Shown in pieces: positions 1-64,000 of a stretch of DNA of 64,000 nt. Each line of letters begins with the position of its first letter. The first letter of the stretch is position 1. The DNA comes from Nonlabens spongiae. Its GTDB lineage: Bacteria; Bacteroidota; Bacteroidia; Flavobacteriales; Flavobacteriaceae. Under the pieces are notes generated by a model, which searched no databases, was not told the DNA's origin, and was given only the letters and a program-made list of their open reading frames with translations. Location: contig NZ_CP019344.1 of the NCBI RefSeq assembly GCF_002117125.1, positions 2,384,501 through 2,448,500 of the forward strand, written 5' to 3'. The translations under genes and the position numbers were made by a program.

Positions 1-808
1 CCTGATTGAATAAAGCACGCAAATTAGACCACAATCCTAAAATAATTCCGGTAATAAAAGGTAACGGCATTTTTTTATAACGTGCTGATAGAATACTTAC
101 GTACAAACTGTCAAACCAAAGTGGTTTTTCTTCAAGTAGCTCAAATTTGTCATTGAAGAAATTTGTTACTGCCTGTCGATTGAAGTGAAATAAATGCCTA
201 GGCACGTCGTAGGCGGCCCAGTATTTTTTAAAGAATTTTGCGTCCCACGAGTCATAATTAGGTAACGCTAGAATTAAAATTCCATCAGGCATTAACAAAT
301 TTTCTATCTGGCGTTTCTGAGCGATAATGTCGGGAACGTGTTCTAATACGTGATACATGCTTATCAGCCCATACAAATCCTGCTCCTCGTTTTCAAGGCT
401 TGATTTAAGATGGACGCCCTGATCAAGAGCGATTTTTCTTGCCTTTGAATTGGGCTCAAAACCCTCAGCATCTAGACCGGCAATCTTTAATTCTTTTACC
501 AGATCTCCAACTCCAGCTCCAATATCCAGCACAGGTTTTCGACCAGCATATTGAGCAATAAGTTTTGACTTTGATTTGAGATTTACCGCTTTCGCGAAAG
601 CGTAACAACGAGCAAAAAAGGAGTCCGTTTTCTTAGAGTGCGATAAATATTCATCGCTCTCATAGTAAGAATCTAGATTTTCTGGGACTGGCAAAGTCTT
701 GAGAATTTGCGTATCAGAATCTTTCAATAGCTGAAAATCTTCACCAGAAAGAAAATAATCTCGAAGTTTGAGAATGGGTCGGTCGAAGTTCAAATTAATT
801 TGTTTCAC
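1..808 (-). CDS. Class I SAM-dependent methyltransferase, partial (3' end beyond window)
   Basis: I translated this minus-strand frame by hand; it runs open from a GTG at 808-806 to the window edge, about 269 codons. The SAM-binding glycine motif reads VLDIGAGVGDL, followed about 60 residues later by the post-motif SMYHVLEHVPD and then ILILALPNYDSW, the pattern of the Methyltransf_23/11 families. The substrate cannot be told; a lipid, glycan or tRNA substrate are all possible. The GTG start lies inside a parS-type palindrome and follows the mnmG stop by only a few bases, so the gene is probably the last of the DUF4175-ybeY-mnmG operon. A copy of the dispersed 16-bp palindrome (587-602) is read in frame as AFAKA just before the SAM motif. 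No ATG lies near the start; a TTG five codons later is the alternative start. Confidence 0.8.
   Translation of the reverse strand, partial: MKQINLNFDRPILKLRDYFLSGEDFQLLKDSDTQILKTLPVPENLDSYYESDEYLSHSKKTDSFFARCYAFAKAVNLKSKSKLIAQYAGRKPVLDIGAGVGDLVKELKIAGLDAEGFEPNSKARKIALDQGVHLKSSLENEEQDLYGLISMYHVLEHVPDIIAQKRQIENLLMPDGILILALPNYDSWDAKFFKKYWAAYDVPRHLFHFNRQAVTNFFNDKFELLEEKPLWFDSLYVSILSARYKKMPLPFITGIILGLWSNLRALFNQ
587..602. repeat. Dispersed palindrome CGCTTTCGCGAAAGCG, copy 1
   Basis: Exact copy inside the methyltransferase gene, read in frame as AFAKA just upstream of the SAM-binding motif. Confidence 0.9.
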
Positions 809-816
809 GTGAAACT
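801..816. promoter_or_regulatory. parS: parS-type ParB binding site (15 of 16 match)
   Basis: TGTTTCACGTGAAACT differs at only the last base from the widely conserved parS palindrome TGTTTCACGTGAAACA. It spans the mnmG stop codon and the GTG start of the methyltransferase. ParB nucleation here would mark an origin-proximal chromosome region. No parA or parB gene is in the window, so the role is inferred from the motif. Confidence 0.8.
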
Positions 817-2686
817 ATCTACCCATGTGAACCAAAAGCACCGAAATATCACTAGGCGTCACACCCGAAATACGAGAAGCTTGAGATACTGTTACCGGTT
901 GAATTTTAGTTAGTTTTTCACGAGCTTCATAAGATAAAGAGGCTAGATTTTTGTAATTATAGTTAGGTGGAATTTTGACATTCTCTAGGCGATGAAGCTT
1001 ATCAGCATTATTTTTCTCCTTTTCAATGTATCCAGCATATTTGACACGTATCTCCACTTGTTCCAAAATGTCCTCGTCTAGATCGTGTTCCTCGATATAA
1101 TTCTGGAATTGAGGAAGCGTCTTCATATCCTCGGTTGTGATCTGTGGTCTAGAAAAGACTTTATATAACTTGTCGTTTTGTTTGACGGTAGCGGTTTTTT
1201 TGCGTTCCAGCAGTTCATTGATCTCTTTGAAATCATAACTAGTATCTTTGAGGAACTCAACCATATGATTCGCTTTTTCTTGCTTCTCCTCCACTCTTTT
1301 TAGGCGAGCTTCGGGTATAATTCCTAACTCAACCGCTCTGGGCGTGAGACGCAAATCTGCATTATCTTGGCGTAATAAGGTCCTATATTCTGCTCGGGAA
1401 GTGAACATGCGATAAGGTTCTTCGGTACCTTTTGTGATAAGATCATCGATTAGAACACCTATATAAGCCTCGTCACGGCCTAATATAAATTCTTCTTCTT
1501 CTCTAATTTTTCTGACGGCATTAATTCCTGCCATCAAACCTTGAGATGCAGCCTCCTCATAACCGGTGGTACCGTTTATTTGACCAGCGAAATACAGATT
1601 ATCAACCGATTTGGTTTCAAGTGTGTGTTTTAACTGCGTAGGAGGAAAATAATCATACTCAATAGCATAACCAGGACGGAAAAATTTCACATTTTCAAAA
1701 CCTGTTACAGATCTAAGCGCTTTAAATTGGACATCTTCTGGAAGTGATGTGCTAAAACCGTTGACGTATACTTCACATGTGTTCCAACCTTCGGGTTCTA
1801 CAAAAATTTGGTGACGATCCTTATCTGCAAAACGGTCAATCTTATCTTCAATACTTGGACAATATCTTGGACCTATAGATTGAATACGACCATTGAACAT
1901 AGGGCTGCGATCAAAACCTTCCCTCAGTAAATTGTGAACTTCAGGACTTGTGTAGGTCATGTGACAATCACGTTGCAGACTCAAAGGTGTAGTGATACTA
2001 GAATAACTAAATTTTGAAGTAATAACATCACCAGGCTGCGGAATCATTTTAGAATAATCTAGAGATCTACCATCAACGCGTGGAGGAGTTCCCGTCTTCA
2101 TTCTGCCAGATTCAAAACCAAGGGCAATTAATTCTTCTGTGATTCCAGTAGAAGCTCTTTCACCGGCTCTACCACCTCCAAATTGTTTTTCTCCTATATG
2201 GATCAAACCATTTAAAAAGGTTCCATTAGTCAATATGACCGCCTTACTTCTTATTTCCAATCCTAAAGAAGTGCGCACACCTAGTAACTTATTATCGTCA
2301 ACAATTAATCCAGAACACATTTCTTGATAGAAATCAAGATTCTCGATAGATTCTAGTTGCAGTCTCCATTCTTCGGCAAAACGCATGCGGTCGTTTTGAG
2401 TCCTAGGCGACCACATTGCAGGACCTTTAGATTTATTAAGCATTTTGAATTGAATAGCGCTCTTATCACTTACAATTCCTGAATACCCGCCAAGCGCATC
2501 AATTTCTCGCACAATCTGACCCTTAGCGATTCCACCCATTGCTGGATTGCAAGACATCTGTGCGATATTCTGTAGATTCATGGTAACCAAAAGCGTTTTG
2601 GCCCCCATATTGGCAGCAACAGCAGCAGCCTCACTACCAGCGTGACCTGCTCCTACTACTATTACATCATATTCCTTTTCAAACAT
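815..2686 (-). CDS. mnmG: tRNA uridine-5-carboxymethylaminomethyl modification enzyme MnmG (GidA)
   Basis: MnmG works with MnmE to install the carboxymethylaminomethyl group at the wobble uridine of several tRNAs, using FAD and a folate carbon; it acts in the cytoplasm. The 623-aa protein has the family's usual length. The FAD dinucleotide motif GAGHAG lies at residues 12-17, the conserved CNPAMGGIAKG follows near residue 46, and the C-terminal helical domain ends in the typical VTPSDISVLL segment. The ATG at 2686 is two bases beyond the ybeY stop, so it is translated in the same operon. parS-like palindromes sit at both ends of the gene. In many bacteria gidA lies close to oriC, which agrees with these sites. 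Confidence 0.98.
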   Translation of the reverse strand: MFEKEYDVIVVGAGHAGSEAAAVAANMGAKTLLVTMNLQNIAQMSCNPAMGGIAKGQIVREIDALGGYSGIVSDKSAIQFKMLNKSKGPAMWSPRTQNDRMRFAEEWRLQLESIENLDFYQEMCSGLIVDDNKLLGVRTSLGLEIRSKAVILTNGTFLNGLIHIGEKQFGGGRAGERASTGITEELIALGFESGRMKTGTPPRVDGRSLDYSKMIPQPGDVITSKFSYSSITTPLSLQRDCHMTYTSPEVHNLLREGFDRSPMFNGRIQSIGPRYCPSIEDKIDRFADKDRHQIFVEPEGWNTCEVYVNGFSTSLPEDVQFKALRSVTGFENVKFFRPGYAIEYDYFPPTQLKHTLETKSVDNLYFAGQINGTTGYEEAASQGLMAGINAVRKIREEEEFILGRDEAYIGVLIDDLITKGTEEPYRMFTSRAEYRTLLRQDNADLRLTPRAVELGIIPEARLKRVEEKQEKANHMVEFLKDTSYDFKEINELLERKKTATVKQNDKLYKVFSRPQITTEDMKTLPQFQNYIEEHDLDEDILEQVEIRVKYAGYIEKEKNNADKLHRLENVKIPPNYNYKNLASLSYEAREKLTKIQPVTVSQASRISGVTPSDISVLLVHMGR

Positions 2687-2688
2687 AG

Positions 2689-3108
2689 CTATTGTTTCAC
2701 GTGAAACATTTGCATCATTTCACTCTCCTTCTCGCGCATTAGATTCTTTTCGTGTAGAGTTTTATCCCCATAACCCATTAAGTGTAACAAGCCATGAACT
2801 ATAACGCGACGCAACTCATCAGACTCATCCACATCAAACACAGCAGCATTATCTTTTACTCGATCTGTGCTGATATAAATCTCACCTTCAAGCATTCCTT
2901 CTGAGGAATAATCAAAAGTGATGATATCTGTGTAAGTGTCGTGATCAAGAAATTGCTGGTTTATTTCTAAAAGATAGTCATCTGAACAAAAAATGTAATC
3001 TAATTTTCGAATCACATTATTTTCTACTGAAGCTACTTCACATAACCAACGACGATAATTCCTAGCATCAATATGAGTAAAATCATTCTGATAGTGAAAA
3101 CTAATCAT
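2689..3108 (-). CDS. ybeY: Endoribonuclease YbeY (rRNA maturation factor)
   Basis: YbeY is a metal-dependent endoribonuclease needed for 16S rRNA 3' processing and ribosome quality control. The 139-aa protein has the family motif near residue 104 as HGLLHLMGYGD. The usual third zinc ligand of HGxLHLxGYDH is a histidine; here that place is aspartate. The start ATG overlaps the end of the DUF4175 gene by 8 bp, and mnmG follows after 2 bp, so the three are translationally linked. The last codons, giving FHVKQ, are made by a perfect parS palindrome, so the C-terminus is shaped by a DNA site. Confidence 0.95.
   Translation of the reverse strand: MISFHYQNDFTHIDARNYRRWLCEVASVENNVIRKLDYIFCSDDYLLEINQQFLDHDTYTDIITFDYSSEGMLEGEIYISTDRVKDNAAVFDVDESDELRRVIVHGLLHLMGYGDKTLHEKNLMREKESEMMQMFHVKQ
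2693..2708. promoter_or_regulatory. parS: parS-type ParB binding site (perfect palindrome)
   Basis: TGTTTCACGTGAAACA is a perfect 16-bp palindrome and matches the broadly conserved bacterial parS consensus. It overlaps the last codons and stop region of ybeY. A second, nearly identical site lies 1.9 kb away at the far end of mnmG; multiple parS sites near the origin are usual. Confidence 0.88.
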
Positions 3109-6100
3109 CGTCCTTAAAATATTCCTTTACACGCTCTTTAAATTGCGGCTGCAAAGGTAATACTTGGCGGTTTAAAATCTCCTTGGTATTAAAGTACTTA
3201 GCAGGATCAACGTTGAGCTTGTTAATCGGATTTGAAAAGCTGTCGTTTCCACGTTCCGCTTCTCTCTGATCTTCTTTACCCTGAAACAATCCAGCATCTT
3301 TTAGTTTCAATAATTCGTGAGTGACCTGCATCATACGCTTTTCCACATCACGGTCATAGCCCCTATCGATCAATCTGCGCTCTACATCTTTCATGCGGTC
3401 CGTGATGTTACCCACTTTTCCTTCTAAACCTTCTTTACGGATCATATCTTCCAACTGATTCCGCAACTCTTGTTGTTGCTTATAGATCTCGTAAATGCGG
3501 GCGCTTTCCTCTTCAGACTCGCGGTAGGTATTCTCGTCAGAATCTGTATTTCCTTGACCACTACCGTTACCCGAACCGTTGCGGCTGTCCTTTCCACCTT
3601 GTTTTCCGTTCTCGCCCTGTTGACCTCCATCTTCTCCACTCTGACCAGACTGACCGGACATTCCAGATTGTCCTGACTGACCAGATTGTCCTTGCTGTCC
3701 TTGTTCTCCCTCCTGACCGGGCTGACCCGAACTACCAGGCTGCACGGCTTCACCTTCTTCACCAGGCTTCTTCCCATCCTTTCCTTGCTTGGAAAGAGAT
3801 TCCTGCTTTTGAATAATATCAGATAATTGGAAACCGCCACCTTGACCCTGACCGGGCTTACCCATACCCTGACCGGACATACTCATGGCATTATTCATTT
3901 GATCTAATGAATTGCTAAGCATAGCAGCAAGCGTATTGGCACTTTTCAAGGCAAACTGTTGAGAGGCTGAACCTTGTTGCATTTCAAATTCACCAAGTTG
4001 AACAAGGGTTTTGTCTAAATAATAATAAATATCAGTAATCTCTTTATTGATATCTTGACTGATTTTGGGATTACGAGAAGCCAATGCAAACAAGCTGTCA
4101 TCAACATGCTTGAAAGCCTTTTCTAAATCCTTTTGAACCCTCAATTTTTTTCCGAAACTCGGACTGCTCTTTGTGATTTCTTGAACTCCCTCTATAAGAT
4201 TCTCTTGTTCTACAGAAAATGTTACAAGATTATCGAGAATCTGTCTGAGCATTTCCGCATCTTCTTGCTGACCCTGCATACTCATGCTTTGCGACTGTGC
4301 TGCCATTGCTTGGGCTTGCTTTTTCATCTTTTTGGCAGCGTTTTTCTGTTTTTTGCCCGCTTCTGATGACTTCTGTTCTTGCAAATCTTCACTAGCTCCC
4401 TGTTGATCTTCCTTAATCTCGTCACCATCCTCCGGATCAAATTCTAGATCCATGGGTTTTTTCAAGTCCTCATTTTCCTTACCTAGTTCTTCAAGTTCCT
4501 TTTCCCATTTCTTATACTCTTCGTTAAGTTTATCTTGATCTTCTTTTTTGTTATCTGAACCCTCCTTCTCTGATTGCTGTTCTTGTTTCTCAGCAATGTC
4601 CATGAGTTTACGGCCCAGTTGCTCAAACTTTTGCTCCACATAATAGCGCTTTGTGAGCTCCAGTAATTGCTCTAGCGTGCGCTTCTGTTGCTTGGACTTC
4701 TTCTGGGATTGCTCAATTTTATCCTTGAGTTCTTCCTTGCTGAGTTTATCCTGATATTTCTGAAGTTCTTTGAGAAGCTCCTCATTTTCTTTGATTTCTT
4801 CTATGCTTTTCTCCATGCGATCCTTCAGCTCATTTTTCATGGGATCATCTTCAGCATTGTATTTTTCAAGATTGTCTTTAACCCGCTCCATTTGCTGGCG
4901 CATGAGTTGCTCTTGCTTTTCTTGATTTTTTAAAGCATTCTCGAGCTTCTTCTGGTCGTTATAAGTTCTATTTTTCTTCTCGATCTGTTCCTTGGCCAGT
5001 TCTTCTAGCTGTCGATCTTGTTTTTCTTGCTCAGACAGCGCATTCTCAATATTGGAAAGGGATTCTCGTTGTTTTTGAAAAAGTTGGTCCTCTTCCTCAC
5101 TTTTATCCACCTTACTGAAGGAAAATACTTCAGACCGTGCGGTTTTGAAATTATTTACCACATCATTATCAGTTGCCTCAAAATAGAATTGATAGGTGTT
5201 GCCGCCCTCTAACACTAACCGATCTGGAAAGGTGTAGAAGAATTGGTCAAAAATCCCCTTGTTAGACCGTAGCGTCAATCTTTTCTTACTGGCTTGATCA
5301 TTTTGTTTATAATAAATAAGTGATATAGAGCGCAGACCATAATCATCTGCCGCTTGACCTTTGAAATACATAATGTTTGTATCGATCGAGTCTTGCTTCA
5401 TGGCTACTTCAATCTCGGGATATTCATCACGGGTTACATCGAGCTTGAAAGACAGTCGTTCGTGATCTTTGATATTATCATTTGAGGTAGAAATGGCGTA
5501 ACGAGTGGGTTGTAATACCGCTTTCGCGAAAGCGAACTCATCACCAGCCCTATCAAAAGCAATGACCGTATCCTTCTCAACAAAATCCACAGCCGTTGCG
5601 TTGCGAGCCGAAAGTTTCCAACTCACCCGCGTTCCCTGCGGTATCGTAGCATTACCGGTGCTGCGCACGACCTCATCCTTTTTGCCCGTATGCGCTGGAT
5701 AGTCCAGAACGAGTTGGAAGTCTTCAATTACAGGAACAGCACCCACAGTCACTTGATAATCAGTACTGCGTACCTCGTTGCCCTCAAGATAGAATTCAAA
5801 ATTCTCAGTAGGATTTTCAAAAACAAAGCTGTAGCGGTCTGCCGCCTCTTGATTCAGGTAAAAAGTTTTACCCTGATAGTGAATGCTGACATTTTCAGGT
5901 AGTTTCTCCCCTATTACCTGTACGTCCATTCTCAAATCCTTTTGCTCCAGCGTTTGAAGCTGTTCATTCATTACCTTGAAAGTAAAGGGTGCTGGCGGAG
6001 TGTACTCGGTTTTGTAGTCTGCAACACGGGTAGCGCTGCTGGTGATCACATCATTGTTTCCCGTGAAAAATAAAGCTGCGACAATTATCACGGGAATCGC

Positions 6101-6568
6101 CAAATATTTGAGATAAGAGCTGTTCTTTTTAAAATCAATAGCTCGTTTGAAGGGAATAGGTTTGAGTTCTGCGCTTTTTTGATTGATACTCGCCCAGGTG
6201 AGTTCGTTATCGCCACCTTGAGCGTGTAATTGTAGAATATTAGTTAGTTTATCGCTCACCTCTGGAAAGTGATTCCCGATCATGGAACTCGCCTGTCTGA
6301 AATCAATTCCAGAAAACAACCGATTCAACCGTAACAGCGGGATAGCAATAAATTTTATGAGCAAACCTAACTGTACACCTACAAACAAAAGCAGCAAAAT
6401 CAATCTACCCGTGCTGTTGAACCAAATAAAATGTTCCAAAACCACCGTAAATAGAAAATACAATAAGCCCAAGGCAAGAAAAAGTATCACGCCTTTGATC
6501 AACTCGTTCTGATAATAACGGCTGATGAACTTCTTGAGTTTATGCTCTATGATCTGGTAGTCTGTCAT
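3101..6568 (-). CDS. DUF4175 family protein, large membrane-anchored coiled-coil protein
   Basis: This 1155-aa protein is characteristic of Bacteroidota. Hydrophobic segments lie near residues 23-48, 55-78 and 150-168, so the N-terminus is membrane-embedded. A beta-rich part follows (about 190-480), then a long charged coiled-coil region rich in Glu, Lys and Gln (about 490-740). Near residues 900-1000 there is a low-complexity Gly/Gln/Ser tract built of GQSGQSG-like steps. The function is unknown; the shape suggests an envelope scaffold. It is the first gene of a minus-strand operon and overlaps ybeY by 8 bp. The dispersed palindrome at 5519-5534 is read as AFAKA. I see no exact TAnnTTTG box directly upstream. 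Confidence 0.85.
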   Translation of the reverse strand: MTDYQIIEHKLKKFISRYYQNELIKGVILFLALGLLYFLFTVVLEHFIWFNSTGRLILLLLFVGVQLGLLIKFIAIPLLRLNRLFSGIDFRQASSMIGNHFPEVSDKLTNILQLHAQGGDNELTWASINQKSAELKPIPFKRAIDFKKNSSYLKYLAIPVIIVAALFFTGNNDVITSSATRVADYKTEYTPPAPFTFKVMNEQLQTLEQKDLRMDVQVIGEKLPENVSIHYQGKTFYLNQEAADRYSFVFENPTENFEFYLEGNEVRSTDYQVTVGAVPVIEDFQLVLDYPAHTGKKDEVVRSTGNATIPQGTRVSWKLSARNATAVDFVEKDTVIAFDRAGDEFAFAKAVLQPTRYAISTSNDNIKDHERLSFKLDVTRDEYPEIEVAMKQDSIDTNIMYFKGQAADDYGLRSISLIYYKQNDQASKKRLTLRSNKGIFDQFFYTFPDRLVLEGGNTYQFYFEATDNDVVNNFKTARSEVFSFSKVDKSEEEDQLFQKQRESLSNIENALSEQEKQDRQLEELAKEQIEKKNRTYNDQKKLENALKNQEKQEQLMRQQMERVKDNLEKYNAEDDPMKNELKDRMEKSIEEIKENEELLKELQKYQDKLSKEELKDKIEQSQKKSKQQKRTLEQLLELTKRYYVEQKFEQLGRKLMDIAEKQEQQSEKEGSDNKKEDQDKLNEEYKKWEKELEELGKENEDLKKPMDLEFDPEDGDEIKEDQQGASEDLQEQKSSEAGKKQKNAAKKMKKQAQAMAAQSQSMSMQGQQEDAEMLRQILDNLVTFSVEQENLIEGVQEITKSSPSFGKKLRVQKDLEKAFKHVDDSLFALASRNPKISQDINKEITDIYYYLDKTLVQLGEFEMQQGSASQQFALKSANTLAAMLSNSLDQMNNAMSMSGQGMGKPGQGQGGGFQLSDIIQKQESLSKQGKDGKKPGEEGEAVQPGSSGQPGQEGEQGQQGQSGQSGQSGMSGQSGQSGEDGGQQGENGKQGGKDSRNGSGNGSGQGNTDSDENTYRESEEESARIYEIYKQQQELRNQLEDMIRKEGLEGKVGNITDRMKDVERRLIDRGYDRDVEKRMMQVTHELLKLKDAGLFQGKEDQREAERGNDSFSNPINKLNVDPAKYFNTKEILNRQVLPLQPQFKERVKEYFKDDD
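5519..5534. repeat. Dispersed palindrome CGCTTTCGCGAAAGCG, copy 2
   Basis: Exact copy in the DUF4175 gene, translated in frame as AFAKA within the periplasmic beta-rich part. Confidence 0.9.
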
Positions 6569-6650
6569 GCAATTACAACTGTTATGTAAATATAATGGAT
6601 AGGATGTATCTTTATTGACTCTGTTTTAGATTGTTCCTTAAACTTGCGCT

Positions 6651-7697
6651 GTGCTAAACGACCTCAAATACCTTACCGCTTATCTGGTTCCCGTCTTCTG
6701 CATCATCGGGATTGCTTTAAAAGGTGGGTTTTTATTTCTGACACCCGTAATCATTTTTGGTTTAGTGCCGCTGCTGGAACTGGTTATGCCTCAAGTAACA
6801 GATAATCTTGAAGAAGATGAACGGTCTAGGAAACTAAGCACCAAGTTCTTTGATGTGCTGCTTTGGTTGAACTTGCCTATTATCTATGGTGTTTTGTTCT
6901 ACGGCATCTATAGTTATGCTTTCTCACCCTACTCTACAGCTGAAACAATTGGTTTGATCTTTTCTTTAGGTATCGTTACTGGTAGTAACGGCATTAACGT
7001 GGCGCATGAACTAGGCCATCGTCAAGAGAGTTGGGAACGGTTTTTAGGCAAGGCATTATTGCTACCCAGTCTTTACATGCACTTTTACATTGAGCATAAC
7101 TACGGCCATCATCAGAAGGCTGCCACGGTGGACGATCCTGCGAGCGCCCGATATAATGAAAATATCTATGCATTCTGGCTACGATCCGTTCCCAATCAGT
7201 ACATCAATGCGTGGAAGATTCAAAGACAAATACTCAAATCTCAAAACCAATCGTTTTTCTCTCTTAATAATGACATGTTCTGGTATCAAATCATTCAGTT
7301 CAATTACTTACTGATTGCTGGATTAATTTTTGGTTGGCAGGTCAGCTTGTTGCTGATCGCGGTGGCGATTGTGGGTTTCACGCTGCTGGAGATTATCAAT
7401 TATCTCGAGCACTATGGATTGCAGCGCAAAAAGAAAAAATCTGGACGGTATGAAGTGGTGCGACCTGTTCATAGTTGGAATTCCAATCATGCCCTTGGTA
7501 GAATCCTCCTTTACGAACTCACCCGTCATAGTGACCATCACTTTAGAGCGAGCAAAAAATTCCAAGTACTTGATCATCATGAGATCAGCCCGCAGTTGCC
7601 TTACGGTTATCCTACAATGATGGTGATTGCACTGTTTCCACCATTGTGGTTTTCTTTAGTGAATAAGAGAGTGCCACGGGAGATGGTTTCTTTTTGA
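6651..7697 (+). CDS. AlkB-like membrane fatty acid desaturase/alkane 1-monooxygenase family protein
   Basis: Members of this family are integral-membrane di-iron enzymes that hydroxylate or desaturate alkyl chains. The 348-aa protein has the three histidine clusters of the family: HELGH at residues 119-123, EHNYGHH at 148-154 and RHSDHH at 292-297, between hydrophobic spans (about 8-47, 68-112, 222-250 and 325-335). The EHxxGHH and RHSDHH forms are those of alkane 1-monooxygenases, so medium-chain alkane hydroxylation is the likeliest role, but no rubredoxin gene lies nearby. The start is a GTG at 6651; no ATG is suitably placed. It is transcribed away from the DUF4175 operon, and its promoter box is a weak TAAACTTG just upstream. 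Confidence 0.85.
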   Translation: MLNDLKYLTAYLVPVFCIIGIALKGGFLFLTPVIIFGLVPLLELVMPQVTDNLEEDERSRKLSTKFFDVLLWLNLPIIYGVLFYGIYSYAFSPYSTAETIGLIFSLGIVTGSNGINVAHELGHRQESWERFLGKALLLPSLYMHFYIEHNYGHHQKAATVDDPASARYNENIYAFWLRSVPNQYINAWKIQRQILKSQNQSFFSLNNDMFWYQIIQFNYLLIAGLIFGWQVSLLLIAVAIVGFTLLEIINYLEHYGLQRKKKKSGRYEVVRPVHSWNSNHALGRILLYELTRHSDHHFRASKKFQVLDHHEISPQLPYGYPTMMVIALFPPLWFSLVNKRVPREMVSF

Positions 7698-7748
7698 AGG
7701 GTTATGTTTAATTGCCGATTCCTAATTAGAATTTAGGTACCGTTTTTG

Positions 7749-7756
7749 TACCTTTG
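7749..7756 (+). promoter_or_regulatory. Orphan Bacteroidota -7 box TACCTTTG
   Basis: An exact TAnnTTTG box points rightward but no plus-strand gene follows; transcription from it would run antisense into the DUF3800 gene. It may be a relic of a displaced gene or drive an antisense RNA. Confidence 0.4.
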
Positions 7757-7815
7757 CAAAATAAGTCTGCGAAACACGAAAGTCGACTCCATGTCGTTAT
7801 TTCATATACTTGAAA

Positions 7816-8631
7816 TTAGTGTTTTGGTGGGCTTATTTTATTTTTGGAAGTTAAAGGATTCTTTTTATTATCGTAGTAGTTCATCCAATCTCCGTAATTT
7901 TCAGTATCGTACAAATCAACTACAAGGCTAATCTGATCCCTCAGGAAATTATAAAACCTCATTTCTCCTTTTTCAAAAACCCTTTGAACTGACCAGCAGT
8001 AATAGTCTGCTAGATTTAATAAAGGGTCTTTAGTAGGATAATTTACATTAAAAACAACGTTAGTTTTTACCTCTGTATTACCTTTTACTCTTGAAAACCT
8101 CTGTTTAGCTTTCAAGAAAGCTAATTCCAAATTATGATTTTTGGTGCTTTTGCCTCTTTCAGAAATATGCAATACAAGCTTTTGATGTTTAGTGAGTTTA
8201 TTTTTAAGTAAATGAGACAATAGGTCTGCATAGAAATATTCTTCTTTGCCTTTGTGTTTAGTCTCATATCGTTCTATATTTTTTCTACCTACCACAGCCT
8301 CAAAACTACAATTGATAGTTTTCATTAAATCAAACATCTCTTTTCTTATTTCTCCTATATCGTCCGTGGCGTGCAAATAATAACCAGTTTTTTTAATCTT
8401 TTTCACAACACTAGGAACATGATAAAATTCATCATTAGTTATTTTATTTTGAAGAGAATTGATTTTATCTCTCACCTCATCTAACGGGTCTTTGATCTTC
8501 ACCATGCCTAAAATAAAAACGTTTGAAACGCCGTTAGATCCAATAATATTTCTTTTACCTTTTCCATAAAATGTGGTATCACCTGCTTCATCTAAAAATC
8601 GGTGAAAATCCATTAACTTAGGCTGTTCCAT
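7816..8631 (-). CDS. DUF3800 domain-containing protein
   Basis: The 271-aa protein starts with the DUF3800 signature, an acidic RFLDEAGD at residues 11-18, followed by a family-like arrangement with later acidic residues (for example NLADYYCW near residue 207). DUF3800 proteins are thought to have an RNase H-like fold and are common in mobile and defence-associated regions, but the biochemical role is not established. It overlaps the HTH regulator by 14 bp and forms a two-gene operon with it. The sequence looks more AT-rich than gltX and alkB on either side, consistent with an acquired module. Confidence 0.8.
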   Translation of the reverse strand: MEQPKLMDFHRFLDEAGDTTFYGKGKRNIIGSNGVSNVFILGMVKIKDPLDEVRDKINSLQNKITNDEFYHVPSVVKKIKKTGYYLHATDDIGEIRKEMFDLMKTINCSFEAVVGRKNIERYETKHKGKEEYFYADLLSHLLKNKLTKHQKLVLHISERGKSTKNHNLELAFLKAKQRFSRVKGNTEVKTNVVFNVNYPTKDPLLNLADYYCWSVQRVFEKGEMRFYNFLRDQISLVVDLYDTENYGDWMNYYDNKKNPLTSKNKISPPKH

Positions 8632-8914
8632 CCTGAAATTTTACCTTTAAAATATCGATAATCTCTGTCGCATTTTTTTCTGTTTTTAGCTGCTTTGATA
8701 TTTTATCTACATGCCAAGCTATGATTAAATCATTTATTTCCACCGCATACCGATCAGCTATTCTATTTATCAAATCCCATGGTGCAGATCTCCTTCCATT
8801 TTCGATTTTACTTAAAATAGCAACATCAATATTTAATAAGGAAGAAGCTTCACGAAGAAGTAAACCTTTATTGATTCTTAAAGATCGAATCATTTGACCG
8901 AAAGAATTTTCCAT
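8618..8914 (-). CDS. XRE-family helix-turn-helix transcriptional regulator
   Basis: A 98-aa cytoplasmic DNA-binding protein. The HTH occupies about residues 5-60: FGQMIRSLRINKGLLLREAS, then LSKIENGRR, as in Cro/CI-type HTH_3 domains. I place the start at the ATG at 8914 rather than the upstream TTG at 8929, because the promoter box and an inverted repeat occupy the upstream bases. It precedes and overlaps the DUF3800 gene. The palindrome over its own promoter suggests it represses its own operon. Such HTH-effector pairs can act as toxin-antitoxin or defence modules, but nothing in the sequence proves this. Confidence 0.88.
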   Translation of the reverse strand: MENSFGQMIRSLRINKGLLLREASSLLNIDVAILSKIENGRRSAPWDLINRIADRYAVEINDLIIAWHVDKISKQLKTEKNATEIIDILKVKFQDGTA

Positions 8915-8921
8915 AAATTTA

Positions 8922-8940
8922 TTTGACAATATTTGTCAAA
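8922..8940. promoter_or_regulatory. Inverted-repeat operator of the HTH-DUF3800 operon
   Basis: TTTGACA, a 5-bp spacer, then TGTCAAA form a perfect 7-bp inverted repeat eight bases upstream of the HTH start codon. The right arm overlaps the -7 box at 8937-8944, so a bound repressor would block the promoter. Confidence 0.7.
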
Positions 8941-8944
8941 TATA
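8937..8944 (-). promoter_or_regulatory. Promoter -7 box TATATTTG of the HTH-DUF3800 operon
   Basis: Exact match to TAnnTTTG on the minus strand, overlapping the inverted-repeat operator. Confidence 0.65.
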
Positions 8945-8990
8945 GTGTTTTTCTAACAACATCTTACTCGATTAGCCCAAGCTGTCTTTT

Positions 8991-8998
8991 TATCTTTG
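8991..8998 (+). promoter_or_regulatory. Promoter -7 box TATCTTTG of gltX
   Basis: Exact TAnnTTTG box 18 bases upstream of the gltX ATG. Its last bases would be the TTG of a longer reading frame, which argues for the ATG at 9017 as the true start. Confidence 0.7.
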
Positions 8999-9016
8999 CC
9001 GGCAAATAAAATAGCT

Positions 9017-10534
9017 ATGAGTCAGCCCGTACGTGTAAGATTTGCTCCCAGTCCTACCGGTCCTTTGCATATAGGTGGTGTAAGAACCGCACTTTTCAAT
9101 TATTTGTTTGCTAAAAAATATAACGGAACCTTCGTTTTACGAATCGAGGATACAGATCAAAACCGCTATGTAGAAGGAGCTGAAGATTACATCAAGGAAG
9201 CTCTGGACTGGTGCAACATTCCTTATGATGAAGGTCCTGGACGTGAGGGTGAATATGGCCCCTACCGTCAGAGCGAGCGTAAAAATCGCTACCGTAAGTA
9301 CGCTGAAAAGCTAATTTTGAACGGTGCTGCCTATTATGCTTTTGATACTCCAGAAGAACTGGACGCAGCCCGTAAAAAAGCCGAAGGAAACAAACAAACC
9401 TTCATCTACAACCATAAAAATCGGGATGAGTTTAAGAACTCCCTGACGTTATCCCAAGAAGAGGTAGATCAACGTATCTCAGCAGGAGACGATTACGTTA
9501 TACGCTTCAAGCCTGAACTTAAAATGCTGGGAATGTTTGATGAGATACGTAAGGGTATCGAGATCGACACCAGCCTTTTGGATGATAAGGTGCTTTTTAA
9601 AAGCGACGGCATGCCTACCTATCACTTGGCAAATGTGGTGGATGATCACGAGATGGAAATCACCCACGTGATACGTGGCGAGGAATGGCTGCCCAGTATG
9701 GCGCTGCACGTTTTGTTGTATGAAAGTTTTGGTTGGACCGCTCCTAAATTTGCGCACCTGCCACTTATTCTTAAACCTACAGGGAAAGGAAAACTCTCCA
9801 AGCGCGATGGAGATAAAATGGGCTTCTCCGTTTTTCCGCTGGACTGGGTAGATCCTAAATCAGGCGAGAAAAGCAGCGGATTCAGAGAAGATGGATTCTT
9901 ACCAGAAGCGATGGTTAATATTCTAGCATTTTTAGGCTGGAATCCAGGAACGGATCAAGAAATTTTTACTCAGGATGAATTGGTTTCGGCATTTAACTTG
10001 GATAAAGTAAATAGTTCTGGAGCCAAGTATGATCCTGAAAAGGCAAAGTGGTTTCAGCAGCAATGGTTTGTGCAGCAAGATGATGCTGTTGTAGGTGCCG
10101 CTTTCGCGAAAGCGTTACAAGCTAAAGACATCTCCTACCCTTCTCAGGAATATGTTGACACAGTCTGTGGATTAGTAAAGGAAAGAGCCGTCTTTGTAGA
10201 TGATTTGTTTGACCTCTCTTTATTTTTCTTTGTAGCACCATCTGAATATGATGTAAAGAATGTCAAAAAATGCTGGAAGGATGATACAGGAGAAATCATG
10301 ACACAAGTTGCTGAACTTATCGAAAATTCTGAGGTGGAAACCGCGACAGAATACGCAGATCTCGTTAAAGGCTGGATCAAAGATCAAGATATGGGCTTTG
10401 GTAAAGTGATGATGCCTTTGCGATTGTCTTTAGTAGGAAGCCTCATGGGACCTGATGTATTTGAGATCGCGTCCATGATAGGGAAAGATGAAACGGTAGA
10501 TCGCATTAAAAAAGCTGTTTCTGAGCTGTCTTAG
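9017..10534 (+). CDS. gltX: Glutamate--tRNA ligase
   Basis: Charges tRNA-Glu with glutamate in the cytoplasm. The 505-aa class I synthetase has its HIGH-type motif as HIGG at residues 18-21 and the KMSKS-type motif as KLSKR near 259-263; the length is normal for bacterial GluRS. The start at 9017 gives the canonical N-terminus RVRFAPSPTG; upstream in-frame codons overlap the promoter. The dispersed palindrome at 10099-10114 is read in frame as AFAKA in the C-terminal anticodon-binding part, in a surface-type Ala/Lys helix. glnS lies 2.7 kb downstream on the other strand, so tRNA-Gln is probably charged directly. Confidence 0.98.
   Translation: MSQPVRVRFAPSPTGPLHIGGVRTALFNYLFAKKYNGTFVLRIEDTDQNRYVEGAEDYIKEALDWCNIPYDEGPGREGEYGPYRQSERKNRYRKYAEKLILNGAAYYAFDTPEELDAARKKAEGNKQTFIYNHKNRDEFKNSLTLSQEEVDQRISAGDDYVIRFKPELKMLGMFDEIRKGIEIDTSLLDDKVLFKSDGMPTYHLANVVDDHEMEITHVIRGEEWLPSMALHVLLYESFGWTAPKFAHLPLILKPTGKGKLSKRDGDKMGFSVFPLDWVDPKSGEKSSGFREDGFLPEAMVNILAFLGWNPGTDQEIFTQDELVSAFNLDKVNSSGAKYDPEKAKWFQQQWFVQQDDAVVGAAFAKALQAKDISYPSQEYVDTVCGLVKERAVFVDDLFDLSLFFFVAPSEYDVKNVKKCWKDDTGEIMTQVAELIENSEVETATEYADLVKGWIKDQDMGFGKVMMPLRLSLVGSLMGPDVFEIASMIGKDETVDRIKKAVSELS
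10099..10114. repeat. Dispersed palindrome CGCTTTCGCGAAAGCG, copy 3
   Basis: Exact copy inside gltX, read as AFAKA in the anticodon-binding region. Confidence 0.9.
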
Positions 10535-10560
10535 AAATGTAAATGTCACTTTGAAATTTT

Positions 10561-10685
10561 CTTGTCACTCTTAAATCGAGAGCATCGAGATATTCAGAAT
10601 CTCTATAAGATGACTCAATCTCAAAATTTTTAGGAGACTAAAAAGAGATTCTCAATCGTCGCAGAGCGCCGTTCAGAATGACAAA
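10561..10685. repeat. Intergenic repeat element, copy A
   Basis: The gltX-SPFH gap holds an inverted repeat, AGAATCTCT (10596-10604) with AGAGATTCT (10644-10652), followed by CAATCG and GTTCAGAATGACA. Pieces of this (AGCATCGAGA and GTTCAGAgTGACA) recur in the ytxH-glnS gap near 13.1 kb, so both gaps seem to hold members of one non-coding repeat family. Confidence 0.5.
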
Positions 10686-10765
10686 TCACATTATAGTGAG
10701 TTTGAATTTGTAACAATTCTCATATCTTCCACACCTATAAACTGCTAATCATTAATTTATAAATT

Positions 10766-11773
10766 ATGGGAGGATATTTAATAGTTCCAGTATTGTTGGT
10801 TCTAGGCTTCTTTTTATTGTTAGGAACCTTTTTCACCGTCAAACAACAAACGGCTGCGGTGGTGGAGCGTTTCGGTAAATTTACGAGTATGCGACACTCG
10901 GGCCTGCAGCTCAAGATTCCTTTAATAGATCGAGTTGCTGGGAGAATCAACCTTAAAATCCAACAGCTCGATGTGGTTGTTGAAACTAAGACTAAGGATG
11001 ATGTATTTGTTCGTCTGAAAGTTTCTGTTCAGTTTGAGGTAATCAGATCAAAGGTGTATGATGCCTTTTACCGACTTCAAAATCCGCATGATCAGATCAC
11101 GTCTTATGTTTTTGATGTGGTACGTGCAGAGGTCCCTAAAATGAAGCTTGATTATGTTTTTGAGAAAAAAGATGACATCGCTATCGCTGTAAAGCGTGAA
11201 CTTAACGAAGCCATGCTGGATTACGGTTACGATATCATTAAAACGCTTGTAACAGACATTGATCCTGATGTACAGGTAAAGGCAGCGATGAACCGTATTA
11301 ACGCCTCAGAACGCGAAAAAACCGCTGCAGAATACGAAGCTGAAGCAGAAAGGATCAAAATCGTTGCAAAAGCACGCGCTGAGGCAGAATCAAAAAGACT
11401 TCAAGGTCAAGGTATCGCTGATCAACGTCGTGAGATTGCAAGAGGTCTAGAAGAGTCAGTGGACGTATTGAATAATGTGGGGATCAACTCTCAAGAAGCA
11501 AGTGCTCTTATTGTGGTAACCCAACATTATGACACTCTACAATCTCTAGGTGAAGAAACAAGTTCTAATTTGATTCTACTACCTAACAGTCCACAGGCCG
11601 GTAGTGATATGCTCAACAACATGATTGCAAGCTTTACCGCTAGTGCTCAAATAGGTGAAGAAATGAAGCGCGCAAGAGCTGAAAAAGAGAAAAAGGAACG
11701 CCCCAGAAAACGGATCGATACCTCAAGAATTGATCTAGAAGAAAGCGAGGATACCGAAGATTTTGACGCATAG
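10766..11773 (+). CDS. SPFH/Band 7 (stomatin-like) membrane protein
   Basis: The 335-aa protein has an N-terminal hydrophobic segment (about residues 4-24) followed by the SPFH signature: TAAVVERFGKF, then IPLIDRV, and a helical EAEAERIKIVAKARAEAES stretch around residues 190-215. SPFH proteins oligomerise on the inner membrane and organise lipid domains or protease complexes such as FtsH-HflKC. The C-terminus (about 295-335) is highly charged. No NfeD partner lies next to it; it seems monocistronic and ends at a strong hairpin terminator. Confidence 0.9.
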   Translation: MGGYLIVPVLLVLGFFLLLGTFFTVKQQTAAVVERFGKFTSMRHSGLQLKIPLIDRVAGRINLKIQQLDVVVETKTKDDVFVRLKVSVQFEVIRSKVYDAFYRLQNPHDQITSYVFDVVRAEVPKMKLDYVFEKKDDIAIAVKRELNEAMLDYGYDIIKTLVTDIDPDVQVKAAMNRINASEREKTAAEYEAEAERIKIVAKARAEAESKRLQGQGIADQRREIARGLEESVDVLNNVGINSQEASALIVVTQHYDTLQSLGEETSSNLILLPNSPQAGSDMLNNMIASFTASAQIGEEMKRARAEKEKKERPRKRIDTSRIDLEESEDTEDFDA

Positions 11774-11796
11774 TAACCGCGTATTGATAGTATGAA

Positions 11797-11835
11797 AAAA
11801 TCCGCTGGTGATTGCTCACCAGCGGATTTTCCTTT
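11797..11835. terminator. Bidirectional intrinsic terminator
   Basis: A perfect 15-bp stem (11797-11811 with 11816-11830) with loop TTGC, flanked by A-run on the left and T-rich sequence on the right. It sits between the convergent SPFH gene and the holin-like operon and can serve both. Confidence 0.88.
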
Positions 11836-11852
11836 TTCCTAGCAATTTAATT

Positions 11853-12071
11853 TTATTTTCCTCCTTTTAAACCCACCATTTTATTTACAGCCTTTAGAAT
11901 AACTGCCTTTTTAGCGATAGAACCTATAATGTTGGTAACAATAGAAATAGGGCTCAAACTCTCCTTAACTTCATTCAAATTGAGCTTCATGGTCTCCTTA
12001 TGAACCTCTTGCTGAAGTTTTAAGTATTTAAGATCTCTCTCTACCTCTTCAAAATTACTATAAGTCCTCAT
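11853..12071 (-). CDS. Small conserved hypothetical protein (possibly DUF6327)
   Basis: A 72-aa protein with an amphipathic charged N-terminal half (YSNFEEVERDLKYLKLQQEV) and a C-terminal half with a mildly hydrophobic stretch (IVTNIIGSIAKKAVI). It overlaps the preceding holin-like gene by 14 bp, so it is the last of a three-gene operon with ytxH. Similar small proteins accompany YtxH and holin-like genes in flavobacteria; the DUF6327 name is from memory and uncertain. Function unknown. Confidence 0.75.
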   Translation of the reverse strand: MRTYSNFEEVERDLKYLKLQQEVHKETMKLNLNEVKESLSPISIVTNIIGSIAKKAVILKAVNKMVGLKGGK

Positions 12072-12441
12072 ACTGGGTTACGGTTAAATCTTCATTATTA
12101 TTGAAGAATTGTTTACTCGTTTTTCTTAAAATAAGCGTTTCTAGTTTGCTCTTAAGCGTAAACGCTAATACGATGGTTACGATGATATAGAAACCACCTA
12201 CTATTGCATATCCACCTGCAAGACTTCCTATAGCTTCTCCTATAACAATACTGCCAGCAACACTTAAGAAAAGTAAGGCGATCAATAAAAAAAAGGCCAA
12301 AACGAGGTTGTAGCTTATCGATACAGCTCCTTTTGTACCCTTTTTATAAAGATCTAGTTTATGGTAGTTAATGGTAGACTCAATGTAGTCTTGAGTGGCA
12401 TTTGTAAATTCGGTAAAATTTTCAGTAATACTTTTTCCCAA
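12058..12441 (-). CDS. Holin-superfamily-III-like two-helix membrane protein
   Basis: The 127-aa protein has two strong transmembrane helices (about residues 45-72 and 76-97) after an amphipathic N-terminus, like the Phage_holin_3_6 family. In bacterial chromosomes these are usually non-phage envelope proteins linked with YtxH and stress response. The start is a TTG at 12441: the reading frame holds no ATG between the preceding in-frame stop and the first helix. It lies 13 bp after ytxH and overlaps the next gene. Confidence 0.78.
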   Translation of the reverse strand: MGKSITENFTEFTNATQDYIESTINYHKLDLYKKGTKGAVSISYNLVLAFFLLIALLFLSVAGSIVIGEAIGSLAGGYAIVGGFYIIVTIVLAFTLKSKLETLILRKTSKQFFNNNEDLTVTQYEDL

Positions 12442-12454
12442 GACGAAGTCTGTT

Positions 12455-12865
12455 TTATACGTTTACAGATGCAGATGTTGTTTGAGCAGCATCCTTAACT
12501 GATTTTGGTTTCTGTAATTTTGCATTTTGCTCACGCAATTGCTCTAATTTTTCTTCAAGAGCGACGATAGCGTCGTCAGCTTTGTAGCTTGCGCTTGAAA
12601 GTGCTGACTCAATGCGCTCACTTACCGTTCCTTTCCAGTCTGTCGCCTTGTGCTTAGCAGTATTGGAAAACTGATTAACCCTTTCTGATACATCAGCGTA
12701 GGTTTTACGAGCCTGGGCATCGATATCTCTCTGAGCTTTTTTAGCTTGTTTCTTAATTTTTTTTCTGGTCTTTTCCCCACTTTCTGGTGCGTAAAGAAGA
12801 CCAAATGCAGCTCCTATTGCAGCTCCTGCCGCAAGCGCTACTATAGCATTTGATGATTTAGACAT
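12455..12865 (-). CDS. YtxH domain-containing protein
   Basis: A 136-aa protein with an N-terminal glycine-zipper-like hydrophobic segment (AIVALAAGAAIGAAFGLLYAP, about residues 7-27) and the YtxH hallmark PESGEKTRKKI directly after it, then a Lys/Ala-rich coiled-coil tail. YtxH proteins are general-stress-related membrane proteins of unknown mechanism. It is first in the operon with the holin-like and 72-aa genes. An exact promoter box lies 23 bp upstream. Confidence 0.88.
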   Translation of the reverse strand: MSKSSNAIVALAAGAAIGAAFGLLYAPESGEKTRKKIKKQAKKAQRDIDAQARKTYADVSERVNQFSNTAKHKATDWKGTVSERIESALSSASYKADDAIVALEEKLEQLREQNAKLQKPKSVKDAAQTTSASVNV

Positions 12866-12887
12866 AATTCTTTCTTTAAATGGACTA

Positions 12888-12895
12888 CAAAGATA
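12888..12895 (-). promoter_or_regulatory. Promoter -7 box TATCTTTG of the ytxH operon
   Basis: Exact TAnnTTTG match on the minus strand, 22 bases before the ytxH ATG. Confidence 0.65.
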
Positions 12896-13044
12896 TTTTA
12901 ATAGATCGCAGCTGTCGTTAAATACAGGTTAACCTTAAAAAAACTACTATTAATTCAATCTTAAAAAAAGAAACAATCTACCAAATAATGTTAAAATGAG
13001 CCGAGTATTGCAATTTGATAACACTATTGTGTTGATGTTAATCT

Positions 13045-13060
13045 CGCTTTCGCGAAAGCG
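13045..13060. repeat. Dispersed palindrome CGCTTTCGCGAAAGCG, copy 4
   Basis: Exact intergenic copy between the ytxH promoter and the end of glnS, directly next to a second type of intergenic repeat. Confidence 0.9.
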
Positions 13061-13065
13061 GGATA

Positions 13066-13200
13066 ATCACAAGCATCGAGACATCGATAATGAAACTCTG
13101 AATCGCTCCTACCATCGCGTTCAGAGTGACAGTTACATTTTTTGAACTTGTCATACTGGTCAAGCGCAGCGCGATCCAGTATCTCCTTAATCGGGTCTTT
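13066..13200. repeat. Intergenic repeat element, copy B
   Basis: The 340-bp gap between ytxH and glnS holds no gene. It contains AAGCATCGAGACATCG, AACTCTGAATCGCTCC and GTTCAGAGTGACAG, related to copy A near 10.6 kb, followed by TGTCATACTGGTCAAGCG and GCGCGATCCAGTAT, which are partly complementary (ACTGG with CCAGT) and can fold as a hairpin. Confidence 0.5.
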
Positions 13201-13209
13201 AATACACTA

Positions 13210-14892
13210 TTAATTTGCTTCAATCTTTGCCCAAGTATCTCTCAACGTTACCGTGCGATTGAAAACCATTTTATCCTCAGTAGAATCTGGATCTACGCAG
13301 AAGTATCCCAAACGCTGAAATTGCACCGTTTCTCCTACTGGTAGATTTTTAAGTGATGGCTCTCCATAAGCTGTAATGATTTCTAGAGAGTCGGGATTAA
13401 TGAATTCCATAAAATCCTTTTCCTTATCAGTATCAGGAGATGGGACTGTAAACAATCGATCATAAAGGCGTACTTCAACAGGCAAAGCGTGTTGAGCACT
13501 TACCCAATGGAGGGTTCCCTTAACACGGCGCATACTGGCCTCTGTACCGCTACCACTTTTTGAATCTGGATCATAAGTGGCGTGGATTTCAGTAATATTC
13601 CCATCCTCATCTTTGATACAGCTTTCACCTTTGATGATGTATGCATTTTTTAAACGCACTTCCTTGCCTATGGTTAAACGGAAGTATTTTTTATTTGCCG
13701 ATTCCTTAAAGTCATCACGCTCTATGTATAATTCCCTCGAAAATGGCACTTCACGATAACCACGAGACTCATCCTCTTGACTATTTTCTGCCTGGAGCAT
13801 TTCCTCCTGACCTTCAGGATAGTTTGTGATAACCAGCTTCACAGGATCAAGAACACACATCACCCTGTTTGCATTTTTGTTGAGATCATCGCGCAAATGG
13901 AATTCTAGGTGATTCATATCCACAAGATTGTCCCTTTTACCTATACCGATGCTTTTTGCGAAGTTTTTGATCGCATTAGCCGTATACCCGCGTCTTCTCA
14001 AACCAGAGATAGTCGTCATGCGAGGGTCATCCCAGCCAGAAACCACACCATCTTCTACCAGTCTTTGCAACTTACGCTTGCTGGTTACGGTATGAGAAAC
14101 GTTTCTACGAGCAAATTCACGCTGTTTAGGGCGTACTTTACTCTCATCTACCACTTGATCCAAGAACCAATCATAAAGCTCTCTATGGGGCAAAAATTCT
14201 AGCGTACAGAAGGAATGAGAGATTTGTTCCAGATAATCACTCTCACCGTGAGTCCAGTCGTACATAGGATAGATTTTCCAATCTTCTCCCGTGCGGTGGT
14301 GGGCTTTATTAACTACTCGGTACATAATGGGATCACGCATGAGTAGATTGTTGGACTTCATGTCGATTTTAGCTCTCAGAACATGCTCACTGGCTCCATA
14401 CTTTCCATTTTTCATTCCCTCCAGCAATTCTAGATTCTCTTCAACACTGCGGTCGCGGTAAGGACTTTCAGTTCCTGGTTCGGTGAGGGAACCCTTTTGT
14501 TCAGCTATTTGCTCGCTGGTTTGTGAATCGACATAAGCTTTTCCATTTTTGATCATTTCTACCGCCCAGTCATAAAGCTCTTGAAAATAATCTGAAGCAT
14601 AGCAAAGGTTATCCCATTTATAACCCAACCATTCTACATCCTTTTTTATGGCTTCTACATATTTTGCCTCTTCCTTTGCAGGATTTGTATCATCAAATCT
14701 CAGGTTTACGGGTTTATTGTACTTCTCACCCAGTCCAAAGTTGAGACAGATGGCACTCGCGTGACCTATATGCAGATATCCATTAGGCTCTGGCGGAAAA
14801 CGGAATCTCAATTTATCCTCAGCCAGACCATTTTTCAAGTCTTCATCTATGATTTCTTCAATGAAATTTTTGGGAGTTTTTTCCTCGCTCAT
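13210..14892 (-). CDS. glnS: Glutamine--tRNA ligase
   Basis: Charges tRNA-Gln with glutamine. The 560-aa class I synthetase has the motif HIGH at residues 41-44 in PNGYLHIGHAS and the KMSKS-like VTSKRK near residue 268, followed by the two beta-barrel anticodon-binding domains. The start at 14892 gives MSEEKTPKNF; seven further codons upstream would begin with TTG inside the promoter region and are left out. It is divergent from folB, with the two promoter boxes 32 bp apart. Confidence 0.97.
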   Translation of the reverse strand: MSEEKTPKNFIEEIIDEDLKNGLAEDKLRFRFPPEPNGYLHIGHASAICLNFGLGEKYNKPVNLRFDDTNPAKEEAKYVEAIKKDVEWLGYKWDNLCYASDYFQELYDWAVEMIKNGKAYVDSQTSEQIAEQKGSLTEPGTESPYRDRSVEENLELLEGMKNGKYGASEHVLRAKIDMKSNNLLMRDPIMYRVVNKAHHRTGEDWKIYPMYDWTHGESDYLEQISHSFCTLEFLPHRELYDWFLDQVVDESKVRPKQREFARRNVSHTVTSKRKLQRLVEDGVVSGWDDPRMTTISGLRRRGYTANAIKNFAKSIGIGKRDNLVDMNHLEFHLRDDLNKNANRVMCVLDPVKLVITNYPEGQEEMLQAENSQEDESRGYREVPFSRELYIERDDFKESANKKYFRLTIGKEVRLKNAYIIKGESCIKDEDGNITEIHATYDPDSKSGSGTEASMRRVKGTLHWVSAQHALPVEVRLYDRLFTVPSPDTDKEKDFMEFINPDSLEIITAYGEPSLKNLPVGETVQFQRLGYFCVDPDSTEDKMVFNRTVTLRDTWAKIEAN

Positions 14893-14910
14893 CACAATCA
14901 ATTTACGCGA

Positions 14911-14918
14911 CAAATTTA
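14911..14918 (-). promoter_or_regulatory. Promoter -7 box TAAATTTG of glnS
   Basis: Exact TAnnTTTG box on the minus strand, 18 bases upstream of the chosen glnS ATG. Confidence 0.65.
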
Positions 14919-14949
14919 GGGTTTATTTCATGGCTTGTCTCCATGCTTT

Positions 14950-14957
14950 TATCTTTG
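14950..14957 (+). promoter_or_regulatory. Promoter -7 box TATCTTTG of folB
   Basis: Exact TAnnTTTG box ending only 4 bases before the folB ATG at 14962; a transcript from it would be leaderless or nearly so. Confidence 0.65.
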
Positions 14958-14961
14958 TAAC

Positions 14962-15321
14962 ATGCATAAAATACAACTCAATAACGTACGTGTCTTTACC
15001 AATCACGGTTGTCTTACTGAAGAAGAACTCATAGGAAGTGAATACCGTGTGGATCTCGAGGTAGAAACTGACTTAAGCAAAAGCGCTCAAACCGATAATC
15101 TAAGCGATACCGTAGACTACGTTTCTCTCAATAGGATCATCAAAGAGGAAATGGCGGTGCGCTCAAAACTATTGGAACAAGTCGCGCAGCGCATTCTCAA
15201 TCGTATTTTTAAGGAAGAGTCCATGGTACAAACTGCCGAAGTAAAAGTGGCAAAAGTTAACCCTCCTATAGGTGGTGATGTGGAAAGTGTCGTGATCGTG
15301 ATGAAACAAAATCGTTCCTAA
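14962..15321 (+). CDS. folB: Dihydroneopterin aldolase
   Basis: FolB cleaves 7,8-dihydroneopterin to 6-hydroxymethyl-dihydropterin and glycolaldehyde in folate synthesis. The 119-aa protein shows the family pattern: an N-terminal strand IQLNNVRVFTNHG, then a conserved Glu (EEELIGSEYRV), the DTVDYVSL segment and the final PPIGGDV turn. The start at ATG 14962 is chosen because the nine upstream in-frame codons overlap the promoter box. It is divergent from glnS and probably monocistronic. Confidence 0.95.
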   Translation: MHKIQLNNVRVFTNHGCLTEEELIGSEYRVDLEVETDLSKSAQTDNLSDTVDYVSLNRIIKEEMAVRSKLLEQVAQRILNRIFKEESMVQTAEVKVAKVNPPIGGDVESVVIVMKQNRS

Positions 15322-15422
15322 CAAATCTGAAGTCAAAAATCAGAAGATCCGTTGTTTTTGGAGTTAATAGCGCAACCTTTTTAAAAATCCTGCATCTAAC
15401 TGATAACCAAAAGGCTATCAAA

Positions 15423-15854
15423 ATGAAACACCTACTTTTTTTCATGTCACTTTGTATTGCGTTTGTAGGTTGTTCAGAAGGTGATGACAACCAGCGTCCT
15501 ACTTCAAGTAATTGTGACATGAATGTTGTTTTAAGCAATGCTCAATTCCAAAATGCACCGGCAGACCAGATTTCAATTGATGAATTGATTATAGACGGTG
15601 ATTGTTTAAAGATTAGTTTCAGCTCCAGTGGTTGTGATGGAAACAGTTGGGAGGTGAAATTGATAGATTCTGAGACCATCGCCGAATCATTTCCACCTCA
15701 ACGTGATATTAGGCTATCCCTGAGAAATATCGAAGTTTGCCAAGCGATAATCTCAAAAGAAATTTCTTTTGATATCTCTAATTTACAAGTAGATGGTAAC
15801 CAAGTGTTTTTGAATATTGCTAATAATGGCGCGCGTATTCTCTATGAATATTAA
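15423..15854 (+). CDS. Hypothetical lipoprotein
   Basis: A 143-aa protein with a type II signal peptide: hydrophobic stretch then FVGC with the lipidated cysteine at residue 17, followed by SEGDDN, an acidic start that in Bacteroidota often goes with surface or outer-membrane sorting. The mature part is a small beta-rich domain with four further cysteines, which may form disulfides. Function not recognised. It stands alone between folB and tRNA-Cys. Confidence 0.75.
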   Translation: MKHLLFFMSLCIAFVGCSEGDDNQRPTSSNCDMNVVLSNAQFQNAPADQISIDELIIDGDCLKISFSSSGCDGNSWEVKLIDSETIAESFPPQRDIRLSLRNIEVCQAIISKEISFDISNLQVDGNQVFLNIANNGARILYEY

Positions 15855-15894
15855 GCAATTCTTATCGCGTTAAGGATTGAGAGAAAAGCCCACA

Positions 15895-15912
15895 GTCCCG
15901 ATGTGTCGGGAC
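15895..15912. repeat. Hairpin element GTCCCGA-TGTG-TCGGGAC
   Basis: A perfect 7-bp inverted repeat with a 4-base loop, followed by GC-rich AGCGAAAGCCTGACCGCAGG up to about 15950. No gene is seen in this gap (15855-16030). There is no T-run, so it is not a standard terminator; it may be a dispersed intergenic element or a small RNA. Confidence 0.5.
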
Positions 15913-16030
15913 GAGGACTTGCAGCGAAAGCCTGACCGCAGGGAAAGCCCTAATCAAAAGCTTAAATTATCCTCAATACCACAGAATGTGATAAACCTGA
16001 ATTTTTGCAAGGTAGATAGGCTATTTTTAT

Positions 16031-16038
16031 TATTTTTG
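16031..16038 (+). promoter_or_regulatory. Promoter -7 box TATTTTTG of tRNA-Cys
   Basis: Exact TAnnTTTG box 12 bases upstream of the tRNA 5' end. Confidence 0.6.
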
Positions 16039-16050
16039 CGCTCCTTACAA

Positions 16051-16121
16051 GGTACCATGGCCGAGTGGCTAGGCATGGGTCTGCAAAACCTAGTACAGCG
16101 GTTCGAATCCGCTTGGTACCT
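16051..16121 (+). tRNA. tRNA-Cys (anticodon GCA)
   Basis: The acceptor arm GGTACCA (16051-16057) pairs with TGGTACC (16114-16120), with discriminator base T at 16121. The anticodon loop reads CTGCAAA, giving GCA. The T arm has GGTTCGAATCC. The length of 71 nt is normal for tRNA-Cys. CCA is not encoded. A hairpin with a T-run follows directly. Confidence 0.95.
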
Positions 16122-16128
16122 CAAATGA

Positions 16129-16154
16129 ACCTCTGTGAAAACAGGGGTTTTTTA
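16129..16154. terminator. Intrinsic terminator after tRNA-Cys
   Basis: Stem ACCTCTGT (16129-16136) with ACAGGGGT (16141-16148; one G-T pair), loop GAAA, followed by a run of six T. It may also help stop the convergent LysE gene. Confidence 0.8.
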
Positions 16155-16901
16155 TTTTTCTGGATTTTGTGACTCCTCCCGATTAATTTCATCCAGTCCT
16201 TCTAGAGAAGGATCCACAGGTTCAACCTCAGGCATGATATGGATTTCCTTAGTCAGCTCATCTGTGGCATCAGGGAATACACCTTTGAAAATAAGAACAC
16301 CTCCACATATTCCCATAATGATGGCGATGATGCGCTTCAACCAGAAAATTCTAAAGGGGGTTAGGTATCTATTGAGACTTTTGGCAAGTAAAACTTTACC
16401 TATATCAACAACTAAATAGGTAACTAAAACAGTGGAAAAGAATATGACTATACGGCTTTCATCATTATCAAGCTGCGGACTGAAAACCACTATAAGTCCC
16501 AGCCAAAAGCCCAAAACCCCAATATTTATAAAATTGAGCAGAAATCCTTTAATGAACAGCTGGGCGTAATTTGTTTTTTTTACTTCCAGCACCTCAGTTT
16601 CTACCTCTTTTAGATAAGTTTTTTTAGTGCGTACAAAAGATATTACACCGTAGATCGCCAGTATGGATCCTCCAAAAATGAAGAGGCTGGGATCGTCCTT
16701 AAGCTTGTCCAAAATACTGGCAGTCATAAAATAGGCTACCAGGAGAAAAATAATATCGGCTAGAATTACACCTAGATCAAGGGACAAGGCAGCTCTAAAA
16801 CCTTTAATAGCAGCAGTCTCGAGTAATGCAAAAAATACCGGTCCTATCAAAAAGGCCATGATAAAACCTAAGGGGATCGCTTTTAAAATGTCTGCCAGCA
16901 T
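16152..16901 (-). CDS. LysE family membrane transporter
   Basis: A 249-aa inner-membrane protein with about six transmembrane helices, starting with the LysE/RhtB-type segment PLGFIMAFLIGPVFFALLETA, where the conserved GP pair lies in helix 1. The family exports amino acids or small solutes by proton exchange; the substrate cannot be read from the sequence. The C-terminal 35 residues are acidic and lack a membrane segment. It ends at the tRNA-Cys terminator and has its own promoter box. Confidence 0.85.
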   Translation of the reverse strand: MLADILKAIPLGFIMAFLIGPVFFALLETAAIKGFRAALSLDLGVILADIIFLLVAYFMTASILDKLKDDPSLFIFGGSILAIYGVISFVRTKKTYLKEVETEVLEVKKTNYAQLFIKGFLLNFINIGVLGFWLGLIVVFSPQLDNDESRIVIFFSTVLVTYLVVDIGKVLLAKSLNRYLTPFRIFWLKRIIAIIMGICGGVLIFKGVFPDATDELTKEIHIMPEVEPVDPSLEGLDEINREESQNPEK

Positions 16902-16920
16902 TAAGGAAACTCTTGTTGCT

Positions 16921-16928
16921 CAAAGGTA
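16921..16928 (-). promoter_or_regulatory. Promoter -7 box TACCTTTG of the LysE-family gene
   Basis: Exact TAnnTTTG box 19 bases upstream of the start codon, with a TTTG at 16953-16950 about 21 bases further up that could be the -33 element. Confidence 0.6.
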
Positions 16929-16969
16929 GGCAAAGCATAAAGCAACTCACAAATTTGCTGAAGATCTAT

Positions 16970-17650
16970 TTAATCCACAAAATCGATGTTTCCACCTAAA
17001 AAACGCTTTTTCTTTCTTTGAGAAGGATTGCCGTAAACTGTGACATTACCACCAGCTCTTACCGCAACATCTACAGATTTTGAAGCATATACTTCTACCT
17101 CGCCGCCTGCTTGTACCTTTACTGTAACATGATCTGATTCTAGGCGTTCATTTTCTGCAATACCGCCAGTGTTGACGATTAAATTTTGGTGTTGAGAAGT
17201 CCCTTTGAGTTCTAAAATACCGCCAGTTACCGCTCTTAATTCAAGATTTTCTACCTTGAGACCCGCCTCTACCCTTGCTCCCTCCTGTACCCTGATCTCA
17301 AGTCTGGACTGTTCAATGAGTTCGTTTGATAAAATCTGTGCGCCTTCATTCCCATCAATGATTTCTAAATCTGTGTAATAGACATAAACAAAAGTATCCT
17401 CACCGTGAAAAATCATGTCAGTCTCCATGCGTATTTTGAGCATTCCGTCTTTTTCTATAAATTCTACCTGATCAGCATCGCGTCCTTTGATTAGAATTTT
17501 AGGTGTTTCTGATTTTACAAGATTTACCGTTATGAGATCAAATACCTTAATGGTATGAAATGGTTTAAGATCGATTTCTCTATTTGATTGCGCTTGCGCG
17601 AAAGCGAGACCTGCAAAAACTAATGATAGGAAGAATAAACTCTTTTTCAT
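16970..17650 (-). CDS. Exported head-GIN domain (DUF2807) protein
   Basis: A 226-aa protein with a signal peptide (about residues 1-20) followed by a right-handed beta-helix-like putative auto-transporter adhesin head-GIN domain (DUF2807): FHTIKVFDLITVNLVKS at the start, then repeating strands with GG turns (VRAGGNVTVYG). The function in Bacteroidota is unknown; exported envelope location is inferred. A variant of the dispersed palindrome (17591-17606) encodes the end of the signal peptide, AFAQA, where signal peptidase I should cut. Confidence 0.85.
   Translation of the reverse strand: MKKSLFFLSLVFAGLAFAQAQSNREIDLKPFHTIKVFDLITVNLVKSETPKILIKGRDADQVEFIEKDGMLKIRMETDMIFHGEDTFVYVYYTDLEIIDGNEGAQILSNELIEQSRLEIRVQEGARVEAGLKVENLELRAVTGGILELKGTSQHQNLIVNTGGIAENERLESDHVTVKVQAGGEVEVYASKSVDVAVRAGGNVTVYGNPSQRKKKRFLGGNIDFVD
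17591..17606. repeat. Dispersed palindrome, one-mismatch copy
   Basis: CGCTTGCGCGAAAGCG differs at one base from the consensus. It encodes the signal-peptidase region of the DUF2807 protein. Confidence 0.75.
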
Positions 17651-17699
17651 AATGTAAGTTTGGCTTAAAGATGCTGAAAACTTGGGATTGTTACAAAAA

Positions 17700-17731
17700 G
17701 AAAGCGATGACTATTTCTAATCACCGCTTTC
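17700..17731. other. Hairpin in front of an orphan leader-like sequence
   Basis: GAAAGCGATGA (17700-17710) pairs with TCACCGCTTTC (17721-17731) with one mismatch and a 10-base loop. ACTAACCAACCAAAAAACTT and an ATG (17755) follow on the plus strand, but that frame stops after 23 codons. It looks like the 5' leader of a gene whose body is missing. Confidence 0.4.
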
Positions 17732-17806
17732 CCACTAACCAACCAAAAAACTTTATGAAAATTACTCTTAATCTTCGTTATTATACATTTCAAATCCCGT
17801 GCCAAA

Positions 17807-17824
17807 AACTATGCATGCATAGTT
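17807..17824. promoter_or_regulatory. 18-bp perfect palindrome AACTATGCATGCATAGTT
   Basis: A perfect inverted repeat without spacer, in the non-coding gap between the DUF2807 gene and the zinc-ribbon gene. The size and symmetry suit a dimeric regulator such as MarR type, but no such gene is adjacent. Confidence 0.45.
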
Positions 17825-17906
17825 AATTTTAAGATTCTGAATCGACTGGGAGTAATTCTAAAGAATAGATACAGTAACATTAAAATGGTTGCGTCAGGAA
17901 TTGAAT

Positions 17907-18074
17907 TTAATGACGATATCCTTTCCAAGTACCGCCATATCTATATTCTGGAAGATTCATGAATTTCTCCGTGCAAGTTTTACAGCAAAAAATCCACTCC
18001 TTCCCTACTCGTATCTGAATGCGATAAAGTGTGGTATGTTCTTCTTTGCAATTATGACAGGTTTTTGTTTTCAT
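17907..18074 (-). CDS. 55-residue zinc-ribbon-like protein
   Basis: A short minus-strand gene, translated by hand. It starts MKTKTCHNCKEEHTTLYRIQ, has a second knuckle CCKTCTEKF around residues 30-38, and ends RYGGTWKGYRH. The two CxxC pairs (C6/C9 and C31/C34) can bind one zinc ion. I recall similar proteins ending YGGTWKG in flavobacteria, with no known role. Its ATG overlaps the TGA of the upstream gene (ATGA), so translation is coupled to the candidate toxin gene and it forms the third gene of the Panacea operon. Confidence 0.8.
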   Translation of the reverse strand: MKTKTCHNCKEEHTTLYRIQIRVGKEWIFCCKTCTEKFMNLPEYRYGGTWKGYRH

Positions 18075-18478
18075 GAATCATAGAAACCAAACTTCTTCTT
18101 CAATTTACCTTTTATCGTATTGGAATGCTTTATTGCATTTCTCAGAGTTTCTAAAAATGTCTGAGTTACATCTCCAACGTACGCATCTAAATTTGAATTT
18201 AGTTCTAACTCAAGGTCATAAATTTGTTCTTGCCTTAAATTAGAACAGTCTACAAACGAATCATAGTTTAAAAAGTCATGATCAGAAGCTGAAATTGGAA
18301 CTTGTAAAGCCATTAGATCTACATGCCAATGGATTTTTCTATTCGGTTTTGAATTGATTAGAACAGATACACAAGATATCGATGATCTATCAACGCCTAC
18401 GATAATAAGATACTTCAATTTTGGTGGATTTGTATCCACTAAAAAAAGCTTAAGAACCATGCCTATTTTAAGATGCAC
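18071..18478 (-). CDS. Candidate PemK/MazF-like toxin of a Panacea toxin-antitoxin pair
   Basis: A 135-aa protein beginning with GTG; the start KIGMVLKLFLVDTNPPK, followed by YLIIVGVD, resembles the beta-barrel entry of PemK/MazF-type proteins, and the later DSFVDCSNL segment fits non-model members of that superfamily. MazF-like toxins cleave RNA. It overlaps the Panacea gene by 11 bp, the layout of antitoxin-first TA operons, and the zinc-ribbon gene by 4 bp. The assignment rests on faint sequence features plus context. An ATG at residue 7 is an alternative start but would lose the first strand. Confidence 0.55.
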   Translation of the reverse strand: MHLKIGMVLKLFLVDTNPPKLKYLIIVGVDRSSISCVSVLINSKPNRKIHWHVDLMALQVPISASDHDFLNYDSFVDCSNLRQEQIYDLELELNSNLDAYVGDVTQTFLETLRNAIKHSNTIKGKLKKKFGFYDS

Positions 18479-19031
18479 GAGTAATCAGACTGCTTTTTTG
18501 TAATTCTAAAAATTCTAATAAATACGAGATAGTATCATCGGTTGCACCCGCTGCCTTTGCTATTTCATAAGTACTCATGTTAGTATTTTTGTCAGCAGAA
18601 TTCCAAGCTAAATCATGAGATTTTTCTGTAAGTTCAGTAAAGCTAAGGTGATAATTTTCATCAAAACTCTCTTCTAGGAACTGAATATCAGATTGTGATA
18701 ATTCATCAGGATCATAATGAGACTTTGCCGATACCTTATGGTCATTCATTAACTCTAAATGAGAAGAAAGAAAAGGTATATAATCTGACATATAATTGTC
18801 GTTTCCTTCTAAGGTTTGGATAAAGCGATAAGCTATTGAGGGAACAGGACCATACTTCATAGCTACATACCGATCTGTAGTCAATGGTCTACCATACGTG
18901 GCTAAACTTTTCTTCTCAGCAAAGTACATCATCTTAAAAAGTTTGTGTCTGCCAATAGGTTTTTCAGCCCTGTTCAATAGAAATAAAAGTGAATGAAGAA
19001 TTACTAAATGTTCTTCGATGATTGACTTCAT
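18468..19031 (-). CDS. Panacea (SocA/DUF4065) domain protein, probable antitoxin
   Basis: The 187-aa protein shows the Panacea signature: KLFKMMYFAEKKSLATYGRP near residues 31-50, then VAMKYGPVPSIAYRF, and a C-terminal half with SFDENY and LTEKSHDLAW. Panacea proteins neutralise diverse toxins in PanAT systems and include the SocA proteolytic adaptor of Caulobacter. It is first in an operon with the 135-aa and 55-aa genes and has its own promoter box five bases before the ATG, implying a leaderless transcript. Confidence 0.85.
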   Translation of the reverse strand: MKSIIEEHLVILHSLLFLLNRAEKPIGRHKLFKMMYFAEKKSLATYGRPLTTDRYVAMKYGPVPSIAYRFIQTLEGNDNYMSDYIPFLSSHLELMNDHKVSAKSHYDPDELSQSDIQFLEESFDENYHLSFTELTEKSHDLAWNSADKNTNMSTYEIAKAAGATDDTISYLLEFLELQKSSLITRAS

Positions 19032-19036
19032 AAGTG

Positions 19037-19044
19037 CAAAAGTA
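19037..19044 (-). promoter_or_regulatory. Promoter -7 box TACTTTTG of the Panacea operon
   Basis: Exact TAnnTTTG match; only five bases separate it from the start codon. Confidence 0.65.
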
Positions 19045-19076
19045 AATGTATTTCTTTCAATAACAATAATCTAGCA

Positions 19077-21263
19077 CTAGTCTGGTTTCCCCACCATCCA
19101 GAAATCAAGATGTTTCTTTACTAAATCTGCATTTTTGACGCGTACATAGACCTCATCTCCTAGAGTGTAGGTATTTTTTGTACGACGGCCTACTACGGCA
19201 AAGTCCTCTTCTACGTACTCATAGCTATCATCATCCAGATCACCCAGTCGTACCATTCCCTCACATTTGTTAGAAATGATCTCCACGTAAATTCCCCAAT
19301 CTGTCACACCAGAAATTACACCTAGGAAATCCTCGTCGGCGTGGTCTTTCATGAACTTGATCTGCATGTACTTGATCGAGTCACGCTCAGCCTTAGTAGC
19401 AAGGATTTCCATGTTTGTGGAATGATGGCATTTCTCTTCATATTCCTCTTCACTGCGGCTTTTACCACCGTCCAAATAATGTTGCAGTAGTCTATGCACC
19501 ATAACGTCTGGATAACGTCTAATGGGACTGGTGAAATGAGAATAGTAATCAAACGCCAGCCCGTAATGTCCAATGTTTTGAGTAGAATACTCAGCTTTAG
19601 ACATGGTTCTGATCGCAAGCGTGTCCACCATGTTTTGCTCTTTATTCCCTTGAACGTCTTTCAATAACTTATTTAAGGACTTCGTAACCGTTTTGCGATC
19701 TCGTAAGTCAAGTCTGTGACCAAATTTTGTTACCACCTTGGCCAGTGCACTCAATTTCTCGTCATTTGGCTCGTCGTGGATACGATAGACAAAAGTTTTC
19801 TTTGGCGACTGTTTTCCGATAAAAGCAGCCACTTTACGATTTGCCAATAACATGAATTCTTCAATCAACTTATTGGCGTCCTTGCTGGTCTTAAAGTAGA
19901 CTCCGGTAGGTTCTGCATTTTCATTGAGTGTGAATTTAACCTCAGTTTTATCGAAACTCAAGGCTCCGTCACGCATGCGTTGCGAGCGCATTTTTTTGGC
20001 CAGCTCGTCTAGTTTTAAAGTAGCTTCTACGATCTCGGGTTTTATGGTGGTACGCTTTCGCGAAAGCGAGATCTCTTCAGGAATAATTCCCTCTTGAGTT
20101 TCTATGATATGTTGCGCTTCTTCATAGGCAAACCGCTGGTCTGAATGGATCACCGTGCGGCCGAACCATTCTTTATGAACCTTACATTTTTCATCCATTT
20201 CAAAAACCGCAGAAAAACACAACTTATCCTCATGCGGATTCAAACTACAAACGCCATTTGATAGTACCTCAGGCAGCATGGGAACCACACGATCTACCAG
20301 ATAAACGGAAGTAGCTCGCTCATAAGCTTCCTCATCCAGAGGTGTGTCAGGCTGAACATAATGAGAAACATCAGCAATGTGAATCCCAATTTCGTAACGA
20401 CCATTTTCCAACTTTTTGAAAGAAAGTGCGTCGTCAAAATCTTTTGCATCAGCCGGATCTATGGTATAAGTGAGTGTATCACGCATGTCACGACGCTTGC
20501 TGATCTCTTTTTCTGAAATAGTCTTGTCCAGTTTCTGGGTAAACTCCTCCACCCGCTCTGGAAATTCATAAGGTAGACCGTACTGAGCTAAAATTGCATG
20601 AATCTCTGTGTCATGTTCACCCGGATCACCCAGTATCTCTTTAACGCGACCATTAGGCGAGTCTTGTTTGTCATTCCATTCCACAAATTCTACAAGTACC
20701 ACTTGACCATCTTTGGCACCATTGATCTGACGACCGGGAATAAAGAAATCTGTAGTGATTTTAGGGTCGGTTACTTTAACAAATGCAAATTTTTCAAGCA
20801 CCTCGATCTCACCAACAAATTCTGTCTTGTTGCGCTTAATTACCTTAGTGATCTCTCCCTCTGGTTGCTGTCCCCTGCGGCGGTGGTACACATATACTTC
20901 TACTTCATCGCCATGCAATGCCTGGCCTACACTACGTTTAGGGACCATGATATCTTCCTGGAGCTCGTTTGTGATGACGTAACCAGTACCACGAGAACTT
21001 ATATCTATAGTACCGGTGTAATAATCGATGGCTTTAATGATCTTGAACTTACCTCGATCAACTTCTTCAATTTTGCCTTTCGCTTTGAGCTGGTGTAACT
21101 TTTTTATTACTTGGTTCCGGCCACTGGAATCTGTGATCGATAGCTTGCCACAGACCTGTTTATAGTTGAAATTCTTATTTGGATCTTGTTTTAAAACGTT
21201 AAGTACACTCTGGGAGAGGTTCTTGAACTTAGTCTTAGACTTTCTATTTTTCTTTTTTTTCAT
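19077..21263 (-). CDS. rnr: Ribonuclease R
   Basis: A processive 3'-5' exoribonuclease that degrades structured RNA and takes part in rRNA and tmRNA quality control. The 728-aa protein has a basic N-terminus, a cold-shock/OB region, the RNB catalytic domain with IDPADAKDFDDALS (about residues 268-281) holding the catalytic aspartates, HYGLAFDYYSHFTSPIRRYPD later on, and a C-terminal S1 domain (VTDWGIYVEI). The start at ATG 21263 is chosen over a TTG three codons upstream that lies in the promoter box. The dispersed palindrome at 20053 is read here as LSRKR, the less common frame. Confidence 0.97.
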   Translation of the reverse strand: MKKKKNRKSKTKFKNLSQSVLNVLKQDPNKNFNYKQVCGKLSITDSSGRNQVIKKLHQLKAKGKIEEVDRGKFKIIKAIDYYTGTIDISSRGTGYVITNELQEDIMVPKRSVGQALHGDEVEVYVYHRRRGQQPEGEITKVIKRNKTEFVGEIEVLEKFAFVKVTDPKITTDFFIPGRQINGAKDGQVVLVEFVEWNDKQDSPNGRVKEILGDPGEHDTEIHAILAQYGLPYEFPERVEEFTQKLDKTISEKEISKRRDMRDTLTYTIDPADAKDFDDALSFKKLENGRYEIGIHIADVSHYVQPDTPLDEEAYERATSVYLVDRVVPMLPEVLSNGVCSLNPHEDKLCFSAVFEMDEKCKVHKEWFGRTVIHSDQRFAYEEAQHIIETQEGIIPEEISLSRKRTTIKPEIVEATLKLDELAKKMRSQRMRDGALSFDKTEVKFTLNENAEPTGVYFKTSKDANKLIEEFMLLANRKVAAFIGKQSPKKTFVYRIHDEPNDEKLSALAKVVTKFGHRLDLRDRKTVTKSLNKLLKDVQGNKEQNMVDTLAIRTMSKAEYSTQNIGHYGLAFDYYSHFTSPIRRYPDVMVHRLLQHYLDGGKSRSEEEYEEKCHHSTNMEILATKAERDSIKYMQIKFMKDHADEDFLGVISGVTDWGIYVEIISNKCEGMVRLGDLDDDSYEYVEEDFAVVGRRTKNTYTLGDEVYVRVKNADLVKKHLDFWMVGKPD
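20053..20068. repeat. Dispersed palindrome CGCTTTCGCGAAAGCG, copy 5
   Basis: Exact copy inside rnr, read as LSRKR in the RNB domain. Confidence 0.9.
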
Positions 21264-21269
21264 ATGAAT

Positions 21270-21277
21270 CAAAGTTA
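21270..21277 (-). promoter_or_regulatory. Promoter -7 box TAACTTTG of rnr
   Basis: Exact TAnnTTTG box with six bases to the rnr ATG, again suggesting a leaderless or very short 5' end. Confidence 0.65.
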
Positions 21278-21406
21278 CAGGAAAGAAACCTGATAAAACA
21301 CCTTAATAGGAAAGCTTAAGAATTTCAATTAGATTTACTTATGACCATATCAAAATTCAATAACGCAAAGAAAACATCTCGTTAACACAGTATTAAGAAA
21401 ATAGTA

Positions 21407-21414
21407 TAACTTTG
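21407..21414 (+). promoter_or_regulatory. Promoter -7 box TAACTTTG of the 51-aa membrane protein gene
   Basis: Exact TAnnTTTG box 32 bases upstream of the small gene's ATG. Confidence 0.55.
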
Positions 21415-21446
21415 TAGCCGTTATCTCGTCCTTTAGATAGATTGCT

Positions 21447-21602
21447 ATGAAGGTTAAAAATTCCTACTACACGACACTTTTGTTCATGGTCATTTTTGCC
21501 GTGGGCATTCTGGTTTTGTATATTCTTACCCGAGATATTCTCAGCAATTCAAGTGCAGCTCTCGATGAGCTACCTTCCAGCGCTATAACTGCGATGGCTT
21601 AA
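21447..21602 (+). CDS. Small single-pass membrane protein, 51 residues
   Basis: A short frame read by hand. It starts MKVKNSYYTT, has one hydrophobic helix (about residues 10-28, LLFMVIFAVGILVLYIL) followed by TRDILSNSS and an acidic, Ala/Ser-rich tail. A good promoter box precedes it and codon usage looks like that of neighbouring genes. It lies between rnr and the AT-rich gap that may be oriC. Function unknown; it may be a spurious frame, but promoter, helix and clean start argue for a gene. Confidence 0.6.
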   Translation: MKVKNSYYTTLLFMVIFAVGILVLYILTRDILSNSSAALDELPSSAITAMA

Positions 21603-22153
21603 GTTTTACTCCCTATTCAATTTTAAATAGCCTTACAAAATTTGAAAGCATAATTGCTTTTGATTACTTGCTAGGTGTTATCGTTATCAACACTTATAAA
21701 CACATAATTTCTTTTCTTCTTTTTTAAAAAAAATAAAATGATGATTATGATATGCTGTGAATTGCGGTAAAAAATCTCGGTGAAAAATTTGGATTTCTTT
21801 AAGAATTGAAGTTATCCAATTTTATTGACATGTTATCTCAATGTTATATCACTGTAAAGTAGATTATTATCATTTTTACCTTGAGTTTCTCAACAGTTAT
21901 TCAATTCTTCTATTCACAGTAGATTGTTCAGAAGCATCATGATCTGGTCATGTTAATTACAGTGTGAAACTACCTCATAACTTTTTTTCAAATAAGTGAG
22001 TTATTTTTTGGTGATCTTAAAGATTTGATCAATGGTAAAAAGCTTTCAATATTCAAAATCTTTTTTATGATCACTTATTCACACCTTATCGGCTACTCAT
22101 AAAATGTAAAAAGTATGAGTTGTTAATAACCTAGTTTTACCGTTCAAACCCAT
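21603..22153. other. AT-rich gene-free region, candidate replication origin (oriC)
   Basis: The longest gap without a gene in the window (about 575 bp to rpiB). It is visibly AT-rich with several A or T runs and holds DnaA-box-like nonamers: TTATTCACA at 22075-22083 matches TTATnCACA exactly; TTATCAACA (21684-21692) and CTATTCACA (21910-21918) have one mismatch; TTATCCAAT (21812-21820) and TTATAAACA (21694-21702) have two. parS-type sites lie 19-21 kb away. dnaA is not in the window, which is not unusual for this phylum. It may instead hold regulatory or small-RNA sequence. Confidence 0.45.
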
Positions 22154-22161
22154 TACTTTTG
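22154..22161 (+). promoter_or_regulatory. Promoter -7 box TACTTTTG of rpiB
   Basis: Exact TAnnTTTG box 16 bases before the rpiB ATG. Confidence 0.6.
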
Positions 22162-22177
22162 TGAAAAAGCAAAACTT

Positions 22178-22606
22178 ATGAAGATAAGTCTAGGTAATGA
22201 TCACGCCGGTCCAGATTACAAAAAAGCTATTGTAGAGACGTTAGAAAAAAGAGGCTATCAAGTAAACAATCATGGTACTGATTCTTCTGAAAGTGTAGAT
22301 TATCCAGATTTTGCTCATCTTGTGGCTCAAGATGTAGAAAATGGAGTTGCTGATCTAGGCGTAGTTATATGTGGTAGCGCTCAAGGAGTTTCCATGACAG
22401 TAAATAAGTACTCTGAAGTACGTGGAGCTGTATGCTGGAACAAGGAGATTGCAGAACTTTCTAGAGAACACAATAATGCCAATGTTATTTGCATACCTGC
22501 ACGATTTACATCAATTCCACAGGCTGTTAGTATGGTGGAAACTTTTTTAGATACTGATTTTGCAGGTGGTAGGCATGAACGCAGGGTAGGAAAAATTTCT
22601 CGTTAG
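22178..22606 (+). CDS. rpiB: Ribose-5-phosphate isomerase B
   Basis: Interconverts ribose 5-phosphate and ribulose 5-phosphate in the pentose phosphate pathway. The 142-aa protein matches the RpiB/LacAB family: NDHAG near the start, VDYPDFA, then VVICGSAQGVSM where the catalytic residue region lies (the usual cysteine of GTGxGxS is in ICG), and the C-terminal EHNNANVICIPAR. rnr lies divergently on the other side of the AT-rich gap. A dispersed palindrome and the 95-aa gene follow directly. Confidence 0.95.
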   Translation: MKISLGNDHAGPDYKKAIVETLEKRGYQVNNHGTDSSESVDYPDFAHLVAQDVENGVADLGVVICGSAQGVSMTVNKYSEVRGAVCWNKEIAELSREHNNANVICIPARFTSIPQAVSMVETFLDTDFAGGRHERRVGKISR

Positions 22607-22623
22607 TAAGTTGTATTTGTTCT

Positions 22624-22639
22624 CGCTTTCGCGAAAGCG
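22624..22639. repeat. Dispersed palindrome CGCTTTCGCGAAAGCG, copy 6
   Basis: Exact intergenic copy between rpiB and the 95-aa gene, ending 14 bases before the start codon of the latter. Confidence 0.9.
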
Positions 22640-22653
22640 GAATTATCAAATTC

Positions 22654-22941
22654 ATGAACAGAAAGGAACTTGAACAGGAATATATAAATCTAGGGAACGT
22701 GTTGTCGACGTATTATCCCAATAAAAGTTTCCAAAACCACTGTTACTGGCGCATAGCACTAGATAATACTCTACATGAGCAATGGAATAAACAAATAAGC
22801 TCGCCAGCTTATAAGAATTTGACCGACGAGCAACTTGTAAATACTATAGATTTATTAAGACTATATATTAAGGACGAGGAATTACTTGAAAAACACAATC
22901 GACTGTCCTTGATATATAGAGGGAAAATTAGTGTTTCTTAA
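22654..22941 (+). CDS. Conserved hypothetical protein, 95 residues
   Basis: A small, charged, soluble-looking protein (LEQEYINLGNVLSTYYPNKS at the N-terminus; CYWRIALDNTL in the middle) that is probably all alpha-helical. I do not recognise a family. It follows rpiB with only a palindrome between them and may share its transcript. Its end overlaps the convergent trhO by 14 bp. Confidence 0.7.
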   Translation: MNRKELEQEYINLGNVLSTYYPNKSFQNHCYWRIALDNTLHEQWNKQISSPAYKNLTDEQLVNTIDLLRLYIKDEELLEKHNRLSLIYRGKISVS

Positions 22942-23962
22942 ATTTAAGTTTTTCAGATCTTCCCTTTTTAAATATGTTATTGCTGTTATAATACCCGGCG
23001 CGCAATCTCTTTTGTTCTTCAGCGGGTAGTTTTATGATATCCTGACACTCGTTGCTGCAACAACTATCATATTGTTTTTTACATTCCTCACACTGTATGA
23101 AAAGTAAATGGCAAGCATCGTTCTCACAGTTTGTATGAGTATCGCATGGAGCGCCACACTGGTGACAGTTTGCTATAACCTCATCCCCTATGCGTTCTGA
23201 AAGACGGTGATCAAAGACGAAGTTTTTACCTCTGAATTTATTTTCAAGACCCTTTTCAGTCACCTGTCTGTGGTATTCAATAATTCCCCCTTCAAGCTGA
23301 TATACATTTTCAAAACCGCGGTGCTTGTAGTAAGCACTAGCTTTCTCACATCGTATACCACCGGTACAGTACATAACCAGTTTTTTCCTAGATTTATGTT
23401 CTTCAATTTCCTTTTCAATGATAGGTAAGCTTTCGCGAAAGGTGTCTACATCAGGCGTCCAGGCATTTTTAAAATGACCGATTTCAGTTTCGTAGTGGTT
23501 GCGCATATCTACCAGTATGGTATCTGGATCGTCGATAAGATTATTGAACTCCATCGCATCTACGTGTTTACCTTTATTGGTCACATCAAAGGTGGAATCG
23601 TCAAGACCATCAGCGACAATTTTAGGTCTTACTTTGACTTTAAGTTTTAGGAAACTCTCATCATCTTGTTCTCGTGCTATGTTGAGACGAACATTTTTAA
23701 GGAAATGTATTCCGTCTAAAAATTCTTTGAATTCTTCAAAGCGATCAGCTGGTATGGAAAGCTGGGCATTGATACCTTCATGAGCGACATAAATACGGCC
23801 TAAAACTTCTAATTGATCAAAAGCAATAAAAAGATGGTTTCTAAAAAGTTCTGGATTACCTAAGTGCGTATACTGATAGAAGGAAATAGTAAGGCGCTCC
23901 TTACCTGATTCCCTTATTAATTCTCTACGTTCTTCAGCACTTAATTTATTATACAGTTGCAT
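22928..23962 (-). CDS. trhO: tRNA uridine-34 hydroxylase TrhO (rhodanese family)
   Basis: TrhO makes 5-hydroxyuridine at the tRNA wobble position from prephenate-independent oxygen chemistry. The 344-aa protein has an N-terminal acylphosphatase-like domain (ISFYQYTHLGNPE), a rhodanese domain with the active-site loop CTGGIRCEKAS near residue 196, and a cysteine-rich C-terminus with many CxxC pairs (CHQCGAPC, CEECKKQ) that probably binds zinc. The start MQLYNKLSAEE at 23962 is chosen because the upstream in-frame codons run through the promoter. A degenerate palindrome copy encodes FRES in it. Confidence 0.93.
   Translation of the reverse strand: MQLYNKLSAEERRELIRESGKERLTISFYQYTHLGNPELFRNHLFIAFDQLEVLGRIYVAHEGINAQLSIPADRFEEFKEFLDGIHFLKNVRLNIAREQDDESFLKLKVKVRPKIVADGLDDSTFDVTNKGKHVDAMEFNNLIDDPDTILVDMRNHYETEIGHFKNAWTPDVDTFRESLPIIEKEIEEHKSRKKLVMYCTGGIRCEKASAYYKHRGFENVYQLEGGIIEYHRQVTEKGLENKFRGKNFVFDHRLSERIGDEVIANCHQCGAPCDTHTNCENDACHLLFIQCEECKKQYDSCCSNECQDIIKLPAEEQKRLRAGYYNSNNIFKKGRSEKLKFKKH
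23428..23443. repeat. Dispersed palindrome, degenerate copy
   Basis: AGCTTTCGCGAAAGGT keeps the central 13 bases of the consensus and differs at three outer positions. It lies inside trhO. Confidence 0.6.
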
Positions 23963-23989
23963 GCTATATGTAATTAAGATTTGAGGCGA

Positions 23990-24019
23990 CAAAGATAGTT
24001 TGTTCTCATAAGTAACCAA
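23990..24019 (-). promoter_or_regulatory. Promoter of trhO (-33 TTG, -7 TATCTTTG)
   Basis: On the minus strand a TTG at 24019-24017 lies 19 bases before the exact box TATCTTTG at 23997-23990. This is the Bacteroidota promoter arrangement, 27 bases upstream of the trhO start. Confidence 0.7.
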
Positions 24020-24152
24020 AAGTGGTAATAGAAACACTTTAACGATGGAATATGTATTTTATCTAATAGTTAATAGCTAGTTAATAAAAGTTTAATGAAA
24101 TACTTACATTCAGCATCTTAAAATCCTAACGTTAAACTTAAATCTCTCTTAT

Positions 24153-27100
24153 ATGAAAATTAGATTACTCTATTGTATGATGATTTGCACCGCCTATCTG
24201 GCAACAGGGCAAATCATAAATGAAGACTTCAATGGAAGCGCAATTCCCGCGGGATGGACTACCCAGCAAGTAGCTGGTACTGCAAACTGGGAATTTGGTT
24301 CGGGTGATATGCCTACCGGAGCAGACTTTGCGACAAATGCTGCGATAATCAATCCTGATGCAAATGGTGCAGCTGGACTAGATGAAGCATTTCTTTTAAG
24401 TCCGATTGTAGACACTACACCATTAGTAAATGGTATAGAAATCAACTTTGATTATGCCTTACAAGATTTTGCTGGTGATGGAGATCTCGATGCTGATGTA
24501 TTTGACGGTACAGCTTGGGTAAATATTTTCACCACAACCGTTGATGAAGTTGGATCTTTAGGATTTACTGACATTACTCAATACTCCAACGCAAATTTTC
24601 AAGTTCGTTTTAGATATGATGATGATGCAGCAGGAACTTCAATTTGGGGAGCTGGTATTGACAATGTTGTCGTACGTGAGCTTCCTACATGTGTAAGTCC
24701 TTCTGCTGTTACAGCAGACAATGTTACTGGTACTTCGGTAGACTTAAGCTGGACTTCTAGTGAAACGGAGTGGGAGGTAGAGATTGTTGAACAAGGCACA
24801 TCGCCTAATGGTACAGTTACTGTAGGTAATTTAACGACTACTTCTACAACAATAAATAGTGGTTTAGTTCCGGGAACAATTTATGAGGCTTACGTACGTG
24901 CCGTTTGTAGTGCTACAGACATAAGCTTCAATAGTCAACCAGCGACTTTTAGAGTGCCAGGACCTGGTGATGCATGTGCAGAACCTATTGCCTTAACGGT
25001 TAATGCTTTTGGAGATTGTAGTACTGTCTATAATCTAGATTTTGCTAATTCCGTGGATCTGGGAACATCTTCTGCGACTTGTGATGCTGTCGGAACAAAC
25101 ACAGGAAAATGGTTTGATTTTACCGCACCAGCATCTGCTTCAATCGTTATGACATCAACAGGTACTACTGTAGAATTCGCATTATTTGATGGTTGTGGAG
25201 GTACGCAATTAGAGTGTGTAAGTTCAGCAACAACTGACTCTGGGATTATAACTGGATTAACGCCTGGTAATAATTACAAATTAATGGTATGGAAAGATGG
25301 TACTCCTACAGTCACTACAGACATATGCCTTCAAGCAGGTCCCACTTGTCTAGAACCTACTGCTCTTGACGCTGCAAACGTTACGGATACTACAGCAGAT
25401 TTAAGCTGGACTTCTGGTGGAAGTGGAGAAACTGCGTGGGATATTGAGGTAGTAAATATTACAGCTGGTCAAACAGTTACTGGAACTCCACAGTTCAATG
25501 GTGTTAACAACCCTTATCCTTTAACTGGATTAACACCAGCAACAGTTTATGAATATTATGTGAGAGCTAATTGTGGTGGTGGTGATACCAGTACTTTTGG
25601 TGGGCCTTTCCAGTTTAGAACGGATGGTCCGTTAGACAACTGTGCTACAGCTCAAACCTTAACAGTAGAAGCAGATTGCGCAACAGCAACGCCTTATTCA
25701 CTTGATCTGGCAGCTGCAGGTGATCTTGGTCCAATTAGTGGATGTGATACCGCAGGTGTAAATACTGGTGGCTGGTTTGAATTTACTACAGGTACCGTAA
25801 CTACCATTACTATCAATACTTCGGTGGCAATGGAAATCCAGATATTGGATGCTTGTGGAGGAACTGAAGTAGCTTGTGAATCTTCATCTTCTAGTCATAT
25901 TATCTCTGGCTTAATGGCCAACACAAACTACAAAATGGCGATGTGGGTTGATGGTACAAATAGTAGTACCACTGATATTTGTATTGAAGAAGGTCCTACC
26001 TGTTTTGTACCTACAGATCTTGATGTTGCAAATGTTACACAAACAACGGCTGACCTTTCTTGGACTGCGCCTACACAAGGTACTACACCTGTAGGATATA
26101 ATGTTGAAGTAGTAACTGCAGGAACTCCTCCTACAGGAACTCCTACAGATATTAATGTTGTTTCTGGATTTACAAAATCAGGATTGTCTTCAAATACGCA
26201 ATACGATATTTACGTTTATGCTGATTGTGGCAATAATGACATAAGTGATGCTGCAGGGCCAGAGTCTTTTACAACTTCTGCCAGCTGTGGTGATACAGTT
26301 TATGATTCTGGAGGACCAAGTGGAGATTATTCAATTACGTCAGTAGAAACATATGTTTTCATACCAAATTCTGTAAATGACTTAGCTCAGCTTGAATTTC
26401 AGCTAGTTGACTTGGAGACATGCTGTGATGAAATATTAATCTATGATGGTTTGGATACTAATGCACCGCTAATTGATGGTGACGTACCTAATGTAGATGT
26501 ATCTGCTGGGGATTCTCCGATCATTTATACGGCTACTAATGCCGATGGTGCTTTAACTCTAGTATTAGACTCTGACATCTCCATAGTAGGTGCTGGTTTT
26601 GAAGTTTTATTCAATTGTGTAGCTCGTCCTGCTTGTGAAAATCCATCAGATTTAGCTGTGACTGTTATTGATGGCACTTCAGCAGAATTTTCTTGGACAG
26701 CAGGATTAAGCGGTGAGACACAATGGGATCTTGCCATCGTACCAGAAGGTGCAACTGCCCCTACAAGTCCTACAATTAATGATGTAACGACAAATCCTTA
26801 TACAGATAGCACACTTACACCTGGAACTCGTTATGATGTTTACTTGAGAGCTGATTGTGGGTCTTCTAACAGTGCATTTGTGGGACCAGTAAGCTTCAGA
26901 ACTCCAGGTCCAGGTGATACAGCTGACACTTCCATAGGTCTGACAGTAGAAACTACTTGTGATGCTACTACTCAAACAGTACTTGATTTTACTAATGCTA
27001 TTGATTTAGGAGATGTTGCATCTTGTGCATCGGCATTTGCTGAAAATAGAGGCGCTTGGTATCAATTCAGACCTAATAGAAATACTTCGGCAGTTTATTT

Positions 27101-29936
27101 AAACTCTTCAGAAGATGTTCAATATGCATTATTTACAGTGGACGGCTCTGGAAATGCAAATGTTGAATTTGCATGTGGAACTTTAACAGGGGGAACGCAA
27201 TTAGAAGTTGGTCAGCTAAACTTTAGAGATGATTATAAGTTGGTGGTTTGGGATGACTCTGGAGCTCTAACCAGTACTAATATCTGTATTGAAGATGGAC
27301 CTTCTTGTCCTACTCCGATTGACTTAGGAATAACTAACGTAACTCCTACAACGGCAGATTTTATATGGACTCCAGGTTCTTCAAATCAAACTTCGTTTGA
27401 TGTTGTGGTTACAGTACCAGGTGGGGATCCAAGCGTTCCAGCTGACGTACTTCAATCAGGAACGGTTACGACAAACAGTTTTATGGCTACTGGTTTAGTA
27501 GTAGGTGATAGCTATGATTTCTATGTTACTGGAGATTGTGATCCAGCCAATGCTGGAACTGACGTAAGCATGATGGCAGGGCCATTGCAATATACTCAAG
27601 TAGGTCCAGGTGAATCTTGCGCAGCTGCAATTAGAATGACAGTAGAACCTGACTGCGCAACCGCAACTCCTTATACGGTTGATTTCTCAACTGCTGTAGA
27701 TATAGGGACTAATGTAGCTGGCTGTGATACGGTAGGTGTTAATACAGGTGTATTTATAGATTTTGTGGTACCGGCTAATGGTGGAGTCATTGTAAATATG
27801 ACAGGAGCCACTATGGAGTATGCGCTATTTGAAAGTTGTGGAGGAACAGAAGTTCTCTGTTCAGCAACTGCGAGAAATACTACTGGAATCATCTCAGGAT
27901 TAATTCCTGGTGCAGTGTATAAAATGGCACTTTGGAAAGACGGAGCCACTTCAGGCACTTCCGACATTTGTGTTCAAGAAGCTCCCTCATGTCTACCAGT
28001 AACTGATCTTGATGTAACTAATATCACTTCAAGTGGTGGAGATGTAGAATGGAATTTAGGGGATTCTTCTCAAAATCTCTTTGAGATTGAGATCGTTGAT
28101 GCTGGGCAGCCTCAAACAGGTGCCAACATCATTACTGGTGTGACTTCAAGCCCTTTCACGGTTAATACATTAATGCCATCTAGTTCATATGATGTCTATG
28201 TAAGAGCTGACTGTGGTGGTGGTGATTTCAGTGACTGGACAGGTCCTGTTAACTTCGACACAGCATGTGTGGCCATAACTCCAGATTACGCAGAGAATTT
28301 TGACAACTATGTTCCTCTTTGTTGGTCAGAGGCTGGTGATGGTGATCTTGCTAATGGACCAGATCCTAGTACTTCAACCTCTAACTGGATTGCAGATGGA
28401 TTTGCAAATAATGGAACCTCAGGATCTGCTCGTATTGAAATTTGGTTAACAAATGATGTGGAGTGGTTAATCACTCCAGAATTTGATTTATCAGCTGGAG
28501 GATATGAGGTCAACTTTGATGTTGCATTAACACCGTGGTCTGGAACCGGTCCTGATGTTATTAATCCAGATGATCAAGTTCAATTTCTCATGAGTGAAAA
28601 TGGTGGTCCTTGGACTGAACTGATAGTATGGGATGAAAACAATGTGCCTAGCAATACAGGTGATGTAGTTAACCTTCCAATTACTTCTACAAGCTCAAGT
28701 GTGAAGTTTGCATTCTTAGCTACTGAGGGTCCAACCTCTGGTGGAGATGTGAACTTTTATGTAGACAACTTCCAAGTTAGAACTCCACCGAGTTGTTTTG
28801 AGATTTCAAATCTAGTGGTATCAGGAACGACCACGACTACTGCTGATATCTCATTTGATTCTGGGAATATGAACTCATCAGGTAATTTTGAATATCAAGT
28901 TGTGCCTGCTGGTGATCCAGCGCCTACTGGTTCCGGTATCGCTATTTCAGATCCTGCTGTAACAAATGGAAGTTATTCATTCACTATAGGTGATGGTGTT
29001 ACCACTGGACCGGCGTTAAACTCCTCAACTGCCTATGACCTATATGTTAGAGAAATATGTGGAGCTGGTGATGCAAGTATTTATAATTTTACAGCTGTAA
29101 GTTTTAATACAGAATGTGCTGCTATTCCTGCTCCTTATTTTACTGATTTTGAAAACTTTGCTGCTGATACAGAATTTACTGAACAAAATTGTTGGTCACA
29201 AAACTTACCTAATGATTTTGAATGGCAAATAGATACTAATGGAGGTACAACTTCTGGAAGTACTGGTCCATCTGGAGCATTTAGCGGTTCTGCATTCATG
29301 TATTCTGAGGCCTCTCTCCCTGCTGGAGATGGTGACATAGCAATAGTTAATAGCCCCTTGATAGATCTTGGTGCACTTTCAAATCCAGAGCTATCATTCC
29401 AATATCACATGTACGGAGAAACCATAGTCTCTTTAACTACTGAAGTGTCGACAGATGGCGGTTCCACATTTACTCAAGTGGATCAGTTAGTTGGAGAACA
29501 GCAAACCTCTAGTGCAGACCCATGGCAACTTAGGAGTATTGATTTATCTGGATTTTCAGGTCAGCAAATAATTGTTAGATTCTTAAGTGAAATTACAGTT
29601 AATGCTGCTGGAGATGCCTTCTATGGAGATGTTGCTATCGACGATTTCAGAATTGATACAACTGCTAGCACTCCTGGTCTTGACCAAGCTTCTAAAATCA
29701 GTTTGTATCCTAACCCGGTGTCAGGAGATATCTTGAACCTTGATATGGGAACTAATGTAACAGGAGACGTGAATATTATGATTCACAATGCACTTGGTCA
29801 AATGGTTCGCAGAGAGAACATGAGATCTTCATCTACTATTGAATTAGATGGAATGAGTACTTTAAGTGATGGAATGTACTTTATCACGGTTGATGCCGGT
29901 GGTAAGCAACAAACCATTAAATTCTTAAAAGAGTAA
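24153..29936 (+). CDS. Giant T9SS-secreted modular protein with FN3, anchor J and CUB-like domains
   Basis: A 1927-aa exported protein. Order: signal peptide (1-19), choice-of-anchor J-type domain (about 20-175), then alternating fibronectin type III domains (about 180-266, 400-490, 617-709, 828-919, 1053-1149, 1280-1371) and four copies of a roughly 125-residue module framed by GPGDxC and DICxxxGPxC (starting near 270, 492, 920 and 1151), a CUB-like domain (710-827), two more anchor-J domains (1372-1547 and 1655-1839) around a seventh FN3, and a T9SS sorting domain (ISLYPNPVSG near 1848, ending TIKFLKE). It is probably attached to the cell surface or released as an adhesin. The repeat units are diverged, not identical. 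Confidence 0.9.
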   Translation: MKIRLLYCMMICTAYLATGQIINEDFNGSAIPAGWTTQQVAGTANWEFGSGDMPTGADFATNAAIINPDANGAAGLDEAFLLSPIVDTTPLVNGIEINFDYALQDFAGDGDLDADVFDGTAWVNIFTTTVDEVGSLGFTDITQYSNANFQVRFRYDDDAAGTSIWGAGIDNVVVRELPTCVSPSAVTADNVTGTSVDLSWTSSETEWEVEIVEQGTSPNGTVTVGNLTTTSTTINSGLVPGTIYEAYVRAVCSATDISFNSQPATFRVPGPGDACAEPIALTVNAFGDCSTVYNLDFANSVDLGTSSATCDAVGTNTGKWFDFTAPASASIVMTSTGTTVEFALFDGCGGTQLECVSSATTDSGIITGLTPGNNYKLMVWKDGTPTVTTDICLQAGPTCLEPTALDAANVTDTTADLSWTSGGSGETAWDIEVVNITAGQTVTGTPQFNGVNNPYPLTGLTPATVYEYYVRANCGGGDTSTFGGPFQFRTDGPLDNCATAQTLTVEADCATATPYSLDLAAAGDLGPISGCDTAGVNTGGWFEFTTGTVTTITINTSVAMEIQILDACGGTEVACESSSSSHIISGLMANTNYKMAMWVDGTNSSTTDICIEEGPTCFVPTDLDVANVTQTTADLSWTAPTQGTTPVGYNVEVVTAGTPPTGTPTDINVVSGFTKSGLSSNTQYDIYVYADCGNNDISDAAGPESFTTSASCGDTVYDSGGPSGDYSITSVETYVFIPNSVNDLAQLEFQLVDLETCCDEILIYDGLDTNAPLIDGDVPNVDVSAGDSPIIYTATNADGALTLVLDSDISIVGAGFEVLFNCVARPACENPSDLAVTVIDGTSAEFSWTAGLSGETQWDLAIVPEGATAPTSPTINDVTTNPYTDSTLTPGTRYDVYLRADCGSSNSAFVGPVSFRTPGPGDTADTSIGLTVETTCDATTQTVLDFTNAIDLGDVASCASAFAENRGAWYQFRPNRNTSAVYLNSSEDVQYALFTVDGSGNANVEFACGTLTGGTQLEVGQLNFRDDYKLVVWDDSGALTSTNICIEDGPSCPTPIDLGITNVTPTTADFIWTPGSSNQTSFDVVVTVPGGDPSVPADVLQSGTVTTNSFMATGLVVGDSYDFYVTGDCDPANAGTDVSMMAGPLQYTQVGPGESCAAAIRMTVEPDCATATPYTVDFSTAVDIGTNVAGCDTVGVNTGVFIDFVVPANGGVIVNMTGATMEYALFESCGGTEVLCSATARNTTGIISGLIPGAVYKMALWKDGATSGTSDICVQEAPSCLPVTDLDVTNITSSGGDVEWNLGDSSQNLFEIEIVDAGQPQTGANIITGVTSSPFTVNTLMPSSSYDVYVRADCGGGDFSDWTGPVNFDTACVAITPDYAENFDNYVPLCWSEAGDGDLANGPDPSTSTSNWIADGFANNGTSGSARIEIWLTNDVEWLITPEFDLSAGGYEVNFDVALTPWSGTGPDVINPDDQVQFLMSENGGPWTELIVWDENNVPSNTGDVVNLPITSTSSSVKFAFLATEGPTSGGDVNFYVDNFQVRTPPSCFEISNLVVSGTTTTTADISFDSGNMNSSGNFEYQVVPAGDPAPTGSGIAISDPAVTNGSYSFTIGDGVTTGPALNSSTAYDLYVREICGAGDASIYNFTAVSFNTECAAIPAPYFTDFENFAADTEFTEQNCWSQNLPNDFEWQIDTNGGTTSGSTGPSGAFSGSAFMYSEASLPAGDGDIAIVNSPLIDLGALSNPELSFQYHMYGETIVSLTTEVSTDGGSTFTQVDQLVGEQQTSSADPWQLRSIDLSGFSGQQIIVRFLSEITVNAAGDAFYGDVAIDDFRIDTTASTPGLDQASKISLYPNPVSGDILNLDMGTNVTGDVNIMIHNALGQMVRRENMRSSSTIELDGMSTLSDGMYFITVDAGGKQQTIKFLKE

Positions 29937-29956
29937 TTCTAACTATTAATAACAGA

Positions 29957-29988
29957 AAGGGGATGATGAAAATCATCCCCTTTTTTAT
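29957..29988 (+). terminator. Intrinsic terminator after the giant T9SS gene
   Basis: Stem AAGGGGATGAT (29957-29967) with ATCATCCCCTT (29972-29982), loop GAAA, then a T-run. Confidence 0.88.
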
Positions 29989-30084
29989 TGGCATTAATTA
30001 TCATTTGAAGGTATTTACTGATAAACTTTTGTTAGTAAATGTCATTTTGGTATTTACCTAACATTTTTGACATTGATATGTGGG

Positions 30085-30092
30085 TAATTTTG
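30085..30092 (+). promoter_or_regulatory. Promoter -7 box TAATTTTG of the 588-aa T9SS gene
   Basis: Exact TAnnTTTG box 19 bases before the ATG at 30112. Confidence 0.5.
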
Positions 30093-30111
30093 AGTACTAA
30101 AATTCCGATAA

Positions 30112-31878
30112 ATGGCTACAAAAATACTTACCTATATTCTGATTATTAGTACCTTAAGTGTATATGCTCAGAACTGCAACAATCCTATCGTACCGGATTA
30201 TTTTGAAACTTTTGATAACTATTTACCTAATTGCTGGGAAGAAGCAGACGAAGGTAGTCTTACCAATGGGCCCATGTTTTTAGGACTGTCAGACTGGACT
30301 CAAGAAGAGTTTGCTCATGAACTTGACGCGGGATTAGGTGCTGTTAATATTAATATTAGAGATCTTGGCGTGAGTGACTGGTTATTGACTCCTACATTTG
30401 ACCTCTCTGCTGGTGGTTATGAACTTCTAGTTGATGTTGCCTTAACTAATTTTGACACTACATCTGCAGATCAGATGGATTCTGATGATGAGGTCATTCT
30501 AGCCTATTCTTTAGATGGTACAACTTGGAATGCTTTAAAGACATGGAACAATACTAATCAGCCAGATGAGTTAGGAGAAATTTACTTTAATGAGCTTGTT
30601 AACCTTAATGGCCAGTCTCAGGTTAGATTTGCATTTTACGCATCCAGTGGGAGTATTGATGAAGGGCAGGATTACGACTTTCATATCGATAACTTTTCTG
30701 TAGCTCTTCCACCTACTTGTTTTGATATATCAAATTTGGTGGTTACAGATGTAACCAGTACCTCAGCAACTATAAATTTTGATAGTGGGAACGAATTCTC
30801 AAATGGTGACTTTCAATATGCAGTGACTCCTCGACTGCAAGGATTCCCATCAGCACCCACAGCAGATTTGACCGACCCATCGCTACCTCAAAATTTCCCA
30901 AATGCTACCTTTACCATAGGTAATGGATCTACTACGGGACCCGCTCTTGACCCGCATACAACTTATGATCTTTATGTCAGAGAGCAGTGTTCTACTGGTG
31001 ATTTTGGTGATTGGTCTTTTCCCGTAGTTTTTACTACTAGATGTAATGATATCGCATCTTCTTATCCCGTAAACATAGATTTTGCTAATCATATTCCAAA
31101 TGATTGCTGGTCAGAATCGCCCTCGGGTGATTTATCTACAGGTCCGGTAAACACAGGGAACTCAGACTGGAGAGGAGGAAGATCTTATACTGATATTTCA
31201 GGTACAGTTATTCCTAGTAACGCTATTAGACTATATCAATCTGATGATAATGAATGGCTCATGTCAGAGATTTATGATTTATCAGGTTCAGATAATGATT
31301 TTCTTACCGTAGATGTAGCTGTGACGAGTTATCAAATCAATGGTACTTCTTTTGAGTCCAATACTAGTAATATGGGGAGTGATGACCAGATTTATTTGTT
31401 GGTAACAGAAGATGGTGGTAACTCCTGGACCGTTTTAGATCTTTGGGATGTAAATAACAGACCACTTTCAACGGGATCTCGTAGCAGCTATAATATTTCT
31501 GCTTATAACGGTTTGACACAATTTGCGTTTTACGCTACTGATGGTGATGTAGATGACATAGGAATTGATTTGGATTTTCACATAGGTCAATTTATAATTG
31601 ATGCAACAGCTAGTGTAGAGGCAGCCTCATTGGAAAATTCAATATCAATTTACCCTAATCCAGCTGAAACAGGCAGCATCTATATGGACATCAGTAATTT
31701 GAATAATCAAATTGACGCACAAATTTTTGATAATATGGGCAAATTAATTTCTGCGAACAGTTTTGAATCTGGATCAAGATTAGAGCTAATTAATGTTGAC
31801 AACTTAGCTCAGGGAATGTACTTTGTGAAAGTAAGTAGTGGAGAGGAATCCCATACATTGAAATTTATTAAGGGCTAA
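30112..31878 (+). CDS. T9SS-secreted protein with two anchor-J domains and an FN3 domain
   Basis: A 588-aa paralogue of the C-terminal third of the preceding giant protein. Order: signal peptide (1-19), anchor-J domain (about 22-200, ETFDNYLPNCWEEADEGSL), FN3 (about 200-310, ending CSTGDFGDWSFPVVF), second anchor-J (about 311-500), and T9SS sorting domain (SIYPNPAETG, ending HTLKFIKG). The order anchor-J, FN3, anchor-J, sorting domain repeats that of the giant gene, which points to tandem duplication followed by domain gain in the giant gene or loss here. A terminator follows. Confidence 0.9.
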   Translation: MATKILTYILIISTLSVYAQNCNNPIVPDYFETFDNYLPNCWEEADEGSLTNGPMFLGLSDWTQEEFAHELDAGLGAVNINIRDLGVSDWLLTPTFDLSAGGYELLVDVALTNFDTTSADQMDSDDEVILAYSLDGTTWNALKTWNNTNQPDELGEIYFNELVNLNGQSQVRFAFYASSGSIDEGQDYDFHIDNFSVALPPTCFDISNLVVTDVTSTSATINFDSGNEFSNGDFQYAVTPRLQGFPSAPTADLTDPSLPQNFPNATFTIGNGSTTGPALDPHTTYDLYVREQCSTGDFGDWSFPVVFTTRCNDIASSYPVNIDFANHIPNDCWSESPSGDLSTGPVNTGNSDWRGGRSYTDISGTVIPSNAIRLYQSDDNEWLMSEIYDLSGSDNDFLTVDVAVTSYQINGTSFESNTSNMGSDDQIYLLVTEDGGNSWTVLDLWDVNNRPLSTGSRSSYNISAYNGLTQFAFYATDGDVDDIGIDLDFHIGQFIIDATASVEAASLENSISIYPNPAETGSIYMDISNLNNQIDAQIFDNMGKLISANSFESGSRLELINVDNLAQGMYFVKVSSGEESHTLKFIKG

Positions 31879-31903
31879 TCTTTGGATTTGACTCTCAAAA
31901 ATT

Positions 31904-31931
31904 AGGGTTACTATCAGGGTAGCCCTTTTTT
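31904..31931 (+). terminator. Intrinsic terminator after the 588-aa gene
   Basis: Stem AGGGTTAC (31904-31911) with GTAGCCCT (31919-31926; one G-T pair), followed by T-run. Confidence 0.75.
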
Positions 31932-31935
31932 GTTA

Positions 31936-31951
31936 CGCTTTCGCGAAAGCG
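31936..31951. repeat. Dispersed palindrome CGCTTTCGCGAAAGCG, copy 7
   Basis: Exact intergenic copy between a terminator and recA, about 75 bases upstream of the recA start. Confidence 0.9.
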
Positions 31952-32026
31952 GAATTGTTAGTACTTTATCGTACAACTAGAAGATATAAAAGCTAGGGAT
32001 TATTATTTTTACGTAAAATTTAAAAG

Positions 32027-33040
32027 ATGGCAGACGATAAGGAAAAAGCAGCAAAACAAAAGGCTCTTAAACTCACATTAGATAAGCTTGATAAGGCCTA
32101 CGGTAAAGGAACCGTAATGAAGATGGGGGATCGTCAAGTTGTTGATGTAGATTCCATTTCTACTGGGTCCTTAGCTCTTGATGCAGCTTTGGGCGTAGGG
32201 GGTTACCCTAGAGGTAGAGTTGTAGAGATTTATGGTCCAGAATCGTCTGGTAAAACCACACTCACACTTCACGCGATCGCAGAATGCCAAAAGGAAGGAG
32301 GTATTGCTGCATTTATCGATGCAGAGCACGCTTTTGATCGTTTCTACGCAGAGAAATTAGGTATCGATCTTGATAATCTCATCATTTCACAGCCTGACAA
32401 TGGTGAACAAGCGCTCGAGATTGCTGAAAACCTTATTAGATCGGGCGCTATAGATATTATAGTAATCGACTCTGTTGCAGCCCTGACTCCTAAGAGTGAG
32501 ATAGAAGGGGAGATGGGAGACAGTAAAATGGGGCTCCATGCGAGGTTGATGTCTCAGGCTTTACGTAAAATGACTGCTACTATTTCAAAGACAAACTGTA
32601 CGGTGATATTCATCAACCAGTTACGTGAAAAGATAGGAGTAATGTTTGGAAATCCAGAAACTACTACAGGTGGTAACGCACTGAAGTTTTATGCATCCGT
32701 AAGATTGGACATAAGAAGATCAACCCAGATCAAGGACAGCTCTGGAAATGTTTTAGGTAACAAAACACGGGTTAAGATTGTCAAAAACAAGGTGGCACCG
32801 CCATTCCGCACGGCAGAGTTTGATATCATGTACGGTGAAGGAGTCTCAAAACTAGGTGAGATCATCGACTTAGGTGTAAATTATGAGATCATCAACAAAG
32901 CAGGATCTTGGTTCTCTTATGAGGATACTAAGCTGGGTCAGGGACGTGATGCGGTGAAAGCTATTTTAAAAGACAATCCAGATCTAATGGATGAACTGGA
33001 CAAGAAAATAGCAGAAGCTATGAAAGCTGTTGAATCTTAG
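32027..33040 (+). CDS. recA: Recombinase RecA
   Basis: ATP-dependent strand-exchange protein for homologous repair. The 337-aa protein has Walker [10 protein letters not shown] at residues 70-78, Walker [11 protein letters not shown] near 145, and the RecA signature [14 protein letters not shown]. The acidic C-terminal tail is short. No SOS-type box that I can recognise precedes it; the region upstream has a palindrome copy and a weak TATTTTTA box. A hairpin terminator follows. Confidence 0.99.
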
Positions 33041-33064
33041 TAGTTTAAGGGATTTAAAATGCTT

Positions 33065-33091
33065 AAAACACTCTTTTGGAGTGTTTTTTTG
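33065..33091 (+). terminator. Intrinsic terminator after recA
   Basis: Stem AAAACACTC (33065-33073) with GAGTGTTTT (33079-33087), loop TTTTG, followed by further T. Confidence 0.85.
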
Positions 33092-33133
33092 TTTCCAAAC
33101 GCAACCATTTGCATGATCTAGCATCTTGGTAAT

Positions 33134-33553
33134 ATGAGTAGAAAAGTATTTTTGATTTTATTGATGGTCGTAGGGCTCGCAGGATGCAGTCTGGACGACG
33201 ATAATCGTCCCAATGTAGTTTATGGCTATGTTGGGGTTGATGCGGTCGATGTACCTGATTCATTTGAACTGGGCGAGACCTACGAGATTGAGGTAGACCT
33301 TACCTTATCAAATCCCTGTCTTGATTTTGCCGGTTTTGACATGATCAGAGCTGAAGAAAACACTAGAATTGTAAGAACCGTGGTCGCTCAGTATGAAGGA
33401 ACAGACTGTGATCAGGAGGAAGCTAGACAAATTACAGAGATATTTGAATTCCAAGTAATTTTTACTGAAGATTACACATTTAAATTTCTGAATGGTGTTG
33501 ATGAAAATGGAGAAGAAACATTTTTGGAATTTGTAGTACCAGTTAATTCCTAA
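33134..33553 (+). CDS. Hypothetical lipoprotein
   Basis: A 139-aa protein with lipobox VGLAGC (Cys18) followed by SLDDDN, an acidic surface-export-like start. The mature part is a single small beta-rich domain with two cysteines (CLDFAG and TDCDQEE). Function not recognised. It lies just upstream of the sigma factor gene (9 bases apart) and may be cotranscribed with the envelope-signalling pair. Confidence 0.75.
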   Translation: MSRKVFLILLMVVGLAGCSLDDDNRPNVVYGYVGVDAVDVPDSFELGETYEIEVDLTLSNPCLDFAGFDMIRAEENTRIVRTVVAQYEGTDCDQEEARQITEIFEFQVIFTEDYTFKFLNGVDENGEETFLEFVVPVNS

Positions 33554-33562
33554 TTTCCATGC

Positions 33563-34111
33563 GTGGCGCTTAAGCAGCTTATAGAAAATTGCAAGAAAAA
33601 CGATAGAAAATCCCAGAAGGAAATTTATGAGCTGTACGCAGCTAGACTTTATGGGAGCTGCTTGAAGTATGCCGCAACTGAAGAGGATGCTCAAGACGTT
33701 TTGCAAGATTCTTTTATCACGATATTTAAAAAGATCGATCAGTATAAAGATAAAGGGTCATTTGAGGGTTGGTGCAGGAGGATCGTGATCAATAAGGCTC
33801 TAGGAAAGTATCGCAAGAATAAACTGCATACGGTAGGTGAGGAGCGTTTGATCAACATAGAGGCAGAGGTTGAGGTTAAGGAAGTAGATGATCTAGCTTT
33901 GGACGATCTCTTAAAATTTGTTAGGGATTTACCAGAGCGATACAGATTGGTTTTTTCGCTTTATGTTTTGGATGGCTATTCACATAAGGAAATAGCACAA
34001 ATGATGGAAATAAGTGAGGGAACATCTAAGTCTAATTTGAGTAGGGCTCGAGGCCTGCTTCAGGATAAAATTATAGAGTGGCGAGATAGCAATCGCAGCA
34101 GCGCCATTTAG
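33563..34111 (+). CDS. RNA polymerase sigma-70 factor, ECF type
   Basis: A 182-aa sigma factor with region 2 (EEDAQDVLQDSFITIFKKI, then GSFEGWCRRIVINKAL) and region 4 (LPERYRLVFSLYVLDGYSHK, then EISEGTSKSNLSRAR), without region 3 or a sensor domain. It directs core polymerase to a regulon, probably for envelope stress. The start is a GTG at 33563; an ATG four bases before is out of frame. The downstream gene, two bases away, encodes the likely anti-sigma partner. Confidence 0.93.
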   Translation: MALKQLIENCKKNDRKSQKEIYELYAARLYGSCLKYAATEEDAQDVLQDSFITIFKKIDQYKDKGSFEGWCRRIVINKALGKYRKNKLHTVGEERLINIEAEVEVKEVDDLALDDLLKFVRDLPERYRLVFSLYVLDGYSHKEIAQMMEISEGTSKSNLSRARGLLQDKIIEWRDSNRSSAI

Positions 34112-34113
34112 TT

Positions 34114-35655
34114 ATGAGTGATAAAAAGAACATAGACCGTCTTTACCAAGAGAGGTTTAAGGAATTTGAACCTACTCCACCTGCTGACATGTGGAGTAAA
34201 ATCGAGAAAGAACTTCCCAAGGAGAAAAAGCGCAGAATCACACCATTCTGGTATTATGGTGGTATCGCTGCCGGCTTAGCTCTTTTATTAAGTCTTTTTC
34301 TTTTTCAACAGGATAATGATCCTAATATTACAAAGGATCAATTTGTCAAAACTTCAAGTGCTACCGAAGAGCAATCTCAAGATAATTCCCAAACTGAGGC
34401 AGTTGCCTCTGAAGAAGATGTACCCTCTAATTCCAGCACGCCTTCACCACAGAACCTACGAGATGTGTCTCAGTCAGATGCCGGTGTAACGAATGCGAGT
34501 GTTGCGAGCCAAGAAAACAATCGCTCACAGAATTCAAATAATGTGGTTGGAACCGCTCAGGTCAACAAAAAACCTGCTCCTACCGGAAATCGATCAAATC
34601 CATCAACTAAAACAAACAAATCATCAACCATTAATTCAAGTACAGATTACGCGGCTTTTAACCTGCCTAAAACCAGCCGTGATAATCATAGGGAAACTAA
34701 AAATGAAATTGTAGAGACTCCCGTTGATGAGAGAACCAGTATATCGGCTACAACAAAGAATGAGCAGTTCAAAAAGTCAGATGTCGTTGGGAATAAAACT
34801 AAGATAGAGAAGGAAAATCAGGATGCATTAACGGTGTTTAATGAAAAGGAACAAGATTCATTGGCTAATGAATTGGTCAAGAACGCTGTTGCTTCAGAAG
34901 AAAGCAAGTCAGATTCTCTCGATGTTCAGCAAACCAACTCCAGAAAATTCACAGGAAGTACGCTCATTGCTCCAGTGTATTCAAATTCATTGTCTGGTAG
35001 CTCGATCAATACCGCCGTTGCAGATAATGCCACCCAAGCCGGTTATAACCTGAGCTACGGTGTTTCCTTAGCTTATGATCTTAATGACAGGTGGAGTTTG
35101 AGAACCGGAATTCATAAAACTGATGTATCCTATAATACCGGTGATGTGCGTTATGCGAGCAGTGACCCTACTATTGATGGACCGTTTGCAACAGCTTTTG
35201 ACGCCTCAGCAGTTATGGATCAGGGTTCACTCCCTACGGTTACCAGCTCGATGCCTTTTGCTCCAGATCTTGTTTCAAATGCATTTTTGGGTCTTGATGG
35301 AGAGCTGTCACAGCAGCTGGGATATATAGAAGTACCACTTGAAATGCGCTACAAACTCATTAATTCTAGATTAAACCTAAGTGTTGCCGGTGGTTTTAGC
35401 GCTTTGTTCTTACAACAGAACCAAGTTCAGATTATAGGAGACAATCGTAGATTGGATCTGGGTAGCGATAATAACTTCAGAGACTTTAATCAGAGTGCAA
35501 ACTTTGGTTTGGGATTGGATTATGGACTTACAGATCGATTGGGGATCATGCTGGAACCTATGTTCAAATACCAATTTAACGCGCTCTCAAACGATCCTAC
35601 AGGCTTTAGGCCCTACACAATTGCTGTGTACAGTGGTCTGACCTATAAATTTTAA
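34114..35655 (+). CDS. Anti-sigma-like membrane protein with C-terminal outer-membrane beta-barrel domain
   Basis: A 513-aa protein next to the sigma factor. Residues 1-44 are a charged cytosolic segment (DRLYQERFKEFEPTPPADMW) like small RseA-type anti-sigma tails; 46-63 form one transmembrane helix; 70-290 is a Ser/Asn/Thr/Lys-rich disordered linker; 290-513 resembles an eight-stranded outer-membrane beta-barrel, ending LTYKF with a terminal aromatic. Inner and outer membrane parts in one chain could span the periplasm and sense envelope damage. This architecture is inferred from sequence features; the barrel may instead be a periplasmic beta-domain. Confidence 0.75.
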   Translation: MSDKKNIDRLYQERFKEFEPTPPADMWSKIEKELPKEKKRRITPFWYYGGIAAGLALLLSLFLFQQDNDPNITKDQFVKTSSATEEQSQDNSQTEAVASEEDVPSNSSTPSPQNLRDVSQSDAGVTNASVASQENNRSQNSNNVVGTAQVNKKPAPTGNRSNPSTKTNKSSTINSSTDYAAFNLPKTSRDNHRETKNEIVETPVDERTSISATTKNEQFKKSDVVGNKTKIEKENQDALTVFNEKEQDSLANELVKNAVASEESKSDSLDVQQTNSRKFTGSTLIAPVYSNSLSGSSINTAVADNATQAGYNLSYGVSLAYDLNDRWSLRTGIHKTDVSYNTGDVRYASSDPTIDGPFATAFDASAVMDQGSLPTVTSSMPFAPDLVSNAFLGLDGELSQQLGYIEVPLEMRYKLINSRLNLSVAGGFSALFLQQNQVQIIGDNRRLDLGSDNNFRDFNQSANFGLGLDYGLTDRLGIMLEPMFKYQFNALSNDPTGFRPYTIAVYSGLTYKF

Positions 35656-35743
35656 CGGTGGCTGTCCAGCATTGCGGGCAGTAACTGTTCTTATGAAAAA
35701 GAAAGCATTGGGTTTACAAACTCGATATTGCAATGATGACGAA

Positions 35744-35774
35744 AAGCCGCTCCTGTGCCATGGGGCGGTTTTTT
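35744..35774 (+). terminator. Intrinsic terminator after the sigma/barrel operon
   Basis: Stem around GCCGCTCC (35746-35753) with GGGGCGGT (35762-35769), including two wobble pairs, followed by T-run. Confidence 0.75.
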
Positions 35775-35795
35775 AATTCTAGCAACTTTGGTTTA

Positions 35796-36536
35796 TTAAG
35801 TAGCGTTTTTCAGATCGTGAAGTATGATGTTTCTTACGCTTTCGCGAAAGCGTACTTTATCTTCTTGTAGATTCATACCTTTAGTGGGAACGCTCTTATG
35901 GACAATCGCTCGCATCCTACCCATGCTACCCTTAAAGAACGTGAACGGAAAACGCTTTTTATTATCCAGCAATGTGACCGGCAACACTGGTATCTGATGC
36001 TCAATCGCCAGTCTAAAAGCACCGTCCTTAAAAGTGTCGAGTAGAATATCTTCATCATCAGGTACACCGCCCTCGGGAAAAATGCAGATTCCTACACCAT
36101 CGTGTAAGCGCTGTCGTGCACGATCAAATACAGCCTTCCTACTTCTCGCATTGTTGCGATCCACGAGTATGCAGGTACGTTTATAGAAAAAGCCAAAAAT
36201 GGGAATCTTAGCCAGTTCAGCTTTGCCTACAAAAACGAATGGATTACGCGAAATCAGCAACATCATCATGATATCAGTCATGCTGGTATGGTTTGCCACG
36301 AGCATATAGCTCTGTTTAGGATCCATTTTCCCTAATCTTTTCACTTGAGGATAGAATCCCATCCCGTAGATAATGATTGCCGCCCAGAATCTAGCAATTG
36401 CAAAAAAGATATGATAGGTTTTCTCAGAAATGGTAAAAACAACAAGTATGGGAAATAAAACAATAATGGGAACGCCCATAAGCACATAAAACCACACACG
36501 GTATAAGGGCATCAAAATATATCGCAGCCAGCTCAT
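35796..36536 (-). CDS. 1-acyl-sn-glycerol-3-phosphate acyltransferase (PlsC-type)
   Basis: Transfers an acyl chain to the sn-2 position of lysophosphatidate in phospholipid synthesis at the inner membrane. The 246-aa protein has motif I NHTSMTD at residues 82-88 and motif III FPEGG at 153-157, with an N-terminal membrane segment (about 12-38). The palindrome at 35837 gives RFRES near the C-terminus. It is downstream of the elaA-like gene on the same strand. Confidence 0.92.
   Translation of the reverse strand: MSWLRYILMPLYRVWFYVLMGVPIIVLFPILVVFTISEKTYHIFFAIARFWAAIIIYGMGFYPQVKRLGKMDPKQSYMLVANHTSMTDIMMMLLISRNPFVFVGKAELAKIPIFGFFYKRTCILVDRNNARSRKAVFDRARQRLHDGVGICIFPEGGVPDDEDILLDTFKDGAFRLAIEHQIPVLPVTLLDNKKRFPFTFFKGSMGRMRAIVHKSVPTKGMNLQEDKVRFRESVRNIILHDLKNAT
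35837..35852. repeat. Dispersed palindrome CGCTTTCGCGAAAGCG, copy 8
   Basis: Exact copy inside the acyltransferase gene, read as RFRES near its C-terminus. Confidence 0.9.
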
Positions 36537-36565
36537 AGGGCTTAAAAATAGGTTTTATAGGTGGG

Positions 36566-37012
36566 TTAATGGTTCAATTCAAGGGTCATTTCCTGATGCG
36601 GGATACCGTCCTCAAGATATTTTTTTCCTGTTTGTACAAAACCTAGGTCCTTATAAAATTGATCTAAATAACATTGAGCTGAAATATTTATAAGTTTATG
36701 ACCTCTAGATTTCAAAACCTCGATGCTTTTTTGCATGATTTCAACACCTAGGCTTTGTTTTCTGAAATCTGGATGAACAACTACCCTACCTATACTAGCC
36801 TGTTCAGTATAAGTTTTTGGATCAAATACTCGTGTGTAGGCCACCAGTAGATTGTCCTTGAATCCTAGAATATGTAAAGCTTGTTGATCGTAATTATCTA
36901 TATCTTGATACACACAATCTTGTTCCACAACAAAAACCTGTGAGCGCAATCTTAAACTCTGATATAATTGATTCAATGATAGCGCTTCAAATTCTAGAAC
37001 TTTGATCTCCAT
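36566..37012 (-). CDS. GNAT family N-acetyltransferase, ElaA type
   Basis: A 148-aa protein matching the ElaA branch: LYQSLRLRSQVFVVEQDCVY followed by DIDNYDQQALHILG, then the acetyl-CoA-binding RVVVHPDFRKQSLG. The substrate is unknown. The start MEIKVLEFEAL at 37012 is chosen since upstream in-frame codons overlap the preceding gene. It lies one base after the 86-aa gene and 29 bases before plsC in a three-gene operon. Confidence 0.88.
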   Translation of the reverse strand: MEIKVLEFEALSLNQLYQSLRLRSQVFVVEQDCVYQDIDNYDQQALHILGFKDNLLVAYTRVFDPKTYTEQASIGRVVVHPDFRKQSLGVEIMQKSIEVLKSRGHKLINISAQCYLDQFYKDLGFVQTGKKYLEDGIPHQEMTLELNH

Positions 37013-37013
37013 A

Positions 37014-37274
37014 CTAGAATTGTTTGGGAACATTCTTGAATTTAGGTGGCTCAACACCTATGCGTATGTCTGTGATTATTTTCTCTAACATCTCACCAAA
37101 ATCCTCCTCACCCTTAGCCATACATTCTTGACGGTAGTCATCTAGATCGTTGAGAGTCTCATCTTTATCTTTCTGGTCATACTCATTGATTTCCCTCCAT
37201 ATTTCCATCAATTGCTTTTTGGGATCTATGGCAGTTTTGAGTTTATGAATGATGATGGAAGCTTCTTTTTTCAT
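37014..37274 (-). CDS. Conserved hypothetical protein, 86 residues
   Basis: A small, charged, probably helical protein (KKEASIIIHKLKTAIDPKK at the start, PPKFKNVPKQF at the end). No family recognised. It is the first gene of the operon with the ElaA-type GNAT and plsC. A copy of the dispersed palindrome lies 17 bases upstream of its ATG. Confidence 0.7.
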   Translation of the reverse strand: MKKEASIIIHKLKTAIDPKKQLMEIWREINEYDQKDKDETLNDLDDYRQECMAKGEEDFGEMLEKIITDIRIGVEPPKFKNVPKQF

Positions 37275-37290
37275 GCTAATTTGATTAGTT

Positions 37291-37306
37291 CGCTTTCGCG
37301 AAAGCG
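37291..37306. repeat. Dispersed palindrome CGCTTTCGCGAAAGCG, copy 9
   Basis: Exact intergenic copy directly upstream of the 86-aa gene, in its likely 5' leader or promoter. Confidence 0.9.
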
Positions 37307-37372
37307 TAACAATATTACAAACTCATACTGATCACGAGCTTAAAATAAAAACAAATATCTACTGAAAAGAAA

Positions 37373-37395
37373 TGCCCAGATGGAATATCTAGGCA
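37373..37395 (-). terminator. Probable terminator of the M16 protease gene
   Basis: TGCCCAGAT with ATCTAGGCA (one mismatch) form a hairpin with a 5-base loop; on the minus strand it is followed by TTTCTTTTC. Confidence 0.5.
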
Positions 37396-37422
37396 CTTTC
37401 TCATGTTTGATCAGTGAGCGAT

Positions 37423-40395
37423 TTACATTCTCACATCTTCTGTCTCATAGTTGAAAAGGTAGTCCACATCAAGCTCTTGAACTTTCCCTAACATGCTCAA
37501 AGCCTTCATGTCTACATCTTCCTTATTACCTATAACCATTACGTTATAATCCTCACCGCTGATGTTTTTCTGAAAATATTCTCTCAGGTCAGCTAAGGTC
37601 ATGTCCTTAATGGCATCGTACATTTTTTGACGATTGTCCTCAGAAATTCCTCTTTTCTTCAAGCCTTCATAAGTCCAGAAAATATTTGATTTAGTCACTC
37701 GATCTGCAGCAATTTGCTTTAGAGTACTTTCTTTTGCCTGATCAAATTGTTCTTGAGCTTCTGGCATCTCTGTCATGATTTCCATCATCGCATCAATGGC
37801 TTGGGGCATTTTGTTAGCCTGAGTTCCTATGTAGGCCATAACGTAATCGCTTTTCCCTTTTTCTGAAGCCTGTTGATAAGAAGAGTAAGCAGAGTAGGCA
37901 AGTGATTTAGACTCCCTGATCTCTTGAAATACGATGGATGAAAGTCCACTACCGAAGTAGGTATTGAACAATCTAGTTGCAGCCATTTGCTCAGCATCAA
38001 ACTCTTCTCCTTTGGCAAGCAATACCATCTCGCTCTGAACCATGTCGTAGTCTACAAAGTATACGTTGCCACCTGTTTCTTGTTCTTGATATTCACGCTT
38101 TTCAGGATACGATTTGAGATCAGTAGGTATCTTATGATGGGTGTCTACAGCAGCTATGGCGCTTTCTTTATCTTTTCCATAATAGAAGATGCGGTGTTCA
38201 TAATTTCTCAGATCTTTCACTTTTTGGACAAGATCAGCAGGATCCATGGCGCGCAGCTCAGCTTCGGTATATATGTTTCTCAATCTGGAATCTTCGCCAT
38301 ATTTTCCATAGTTCATCAAACCGTTAAAAAGAATGTTTCCTTTTTGAGTTTTACCATCCAATCGATTCTTCATGATTTGATCAACGTATTTATCGTAAGA
38401 TTCTTGATTAGGAACAGCATTATCCCATAAGTGCTCTACTAATTCAAGACCTGGCTCAAGATTTTCCTTTAAACCTGACATACCGATCACGGTGCGGTCT
38501 GGACCTGCATTCACGTAAGAATTGATACCTAATTTGTAAAATTCCTGCTTTAGTTCTTCTGGAGAATACTTTTCAGTTCCCAAGAAATCCATGTAACCAG
38601 CAGCGAGGCTCATTTGCTTATCGTGGTCACTTCCCATATCTAAGATCATATATAAATTGAATAAGTCATTAGATGGATTCTCGATGTGGGCAAATTCAAG
38701 ACCCGACTCTGTCTCAGTAGTCTTGATCTCTTTTTTATAATCTACAAATTGTGGTTTGAGAGATGGCGTTTCCATCGTGTTGAAGTTCTTCAACCACGCA
38801 GACTCTTTACCACGATTCAGCTCGATAGGTGTGATGCCAGGATTCTCGACTTTTGCGATATCAGGATCTGTTCCCTGAACTTTGTGAACTTCTACATAAT
38901 TGTTTTTGTACGTTTCATTCGCAAATGCTACCACGTCTTCTTTAGTGATTTCCTTCATTTTGTCCAGCATTTCCAGACGGCTGGGCCAGTCTTGAAAACC
39001 TATAAATGCATCTAGATAAGCATAAGCCGTAGCTGATCCATTTTCATATTGCTGGATTTGTGACTTTCTGAGATCATTTACTACAGCCTCAATCAGCCAA
39101 TCCTCAAACTCACCCTTTTTGATCTTTTCTATTTGCGCAAGTAATAAATCCCTAACCTCGTCGAGACTTTGATCTTTTTTAGGGTAGCCGTAAAGCAAGT
39201 GAAATCCATAATCGTTATCAAAGTTTGTAAATGATGATGCTTGCTGCACCATTTGCTTCTGGTTAAGATTCAAATCGATTAGTCCAGCTTGAGAGTTGGC
39301 AAGCATATAATCAATCAGGGTTACCATCACCTCGTCATCTGAACCTTTTCCTTCAGTTCTGAAGGCTACATAGATGTTTTCTGCTGTTGGCCCCTTTACT
39401 ACCGTTTTAACTGGTGCAGTCAGCTCAGGTTGATCCTCAAAAGTAGGATGTGTTACTTCTTGATTTTCATAGTGACCGAAGGCCTCATCTACTTTCTTAA
39501 TAGTTTGATCAAAATCGATATCTCCTACGAGTATTACAGCCATATTATTGGGTACATAATACTTATCAAAATAAGCGTTGATCGCTTCCATCGACGGATT
39601 CTTGAGATGCTCCGCAACGCCTATTGTGGATTGTGTTCCATATGGATGACTAGGGAATAAACCAGCTAGGACAGCTTCATATTGTTTGCGACCATCACTG
39701 TCTTGGCTTCGGTTGAATTCTTCAAAAACAGCTTCCAGTTCTGTGTGAAACAAACGCAACACCACTTGACTAAAACGCTCACTTTCAATAGACAACCACT
39801 TGTCCAACTCGTTACTAGGAATTTTGTTGACATAAACGGTTTGCTCGTTTGAGGTGAAGGCATTAGTACCCTCAGCACCTAAGGAACTAACCATTTTGTC
39901 ATACTCATTGGCAATGGAGATTTTTGAGGCCTCGTAAGAAACACTGTCGATCTTGCGGTAAATTTTTTTCTTTGCTTCAGGATCTTGTGTCGCCTTGTGC
40001 TCCTCATAGAGATCAGAAATTTCCTGAATCAATACTTTTTCTTTCTCATAATCCGTCGTGCCTATTTCATCAGTTCCTTTAAAGACCATGTGCTCTAGGT
40101 AGTGCGCTAGTCCTGTATTATCTGCAGGGTCGTAAGTAGAGCCTGCGCGTACGGCGATAAGGGTCTGAATTTTAGGTTCTTCTTCGTTTTTACCCATGTA
40201 GACTTTCAAACCATTGTCCAGTGTGTAAAGTCTCAGACCAGTAGGATCGTCTCTGAAAGTCTCGTAGGAATAACCGTTAGAGTCCTCTTGAGTAGAAGCG
40301 GCATAAGCCATTTCTGGTTCAGCGGGCATTTCATCTTTACAGCCGGTCAGTACCGCAGCTGATAGAAAAAAAGCCGATAAGTGTCTTAGTTTCAT
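37423..40395 (-). CDS. M16 family zinc metallopeptidase, lipoprotein
   Basis: A 990-aa exported protease of the insulinase/pitrilysin family. A lipobox (VLTGC, Cys19) anchors it in the envelope. The inverted zinc motif HYLEH is at residues 98-102, with the distal glutamate expected in the ELEAVFEEFNRS segment. A second, inactive M16 domain makes up the C-terminal half, with LLYGYPK and the STTYP-like parts replaced. Such proteins degrade peptides in the periplasm or at the surface. It is monocistronic and ends at a weak terminator. Confidence 0.93.
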   Translation of the reverse strand: MKLRHLSAFFLSAAVLTGCKDEMPAEPEMAYAASTQEDSNGYSYETFRDDPTGLRLYTLDNGLKVYMGKNEEEPKIQTLIAVRAGSTYDPADNTGLAHYLEHMVFKGTDEIGTTDYEKEKVLIQEISDLYEEHKATQDPEAKKKIYRKIDSVSYEASKISIANEYDKMVSSLGAEGTNAFTSNEQTVYVNKIPSNELDKWLSIESERFSQVVLRLFHTELEAVFEEFNRSQDSDGRKQYEAVLAGLFPSHPYGTQSTIGVAEHLKNPSMEAINAYFDKYYVPNNMAVILVGDIDFDQTIKKVDEAFGHYENQEVTHPTFEDQPELTAPVKTVVKGPTAENIYVAFRTEGKGSDDEVMVTLIDYMLANSQAGLIDLNLNQKQMVQQASSFTNFDNDYGFHLLYGYPKKDQSLDEVRDLLLAQIEKIKKGEFEDWLIEAVVNDLRKSQIQQYENGSATAYAYLDAFIGFQDWPSRLEMLDKMKEITKEDVVAFANETYKNNYVEVHKVQGTDPDIAKVENPGITPIELNRGKESAWLKNFNTMETPSLKPQFVDYKKEIKTTETESGLEFAHIENPSNDLFNLYMILDMGSDHDKQMSLAAGYMDFLGTEKYSPEELKQEFYKLGINSYVNAGPDRTVIGMSGLKENLEPGLELVEHLWDNAVPNQESYDKYVDQIMKNRLDGKTQKGNILFNGLMNYGKYGEDSRLRNIYTEAELRAMDPADLVQKVKDLRNYEHRIFYYGKDKESAIAAVDTHHKIPTDLKSYPEKREYQEQETGGNVYFVDYDMVQSEMVLLAKGEEFDAEQMAATRLFNTYFGSGLSSIVFQEIRESKSLAYSAYSSYQQASEKGKSDYVMAYIGTQANKMPQAIDAMMEIMTEMPEAQEQFDQAKESTLKQIAADRVTKSNIFWTYEGLKKRGISEDNRQKMYDAIKDMTLADLREYFQKNISGEDYNVMVIGNKEDVDMKALSMLGKVQELDVDYLFNYETEDVRM

Positions 40396-40513
40396 TGATT
40401 TGGTTTTATCGTTTAAATCGCAACGTAAAGTACGTCACCATATTGTTAAATAAGAGTAGGTTTATTCCTCTTTGTTACATCGTATAGCAATAAATTCCAG
40501 AATGATTTCCTTT

Positions 40514-40807
40514 CTACCAAGGTGAACATAACAGTAGAATCAGGGTAGCTACATTGATAGCTAAACCAACATAGTTTCTCCAATTTTTGAGTTCTTTCCT
40601 ATAGATAAAGGACATTACTAAATAACCTATGAAAACACAAGGAACGCTCAATATGGTAGGAATGGTAAACATTTCAAAGAAAACCCTAAATAACGCATGA
40701 TCGATCCATATACTTGAGAATTGATGCGCTAAAGCGATATAGTAGAGATAAATACATTGCCACATGCTCAAATAAAACGCAACCTTCAACAGTAGTTTCT
40801 TAACCAT
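40514..40807 (-). CDS. Small membrane protein, three helices
   Basis: A 97-aa protein with hydrophobic segments near residues 7-26, 39-59 and 75-93. The start MVKKLLLKVAFY at 40807 is chosen; it overlaps the end of the YiaA-type gene by 8 bp, while the longer frame would run deep into it. No family recognised. Coupled translation suggests it works with the YiaA-type protein. Confidence 0.65.
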   Translation of the reverse strand: MVKKLLLKVAFYLSMWQCIYLYYIALAHQFSSIWIDHALFRVFFEMFTIPTILSVPCVFIGYLVMSFIYRKELKNWRNYVGLAINVATLILLLCSPW

Positions 40808-41258
40808 CGTTTTTCTGTTGTTCAATAAATTTGACATCCCTGGTGTTTTTCTGAACGGCAATTGCAGCAAACAAACTCAACAAAAAGGACATCGCATAGA
40901 AGCCTTTCTCACTCAGCCATAAATCTGCATTCCATAAGCCTATAGTAAGCAATACAATCGATGCGAGCGTAGCAAACCAGCTTATACCATAGTATAAATC
41001 AGTCACGGCAAGACCCTCTTGTTTATCGCGTACCGATTTTTGTACAGAGATCACCGAAAACAGCCCAAATAACAAAATCGTAAAGTAGTACCCTTTTTCA
41101 TTCAGTTCCATGGTGGCGTTCCACAACCCTATACAATAGGAGACCATTCCTGTTATTAATGCCACCCATGATGCACTGATGAACGCGGGTGTAGGCTTCC
41201 CGTCAAACGTTGATTTTACTTCCGGCTTGTTCTTTTCAAAAATTTCATGCGTTTCCAT
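40800..41258 (-). CDS. YiaA/YiaB-type inner membrane protein, duplicated domain
   Basis: A 152-aa inner-membrane protein with two copies of the YiaAB two-helix unit: ISASWVALITGMVSYCIGLW, then ILLFGLFSVISVQKSVRD, and later ISWFATLASIVLLTIGLW, then LLSLFAAIAVQKNTRD. Each half ends with the VQK(S/N)xRD motif. The function is unknown; E. coli YiaA is a related inner-membrane protein. It overlaps the 97-aa gene. Confidence 0.85.
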   Translation of the reverse strand: METHEIFEKNKPEVKSTFDGKPTPAFISASWVALITGMVSYCIGLWNATMELNEKGYYFTILLFGLFSVISVQKSVRDKQEGLAVTDLYYGISWFATLASIVLLTIGLWNADLWLSEKGFYAMSFLLSLFAAIAVQKNTRDVKFIEQQKNDG

Positions 41259-41385
41259 AATTTGAATTTTGAATTACGGTACAAACATCAGCGAGAACTT
41301 TGCATCATAAAAACCTAAATCCAGTAAATACTAACGACTTATTTACGTAAATAATTTTATAAATTGCTATTAATAAGATTGTTGA

Positions 41386-42819
41386 ATGAATAAAAATGAT
41401 GATTTAATCAGATTGATTCAAGGTTTGAATGAGGCAGAGGCGGTTGGGTATCTCGCTTTCGCGAAAGCGAGAACTAAAAGAACTGATGCCCGACAAATCA
41501 AATTATTCAACTATTTGAGAAAAGGTCCTCAGAGCGATTTGAGTACGAAACTCTATGGCAAAAAAGGTAATAATGCCTACTACGCTCTTAAAAGTCGCTT
41601 GCAACAAAACCTTGTGCAATACCTAGCCATTCAAGGTTTTGAAACCGATCAAAGAGCAGAAATGGAAACGTTGCGTTTGTTGCTGGCCGGTAGAAAGTTG
41701 CTTCAAAGAGAATGCTATAGCCTAGCCAGAAAGACCTTGAAAAAAGCCGAAAAACTTGCCAAAGATTCAGAAGAATTCAATTTGCTCCATGAGGTATATC
41801 TGACCATGATCAGCGCTGCACACTTAATGAAAATAGATGCAGGTAAGTTGAAGTCTGCCTGGGAGGCTAATCGGGTCTTAATCGATAAAAATGACCGGCT
41901 CGCTTTGCTTTTCATGAATTTTAAAACGAATCCAGACGCTCAGCGATTAAAGACATTAAGGAAATTATCCTCAGAGCTTGAGATAGAAATCAGTTCTGAT
42001 CTGAGCGTTAAAAGCCTTTTTGAGATACTGGATTTGTATACAGACGCGGCATCTCGAGAAGGAAATTATCATCTTATAACTGCAGAATTAGAGATGGTGG
42101 AAAAAGCGTTGACCTCAAAACATCCATCGCTTTTGAACACCCATAATTATTATGATTTACTATTCTTACTTGCGTTATCTTTTTCAAGAATTACTCAATT
42201 TAATCGCGCACTTCACTACCTCTCTTTGTTACAAAAAAGTGACCAACAATCTAAGTCAAGAACTGAGGAAGTCATAATGCTTCAGGCGCTATGCAATAAT
42301 TATTTAGGAAAGGCAATGGAGGCGATAAAATGTCTTGAGCATGCTGCACTCGATCGTTTAGATGCTAAATGTCTATTAGCATCATTTTATTTGCAACAAA
42401 GGCAACCAGAAAAAGCCTTGCGTCAACTGAATAAACTCAAACATCAAGACCTCTATTATGAACGACATTACACCGTACAGCTGGTTGTAAAGAAAAACCT
42501 TTTGTTGCTATTGATTTATGTAGATCTTAAAATGGAGAACCTTGTAGACTCACAGCATAGAAAGATTCAGCGCAAAAGAACAACTCTTGAAAAGATAGGG
42601 GAGGAGCGTATCTTGGATTTTCTCAGGCTTATTTTAATAAGTAATGAGAATAGGAATGCTTTATTAACTAAATCCTTCAGCGATAAGCTGGAAGAGTTAA
42701 CTATTTCCGATTTTGCTGAAGATGTCTTTGCCATGAGTTTTTACGCTTGGCTCAAATCAAAAAGCGAAAACAGACCTCTTTATGAAGTAACACTAGAGCT
42801 TGTTCAAAATATGACTTAA
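41386..42819 (+). CDS. Helical repeat protein of unknown function, 477 residues
   Basis: A cytosolic, mostly alpha-helical protein that looks like degenerate tetratricopeptide repeats (for example NRALHYLSLLQKSDQQ, AMEAIKCLEHAALDRLDAKC, QPEKALRQLNKL). No signal peptide or membrane segment. A palindrome in its N-terminal region is extended to 22 bp by flanking TCT/AGA and encodes LAFAKAR. I do not recognise a family; a flavobacterium-specific scaffold is likely. It is convergent with dprA. Confidence 0.75.
   Translation: MNKNDDLIRLIQGLNEAEAVGYLAFAKARTKRTDARQIKLFNYLRKGPQSDLSTKLYGKKGNNAYYALKSRLQQNLVQYLAIQGFETDQRAEMETLRLLLAGRKLLQRECYSLARKTLKKAEKLAKDSEEFNLLHEVYLTMISAAHLMKIDAGKLKSAWEANRVLIDKNDRLALLFMNFKTNPDAQRLKTLRKLSSELEIEISSDLSVKSLFEILDLYTDAASREGNYHLITAELEMVEKALTSKHPSLLNTHNYYDLLFLLALSFSRITQFNRALHYLSLLQKSDQQSKSRTEEVIMLQALCNNYLGKAMEAIKCLEHAALDRLDAKCLLASFYLQQRQPEKALRQLNKLKHQDLYYERHYTVQLVVKKNLLLLLIYVDLKMENLVDSQHRKIQRKRTTLEKIGEERILDFLRLILISNENRNALLTKSFSDKLEELTISDFAEDVFAMSFYAWLKSKSENRPLYEVTLELVQNMT
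41454..41469. repeat. Dispersed palindrome CGCTTTCGCGAAAGCG, copy 10
   Basis: Exact copy inside the 477-aa gene, read as AFAKA. The symmetry continues for three more bases on each side. Confidence 0.9.
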
Positions 42820-42829
42820 TCGTGAATTG

Positions 42830-43930
42830 TTAAGCCAGGGTAAAAAGTTTACCCGGCAGCGGCTTTACCACACCCTTGAGTTCCATTCCCATAAGCATGG
42901 AAGCTACTTTGTGGACCGGCATTTGCAAATCCATCGCGATGATGTCCAGCAGTTCCTTATCTGCCTTTTTTAGGTATTTGAAAACTTGTTTTTCCTCGTC
43001 GTTAAGTTCTACGAAGAGTTGTTTCTGGATAGCGATGTCTTGCTTTTTTTCCCAACCCAAGATATAGGCGATGTCTTCGGTTTTAGTGAGCATGTGGGCC
43101 TTGGCTTGTTTGATCAACTCATTGCAGCCTATGGAATATTTATCGTTTACCCGGCCTGGTACGGCAAAAACCTCGCGGTTGTAATCACTTGCTAGATCAG
43201 CCGTGACCAGTGAACCACCTTTTGACGCACTTTCTATGACCACAGTTGCTTCGCTTAAACCCGCGATGATGCGGTTGCGTCCCAAAAAGTTCTTGCGATC
43301 AAAGGAGTCAGAGTGCCAGAAGTCTGAGATAAAACCACCATTTTCCATCATCTGCTCATTGTAGGCCTCGTGATTGCGCGGGTAGGTTTGATTGAGACCG
43401 TGAGCCAAAACGGCAACAGTCTGTAGCTTATTTTCTATTGCTAGTTTATGAGCCAGGATGTCTACACCATAAGCGTAGCCACTCACGATAATGGGATTGA
43501 GAGGAGCGATCTCACTGATGAATTTCTCTAAGAAAGCCGCAGCGTTTGTGGTGATCTGGCGTGTGCCTACAATACTCAAGACATATGGATTGTCCAGCTC
43601 AATTTTCCCTTTCTCAAAATAGATGATGGGCCCGTCTGGACAGTATTGAAGTCTTTTAGAGTAGTCATCGTTATAATAAACTCTGTATTTTATGCGGTGC
43701 TTCTCAATGAATTCCAGTTCCTTTTCAGCTTTTTTAAATAGAAATGTCTTATTCTCAATGAACGAGGCTTTCTTATCGCCCATTCCCTCGAGCGCTGCGA
43801 TGGATGGCTTGTCCTGTTCAAAAACAGCACTCGCACTCCCGAATTCCCTGATGAGCTTTTTAGCTAGAATGTCACCTACTAGTGGTGCTTTTTTCAGTGC
43901 GAGAAGGGAGAGGAGCTCGGTTGGGTTCAT
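42830..43930 (-). CDS. dprA: DNA-processing protein DprA
   Basis: DprA loads RecA on incoming single-stranded DNA in natural transformation. The 366-aa protein has a helix-hairpin-helix-like N-terminus, the Rossmann-like DprA core with VGTRQ and SGYAYGVDILAHKLA, and a C-terminal winged helix (MDLQMPVHKVASMLMGMELKG). I start it at ATG 43930, MNPTELLSLLALKK, because the longer frame runs into the end of the O-antigen ligase gene and through a palindrome copy. recA lies 10 kb away. Confidence 0.94.
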   Translation of the reverse strand: MNPTELLSLLALKKAPLVGDILAKKLIREFGSASAVFEQDKPSIAALEGMGDKKASFIENKTFLFKKAEKELEFIEKHRIKYRVYYNDDYSKRLQYCPDGPIIYFEKGKIELDNPYVLSIVGTRQITTNAAAFLEKFISEIAPLNPIIVSGYAYGVDILAHKLAIENKLQTVAVLAHGLNQTYPRNHEAYNEQMMENGGFISDFWHSDSFDRKNFLGRNRIIAGLSEATVVIESASKGGSLVTADLASDYNREVFAVPGRVNDKYSIGCNELIKQAKAHMLTKTEDIAYILGWEKKQDIAIQKQLFVELNDEEKQVFKYLKKADKELLDIIAMDLQMPVHKVASMLMGMELKGVVKPLPGKLFTLA

Positions 43931-43957
43931 GTGATAGTAATAGCTTTTTTTGAGTTT

Positions 43958-43973
43958 CGCTTTCGAGAAAGCG
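43958..43973. repeat. Dispersed palindrome, one-mismatch copy
   Basis: CGCTTTCGAGAAAGCG lies in the short gap between the O-antigen ligase gene stop and the dprA start. Confidence 0.75.
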
Positions 43974-45257
43974 TTATTCCTCCCTAAAGCTTCTAAGGAC
44001 TTTTTCATGAGACAGAATCATATCATATTTTTTTGGAATCTTAAAATTGTTGAGAAACAGAAAGCCCAGAAACAACGCAAAGTAATAAACTCCTTGTTCT
44101 CGTTCGATAATATTTTCTGCCAACATGAAAATACCTATAAATATGAGAATACTTGTACCTAAGTGGTTTTTTTGAGTCAATCCAGTATAGAGTAAGGAAA
44201 AAAGGTATATTGCAAAGACAAGAAGACCTAAGAAGCCTATTTTGAGATAAAGCCCTATGTATTGATTATGTGAATTGTAGGAATTTAATGCCAGTGTTTG
44301 ATTTTTACCTTTATAACAGTCTATAAGCTTCTGTTTTCCATCTCCCACACCATAACCGAATAGACCTGCCTCAGGAGCCAGTTCTATAGCACAGACCTGA
44401 ATGGTCTTTTTGATTTCTGCATATTCAATTTCTGATGAGTCCTTAACAAAAAATAGATCAGCAAATCTTTGATTAAAATCTTTAGAAAATGAAATCAAGC
44501 CTACTATAATGGTTAAGGCAGCTGCAAATAGAGTCCAAACCTTATAATGATTAATTTTAAGTGAGTAAAGACCAAAGGCTACCAAGAAAGACAGAATTGC
44601 TGACTTAAAAGATAGAGAAATCAATATAGGTGCAAGGGCGCACATTAAAACAACCAATAAAAGCTGTCGCCAAAATTTAAGACTAGACCAAAATAAATGT
44701 ACCAATACCATCAAAGCGAGGGCAAGATGAAAGCTATAGTACAAGGCCTCCATCCCAACGAAAAGATTGTTTTTAAGCAAGCTCTGTCTAAATAAATCTG
44801 TCGACCAGAGTGTATCTCTAAATTGATAGATAGTAATCAAGCTGAGTAACAGAACAGAAAGCACATAGACAAATAGAAACTTATTGATAAAAACTTTAAA
44901 TGCTGCGATAAGTTTAGGCGTCCACAAGGATAAACTTAATGGTACAACAACTAGTGGCAAGCTGGTGGTTACCTTTTTGACGCCGTATTCAAAATCTTCT
45001 GTATATAATAAACTGAATGCGAGAAAAATAAAAATTGAGCATCCCAACAGCAAAAACCGTAGATTGACTACTCGATCTTTGTTTAATAAAAAGTTCAAAA
45101 AACTCAGAAGTAAAAAGATCGCTAGCAGAATATTACAAAATAACCTGGGAACGACTGGAGTGAAAAATAATAGAGCCGTGGCAATCAAAATAAATTTTTC
45201 TAAAGTGGAAAAATTCATCTTACCGGATAAAAATATCTTATTGAATAACTTGCTCAT
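43974..45257 (-). CDS. O-antigen ligase/polymerase family protein (Wzy_C type), first copy
   Basis: A 427-aa inner-membrane protein with about ten transmembrane helices and the Wzy_C-type motif near residues 300-340, where a long periplasmic loop holds LFGYGVGDGKQKL and SYNSHNQYIGLYLK. Family members attach O-antigen to lipid A-core or polymerise repeat units; the specific role is not separable by sequence. It is divergent from the glycosyltransferase gene. Confidence 0.85.
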   Translation of the reverse strand: MSKLFNKIFLSGKMNFSTLEKFILIATALLFFTPVVPRLFCNILLAIFLLLSFLNFLLNKDRVVNLRFLLLGCSIFIFLAFSLLYTEDFEYGVKKVTTSLPLVVVPLSLSLWTPKLIAAFKVFINKFLFVYVLSVLLLSLITIYQFRDTLWSTDLFRQSLLKNNLFVGMEALYYSFHLALALMVLVHLFWSSLKFWRQLLLVVLMCALAPILISLSFKSAILSFLVAFGLYSLKINHYKVWTLFAAALTIIVGLISFSKDFNQRFADLFFVKDSSEIEYAEIKKTIQVCAIELAPEAGLFGYGVGDGKQKLIDCYKGKNQTLALNSYNSHNQYIGLYLKIGFLGLLVFAIYLFSLLYTGLTQKNHLGTSILIFIGIFMLAENIIEREQGVYYFALFLGFLFLNNFKIPKKYDMILSHEKVLRSFREE

Positions 45258-45288
45258 AGTTATAAAGGAGAGAACAAAGTAAAGCTAG

Positions 45289-45296
45289 TAACTTTG
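45289..45296 (+). promoter_or_regulatory. Promoter -7 box TAACTTTG of the glycosyltransferase gene
   Basis: Exact TAnnTTTG box 17 bases upstream of the GTG start at 45314. Confidence 0.6.
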
Positions 45297-45313
45297 CTAT
45301 CACAATTAATTAG

Positions 45314-46405
45314 GTGGAAAAATTAAAAGTACTTCACGTTATAGAAGCCTTGGGCGGCGGTGTATACAGCTATTTTACTGATCTTTCTCATGTTATGGGA
45401 GCTGACAATAGGCTGGAAGTATTCATTGCCTACAGTAACAAACGTAAGGAGATCAATCCTGATGATGTATCAAAAGACTTTCAACCTAATTGTAAGCTTA
45501 TCTTACTCGATCTGGTCAAGGAAATCAATCCTTTAAAAGACTTGCAGGGGTACCTAGAAATAAAAAAGTGTATAAAGAGAGTCCGGCCGCATGTAGTACA
45601 TTTTCATAGCAGCAAGGCAGGTATTTTAGGCCGCTTGGCCATAAGATCATTTAAAAGCACACCATCCTTTTACACACCTCATGGTTATGCATTTCTCAGA
45701 AAAGACGTGAGCGATAAAAAGAGTAAGTTTTTCAGAGCTCTTGAAAAGAACTTTGCAAAATTTTCAAAAACCAAGACTATCGCTTGTGGAGATACTGAGT
45801 TTGAAATAGCAAAAAAGTTTGAGGAGTCGCCATACTTAATAAGAAATGGCATCAGGCTGGAATTAATGCCTGAAAAGATTGAACGAACAAATTCAAAGCG
45901 TTTAATTGTTGGAACTTTGGGTCGTATTAGTCCCCAAAAAAACCCTAAACTTATTAATCAATATATTTCTTTATCCCCTGAAATCGATTTTTTATGGATT
46001 GGTGACGGTGAATTAAGTGGCTTACTTACATCTCCTAATATTAAAAAAACTGGGTGGTTTACTGATAGAACAAAAGCCTTACCTCACATGTTGAAACTCG
46101 ATATATTTATACAAGTATCTCTGTGGGAAGGGTTACCTATAGCTATGATTGAGGCCATGGCCATGGGTCTGCCGGTCATTGCGTCTAATGTGATAGGCAA
46201 TAAAGATCTGGTTGATCATGGTAAAACTGGGTTTTTAGTTGACAATGATAATGATTACCTTATAGCTTTGAATACTTTGAAGGATCAGAAGATTAGATTT
46301 GAGATGGGTAAAGCTGCTAAGAAAAAAGTTAGAGAGCTATATAATTGTAATAAAAACTTCAAGCAATTGGCTGATCTTTATATAGACGCTGTTTCAAATA
46401 TATAG
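45314..46405 (+). CDS. Glycosyltransferase, GT4 family
   Basis: A 363-aa GT-B-fold enzyme with the N-terminal VLHVIEALGGG loop for acceptor binding and the EX7E motif near residues 272 and 280 (EGLPIAMIEAMAMGLPV), then NVIGNKDLVDHGKTGFLV for the nucleotide sugar. It adds a sugar to a lipid-linked glycan at the cytosolic membrane face. The start is a GTG. Its 3' end overlaps the convergent ligase-like gene by 47 bp. Confidence 0.9.
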   Translation: MEKLKVLHVIEALGGGVYSYFTDLSHVMGADNRLEVFIAYSNKRKEINPDDVSKDFQPNCKLILLDLVKEINPLKDLQGYLEIKKCIKRVRPHVVHFHSSKAGILGRLAIRSFKSTPSFYTPHGYAFLRKDVSDKKSKFFRALEKNFAKFSKTKTIACGDTEFEIAKKFEESPYLIRNGIRLELMPEKIERTNSKRLIVGTLGRISPQKNPKLINQYISLSPEIDFLWIGDGELSGLLTSPNIKKTGWFTDRTKALPHMLKLDIFIQVSLWEGLPIAMIEAMAMGLPVIASNVIGNKDLVDHGKTGFLVDNDNDYLIALNTLKDQKIRFEMGKAAKKKVRELYNCNKNFKQLADLYIDAVSNI

Positions 46406-47657
46406 ATGAGAAAATACTTAACCACAATGCACTAAAGGTTATACCGTCATATCTGATTAAAAAGTCATCAGTCAAATTAGATGCCGCAAAAAGGATAAAG
46501 AAAAATATGATCAGACTATTCTTAAGCTTAACACCTAAATATAAGATCAAAAGCATGAATGTTATAGTCCCCAGCAAACCCAAAACTCCAAATTTGAGTA
46601 GAAAATCTATATATTGATTGTGAGTAGGAAAACGGTATTTAGCCAGAAACTTTTGATTCGTATCTATATATGCTTGATTAAGTTCATCTTTCCCATCAGC
46701 CGCACCTACTCCTAGCCAAATATCTCTCTTAGCTCTCTCTAAAGCGGTATTCCATATACTTACACGTGTAACTAGACTACTATAAACTGTTATCTCCGGC
46801 CTATCAATTTCATCAAGCTTATTTACTTTATCCATATGAGCAAATGCAACTTGAGTAAATTTCTTCTCTGTGTACGGGAACGCTTTCGCGAAAGCGTAAA
46901 AACCTAATGCTGAAAATATAGTTACGCAAATGCTTGTAAAAGCAATCTTCCGAAGGGATGTTTTTTTTGATAACTCGAAAATAGTGCTGGAAAGCAGGCC
47001 TACAAAAGCCAAAACAATTGCAAGTCGTGTGTTGATTATAAGAAGTATAGCTATGGAATTTAAGAACATTACGACCTTAACCGCCAAAGAAAAAGTTACA
47101 TTTCTTAATGAAGAAGTTATCAATAGATAAAATAGCGTACAGACGAGAAATGCGACATGCATATTCAATGCAGGAGCGTGAACGGTGGTGCTATTGGCAA
47201 ATTCGTAGCCCATTTCCCACAGGTGTTTACCGTTGATGTATTTGTTTACATGATCTGTTTTGATTATTGTGAATCTTAAGAGAAGCACATTCAAGATAAG
47301 TAGGAAAATACAGGAATAATATTTGAGAATTCTACGTAATTTAATTTGCTTGAAGTAACCGAGGATCACGAGAGGTAACAACAGTAGACTCGAGCGTTTC
47401 TCTAAATGTTTAAAACCTTCTATAATACTATCGTTGTTCCAAATATACAGGATGTCGAGCAAAAAAGGTATTGAAATAATCAAGAGAAGCTTGAGATTCT
47501 CTCTTGTGAAAGCAAACTTTCTTATGAATAGCAAATGCATGGCTATGAACAAAATCAAAAGAGGTGTTCCTACCTTTCTGAAGACTAAAAGTGATGCAAG
47601 TACTGCAATTATAATATCATATCTGTCAGCCAGAAAGCTCCTTACTTTTTCAAGCAT
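46359..47657 (-). CDS. O-antigen ligase/polymerase family protein (Wzy_C type), second copy
   Basis: A 432-aa inner-membrane protein with many helices and a periplasmic loop containing RAKRDIWLGVGAADGKDELN followed by FPTHNQYIDFLLKFG, the pattern seen in the first copy. The two differ widely elsewhere. One may be the polymerase (Wzy) and one the ligase (WaaL), but which is which cannot be told. The palindrome at 46881 encodes AFAKA in a periplasmic segment. It overlaps the neighbour upstream by 8 bp. Confidence 0.85.
   Translation of the reverse strand: MLEKVRSFLADRYDIIIAVLASLLVFRKVGTPLLILFIAMHLLFIRKFAFTRENLKLLLIISIPFLLDILYIWNNDSIIEGFKHLEKRSSLLLLPLVILGYFKQIKLRRILKYYSCIFLLILNVLLLRFTIIKTDHVNKYINGKHLWEMGYEFANSTTVHAPALNMHVAFLVCTLFYLLITSSLRNVTFSLAVKVVMFLNSIAILLIINTRLAIVLAFVGLLSSTIFELSKKTSLRKIAFTSICVTIFSALGFYAFAKAFPYTEKKFTQVAFAHMDKVNKLDEIDRPEITVYSSLVTRVSIWNTALERAKRDIWLGVGAADGKDELNQAYIDTNQKFLAKYRFPTHNQYIDFLLKFGVLGLLGTITFMLLILYLGVKLKNSLIIFFFILFAASNLTDDFLIRYDGITFSALWLSIFSSIYLKQRLYKDQPIA
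46881..46896. repeat. Dispersed palindrome CGCTTTCGCGAAAGCG, copy 11
   Basis: Exact copy in the second ligase-like gene, read as AFAKA. No copy occurs in the next 7.4 kb. Confidence 0.9.
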
Positions 47658-48762
47658 CTCTCCACTTTAATTTATAGATCTTGTGAGGTCGTTTGATAAA
47701 TCCTTGATCATAATACACCGCTAGCCAAATGAGAGGAAGTATTCCTATCTTGTGTCTAATAGCACTTCCTAAATCAGGTTCAAATATACCTTGAGCAATG
47801 AAATATGCGAAAACTAAATGAAAAACCCATCGTTCATGTTTCAAGTCTTTGTTTCTAAGAACCTTGGAGTAGAAATAAATCAAAAGAATAGTAAGACTGA
47901 GCTGCCATATTAAGAAGGAAATAACTTGAGGCTTATTGATGAACCTGATTCCGTTAAAGGGTAGGTTTACCGTAAAAAAACCGTAGAATATACTGATCGA
48001 TTCTCCCAAAGGATTTGTCGGATAAATAGGCGACTGAATCATGGTATCAGCATTCTCCTCTCCAGTGTTTAAGCGACTGAGATTATGTTCTTCTCGAGAC
48101 ATTTGAGAAATAAATTGACCTTTTAATAGGCCGTGTGATATTGAAATAAACGAGGCTATTAAAAGACCGGAAACTAGAACAGTCAAAACCTTACCTTTTA
48201 TTTTAACATAACCTATTAAATTCAAGGCAAATGCTAATAGAGGTAGTAACATGTAATAAGGTCTAAAAAACACTCCGAAGATCACAAATAATAAGGAAGA
48301 AAATATAACTTTCTTAATAAGTGAAAAGTTCTTAGTAAAGATATTAGCGATAATAAAAATAAAAAGGAAGTTTATAAATTCTTTAGAAGGGAAAGAAATA
48401 AAAAAGGCTATCAAGAAAAGTCCAATCCACATGATTAGGTTGCGTAAATTGATCCTTTCAAAAGAATTATGAACCCCCAACTTGAACAAGCAGTATAGAA
48501 GTATTGGAATCTGAATTAACGCTACCAGATAATATTCTAATTTGCCCAAACCTGTGGCCGCGTAAAATTTCATTGATAGCGGGTATGACCCTATCCAACC
48601 TTCTTCGCCGTATGGGTCATTTGCAATTAAAAAAGCATCAGCAAAAAAATGCTGAGGAAGTAAAAAGGTCAATAAGATGCCGATTGAAGTTATTATGATC
48701 GAAAACGATACGAAATAGAAAAGACTAACTGAGCACTTCAATTTTTTAGTTTCTGCTGGCAT
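47650..48762 (-). CDS. Multi-pass membrane protein of the polysaccharide locus
   Basis: A 370-aa inner-membrane protein with about ten hydrophobic segments, beginning with a helix near 12-37. It has no motif I can name. The position, 8-bp overlap with the ligase-like gene and multi-pass topology suggest an oligosaccharide polymerase or glycan exporter (EpsG- or Wzy-like). The polar loop FPSKEFINFLFIFIIAN near residue 125 is a possible active-site region. Confidence 0.65.
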   Translation of the reverse strand: MPAETKKLKCSVSLFYFVSFSIIITSIGILLTFLLPQHFFADAFLIANDPYGEEGWIGSYPLSMKFYAATGLGKLEYYLVALIQIPILLYCLFKLGVHNSFERINLRNLIMWIGLFLIAFFISFPSKEFINFLFIFIIANIFTKNFSLIKKVIFSSLLFVIFGVFFRPYYMLLPLLAFALNLIGYVKIKGKVLTVLVSGLLIASFISISHGLLKGQFISQMSREEHNLSRLNTGEENADTMIQSPIYPTNPLGESISIFYGFFTVNLPFNGIRFINKPQVISFLIWQLSLTILLIYFYSKVLRNKDLKHERWVFHLVFAYFIAQGIFEPDLGSAIRHKIGILPLIWLAVYYDQGFIKRPHKIYKLKWRDA

Positions 48763-48929
48763 TAATTCAATTACAAAGGAATATAGTTATAACGGTGGAA
48801 ATATACGCTTTATCAAAATGAGATGTGTTTTCAATCAAATCCATCTACAAAAGGGGATAAATTGTCGTCTTTTATCTCGTAAGTTTAAAAGAGTCTTGAA
48901 TACACAGAATTACCATGTCATTTCTTCTT

Positions 48930-48937
48930 TAGATTTG
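48930..48937 (+). promoter_or_regulatory. Promoter -7 box TAGATTTG of the WecD-like operon
   Basis: Exact TAnnTTTG box 25 bases upstream of the first gene of the five-gene run. Confidence 0.6.
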
Positions 48938-48962
48938 CTCATGAAAATATAAACGATTCAGC

Positions 48963-49664
48963 ATGATTCAAAAGTTAGAATGGGATAGTGATTTTTTTGG
49001 GATTGATGTTGCAAATTGGCAAATTCCAGAAAATGCTAAATTGAGTAGTGCCGATATCGAATTCAATCTAAAGTCTTTTGATCTGATATATTTAATCTCT
49101 AGCAAACCTTTAGAGATGCTGAATAAACATCTAGTTGATGTAAAAACTACGTATACTCAGAAAATTGATACAAATGATCTAAATAAAAAAAATACAGGAA
49201 GACAGTTTATTGTTTTCGACAAGTTCAATCATAATGTTGATGATCTATTAAAAATAGTTTTGGAAAGTGGTGAATACTCAAGATTCAAAAGGGATGACAA
49301 GTTTGCTAAGGGTAAATTTGAAAGCATGTATTCGCAATGGATGCAAAATGGAATTGAAGAGAGAGAAAATTCAAGAATTTATGTTTTATTGAGCGATGAA
49401 AAGGATATCGATGGGTTTATACAAATTAAAGTTAAACCTAAAAAAAAGGTCATTATTGAATTAATTGCGGTTGCTCCACATGCCAGAGGGCAAGGCGTGG
49501 CAAGTCGCTTACTTCAAAACACAATAAAATTAACTCAGGATAAGAATCTTTCATCGCTAGAAGTCGTTACACAAGATCAGAATATAGCAGCAACTAATTT
49601 GTATGTTAAGAATGGCTTCAGGTTGCAGAAAAAAGAATATATATACCATCTATGGAAAAGCTAA
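48963..49664 (+). CDS. GNAT N-acetyltransferase, WecD-like
   Basis: A 233-aa protein with the WecD-type N-terminus LEWDSDFFGIDVANW and a C-terminal GNAT core (LIAVAPHARGQGVASRLLQ, then NIAATNLYVKNGFR). E. coli WecD N-acetylates dTDP-4-amino-4,6-dideoxygalactose. It is directly followed, with 13 bp overlap, by a WecE-type aminotransferase, which supports that substrate. The length is close to E. coli WecD (224 aa). Confidence 0.8.
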   Translation: MIQKLEWDSDFFGIDVANWQIPENAKLSSADIEFNLKSFDLIYLISSKPLEMLNKHLVDVKTTYTQKIDTNDLNKKNTGRQFIVFDKFNHNVDDLLKIVLESGEYSRFKRDDKFAKGKFESMYSQWMQNGIEERENSRIYVLLSDEKDIDGFIQIKVKPKKKVIIELIAVAPHARGQGVASRLLQNTIKLTQDKNLSSLEVVTQDQNIAATNLYVKNGFRLQKKEYIYHLWKS

Positions 49665-50812
49665 TACCATTCAATAAACCACATTTTACTGGGAATGAAA
49701 CAGTTTACATTAAAAATGCGGTTGAATCTGGCAAAATTTCTGGAGATGGAATCTACACGAAGAAATGCCATGAATTTTTTGAAAGTTTGATGGAATTCAA
49801 TAAGTCATTGCTGACCACATCTTGCACGGATGCTCTGGAGATGGCGGCAATTTTAATTGGTATCGAGCCAGGTGATGAGGTAATCATCCCATCTTACACT
49901 TTTGTCTCTACTGCTAATGCCTTTATATTAAGAGGAGCCATTATTAGGTTTATAGATAGTAGGGAAGATCAACCTGGCATGGATGAGCGCTCCATAGAGA
50001 GCCTCATAAATGAGAAAACTAAAGCCATTGTTCCCGTCCACTACGCTGGTGTGGCCTGTGATATGGATCTAATTATGGATATAGCAGAAAGGCACGATCT
50101 TTACGTAATAGAAGATGCGGCTCAAGCTATCGATAGTTTTTTTACCTACAGAAATGGTAAAAAAGCTAGACTAGGCTCAATCGGCCATCTTGCCGCATTT
50201 AGCTTTCATGAAACAAAAAATATTATCTCTGGTGAGGGAGGTTTACTTGTGGTTAATGATCAAAAATTTGCTACCCGAGCTGAAATAATCAGAGAAAAAG
50301 GAACCAATCGTTCTGCATTCTTCAGAGGAGAGGTGGATAAATACGGTTGGGTCGACAAGGGCAGCTCTTTCCTTCCATCAGATATAATTGCGGCTTTTTT
50401 ATATGCACAGTTGGAAAACTTGGAATCGATTCAAAACAAACGTCTCGAAATTTGGAATAGATATGATCATTCATTCCATCACATGAAAGGTTTTGAAAGT
50501 ATTTTTTCAAAACCAATTATTCCAAATTATGCGACAAACAATGGTCACATGTACTATTTGATTTGTCGTTGCAAAAGCATTAGAAAACGCTTATTAACGC
50601 ACTTAAAGCGAAGAAATATTCTAGCAGTCTTTCATTATCTGTCTCTGCACAACAGCAAATTTTATAGAGCAAAACATGACGGAAGGGAGCTTCCCAACGC
50701 TGATAAATTCTCAGATTGTTTAGTTAGATTGCCCTTTTATCCCGACTTGACTAGAGAGCAGCAAAATAAGGTTATAGACGCTATAGGAGATTTCGTTAAT
50801 GAATTTCATTAA
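49652..50812 (+). CDS. dTDP-4-amino-4,6-dideoxygalactose transaminase (WecE/RffA-like)
   Basis: A 386-aa PLP enzyme of the DegT/DnrJ/EryC1 family. It has IPFNKPHFTGNE at the start, the cofactor-contact GDEVIIPSYTFVSTANA, EDAAQAID for PLP, and the Schiff-base lysine in SFHETKN (K189). The FHETKN form is that of RffA/WecE, which uses dTDP-4-keto-6-deoxyglucose and glutamate. It overlaps both neighbours and lies between the acetyltransferase and the flippase. Confidence 0.88.
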   Translation: MEKLIPFNKPHFTGNETVYIKNAVESGKISGDGIYTKKCHEFFESLMEFNKSLLTTSCTDALEMAAILIGIEPGDEVIIPSYTFVSTANAFILRGAIIRFIDSREDQPGMDERSIESLINEKTKAIVPVHYAGVACDMDLIMDIAERHDLYVIEDAAQAIDSFFTYRNGKKARLGSIGHLAAFSFHETKNIISGEGGLLVVNDQKFATRAEIIREKGTNRSAFFRGEVDKYGWVDKGSSFLPSDIIAAFLYAQLENLESIQNKRLEIWNRYDHSFHHMKGFESIFSKPIIPNYATNNGHMYYLICRCKSIRKRLLTHLKRRNILAVFHYLSLHNSKFYRAKHDGRELPNADKFSDCLVRLPFYPDLTREQQNKVIDAIGDFVNEFH

Positions 50813-52046
50813 ATCCTCGATTTTATCTGGTATTTCTACCATCGTCAAGTTAATTAGCAATCTCGTTATAACTAAGCTTGTGGCCTTTTTATATGGTGCA
50901 AAAGGCATGTTTCTACTGGGCAATTTGGCAAATTTCTTAACTTTTGCCAGAGTTCTGGCTACGGGAGGTGTTGAACAGGGAGTAGTCAAATATGTAGCTC
51001 AAAACCAAGGTAAACCAGATCGTCAAAAACTGATCGTAGCTAATTCAGTTCATTTAGCCCTGATCAGTTCTACCGTCTTGGGTTTATTTTTAATTCTGTT
51101 TAGGGATAGTCTCAGTTCATATGTTATGATGAGCAGGGAATTTAATTATTTGTTTTTAGTTATCGGGTGCACTTCGGTGTTTTTTTCCATCAACCTTATT
51201 TTTTTAAGTATTCTCAATGGCTTGAAAGAATTAAAGAGATTTATAATTATCAACATAGCTGGTAATTTGTTTGGTTTAGCGATCACTCTAATTTTGTTGT
51301 ATTTTTTTGATCTAGAGGGAATTTTACTAGGTTTTTGTATTAATCAATCCATTGTCATCGTTCCCACAATTTTTTATGTTTATCGAGATTGGTGGATCAG
51401 GGCCTCGTTAAAATTCAACTTTCAATGGTCCCTACAAAAAGATCTTTTCAGGTATTCAATAATGGCCATAACAAGTGCGATAACAGTTCCTCTCACTTTT
51501 TTTTTGATAAGAAGATTGATAAGCCTTGAATTGGGAAGTGAAGCTGCTGGCATGTGGGAGGCTCTGGTCCGGATATCTGCAGCATTTTTAATGGTTTTGG
51601 CGGCTTCTTACAGTACTTATCTCTTACCTACATTTTCTGCTTTGAAAGGGAAAAAATTGAAGCACGAATTGATGAATATCTATAAAATTGTTATACCTGT
51701 AAGTATGGTCGGAGCATCTATGCTATATATTTTTCGTGATTTTGTGATTATAATTCTTTATTCTGAAGATTTTTTACCTATTTCAAACGTTTTTATCTTC
51801 CAAATGTTAGGCGATGCAATCAAGGCAATTTCCTTGATCACGGGATATCTTATTTTATCCCGTGGTATGGTAAAAGCGTTTATCGCAAATGAGATTTTAC
51901 AAATGGTAATTTACTTGGGACTCACTTACACATTGATAAATAATTTTAAAATTGAGGGTGCCACAATTGCTTATTTCGTCACGGCATTAAGCTGTTTCAT
52001 CTATCAATTAGTTTTATTCAGAAAAGTTTTATGGCAGCAAAATTAA
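50799..52046 (+). CDS. O-antigen/ECA-type flippase (Wzx family)
   Basis: A 415-aa inner-membrane protein with about twelve helices, of the polysaccharide biosynthesis (MATE-like) transporter family, which turns undecaprenyl-linked repeat units to the periplasm. The N-terminus NFIKSSILSGISTIVKLISN and GGVEQGVVKYVAQNQ match the WzxE branch. It overlaps the aminotransferase by 14 bp and the glycosyltransferase by 16 bp. Confidence 0.85.
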   Translation: MNFIKSSILSGISTIVKLISNLVITKLVAFLYGAKGMFLLGNLANFLTFARVLATGGVEQGVVKYVAQNQGKPDRQKLIVANSVHLALISSTVLGLFLILFRDSLSSYVMMSREFNYLFLVIGCTSVFFSINLIFLSILNGLKELKRFIIINIAGNLFGLAITLILLYFFDLEGILLGFCINQSIVIVPTIFYVYRDWWIRASLKFNFQWSLQKDLFRYSIMAITSAITVPLTFFLIRRLISLELGSEAAGMWEALVRISAAFLMVLAASYSTYLLPTFSALKGKKLKHELMNIYKIVIPVSMVGASMLYIFRDFVIIILYSEDFLPISNVFIFQMLGDAIKAISLITGYLILSRGMVKAFIANEILQMVIYLGLTYTLINNFKIEGATIAYFVTALSCFIYQLVLFRKVLWQQN

Positions 52047-53128
52047 AAATCCTACTGTTAGGGGAATACAGTAATTACTTCAATAATTTAGCATTTGGGT
52101 TAAGAAAATTAGGACACAACGTCGTACTAGCTAATAATGGGGATTTATACAAGAACTATGATCGTCAAATAGACATTTCTGGTTTTAGTGATAACCTATA
52201 CATCAATACCTTTACACGGATTATTAATGAAAATCTGAAAGTTAGACAGATGAAGGGTTTTGATATCGTTCAGATCATCAACCCTAACGTTTTTGCAGCC
52301 GTTGCAAACAATCTACAGTTGTATAAAAAAATTTTTAGAAACAATGGCAATATTTTTTTGAGTGCCGTGGGCGATGATTACTTCTGGTGGAAGGCTTATC
52401 GTGATGGTAAATTTAAAAAATCACCACATAGTGGGTTTCTACGCGACAGGAAAAAAGATAAAGCGCACTGGGAAACTCATATGGGACTAAGAGACGCTAA
52501 TGTATTTCTTGCAGAGAATGCAAAGGCGATTATTCCAGGAAGTATCTCTTATGCTATACCCTATAAGCAGTTCGAAAACTGTGCACCCATAATACTTCAG
52601 CCAATTCCTTTGGAAGGAATAGAGCATAATACATTAGACCATACAAAAGAGGAGCGATTGAATGTTTATCATGGTGCACAACTTGGTAGGTACGGATTTA
52701 AGGGGACTGATCGAATTGACATAGCTTTTGAAAATCTTAGTAAACATGAGAGAGACGACCTTAACCTCATACGTACGGACAGTATTCCGTTTAAAGAATA
52801 TTTGAAAATGCTAGCGTCTAGCCATATTTTAATAGACCAGACAAACTTCATCGAGCCCACTATGAATGCACTCACCACTATGTTGATGGGTAAAGTAGTA
52901 TTGGGGGGTTGCGAACCCATATTTATGGACTACCATAGATTAAGAGAACCACCTCTCATCAATATAAACGATGATCCTGCTTCCATTGTAAATGCGGTAT
53001 TAGATTTAGCAAATGACCGTAGTAAAATGAACACCATTTCCGACACGGCACGGGAGTATGTCATCAAAAATCATGATGCTGTACTCATCGCGAAGAAATT
53101 TATAAATTGCTGGGATAATTATTCCTAA
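52031..53128 (+). CDS. Glycosyltransferase-like protein, possible Fuc4NAc transferase position
   Basis: A 365-aa soluble protein with GT-B features: KILLLGEYSNYFNNLAFGLR at the N-terminus and a C-terminal DQTNFIEPTMNALTTMLMGK with the EP followed by MGKVV, as in nucleotide-sugar-binding domains. It does not look like WecF in sequence, yet it stands where wecF stands in the E. coli ECA operon and has a similar length (359 aa there). It overlaps the flippase gene by 16 bp. Confidence 0.7.
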   Translation: MAAKLKILLLGEYSNYFNNLAFGLRKLGHNVVLANNGDLYKNYDRQIDISGFSDNLYINTFTRIINENLKVRQMKGFDIVQIINPNVFAAVANNLQLYKKIFRNNGNIFLSAVGDDYFWWKAYRDGKFKKSPHSGFLRDRKKDKAHWETHMGLRDANVFLAENAKAIIPGSISYAIPYKQFENCAPIILQPIPLEGIEHNTLDHTKEERLNVYHGAQLGRYGFKGTDRIDIAFENLSKHERDDLNLIRTDSIPFKEYLKMLASSHILIDQTNFIEPTMNALTTMLMGKVVLGGCEPIFMDYHRLREPPLININDDPASIVNAVLDLANDRSKMNTISDTAREYVIKNHDAVLIAKKFINCWDNYS

Positions 53129-53150
53129 GCTCATCAAAAAGCCAATAGAT

Positions 53151-53894
53151 ATGTTAAATACCGATAAAGACCCGATAAGCCATCCCAATTTTCTTGAAGA
53201 TGAGTTTTCCTATGAATGGCATATGAGTCGTAACGAGAGATATGCTTTCATAAAGCTTTTAGAAAAGATTAAACCAAAAACAGCGATCGAAATAGGCTGT
53301 TTTAAAGGTGGAAGTCTCGAAGTCCTGAGCAAGTATTGTGAAAAGGTATATTCGTTTGACATTATGCCCTCTGTCAAGAAAAACCTTGATGCTGCTTTTC
53401 CCAATGTTGAAATTATGATTGGAGACTCAGCGAAGCTTGTTCCTGACGTTATAAAAAAGATCGATCAAGACCCTGAAGAACAATTAGAATTTGTTCTAAT
53501 AGATGGCGATCATTCCTACAAAGGCGTTCAGCGAGATATAAGGGCGGTTTTAGAACATAAAATTAAAAATAGGGTTTTTGTAGTTTTTCATGATAGTTTT
53601 AATCCCATCTGTCGCAAAGCTATTTTGAACATCAACTATGACGAATATCCTCATGTTCAATATGTTGAGCTCGATTATATAAGTGGTCTGTTCTTAAAGA
53701 GCGAGAAAATTTATAGAGAGATGTGGGGCGGTCTTGCTCTCATGGTTTTGGACAAAAAACCCAGACAAGGGAAATTAAAAGTAAGCCAGTGCCAAAAATT
53801 GATGTTTGATGCAATTTACTGGAGATCTATCCATCCTGTGAGGGATAATTTGCTTTTCCTTAAACCTTTAATGAAAAAGATGCTAAAGCGTTGA
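53151..53894 (+). CDS. Class I SAM-dependent methyltransferase (Methyltransf_24 type)
   Basis: A 247-aa protein with SAM motif I AIEIGCFKGG near residues 45-54, motif II VYSFDI, and the characteristic FVLIDGDHSYKGVQRDI. Members O-methylate sugars or macrolides. The position at the end of the cassette suggests methylation of a sugar of the repeat unit. The last gene of the plus-strand run; convergent with fcl. Confidence 0.82.
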   Translation: MLNTDKDPISHPNFLEDEFSYEWHMSRNERYAFIKLLEKIKPKTAIEIGCFKGGSLEVLSKYCEKVYSFDIMPSVKKNLDAAFPNVEIMIGDSAKLVPDVIKKIDQDPEEQLEFVLIDGDHSYKGVQRDIRAVLEHKIKNRVFVVFHDSFNPICRKAILNINYDEYPHVQYVELDYISGLFLKSEKIYREMWGGLALMVLDKKPRQGKLKVSQCQKLMFDAIYWRSIHPVRDNLLFLKPLMKKMLKR

Positions 53895-53926
53895 TCTAAT
53901 GAATTTGTCTAGCAAAGACACGAATA

Positions 53927-54988
53927 TTATCTGATGTAAGTTTTGTACATCATCCTAACCCCTTCCTCCAGCTCCACCTCATGCTTCCATCCCAGCTCAT
54001 GAAGCTTTGTAACATCAGTAAGTTTTTTAGGTGTACCATCCGGTTTAGAGTCATCCCAGATTAGACTTCCTTTGTAACCTATTATGTTCTGTATTATTTC
54101 AGCTAGGTTTTTGATGGAAACGTCAACCCCTGTTCCTATGTTGATATGGGTATTGCGTACTTCTTTTTTGCCTTTTGAAACATCCACAAAGTTCACTTCA
54201 TTCATAACGTGAATACAGGCACTCGCCATATCGTGTGACCAGAGGAACTCTCGCATAGGAGTACCACTGCCCCATAATGTGATGTGATTTTCTGTAATAC
54301 CGTGTTTTTGTAATTCCGCTTTCGCGAAAGCGAGATCCACGACAGTATCATCTTTAGAAAAACGCTGAAAATCTGCTACTAAATCATCGTGCCGACCTTC
54401 CATCAATAATTTCCCCAGATGCATCTTACGTATCATAGCCGGCAATACATGCGACTTTTCAAGATCAAAATTATCGTTAGGCCCGTACAGATTAGTAGGC
54501 ATAACCGATAGAAAGTTTGTACCATATTGCAGGTTGTAGCTCTCACACGTTTTGATCCCGGCGATTTTTGCAATCGCATAAGGCTCGTTAGTATATTCTA
54601 ATTCACCAGTAAGAAGACTGTCTTCAGGCATGGGCTGCGGCGCCATTTTTGGGTAAATGCATGTACTACCTAAAAATAAAAGCTTTTTGACACCCGCTTT
54701 GTAGCTCTCATGAATCACATTATTCTGAATCATGAGGTTTTTATAGATAAAGTCTGCTCTATAGGTATTGTTGGCAACGATGCCTCCTACACTGGCTGCC
54801 GCCAGAAAAACGTAGTCTGGTTTCTCTTCTTCAAAAAAACACCTTGTAGCCGCTTGATCTGTTAGGTCAAGTTCTGCATGGGTGCGTTTTATGATGTTTG
54901 AATAGCCTAGCTTTTCAAGCTCTGTAGTAATAGCGCTTCCTACAAGGCCCCTATGACCAGCCACATAAATTTTAGATTCCAACTCCAT
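53927..54988 (-). CDS. fcl: GDP-L-fucose synthase
   Basis: Epimerises and reduces GDP-4-keto-6-deoxymannose to GDP-L-fucose using NADPH. The 353-aa protein has GHRGLVG (residues 11-17) and the catalytic YAIAK (137-141). It is the long Bacteroidota form with an extra stretch of about 35 residues before the WGSGTPMREFLW motif; the palindrome at 54317 encodes AFAKA in this insert. The stop of gmd and this start share the bases TAATG. Confidence 0.96.
   Translation of the reverse strand: MELESKIYVAGHRGLVGSAITTELEKLGYSNIIKRTHAELDLTDQAATRCFFEEEKPDYVFLAAASVGGIVANNTYRADFIYKNLMIQNNVIHESYKAGVKKLLFLGSTCIYPKMAPQPMPEDSLLTGELEYTNEPYAIAKIAGIKTCESYNLQYGTNFLSVMPTNLYGPNDNFDLEKSHVLPAMIRKMHLGKLLMEGRHDDLVADFQRFSKDDTVVDLAFAKAELQKHGITENHITLWGSGTPMREFLWSHDMASACIHVMNEVNFVDVSKGKKEVRNTHINIGTGVDVSIKNLAEIIQNIIGYKGSLIWDDSKPDGTPKKLTDVTKLHELGWKHEVELEEGVRMMYKTYIR
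54317..54332. repeat. Dispersed palindrome CGCTTTCGCGAAAGCG, copy 12
   Basis: Exact copy inside fcl, read as AFAKA within the lineage-specific insert. Confidence 0.9.
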
Positions 54989-56106
54989 TACTCAAAGTAA
55001 TTGTTGATGCGGTACCCTCCTTCTTTAAGGTATTGCTCACGAGACATGAGTTTAAGATCGCTTTGCATCATGTCATCAACCAGTTCGTTCAGTTGGATTT
55101 GAGGTTCCCAGCCCAGCTTTTCTTTGGCTTTGGTAGGATCTCCTATAAGCAAGTCGACCTCAGTAGGTCTAAAATATCTGGGGTCTACGGCCACAACTTC
55201 CTTTCCAACCTCTAGCTCATATTGTTTGTTTGAACAGGACTTTACGTAACCTTTTTCTTCAACTCCAGTCCCTTTAAATTCAAGCTCTACACCTATATGG
55301 TTGAAAGCCATGCGTACAAAATCCCGCACGCTGGTAGTTTTACCTGTTGCAATAACCCAGTCTTCAGGCTGGTCGTGCTGGAGGATCATCCACATCATGC
55401 GCACGTAATCCTTTGCGTGACCCCAGTCGCGTTTTGCGTCAAGATTACCTAGATAGACTTTGTCTTGAAGGCCCTTGGCAATTTTTGCCGTCGCTCGAGT
55501 AATTTTTCTGGTAACAAAAGTTTCTCCTCTCACAGGTGACTCATGATTAAAGAGAATTCCGTTGCAGGCAAACATGCCATAAGCTTCACGGTAATTGACG
55601 GTCGCCCAGTAGGCGTACATTTTTGCTACTGCGTATGGTGAACGTGGATAGAATGGTGTGGTCTCGGTTTGAGGAATTTCTTGCACCTTTCCATAGAGTT
55701 CAGAGGTAGAAGCTTGATAGACCTTAGTTTTCTTTTCCATGCCCAGTAACCTAACAGATTCTAGAATCCTCAAAGAACCTATCCCATCTGCATTTGCAGT
55801 ATACTCAGGCATCTCAAAGGAGACTTGCACATGTGACATCGCCGCAAGATTGTAGATCTCGTCTGGTTGTACTTCTTTAATGATTCGGGTCAAGTTAGTG
55901 GTGTCTGTAAGGTCACCGTAGTGCAACTTGAACTTCACTTCACTCTCATGTGGATCTTGGTACAGGTGGTCTATCCTATCAGTATTGAATAGGGAAGCCC
56001 TTCTTTTGATACCATGGACTTCATAGCCCTTTTTAAGAAGAAACTCACTTAAATAAGCTCCATCCTGACCGGTAACACCTGTAATTAAAGCTACTTTTTT
56101 ACTCAA
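54988..56106 (-). CDS. gmd: GDP-mannose 4,6-dehydratase
   Basis: Makes GDP-4-keto-6-deoxymannose from GDP-mannose, the step before fcl. The 372-aa SDR protein has [10 protein letters not shown] (about residues 10-19) and the catalytic [12 protein letters not shown]. It ends on the shared TAATG with fcl and starts 5 bases after rmlD, so all are in one operon with wzz. Confidence 0.97.
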
Positions 56107-56111
56107 GTTTT

Positions 56112-56945
56112 TTAGTTTTTATAATGACTTACTACTTTATCAAGAGCCTCGTCAATAGTTCTGATTGTATAATTAAATACCTGACTCGTTCTAGACGTAT
56201 CCATAACGCTGTACTCAGGTCGCTTTGCCGCAGTTTTAAATTCACTCACGGCACTAATTCTTTTATTTAGGTTGAGTTTCTCATTTATCGCTTTCGCGAA
56301 AGCGTACCATGTCCATTCACCCGTATTTGTGAAATGATAGATCCCGTAATGTTCAGGATCATTTGAAACCAGGTGTCGTACAAAATCAGCAACTGACAGA
56401 GCACTCGTGGGCGATCCAGTCTGTGTATCAACAATACTCAATTCTGATTGCTCAGATTCTGCTACCCACCTAAAAAAGTTCTTACCGTGGGGTGCGTATA
56501 ACCAAGAAATTCGGAACACATAGAATTTACCGCTAATTCGTGTAATAGCTTTCTCACCAATCAATTTACTGTAGCCATAAGCATTGATAGGGTCAACTGT
56601 GGCATCAGTGGTATAAGGTTGAATAGCCGATCCATTAAAAACATAGTCTGTTGAAAAATGAATCAAAGTCGAGTTATACTGGTTACAGATTTGGGCTAGC
56701 TTCTCAACGCCAGACCCATTTACTGCTATAGACTTTTCTTTCTCTTTTTCTGCTAAATCAACAGCAGTGTATGCAGCGCAATTGATCACATAATCTGGTC
56801 GTAGATTTCTGAGAGTACGATCCATTTCATGAGGGCAGGTAAGGTCAAAATCTTTTTTTGAAACAGCTACTACCTCATGATCTGTAAGCGCTTGTCCAAT
56901 CGCCTGACCCAGCATTCCTTGAGCGCCTGTGATCAAAATTTTCAT
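56112..56945 (-). CDS. rfbD: dTDP-4-dehydrorhamnose reductase
   Basis: Last step of dTDP-L-rhamnose synthesis. The 277-aa SDR-extended protein has GAQGMLG (residues 7-13), the catalytic YGYSK (123-127) and the [10 protein letters not shown] segment. rfbA, rfbB and rfbC are not in the window. The palindrome at 56289 gives AFAKA in the loop after TGEWTWY. It lies in the wzz-rfbD-gmd-fcl operon, 13 bases from wzz. Confidence 0.95.
56289..56304. repeat. Dispersed palindrome CGCTTTCGCGAAAGCG, copy 13
   Basis: Exact copy inside rfbD, read as AFAKA. Confidence 0.9.
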
Positions 56946-56958
56946 ATAGGGTTGGTTT

Positions 56959-57993
56959 TTAGCGCTTTTGATAATTATTCAAAGCTTTCCATAAAACGGG
57001 AACTAAGGCAATTAAAAGACCTAGGCCGAAGAATACTATTGCTAAAACAACTTTATGGTTAATATCCTTAATTTTACCACGCTTTACAAACTGTGAAACG
57101 ATGTTTATAGTATTCTCATAATACTTCTTCTCCAACCTATTCTGATTAAGTCTTATTTGAATATCTTGTTTTTGCTCAAACAGATCCTTCAGAGAAGTAG
57201 TTGTTTTTTGATCGCCTAGATATAGGTTCGTATTTACACCGCCGTCATCTTTATCTTCTTTCCTAATAGCCTGTTGTACACTATTGATAATGCTGTCAAG
57301 CTCTGTAAGTTGATAGCGGAGCACTTTGATATCAAAATTTACGTTCTCAATCCTAGCTTCCTTTTCAGCTTTAATGGCACTATTTTCTCTTACTACAACT
57401 GCTTTTTCTGCAGCTGTCATTACCGTCTCTCGATCGGTACCTACAACATCTACAAGATAATACTCGTAATCGATCTCGCGCTTGGAATTTTTAAACCCTT
57501 CAAATGAATAATTCACTAGCGCAGTACTGTCCGTGTTTTTGGTAATCTTATCATACTCAATAAGAAGTTCATTGTCAGTATAGCTAGGATTAATTTCAAA
57601 CTTTTTTATTTGAGCAGCCTGTTCAGCACTTATACCGAGCTCTTTACCTAGTTTTTCAAACTCTTCTTCGCCAACTAACGAATTATATAATTCCACGTTA
57701 GCTATAAGTTGAGAGGAGCTACTGAAGTAAGGCTTCACTCTGAGCTCTGCGGAATAAATTTCTTCAGATTTAGAGTCTAAATAATATCCCAGTCCAGCGC
57801 CTATGATAATCATAATCGCAAGTAAAATAATATTGTCTTTTATAAATATTAAAAACAACACGAAAAAATGGAAAATGGCGCCTAAGAACTTCCCGATGGA
57901 GCGGAAAATGTTCTTCACACCATCACCGAGGTATTTGAACACAGGAACTAAATCTACCTCTTGTTCCTGCTGCTGTTGTTGATTCTGATCCAT
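56959..57993 (-). CDS. Polysaccharide chain-length regulator (Wzz type)
   Basis: A 344-aa inner-membrane protein with the Wzz topology: a polar Gln-rich N-terminus, a long hydrophobic stretch (about residues 38-70), a periplasmic helical domain (about 75-310), and a C-terminal helix (about 314-335) followed by a short basic tail. It sets the length of surface polysaccharide. It heads the operon with rfbD, gmd and fcl. Confidence 0.82.
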   Translation of the reverse strand: MDQNQQQQQEQEVDLVPVFKYLGDGVKNIFRSIGKFLGAIFHFFVLFLIFIKDNIILLAIMIIIGAGLGYYLDSKSEEIYSAELRVKPYFSSSSQLIANVELYNSLVGEEEFEKLGKELGISAEQAAQIKKFEINPSYTDNELLIEYDKITKNTDSTALVNYSFEGFKNSKREIDYEYYLVDVVGTDRETVMTAAEKAVVVRENSAIKAEKEARIENVNFDIKVLRYQLTELDSIINSVQQAIRKEDKDDGGVNTNLYLGDQKTTTSLKDLFEQKQDIQIRLNQNRLEKKYYENTINIVSQFVKRGKIKDINHKVVLAIVFFGLGLLIALVPVLWKALNNYQKR

Positions 57994-58018
57994 TAAATAT
58001 CAATATTTCTCAAGGGTT

Positions 58019-58026
58019 CAAAGATA
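58019..58026 (-). promoter_or_regulatory. Promoter -7 box TATCTTTG of the wzz operon
   Basis: Exact TAnnTTTG box 25 bases upstream of the wzz ATG. Confidence 0.65.
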
Positions 58027-58064
58027 ACTAAGTCTAGGTAACGTTAAGCTTTTGCAAAAATTAT

Positions 58065-59774
58065 CTAGAACTGTTCATGAGCTGGTTCGAGAATTTGCTC
58101 CAGGATCTTTTCAGTAATCACGTAGACGGGTTTCACTCCTGTGAGCCCCAGACCGCCGCTGGCGAGTGTATGTCCAGTCTTCATAGGGTTGTCACTTGCA
58201 TAATAAGCATACCTTACCTCAACCTTTTTTCGTATGCTTCGGCGCACTCTGGAGGCTGCCTGTATGGCTTTTTGATAATGTGCACCTTCCATTTCTAGTC
58301 CTATAACCTTCCAGCTCGAGTCATAGAAAAACTTGAGTAAGTCTTTGTTTTGAAGTGAGGTTCCCAATACGGTCACCATACTTCCAGATACTACGCTTAT
58401 CCCTTCTGTTTTAAGATCTTTTTTTGAGAGCTTGTTTTTAAATGGATAATTATCCGCCGTTCCTTCAAACACGTGGGCATTTGGAACCATTATATCACCT
58501 TTATCTCCTTCAAGAATTCCCGCCTTACCCATTATATTGATAGAATAAACGTTCATTTGTTCGGCTTTCTCATCAATGTAAAATGGTTTGAGTAACTCAT
58601 CCATAGTCTCATAAGCCTGCTCCCCAAAGGCATAGTCCATTACGATTATAACAGGCTTTTTATGGTTCTCGCTTTCGCGAAAGCGTGCTCCCACAAATCC
58701 TACGTTTTTGAAATCGCATTTAGCGGTATCAAAAATCTGTACATCTATATTAGTCCCACTCTCGTCTAATAGCTCATACATGCCATTATTGAGAGCTGTT
58801 TTCTTGACCATATCTCTAGACTTCTTGCCGCTCGCTGTACTGAGTCCAGCAAAAACCTCCATGCGATCTTTCTTTGCCATTTGAGCTGCAAGCGCTTGAG
58901 GGCCATAGAAGGAGTTCATGACACTGTGCAGGTTTGCACTGATTATGTGAAGCGGTCTTTCAAAAAGGTCTTTCTCCCATAGAAACTTCTTGATACGCTC
59001 TGCCCAGCGCTCACCGTGGATATGGTGTCCCAGTCGCTCACGCAGCACAGGTGAGAATGTGACTAGGCGTTTTTCCTCATCAAGAATTTCCTTCCTGGCG
59101 AGAGCACCTAAGTGATAAATGACGCTTAGGAATCTATTGGGATTATCAGCTGTGGCAAACTTTGGATACACTTCCATGACCTCTTCATAAGTGCGTCCCA
59201 AGATATTAGCTACATGAATCACCGCGACTTCCTTTTCATTTTGGGTAAGCTTTTTCTTGGCTACAGAATCTTCTAAGCATTTCCAGTCGCGAGTAGTATT
59301 GCCATGATCACCTACAATTACCTGTTTCATGATTTTATGTGACTCGATCATAAGAAAGGTTAGGTGAGTGAGTATATCATAGATCTCAGAACGACCGCGC
59401 GTGATCTCGATGTTCATTTGATGCTTATCGATGCGATAGCAATTGCGACGTCTTTTTGCGGGAATAATGGGAGTGAAGTGCGATCTTGCGTACCCTTCAT
59501 CGCTAGTAAGATTAATGTAGGTACACTCCTCGATGCCTGTAGGTAGTCGATCCATGACATACAGCAAACCGCTCAATTCAGATTTTGCCTCAGCGATAGA
59601 GCCATATATTTCTGGGCGTAATGCAAGTAGAGATTCTCTAAGACTTTCACCACTCACACCCATGGGTTTATAAAAACCCCTATTGAAAAGATGTCTCATA
59701 GTAATGTAGAGACGTTCTATGGCGCCTGTGCTTTCTTGCGCCCTGGTGCGTGGTTCCGGATTGATTATCGGCAT
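58065..59774 (-). CDS. Conserved protein with nucleoside-phosphorylase-like C-terminal part (DUF6909-like)
   Basis: A 569-aa cytosolic protein. The N-terminal half (QESTGAIERLYITMRHLFNR) is helical with no family I recognise. The C-terminal third has GLEMEGAHYQKAI, close to the MEGAA motif of nucleoside phosphorylases, and SGSMVTVLGTSL. The label DUF6909 is from memory. The start at 59774, MPIINPEPRTRAQ, is chosen because upstream in-frame codons lie in the promoter. The palindrome at 58670 is read as RFRES. Confidence 0.75.
   Translation of the reverse strand: MPIINPEPRTRAQESTGAIERLYITMRHLFNRGFYKPMGVSGESLRESLLALRPEIYGSIAEAKSELSGLLYVMDRLPTGIEECTYINLTSDEGYARSHFTPIIPAKRRRNCYRIDKHQMNIEITRGRSEIYDILTHLTFLMIESHKIMKQVIVGDHGNTTRDWKCLEDSVAKKKLTQNEKEVAVIHVANILGRTYEEVMEVYPKFATADNPNRFLSVIYHLGALARKEILDEEKRLVTFSPVLRERLGHHIHGERWAERIKKFLWEKDLFERPLHIISANLHSVMNSFYGPQALAAQMAKKDRMEVFAGLSTASGKKSRDMVKKTALNNGMYELLDESGTNIDVQIFDTAKCDFKNVGFVGARFRESENHKKPVIIVMDYAFGEQAYETMDELLKPFYIDEKAEQMNVYSINIMGKAGILEGDKGDIMVPNAHVFEGTADNYPFKNKLSKKDLKTEGISVVSGSMVTVLGTSLQNKDLLKFFYDSSWKVIGLEMEGAHYQKAIQAASRVRRSIRKKVEVRYAYYASDNPMKTGHTLASGGLGLTGVKPVYVITEKILEQILEPAHEQF
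58670..58685. repeat. Dispersed palindrome CGCTTTCGCGAAAGCG, copy 14
   Basis: Exact copy inside the phosphorylase-like gene, read as RFRES. Confidence 0.9.
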
Positions 59775-59789
59775 ACTGTTTTTAAAGCA

Positions 59790-59819
59790 CAAAGATAATG
59801 AGATCGTAAACCATCTCAA
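59790..59819 (-). promoter_or_regulatory. Promoter of the phosphorylase-like gene (-33 TTG, -7 TATCTTTG)
   Basis: A TTG at 59819-59817 is 19 bases upstream of the exact box TATCTTTG (59797-59790), which is 15 bases before the chosen ATG at 59774. Confidence 0.7.
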
Positions 59820-59835
59820 TAGTGGCTAGCTTTAC

Positions 59836-61338
59836 CTATTCTTTAAGCTGAGATAACTCATGTAGTTTACCTGCAATCTTTCTGTCATTAGATAATCTTG
59901 GCAGTTTATTCTGCCCGCCCAGTTTTCCTACAGACTTCATATATTCCTTGAAACCACCTTTTTTGACTCTTGTGATGACAAGTGGTCGCAAGACTTTTCC
60001 AGCTATAAGATCGTCGTAATAACTATTCTGATTTCTCATTTCCAGATCAAGCAGTTCAGAAAAGCGATCGAGGTCATCTTGATCCTCAGCAAATTCTATG
60101 AACCACTCGTGATAGGGTAAGCCTTTCTCAGGTGAAAGTTGAGGCGCTACGGTAAACTCATTAATGCTAATTCCAGTTTCTTTTTGAGCTGCTTTCATGG
60201 CTTCTTCTACCTCTTTCCCAATAACGTGCTCACCACTCGCACTTATAAAATGTTTGATACGCCCTGTAACCACAACTCGGTAAGGGTCAGTTGAGGTAAA
60301 GGCAATTGTGTCTCCTATGTTATAGCTCCATAACCCAGCCGTTGTAGAGATGATCAAAACGTAATTGACACCTGTTTGCACTTCTGCAATGGTCAATCGT
60401 GGAGCATTTTCTTCAAAAAATCGATCTGCAGGTATAAACTCATAGAAAATTCCGGCATCGAGCAAAAGCAGCATACCTTTCTCCGTTCGAGAGTCTTGGT
60501 AAGCAAAAAAACCTTCACTTGCAGGGAAGAGTTCAATGCTATCTACATCGCGTCCTATGAGTTCTTTGAATTTGGCCCGGTATGGCTCAAAGTTGACACC
60601 GCCGTAAATAAATAGATTGAAGTTAGGGAACACTTCTCCCACCTTTCTACCGGTGCGCTGAATGATGCGTTCAAAATACATCTGGACCCAGCTTGGGATT
60701 CCAGAAATAACGCTCATGTTTTCTGGTAAGGTCTCGTCTATGACTGCTTCTACTTTAGATTCCCAATCTTCAATGCAGTTGGTTTCCCAACTAGGCATCC
60801 TGTTTTTCTGTAGATAATTAGGCACAAAATGAGCCACTATACCGCTGAGACGTCCTAGTTTGATCCCATTGATTTCTTCCATTTCTGGAGAGCCTTGCAG
60901 AAAAATCATCTTTCCGTCCACAAACTTTGCATTTCCAGTCTCATGGATATAGCTGAGTATCGCATTACGTGCAGCTTTTATGTGCTCAGGCATGGATTCT
61001 TTAGTCAGCGGTATATACTTGGCGCCACTTGTAGTTCCAGAGGTTTTGGCAAAATAGAGAGGCTTCCCAGGCCATAATATGTTCTTTTCACCTGCTACGA
61101 CTCGATCTACATAGGGTTTGAGTTCTTCATAATCTCTAACAGGAACTTTTTGAACAAAGTCTTCGTGCGAGCTGATGGATGCGAAATCGTGATCTTGACC
61201 AAAAGTTGTATTCTGAGCCTTAGAAATAAGATCTTGAAAAACCTTTTCTTGGGCTCTCACAGGATTTTGAGCCCATTTTTGAGTCTGCTTGTGGACTATT
61301 TTGGCAAATATCCTTGCGGCAAAAGATTTAATAGACAT
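59836..61338 (-). CDS. GH3 family acyl-adenylate enzyme
   Basis: A 500-aa enzyme of the GH3 (auxin-responsive promoter) family, part of the acyl-adenylate/firefly luciferase superfamily. The ATP-binding motif reads KTSGTTSGAKYIPLT near residue 107-121, followed by IYGGVNFEPY and VLIISTTAGLWSYNIGD. In plants the family conjugates amino acids to hormones; the bacterial substrate is unknown. Its ATG overlaps the stop of the M23 peptidase gene (TAATG). Confidence 0.9.
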   Translation of the reverse strand: MSIKSFAARIFAKIVHKQTQKWAQNPVRAQEKVFQDLISKAQNTTFGQDHDFASISSHEDFVQKVPVRDYEELKPYVDRVVAGEKNILWPGKPLYFAKTSGTTSGAKYIPLTKESMPEHIKAARNAILSYIHETGNAKFVDGKMIFLQGSPEMEEINGIKLGRLSGIVAHFVPNYLQKNRMPSWETNCIEDWESKVEAVIDETLPENMSVISGIPSWVQMYFERIIQRTGRKVGEVFPNFNLFIYGGVNFEPYRAKFKELIGRDVDSIELFPASEGFFAYQDSRTEKGMLLLLDAGIFYEFIPADRFFEENAPRLTIAEVQTGVNYVLIISTTAGLWSYNIGDTIAFTSTDPYRVVVTGRIKHFISASGEHVIGKEVEEAMKAAQKETGISINEFTVAPQLSPEKGLPYHEWFIEFAEDQDDLDRFSELLDLEMRNQNSYYDDLIAGKVLRPLVITRVKKGGFKEYMKSVGKLGGQNKLPRLSNDRKIAGKLHELSQLKE

Positions 61339-62195
61339 TATTCAAAACTTATAAAATTAAGGGGATCAAGCGGGTAGCCGTCACTCCAGAGTTCAAAGTG
61401 CAGGTGTGGTCCCGTCGTCAAATCTCCCGTATTACCCACAATACCGATCACCTCTCCCGATAAGACTTGATCATTCTGTTCCTTGCTCAGAGAGGCTGCG
61501 TGTTTGTATACAGTGATCAAACCGTAGGAATGTTCTATTAAAATGGTATAACCCGTATCTGCCGTCCATCCAGAAAAAATTACCGTACCGTCAGCAGCGG
61601 CTTTTATGGGGGTTTTAGGAGGTGTCACCACATCTACTGCAAAATGTTTTATACTCTCGTCATAGACTTGGGTAACCTGACCTTTTACGGGTGGGAAGAA
61701 AACGAAATTTGTTTTTGCAGTTGCACCGGCAATCACATTAAACCGGTCAGCGGCTTCCACTTCTTTGCGCAAAAGACTGTCGGCAGCAATGGGAGTAAGG
61801 TCGGGATTTTCTTCTTGGGTCTCTACTCTGGCAACGCTATCGATTTTGCGGTATTCTTCTGATGTTATGTTTCCATTAAGTACCATTTTTATACGCTCAT
61901 ATTGAGCATCGTTAGCTTGAAGCTCCATTTTCAGAGAATCTGCCTCTTCATACAATTCTTGAGCCTGTCGTCTTAAATCTGCGCTGCTATAGCCAGGTAT
62001 ATACTCTCTAAGTGGAGTGTAGGCAATAAGCAAGGCTGTAAGGGCTATTAATACTGCAGCAATAAAAGTGATTACGATCACAACATTTAATTTACTGAGC
62101 TTAAGACTTATGCGCTCTTCAAATGTGTCATCGTTTAACACAACCATGCGATAACGGTGTGTCCAGCTTCCCTTTTTCTTCTTCTTTTTAGCCAT
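61338..62195 (-). CDS. M23 family peptidoglycan metallopeptidase, membrane-anchored
   Basis: A 285-aa protein with a lysine-rich N-terminus (KKKKKKGSW), a transmembrane helix (about residues 37-59), a coiled-coil (about 72-105) and a LytM/M23 domain. Zinc ligands are H184 and D188 (HFAVD) and H266 of HLH; H232 is the likely catalytic histidine. It cleaves peptidoglycan cross-links or acts as an activator. Transcribed just upstream of the GH3 gene with TAATG overlap. Confidence 0.93.
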   Translation of the reverse strand: MAKKKKKKGSWTHRYRMVVLNDDTFEERISLKLSKLNVVIVITFIAAVLIALTALLIAYTPLREYIPGYSSADLRRQAQELYEEADSLKMELQANDAQYERIKMVLNGNITSEEYRKIDSVARVETQEENPDLTPIAADSLLRKEVEAADRFNVIAGATAKTNFVFFPPVKGQVTQVYDESIKHFAVDVVTPPKTPIKAAADGTVIFSGWTADTGYTILIEHSYGLITVYKHAASLSKEQNDQVLSGEVIGIVGNTGDLTTGPHLHFELWSDGYPLDPLNFISFE

Positions 62196-62211
62196 TACTC
62201 TATTGACTTAA

Positions 62212-62219
62212 CAAATATA
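62212..62219 (-). promoter_or_regulatory. Promoter -7 box TATATTTG of the M23-GH3 operon
   Basis: Exact TAnnTTTG box on the minus strand, 16 bases before the start codon. Confidence 0.65.
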
Positions 62220-62313
62220 GGATTTTGCACTCGAGCTGATAGTTCAACTCTATTTGAAGAAATTTGTTGCTTAAAATGAGTTTTAAAGGTTCTGAGGAGT
62301 TTGTAGTGGTTTA

Positions 62314-62329
62314 CGCTTTCGCGAAAGCG
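62314..62329. repeat. Dispersed palindrome CGCTTTCGCGAAAGCG, copy 15
   Basis: Exact intergenic copy three bases after the ABC ATPase gene stop. Confidence 0.9.
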
Positions 62330-62332
62330 TAT

Positions 62333-62994
62333 CTATCTTCTAACATATCCCAGCTTTTTTAGATCTTCTATGTCATCTACTTTTGCAAGATTGCCACGAT
62401 CTAGTAGAACACCCGTGTTTGAAATTTCCATCACATCTTCATAATAATGATCTGTGAGTATAATACCCTTAGTAGCAGACCATTCTAGGATTTTATCTTT
62501 TACAATTACCTTCATGGAAGGCTCCAGCATCGAGAAAGGCTCATCGAGTAGAAGAAAATCATGATCCAAGTTTGCGATGAGTAAAATCTCCAGATATCTA
62601 AATTGACCAGCGGAAAGATTTCCCACCTTTTCCATGTCAAATGAGGACACTTTGGGTGCGTAAAAAACTTTTTCCTGATCTTCTAGCCTAGTAAGACACA
62701 TCGGGATTAAATCTCTTACCCTTAGGCTTTTTGGTAGGAAGGGCTCTTGTGGTAAGTAGGCGATTCTATTTGAACCAACTATCTTATTCCTTGATATAAA
62801 CTTACCATCGATATGAACCGTTAAACAATCTGTCTTCAAAACACCAAAAACGCTTTTGAGCAAGGTAGACTTACCGACTCCATTTTTACCGTAAAGTCCT
62901 ATCACATCACCTGTTTTACAAGATATTTCCACCTTATCCAATAACAGGTTTTTCCAAAACTATGGCTGAGGTTCTGAATTTCTAAGAGAGCCAT
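62333..62994 (-). CDS. ABC transporter ATP-binding protein with apparent frameshift
   Basis: The Walker A motif reads GKNGVGKST, the signature LSAGQFRYLE, and Walker B DFLLLDEP, so the ATPase core is complete. The full frame starts at ATG 62994 (MALLEIQNLSHSFGK), overlapping the upstream gene, but shifts at a run of five T (62949-62953; A on the gene strand). A sixth base would join FGK to NLLLDKVEIS in the normal way. Without it the only start is a TTG at 62941, which lacks the first strands. It is either a real frameshift or a sequencing deletion. Confidence 0.8.
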
Positions 62995-63278
62995 ATATCA
63001 ATGAGTTTATATAGGATAAATACACTGAGAGCAATAACAATATTCATTAAAAATAAATTCAAGATAAGCTTAGAACGTGTCCAGCCCAGATTGCGGTACA
63101 AATTATACTGAGCTCTAAATAGGTATTGATAACATACAAGACCGAATACTGTTCCCAAAGTCCCAAAGCAAAAGATGGCGTAGCTAATATCTCCTATGGC
63201 TCCCAGAAAAAAACACAATGGTAAATTGAAGGCATTGATGTCCTTGAGAAAATTTTTGAATGCGGGATGTTTGAGCAC
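62982..63278 (-). CDS. Small membrane protein of the ABC transporter operon
   Basis: A 98-aa protein with hydrophobic segments near residues 20-34, 37-52 and 73-97. It starts with GTG at 63278 and overlaps the ABC gene start by 13 bp, so the two are probably coexpressed. It resembles a reduced permease or partner of the ATPase; no family recognised. Its C-terminus IDIWLS lies on the ATPase start. Confidence 0.65.
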   Translation of the reverse strand: MLKHPAFKNFLKDINAFNLPLCFFLGAIGDISYAIFCFGTLGTVFGLVCYQYLFRAQYNLYRNLGWTRSKLILNLFLMNIVIALSVFILYKLIDIWLS

Positions 63279-63397
63279 CTTGAATTTTATTTAATGATAC
63301 GTATTTTTTAGGAGGTATTAATGAGCAAATTTTTCATTTCTCATATAGGTTCTGGTTAAACAATCCTTAATGATCATAGAGCCTTTGATCAAAAATT

Positions 63398-63405
63398 TAT
63401 CTTTG
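63398..63405 (+). promoter_or_regulatory. Promoter -7 box TATCTTTG of the last gene
   Basis: Exact TAnnTTTG box six bases before the ATG at 63412; again a leaderless or very short 5' end. Confidence 0.65.
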
Positions 63406-63411
63406 AGCGGT

Positions 63412-64000
63412 ATGAAAAAGACATTTTCTTTTATTCTCTTAATCAGCACGCTAGTTAGTTTTTCACAAGAATTTTCTGACGATAAAATCAAGGATATGAT
63501 CAGTTCCTATCGGGATCTGGATCGTGGTCCTTACAAGTCCATCAATTGGTTCTGTCCTGACGGAAGCATTCGCGATGCAAAAGATCCATGCCCCAAGGAA
63601 ATAGGAGAAGGAATCCAACACGCGAGTTACCGTCCAGAAGTCAAAAAACTTGCCCAGCAAAGACACATTTATTTAAGTGAAATTTTAGCCTCCAATGATA
63701 TTTGGGACTTTTGGGATGGTAATAACAACCATTCAAGAGTCAAACAATACCAACTTCAGAAATTTCTGGAAGCTAGTAATAACGGTTGGGTTCAAGAACG
63801 CTCTAAATTCTACCGAGGTGCCGTGCAGCGAGAAGATGAAGAAGAATGGGGTCGCAAGTTTTACTATACAGTACTGGGTGATAACGACTTGATCGAGCGT
63901 GACTTCTTTCTCCTCAGGGAAAGCCTCAGAGACTTACCGCACGATGGGGATACCAATCTAGCTCAGGAGATACGTAGTGACAGCAAGATACTAGCAGAGA
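63412..64000 (+). CDS. Exported protein, N-terminal part (runs beyond window)
   Basis: The first 196 codons of a protein with a signal peptide (KKTFSFILLISTLVSFSQ, cut near residue 19) followed by a soluble part starting DRGPYKSINWFCPDGSIRD. The frame is open to the window edge. I recall a similar start in large flavobacterial proteins annotated as PEP/pyruvate-binding, but the visible part shows no catalytic motif, so I leave the family open. Confidence 0.7.
   Translation, partial: MKKTFSFILLISTLVSFSQEFSDDKIKDMISSYRDLDRGPYKSINWFCPDGSIRDAKDPCPKEIGEGIQHASYRPEVKKLAQQRHIYLSEILASNDIWDFWDGNNNHSRVKQYQLQKFLEASNNGWVQERSKFYRGAVQREDEEEWGRKFYYTVLGDNDLIERDFFLLRESLRDLPHDGDTNLAQEIRSDSKILAE

Follow-up and report, generated by a model that had tools for sequence, protein, structure and literature searches.

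We analysed a 64-kb window, the whole 64,000-nucleotide stretch of Nonlabens spongiae DNA whose first lines are given above. It carries the 16-bp perfect palindrome CGCTTTCGCGAAAGCG in 15 exact and three degenerate copies (1, 3 and 1 mismatches), all at the starts listed in an earlier note on this DNA; the chance level for the window, from dinucleotide shuffles, is 0.13 matches at ≤3 mismatches. Ten of the 15 exact copies are genic, reading AFAKA in seven cases, RFRES in two and LSRKR in one, which reproduces the earlier frame tally, and five lie outside any called gene. The gene dprA does lie inside the window, as had been noted (42830-44008, minus strand). The sites are listed here without strand and the genes with theirs.

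587..602: exact 16-bp site, AFAKA frame; minus-strand open frame running to the window start
5519..5534: exact site, AFAKA frame; gene 3101-6568 (-); ≤1 core mismatch across 15 other aligned Nonlabens species
10099..10114: exact site, AFAKA frame; Glu-tRNA synthetase-type gene 8996-10534 (+)
13045..13060: exact site, intergenic
17591..17606: degenerate site, 1 mismatch, AFAQA; gene 16970-17650 (-)
20053..20068: exact site, LSRKR frame; RNase R gene 19077-21272 (-)
22624..22639: exact site, intergenic
23428..23443: degenerate site, 3 mismatches in 16; rhodanese-domain gene 22928-24037 (-)
31936..31951: exact site, intergenic; upstream of recA (32027-33040, +)
35837..35852: exact site, RFRES frame; acyltransferase gene 35796-36536 (-)
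37291..37306: exact site, intergenic
41454..41469: exact site, AFAKA frame; gene 41386-42819 (+)
43958..43973: degenerate site, 1 mismatch, AFSKA; dprA 42830-44008 (-)
46881..46896: exact site, AFAKA frame; O-antigen ligase-like gene 46359-47657 (-)
54317..54332: exact site, AFAKA frame; epimerase-family gene 53927-54988 (-)
56289..56304: exact site, AFAKA frame; RmlD-like gene 56112-56945 (-)
58670..58685: exact site, RFRES frame; DUF6909 gene 58065-59819 (-)
62314..62329: exact site, intergenic

Abundance, spacing and distribution of the palindrome

The 16-mer occurs in 671 exact copies genome-wide (3.39 Mb) and its 14-bp core GCTTTCGCGAAAGC in 779, or ~230 per Mb, with 0 copies of the reversed control for either. 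The core usually has an outer C/G pair, and the flank preferences are symmetric and extend ~28 bp past each end. Sites in the own genome are nearly all-or-none, with 126, 8 and 6 cores at 0, 1 and 2 mismatches in the 543 kb sampled. The word is less strict in other genomes: counts at 0, 1, 2 and 3 mismatches in 16 are 32, 7, 11 and 5 in 160 kb of the motif-rich genome G250 and 9, 16, 10 and 7 in 200 kb of motif-rich G234. The genome total is far above chance, and the earlier note was right on two points: the palindrome is HIP1-like, spread across the genome and tolerated in coding sequence, and it is too uniform for a transposon.

In the own genome the sites repel one another. At a mean gap of 4.2 kb, only 3 inter-site gaps below 1.5 kb were observed against 36 expected, and site-free stretches beyond ~6 kb are few. 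Allowing up to 1 core mismatch, 479 kb of chromosome contained one gap above 9 kb, a stretch of ~20 kb without a site at 284-304 kb. Judged by eye, coverage of the 21 sampled stretches is roughly even and no origin-terminus polarity was seen. The sites are tolerated inside genes and enriched between them, as 50 of 118 own sites are intergenic, 67 genic and 1 across a gene end in a genome portion that is 85.5% coding. A terminator or promoter role is not supported, since convergent and divergent genes flank 8 and 9 of the 50 intergenic sites, respectively, which is no evident excess.

Counting the motif in relatives, a check proposed in the earlier note, confined its abundance to a few genera. 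All 23 Nonlabens genomes are rich in the core, with 288-857 copies, as are one Dokdonia (857 copies) and one further genus (408 copies); the next highest count is 19 in a 397-genome family sample, where motif-poor genomes hold 0 to 19 copies, and 6 in a 395-genome phylum sample. Site positions are largely kept within Nonlabens, where syntenic stretches share positions and are therefore not independent, and are seldom common to Dokdonia. The inner flanks also differ between the two genera, with Dokdonia having A at -1 in 0.67 and T at -2 in 0.79 of sites. Where one Nonlabens lacks a site, nearby replacement within the genus is only partial: the nearest site lies at a median of 2.2 kb, whereas random points have one at 1.0 kb and, in the species that do have those sites, their neighbours are 2.9 kb away. 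A two-protein tree grouped G234 with G250 and placed Nonlabens elsewhere on weak branches, and a single clade of motif-rich genera was not rejected (p 0.325). No comparably strong dispersed palindrome was found in 100 kb each of motif-poor G035, G131, G145 and G029. G145 carries another repeat, which is not a dispersed palindrome of such a kind.

Sites are also present on some phage contigs and metal-resistance islands. Four phage contigs have a host-like mean site spacing of 4.3-5.1 kb, and 3 of 8 virus contigs counted, which may belong to other hosts, have only 1-2 sites in 58-111 kb. Islands with sites also occur in genera otherwise without the motif. At positions in cusA within 3 mismatches of the word, exact cores were found at 17 of 27 places in motif-poor hosts versus 23 of 26 (p 0.054), the foreign islands having been selected for still holding a match; this is a weak indication of site decay in motif-poor hosts.

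Origin of the genic sites

The earlier note asked whether copies were inserted or formed by substitution. As masked nucleotide alignment may exaggerate gaps, the genic sites were realigned at the protein level for 10 positions; earlier counts of sited and unsited pairs repeat over species and have few positions behind them. In comparison with outgroups, 9 of 10 distinct genic positions aligned without gaps to orthologues that lack the site; within Nonlabens, 7 of 8 did. Genic sites arose by in-frame substitution in place, at a cost to the protein. Amino-acid identity to outgroups and islands was 0.47 at the site and 0.63 beside it (lower at 5 of 6), and to Dokdonia and G234 it was 0.37 and 0.49 (lower at 6 of 9), values that refer to own-genome sites only, a restriction under which the cost shrinks.

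These alignments bear on the suggestion, also made earlier, of a spreading inserted motif, which is not supported for genic sites. High copy number, dispersal and greater frequency between genes would suit a mobile or selfish repeat of REP or MITE type, and REP/BIME and other palindromic repeats are likewise dispersed in many copies. Such repeats are extragenic, however, whereas in Nonlabens the copies inside genes take the place of gene sequence and keep the frame. With three reading frames and the spacing exclusion added to the gap-free alignments, which reject an insertion element at genic sites, this origin is very improbable. A codon bias or an AFAKA peptide motif has practically no chance of explaining the word. 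The AFAKA frame does hold 71 of 119 genic sites in Nonlabens (with orthologous sites counted separately for each species), but 31 and 17 are in other frames, 79 further sites are intergenic, and the motif-poor genomes of the family have 0-19 copies. AFAKA codon bias alone, named in the earlier note as a possible undoing of its claim, is likewise contradicted by the three frames and the 50 of 118 intergenic sites in the own genome.

Candidate readers of the palindrome

The site is very probably under selection and read in trans, and we infer that it is recognised by a DNA-reading factor confined to motif-rich lineages. Neither a reader protein nor an uptake receptor was found among the families searched, which included ParB_N and PF00145. 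A search of the PMC open-licence set found no paper for the string GCTTTCGCGAAAGC and a single structural paper for TTTCGCGAAAG and CTTTCGCGAAA; judged by titles and abstract openings, none of the papers listed dealt with an element of this sort in flavobacteria.

The cyanobacterial HIP1 (GCGATCGC) is likewise a highly iterated, coding-tolerant palindrome in genes and gaps whose function is unsettled, and alternate HIPs have matching methyltransferases. The Nonlabens word differs in sequence, is twice as long and belongs to another phylum. Excerpts of one source (PMC4390886) describe HIP1 as accompanied by orphan methyltransferases for internal sequences, which favours a comparable element here, one that a cognate DNA methyltransferase would create or maintain together with mismatch repair. 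A search of two motif-rich genomes, G020 and G234, for the C5 methyltransferase family PF00145 gave no match, so that a C5 enzyme is not supported as the reader and the methyltransferase target proposed earlier finds no backing for this class. Methyltransferase sites are also usually shorter than 14-16 bp, and we regard this explanation as improbable.

Our best guess, a tentative one by analogy, is that the reader serves self-DNA recognition of the natural-transformation kind, with the word as a palindromic analogue of DUS and USS. Site-bearing DNA would be taken up preferentially and alleles with sites would spread through biased recombination; a second site on one fragment would add nothing, giving the exclusion zone, and resident prophages and islands would gain sites in the same way. 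As with the DUS of Neisseriaceae and the USS of Pasteurellaceae, there are hundreds of perfect copies, over-represented genome-wide, limited to a lineage and present in genes and gaps. DUS and USS arise by substitution, as is seen here at genic sites, even with an amino-acid cost. The differing inner flanks of Dokdonia and Nonlabens resemble the 'dialects' spoken of for uptake signals, and the genera share one core at different positions. Tolerance in genes with intergenic enrichment, and even spacing, also fit; in H. influenzae, USS are relatively even and AT-rich flanks contribute to uptake, according to excerpts of PMC7811141, and the Nonlabens word shares the relatively even spacing and the AT-rich flanks. 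The flavobacterium Riemerella columbina prefers self-DNA without an established signal, according to excerpts of PMC7965970. DprA is encoded in the window and ComEC in the genome, but ComEC has no discriminating value because it was present in 21 of 21 genomes searched, motif-rich or not.

Several features fit uptake less well. USS and DUS are directional and non-palindromic, whereas the Nonlabens word is a perfect palindrome of 14-16 bp at ~230 per Mb, with symmetric preferences in both flanks, a 1.5-kb exclusion and, in the own genome, very few cores with 1 mismatch. The string 'palindrom' occurs 0 times in PMC7811141. A palindrome with so few near-copies would fit a dimeric DNA-binding protein no less well. 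The failure to find a receptor, the only partial replacement of absent sites and the arrival of site-bearing islands in genera otherwise without the motif also count against uptake. Its main rival, possible though on balance doubtful and again drawn by analogy, is a lineage-specific chromosome-organising protein that would form an even lattice on the DNA, its sites comparable to those of Noc, MatP, SlmA or ParB but ~10-fold denser. The sites of those dimeric proteins are palindromic and some are in genes, and the symmetric flanks, the near absence of gaps below 1.5 kb, the roughly even coverage and the positions kept within the genus are consistent with such a role. They number ~10-80 copies, however, compared with 779 cores here. 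ParB_N matched in 19 of 19 genomes (6 motif-rich), and extra 616-aa ParB_N frames occurred in G000, G019 and motif-poor G145 but not in motif-rich G002, G020, G250 and G234. No cognate ParB beyond the chromosomal one was therefore common to the motif-rich genomes searched, and an extra ParB, which does not track the motif, is not supported as the reader. The lack of visible origin-terminus polarity and the positions seldom common to Nonlabens and Dokdonia also speak against an organiser.

The sites on mobile DNA bring in a self-mark, by which a defence or maintenance system would act on site-less DNA and phages and islands would have to adopt the site. Host-like spacing on some phage contigs and the single >9-kb gap in 479 kb favour this, but that gap leaves ~20 kb site-free, 3 of 8 virus contigs, possibly of other hosts, have 1-2 sites only, and we know of no system that works in this way. 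We give such a system little probability. A self-marking lattice read by a large complex with a ~70 bp footprint, at a site per 2-6 kb on resident DNA, is rather unlikely; chromosome, prophages and islands would then have converged on one 14-bp word, with proteins rewritten to fit.

Whatever reads it, the word may be useful for tracing gene flow: metal-resistance islands still bear it in motif-poor genera, which suggests that they resided earlier in a motif-rich host. If the site is architectural, the bacterial chromosome would have a very dense lattice encoded in its sequence. If it serves as an uptake signal, we know of no earlier one in Bacteroidota and of no other that is palindromic, and it would provide a bait for the DNA receptor of these bacteria.

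Abundance and strictness of the palindrome

The earlier note had reported 15 exact and three degenerate copies of the 16-bp palindrome in the window, and a recount bore out each start; its tally of reading frames among the genic copies was likewise correct. The whole genome of N. spongiae holds 671 exact 16-mers and 779 exact copies of the inner 14-mer core, while the reversed control gave 0 for both. The core is present at 288–857 copies per genome in N. spongiae and all 22 other Nonlabens genomes, with 857 copies in a Dokdonia genome (G250) and 408 in a genome from one further genus (G234). With motif-rich genomes set aside, the highest 14-mer count was 19 in a family sample of 397 genomes and never exceeded 6 in a phylum sample of 395. 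Among the matches listed in a scan of the whole collection, lone occurrences of the word were also found in unrelated taxa. The palindrome is a real genome-wide site system.

In 543 kb of N. spongiae sequence, cores with 0, 1, 2 and 3 mismatches were found at 126, 8, 6 and 14 places, versus 0, 0, 1.7 and 14.7 expected under an order-3 Markov null. The outermost bases are looser, as 24 of the 31 one-mismatch 16-mers in 464 kb deviate at the first or last base. The word is stricter in N. spongiae than in Dokdonia, and G234 is much looser. If the 42 single-step neighbors are treated as equally likely, the ratio of perfect to one-mismatch sites in N. spongiae would imply that each base is under scaled selection of roughly 6.5.

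The flanks of Nonlabens sites (79 intergenic, 119 genic) are non-random on both sides in a mirrored pattern that is seen in intergenic and genic sites. Guanine is almost never present at −1, T is favored at −2, −3, −6 and −9 to −12, G is favored at −14 and −15, and C is under-represented as far as about −28. The flanks of 39 Dokdonia sites show the same outer pattern and differ at −1 to −3. We considered DNA damage as the source of the C depletion; since this would neither raise G nor lower A, the depletion more plausibly reflects recognition.

Other repeated words were seen in motif-poor relatives. G145 (stretches L303–L307) carries a dispersed repeat of GGCAGCGACGCC and ACGGTTAAGGCTAA blocks at 13–14 copies per 100 kb. 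In G029 (L308–L312) and G145 (L303–L307), CTTCGGAA is 5–7 fold above Markov expectation, at 49 copies per 100 kb in the former and 30 in the latter with both strands counted; it is possibly another iterated word or a product of codon usage.

Origin, retention and spacing of sites

At the protein level, nine of 10 distinct genic positions aligned without gaps to outgroup orthologues. In RNase R, SLSRKR in N. spongiae aligns without a gap to sequences such as SLTGKA in outgroups. Outgroup identity was 0.28 at the site versus 0.51 beside it, and was lower at the site in eight of nine cases; the drop was smaller for the genic sites in the subset confined to N. spongiae. Within Nonlabens, eight of 10 genic positions had at least one siteless orthologue, seven of these gap-free.

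Site positions are kept within Nonlabens. Of 875 masked comparisons, 504 retained an exact site, 98 had one mismatch, 28 had 2–5 and 245 had six or more; absences were only partially compensated nearby. A Nonlabens site was also present in Dokdonia in only 2/39 masked comparisons (2/48 at the protein level) and in G234 in 0/37 (1/48), and the latter two genomes had a site in common in 1/5 (2/5).

Gaps between exact cores in the 543 kb averaged 4.2 kb with a coefficient of variation of 0.57, compared with 0.97 for uniform placement and a minimum of 0.757 in 2000 simulations. Only three of 123 gaps were below 1.5 kb, versus 36 expected. Spacing looked similar in the stretches of other Nonlabens genomes, but these stretches are orthologous. 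When cores with at most one mismatch are counted, the two long runs, which total 479 kb, contain a single gap above 9 kb, at 284–304 kb of the chromosome. This site-free stretch of ~20 kb (G000:C1:284123-304526, within stretches L275 and L276; G+C 0.357 in L275) carries a beta-lactamase-family gene (Pfam PF00144) and is possibly a recent acquisition. Separately, at 31936-33040 of the window an exact site precedes recA by 75 bp, and the start of dprA holds a degenerate site (43958); both placements are probably coincidence.

Sites on islands and phages

Stretches were also retrieved from nine genomes that are poor in the motif; most have DNA in common with one another and form a family of islands, whose genes, annotated in G131 alone, encode heavy-metal efflux and resistance. 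Lone copies are also scattered over additional genera. Of 25 motif-rich genomes, 17 have a homologue of the G131 pump (E up to 1e-200): 15 of the 23 Nonlabens genomes, G250 and G234. Identity is 97–98% in five Nonlabens genomes and G250. The island family (L182, L191, L185, L183, L195 and others) is common to several Flavobacteriaceae genera, and the palindrome recurs at set island positions; in several genomes a pair of copies is separated by 933 bp. In the cusA-type gene, some alleles carry CGCCTTAATGAAAACG where others have a perfect site. Two places 388 bp apart in this gene are mostly mutually exclusive: 10 of 11 alleles with one lacked the other and the converse held for four of five, although the alleles are related and not independent. 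At a junction beside the gene, an AFAKA-frame site lies within a signal-peptide-like N-terminus (L332, L338, L340 and L192 against L331); other alleles have ~80 extra bases and a different N-terminus, and retain the outer site bases.

Eight virus records were counted, allowing up to one core mismatch. Four, related by the look of their site spacing, have 3–6 sites in 12–31 kb, and the genes examined in three of these code for, among others, an integrase, a major head protein, and portal and tape-measure proteins. One record with tail sheath and terminase has eight sites in 37 kb; the remaining three have 1–2 sites in 58–111 kb. The second N. spongiae contig (L273, 13959 bases) has two exact sites; an integrase and an AAA_15 ATPase are among its products, and none of the seven ORFs that were looked up is a replication gene.

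A putative reader of the site

A search of 19 genomes revealed no additional ParB common to the six motif-rich ones among them, a C5 methyltransferase was not found in motif-rich G020 and G234, and ComEC did not discriminate between motif-rich and motif-poor genomes. The palindrome is best read as being under selection. These observations suggest a trans-acting reader: conservation of the word exceeds what the proteins require, its footprint is broad and symmetric, and it is restricted to particular lineages. Uptake signals are lineage-limited words with differing flanks that spread by in-place substitution at a cost to proteins. A dimeric chromosomal protein would account for the palindromic word and for the near absence of the one-mismatch class, and these two features bring the odds of the two readings close. 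We prefer the uptake signal, as the lineage-limited words, the differing flanks, the spread by in-place substitution and the protein cost all match such signals.
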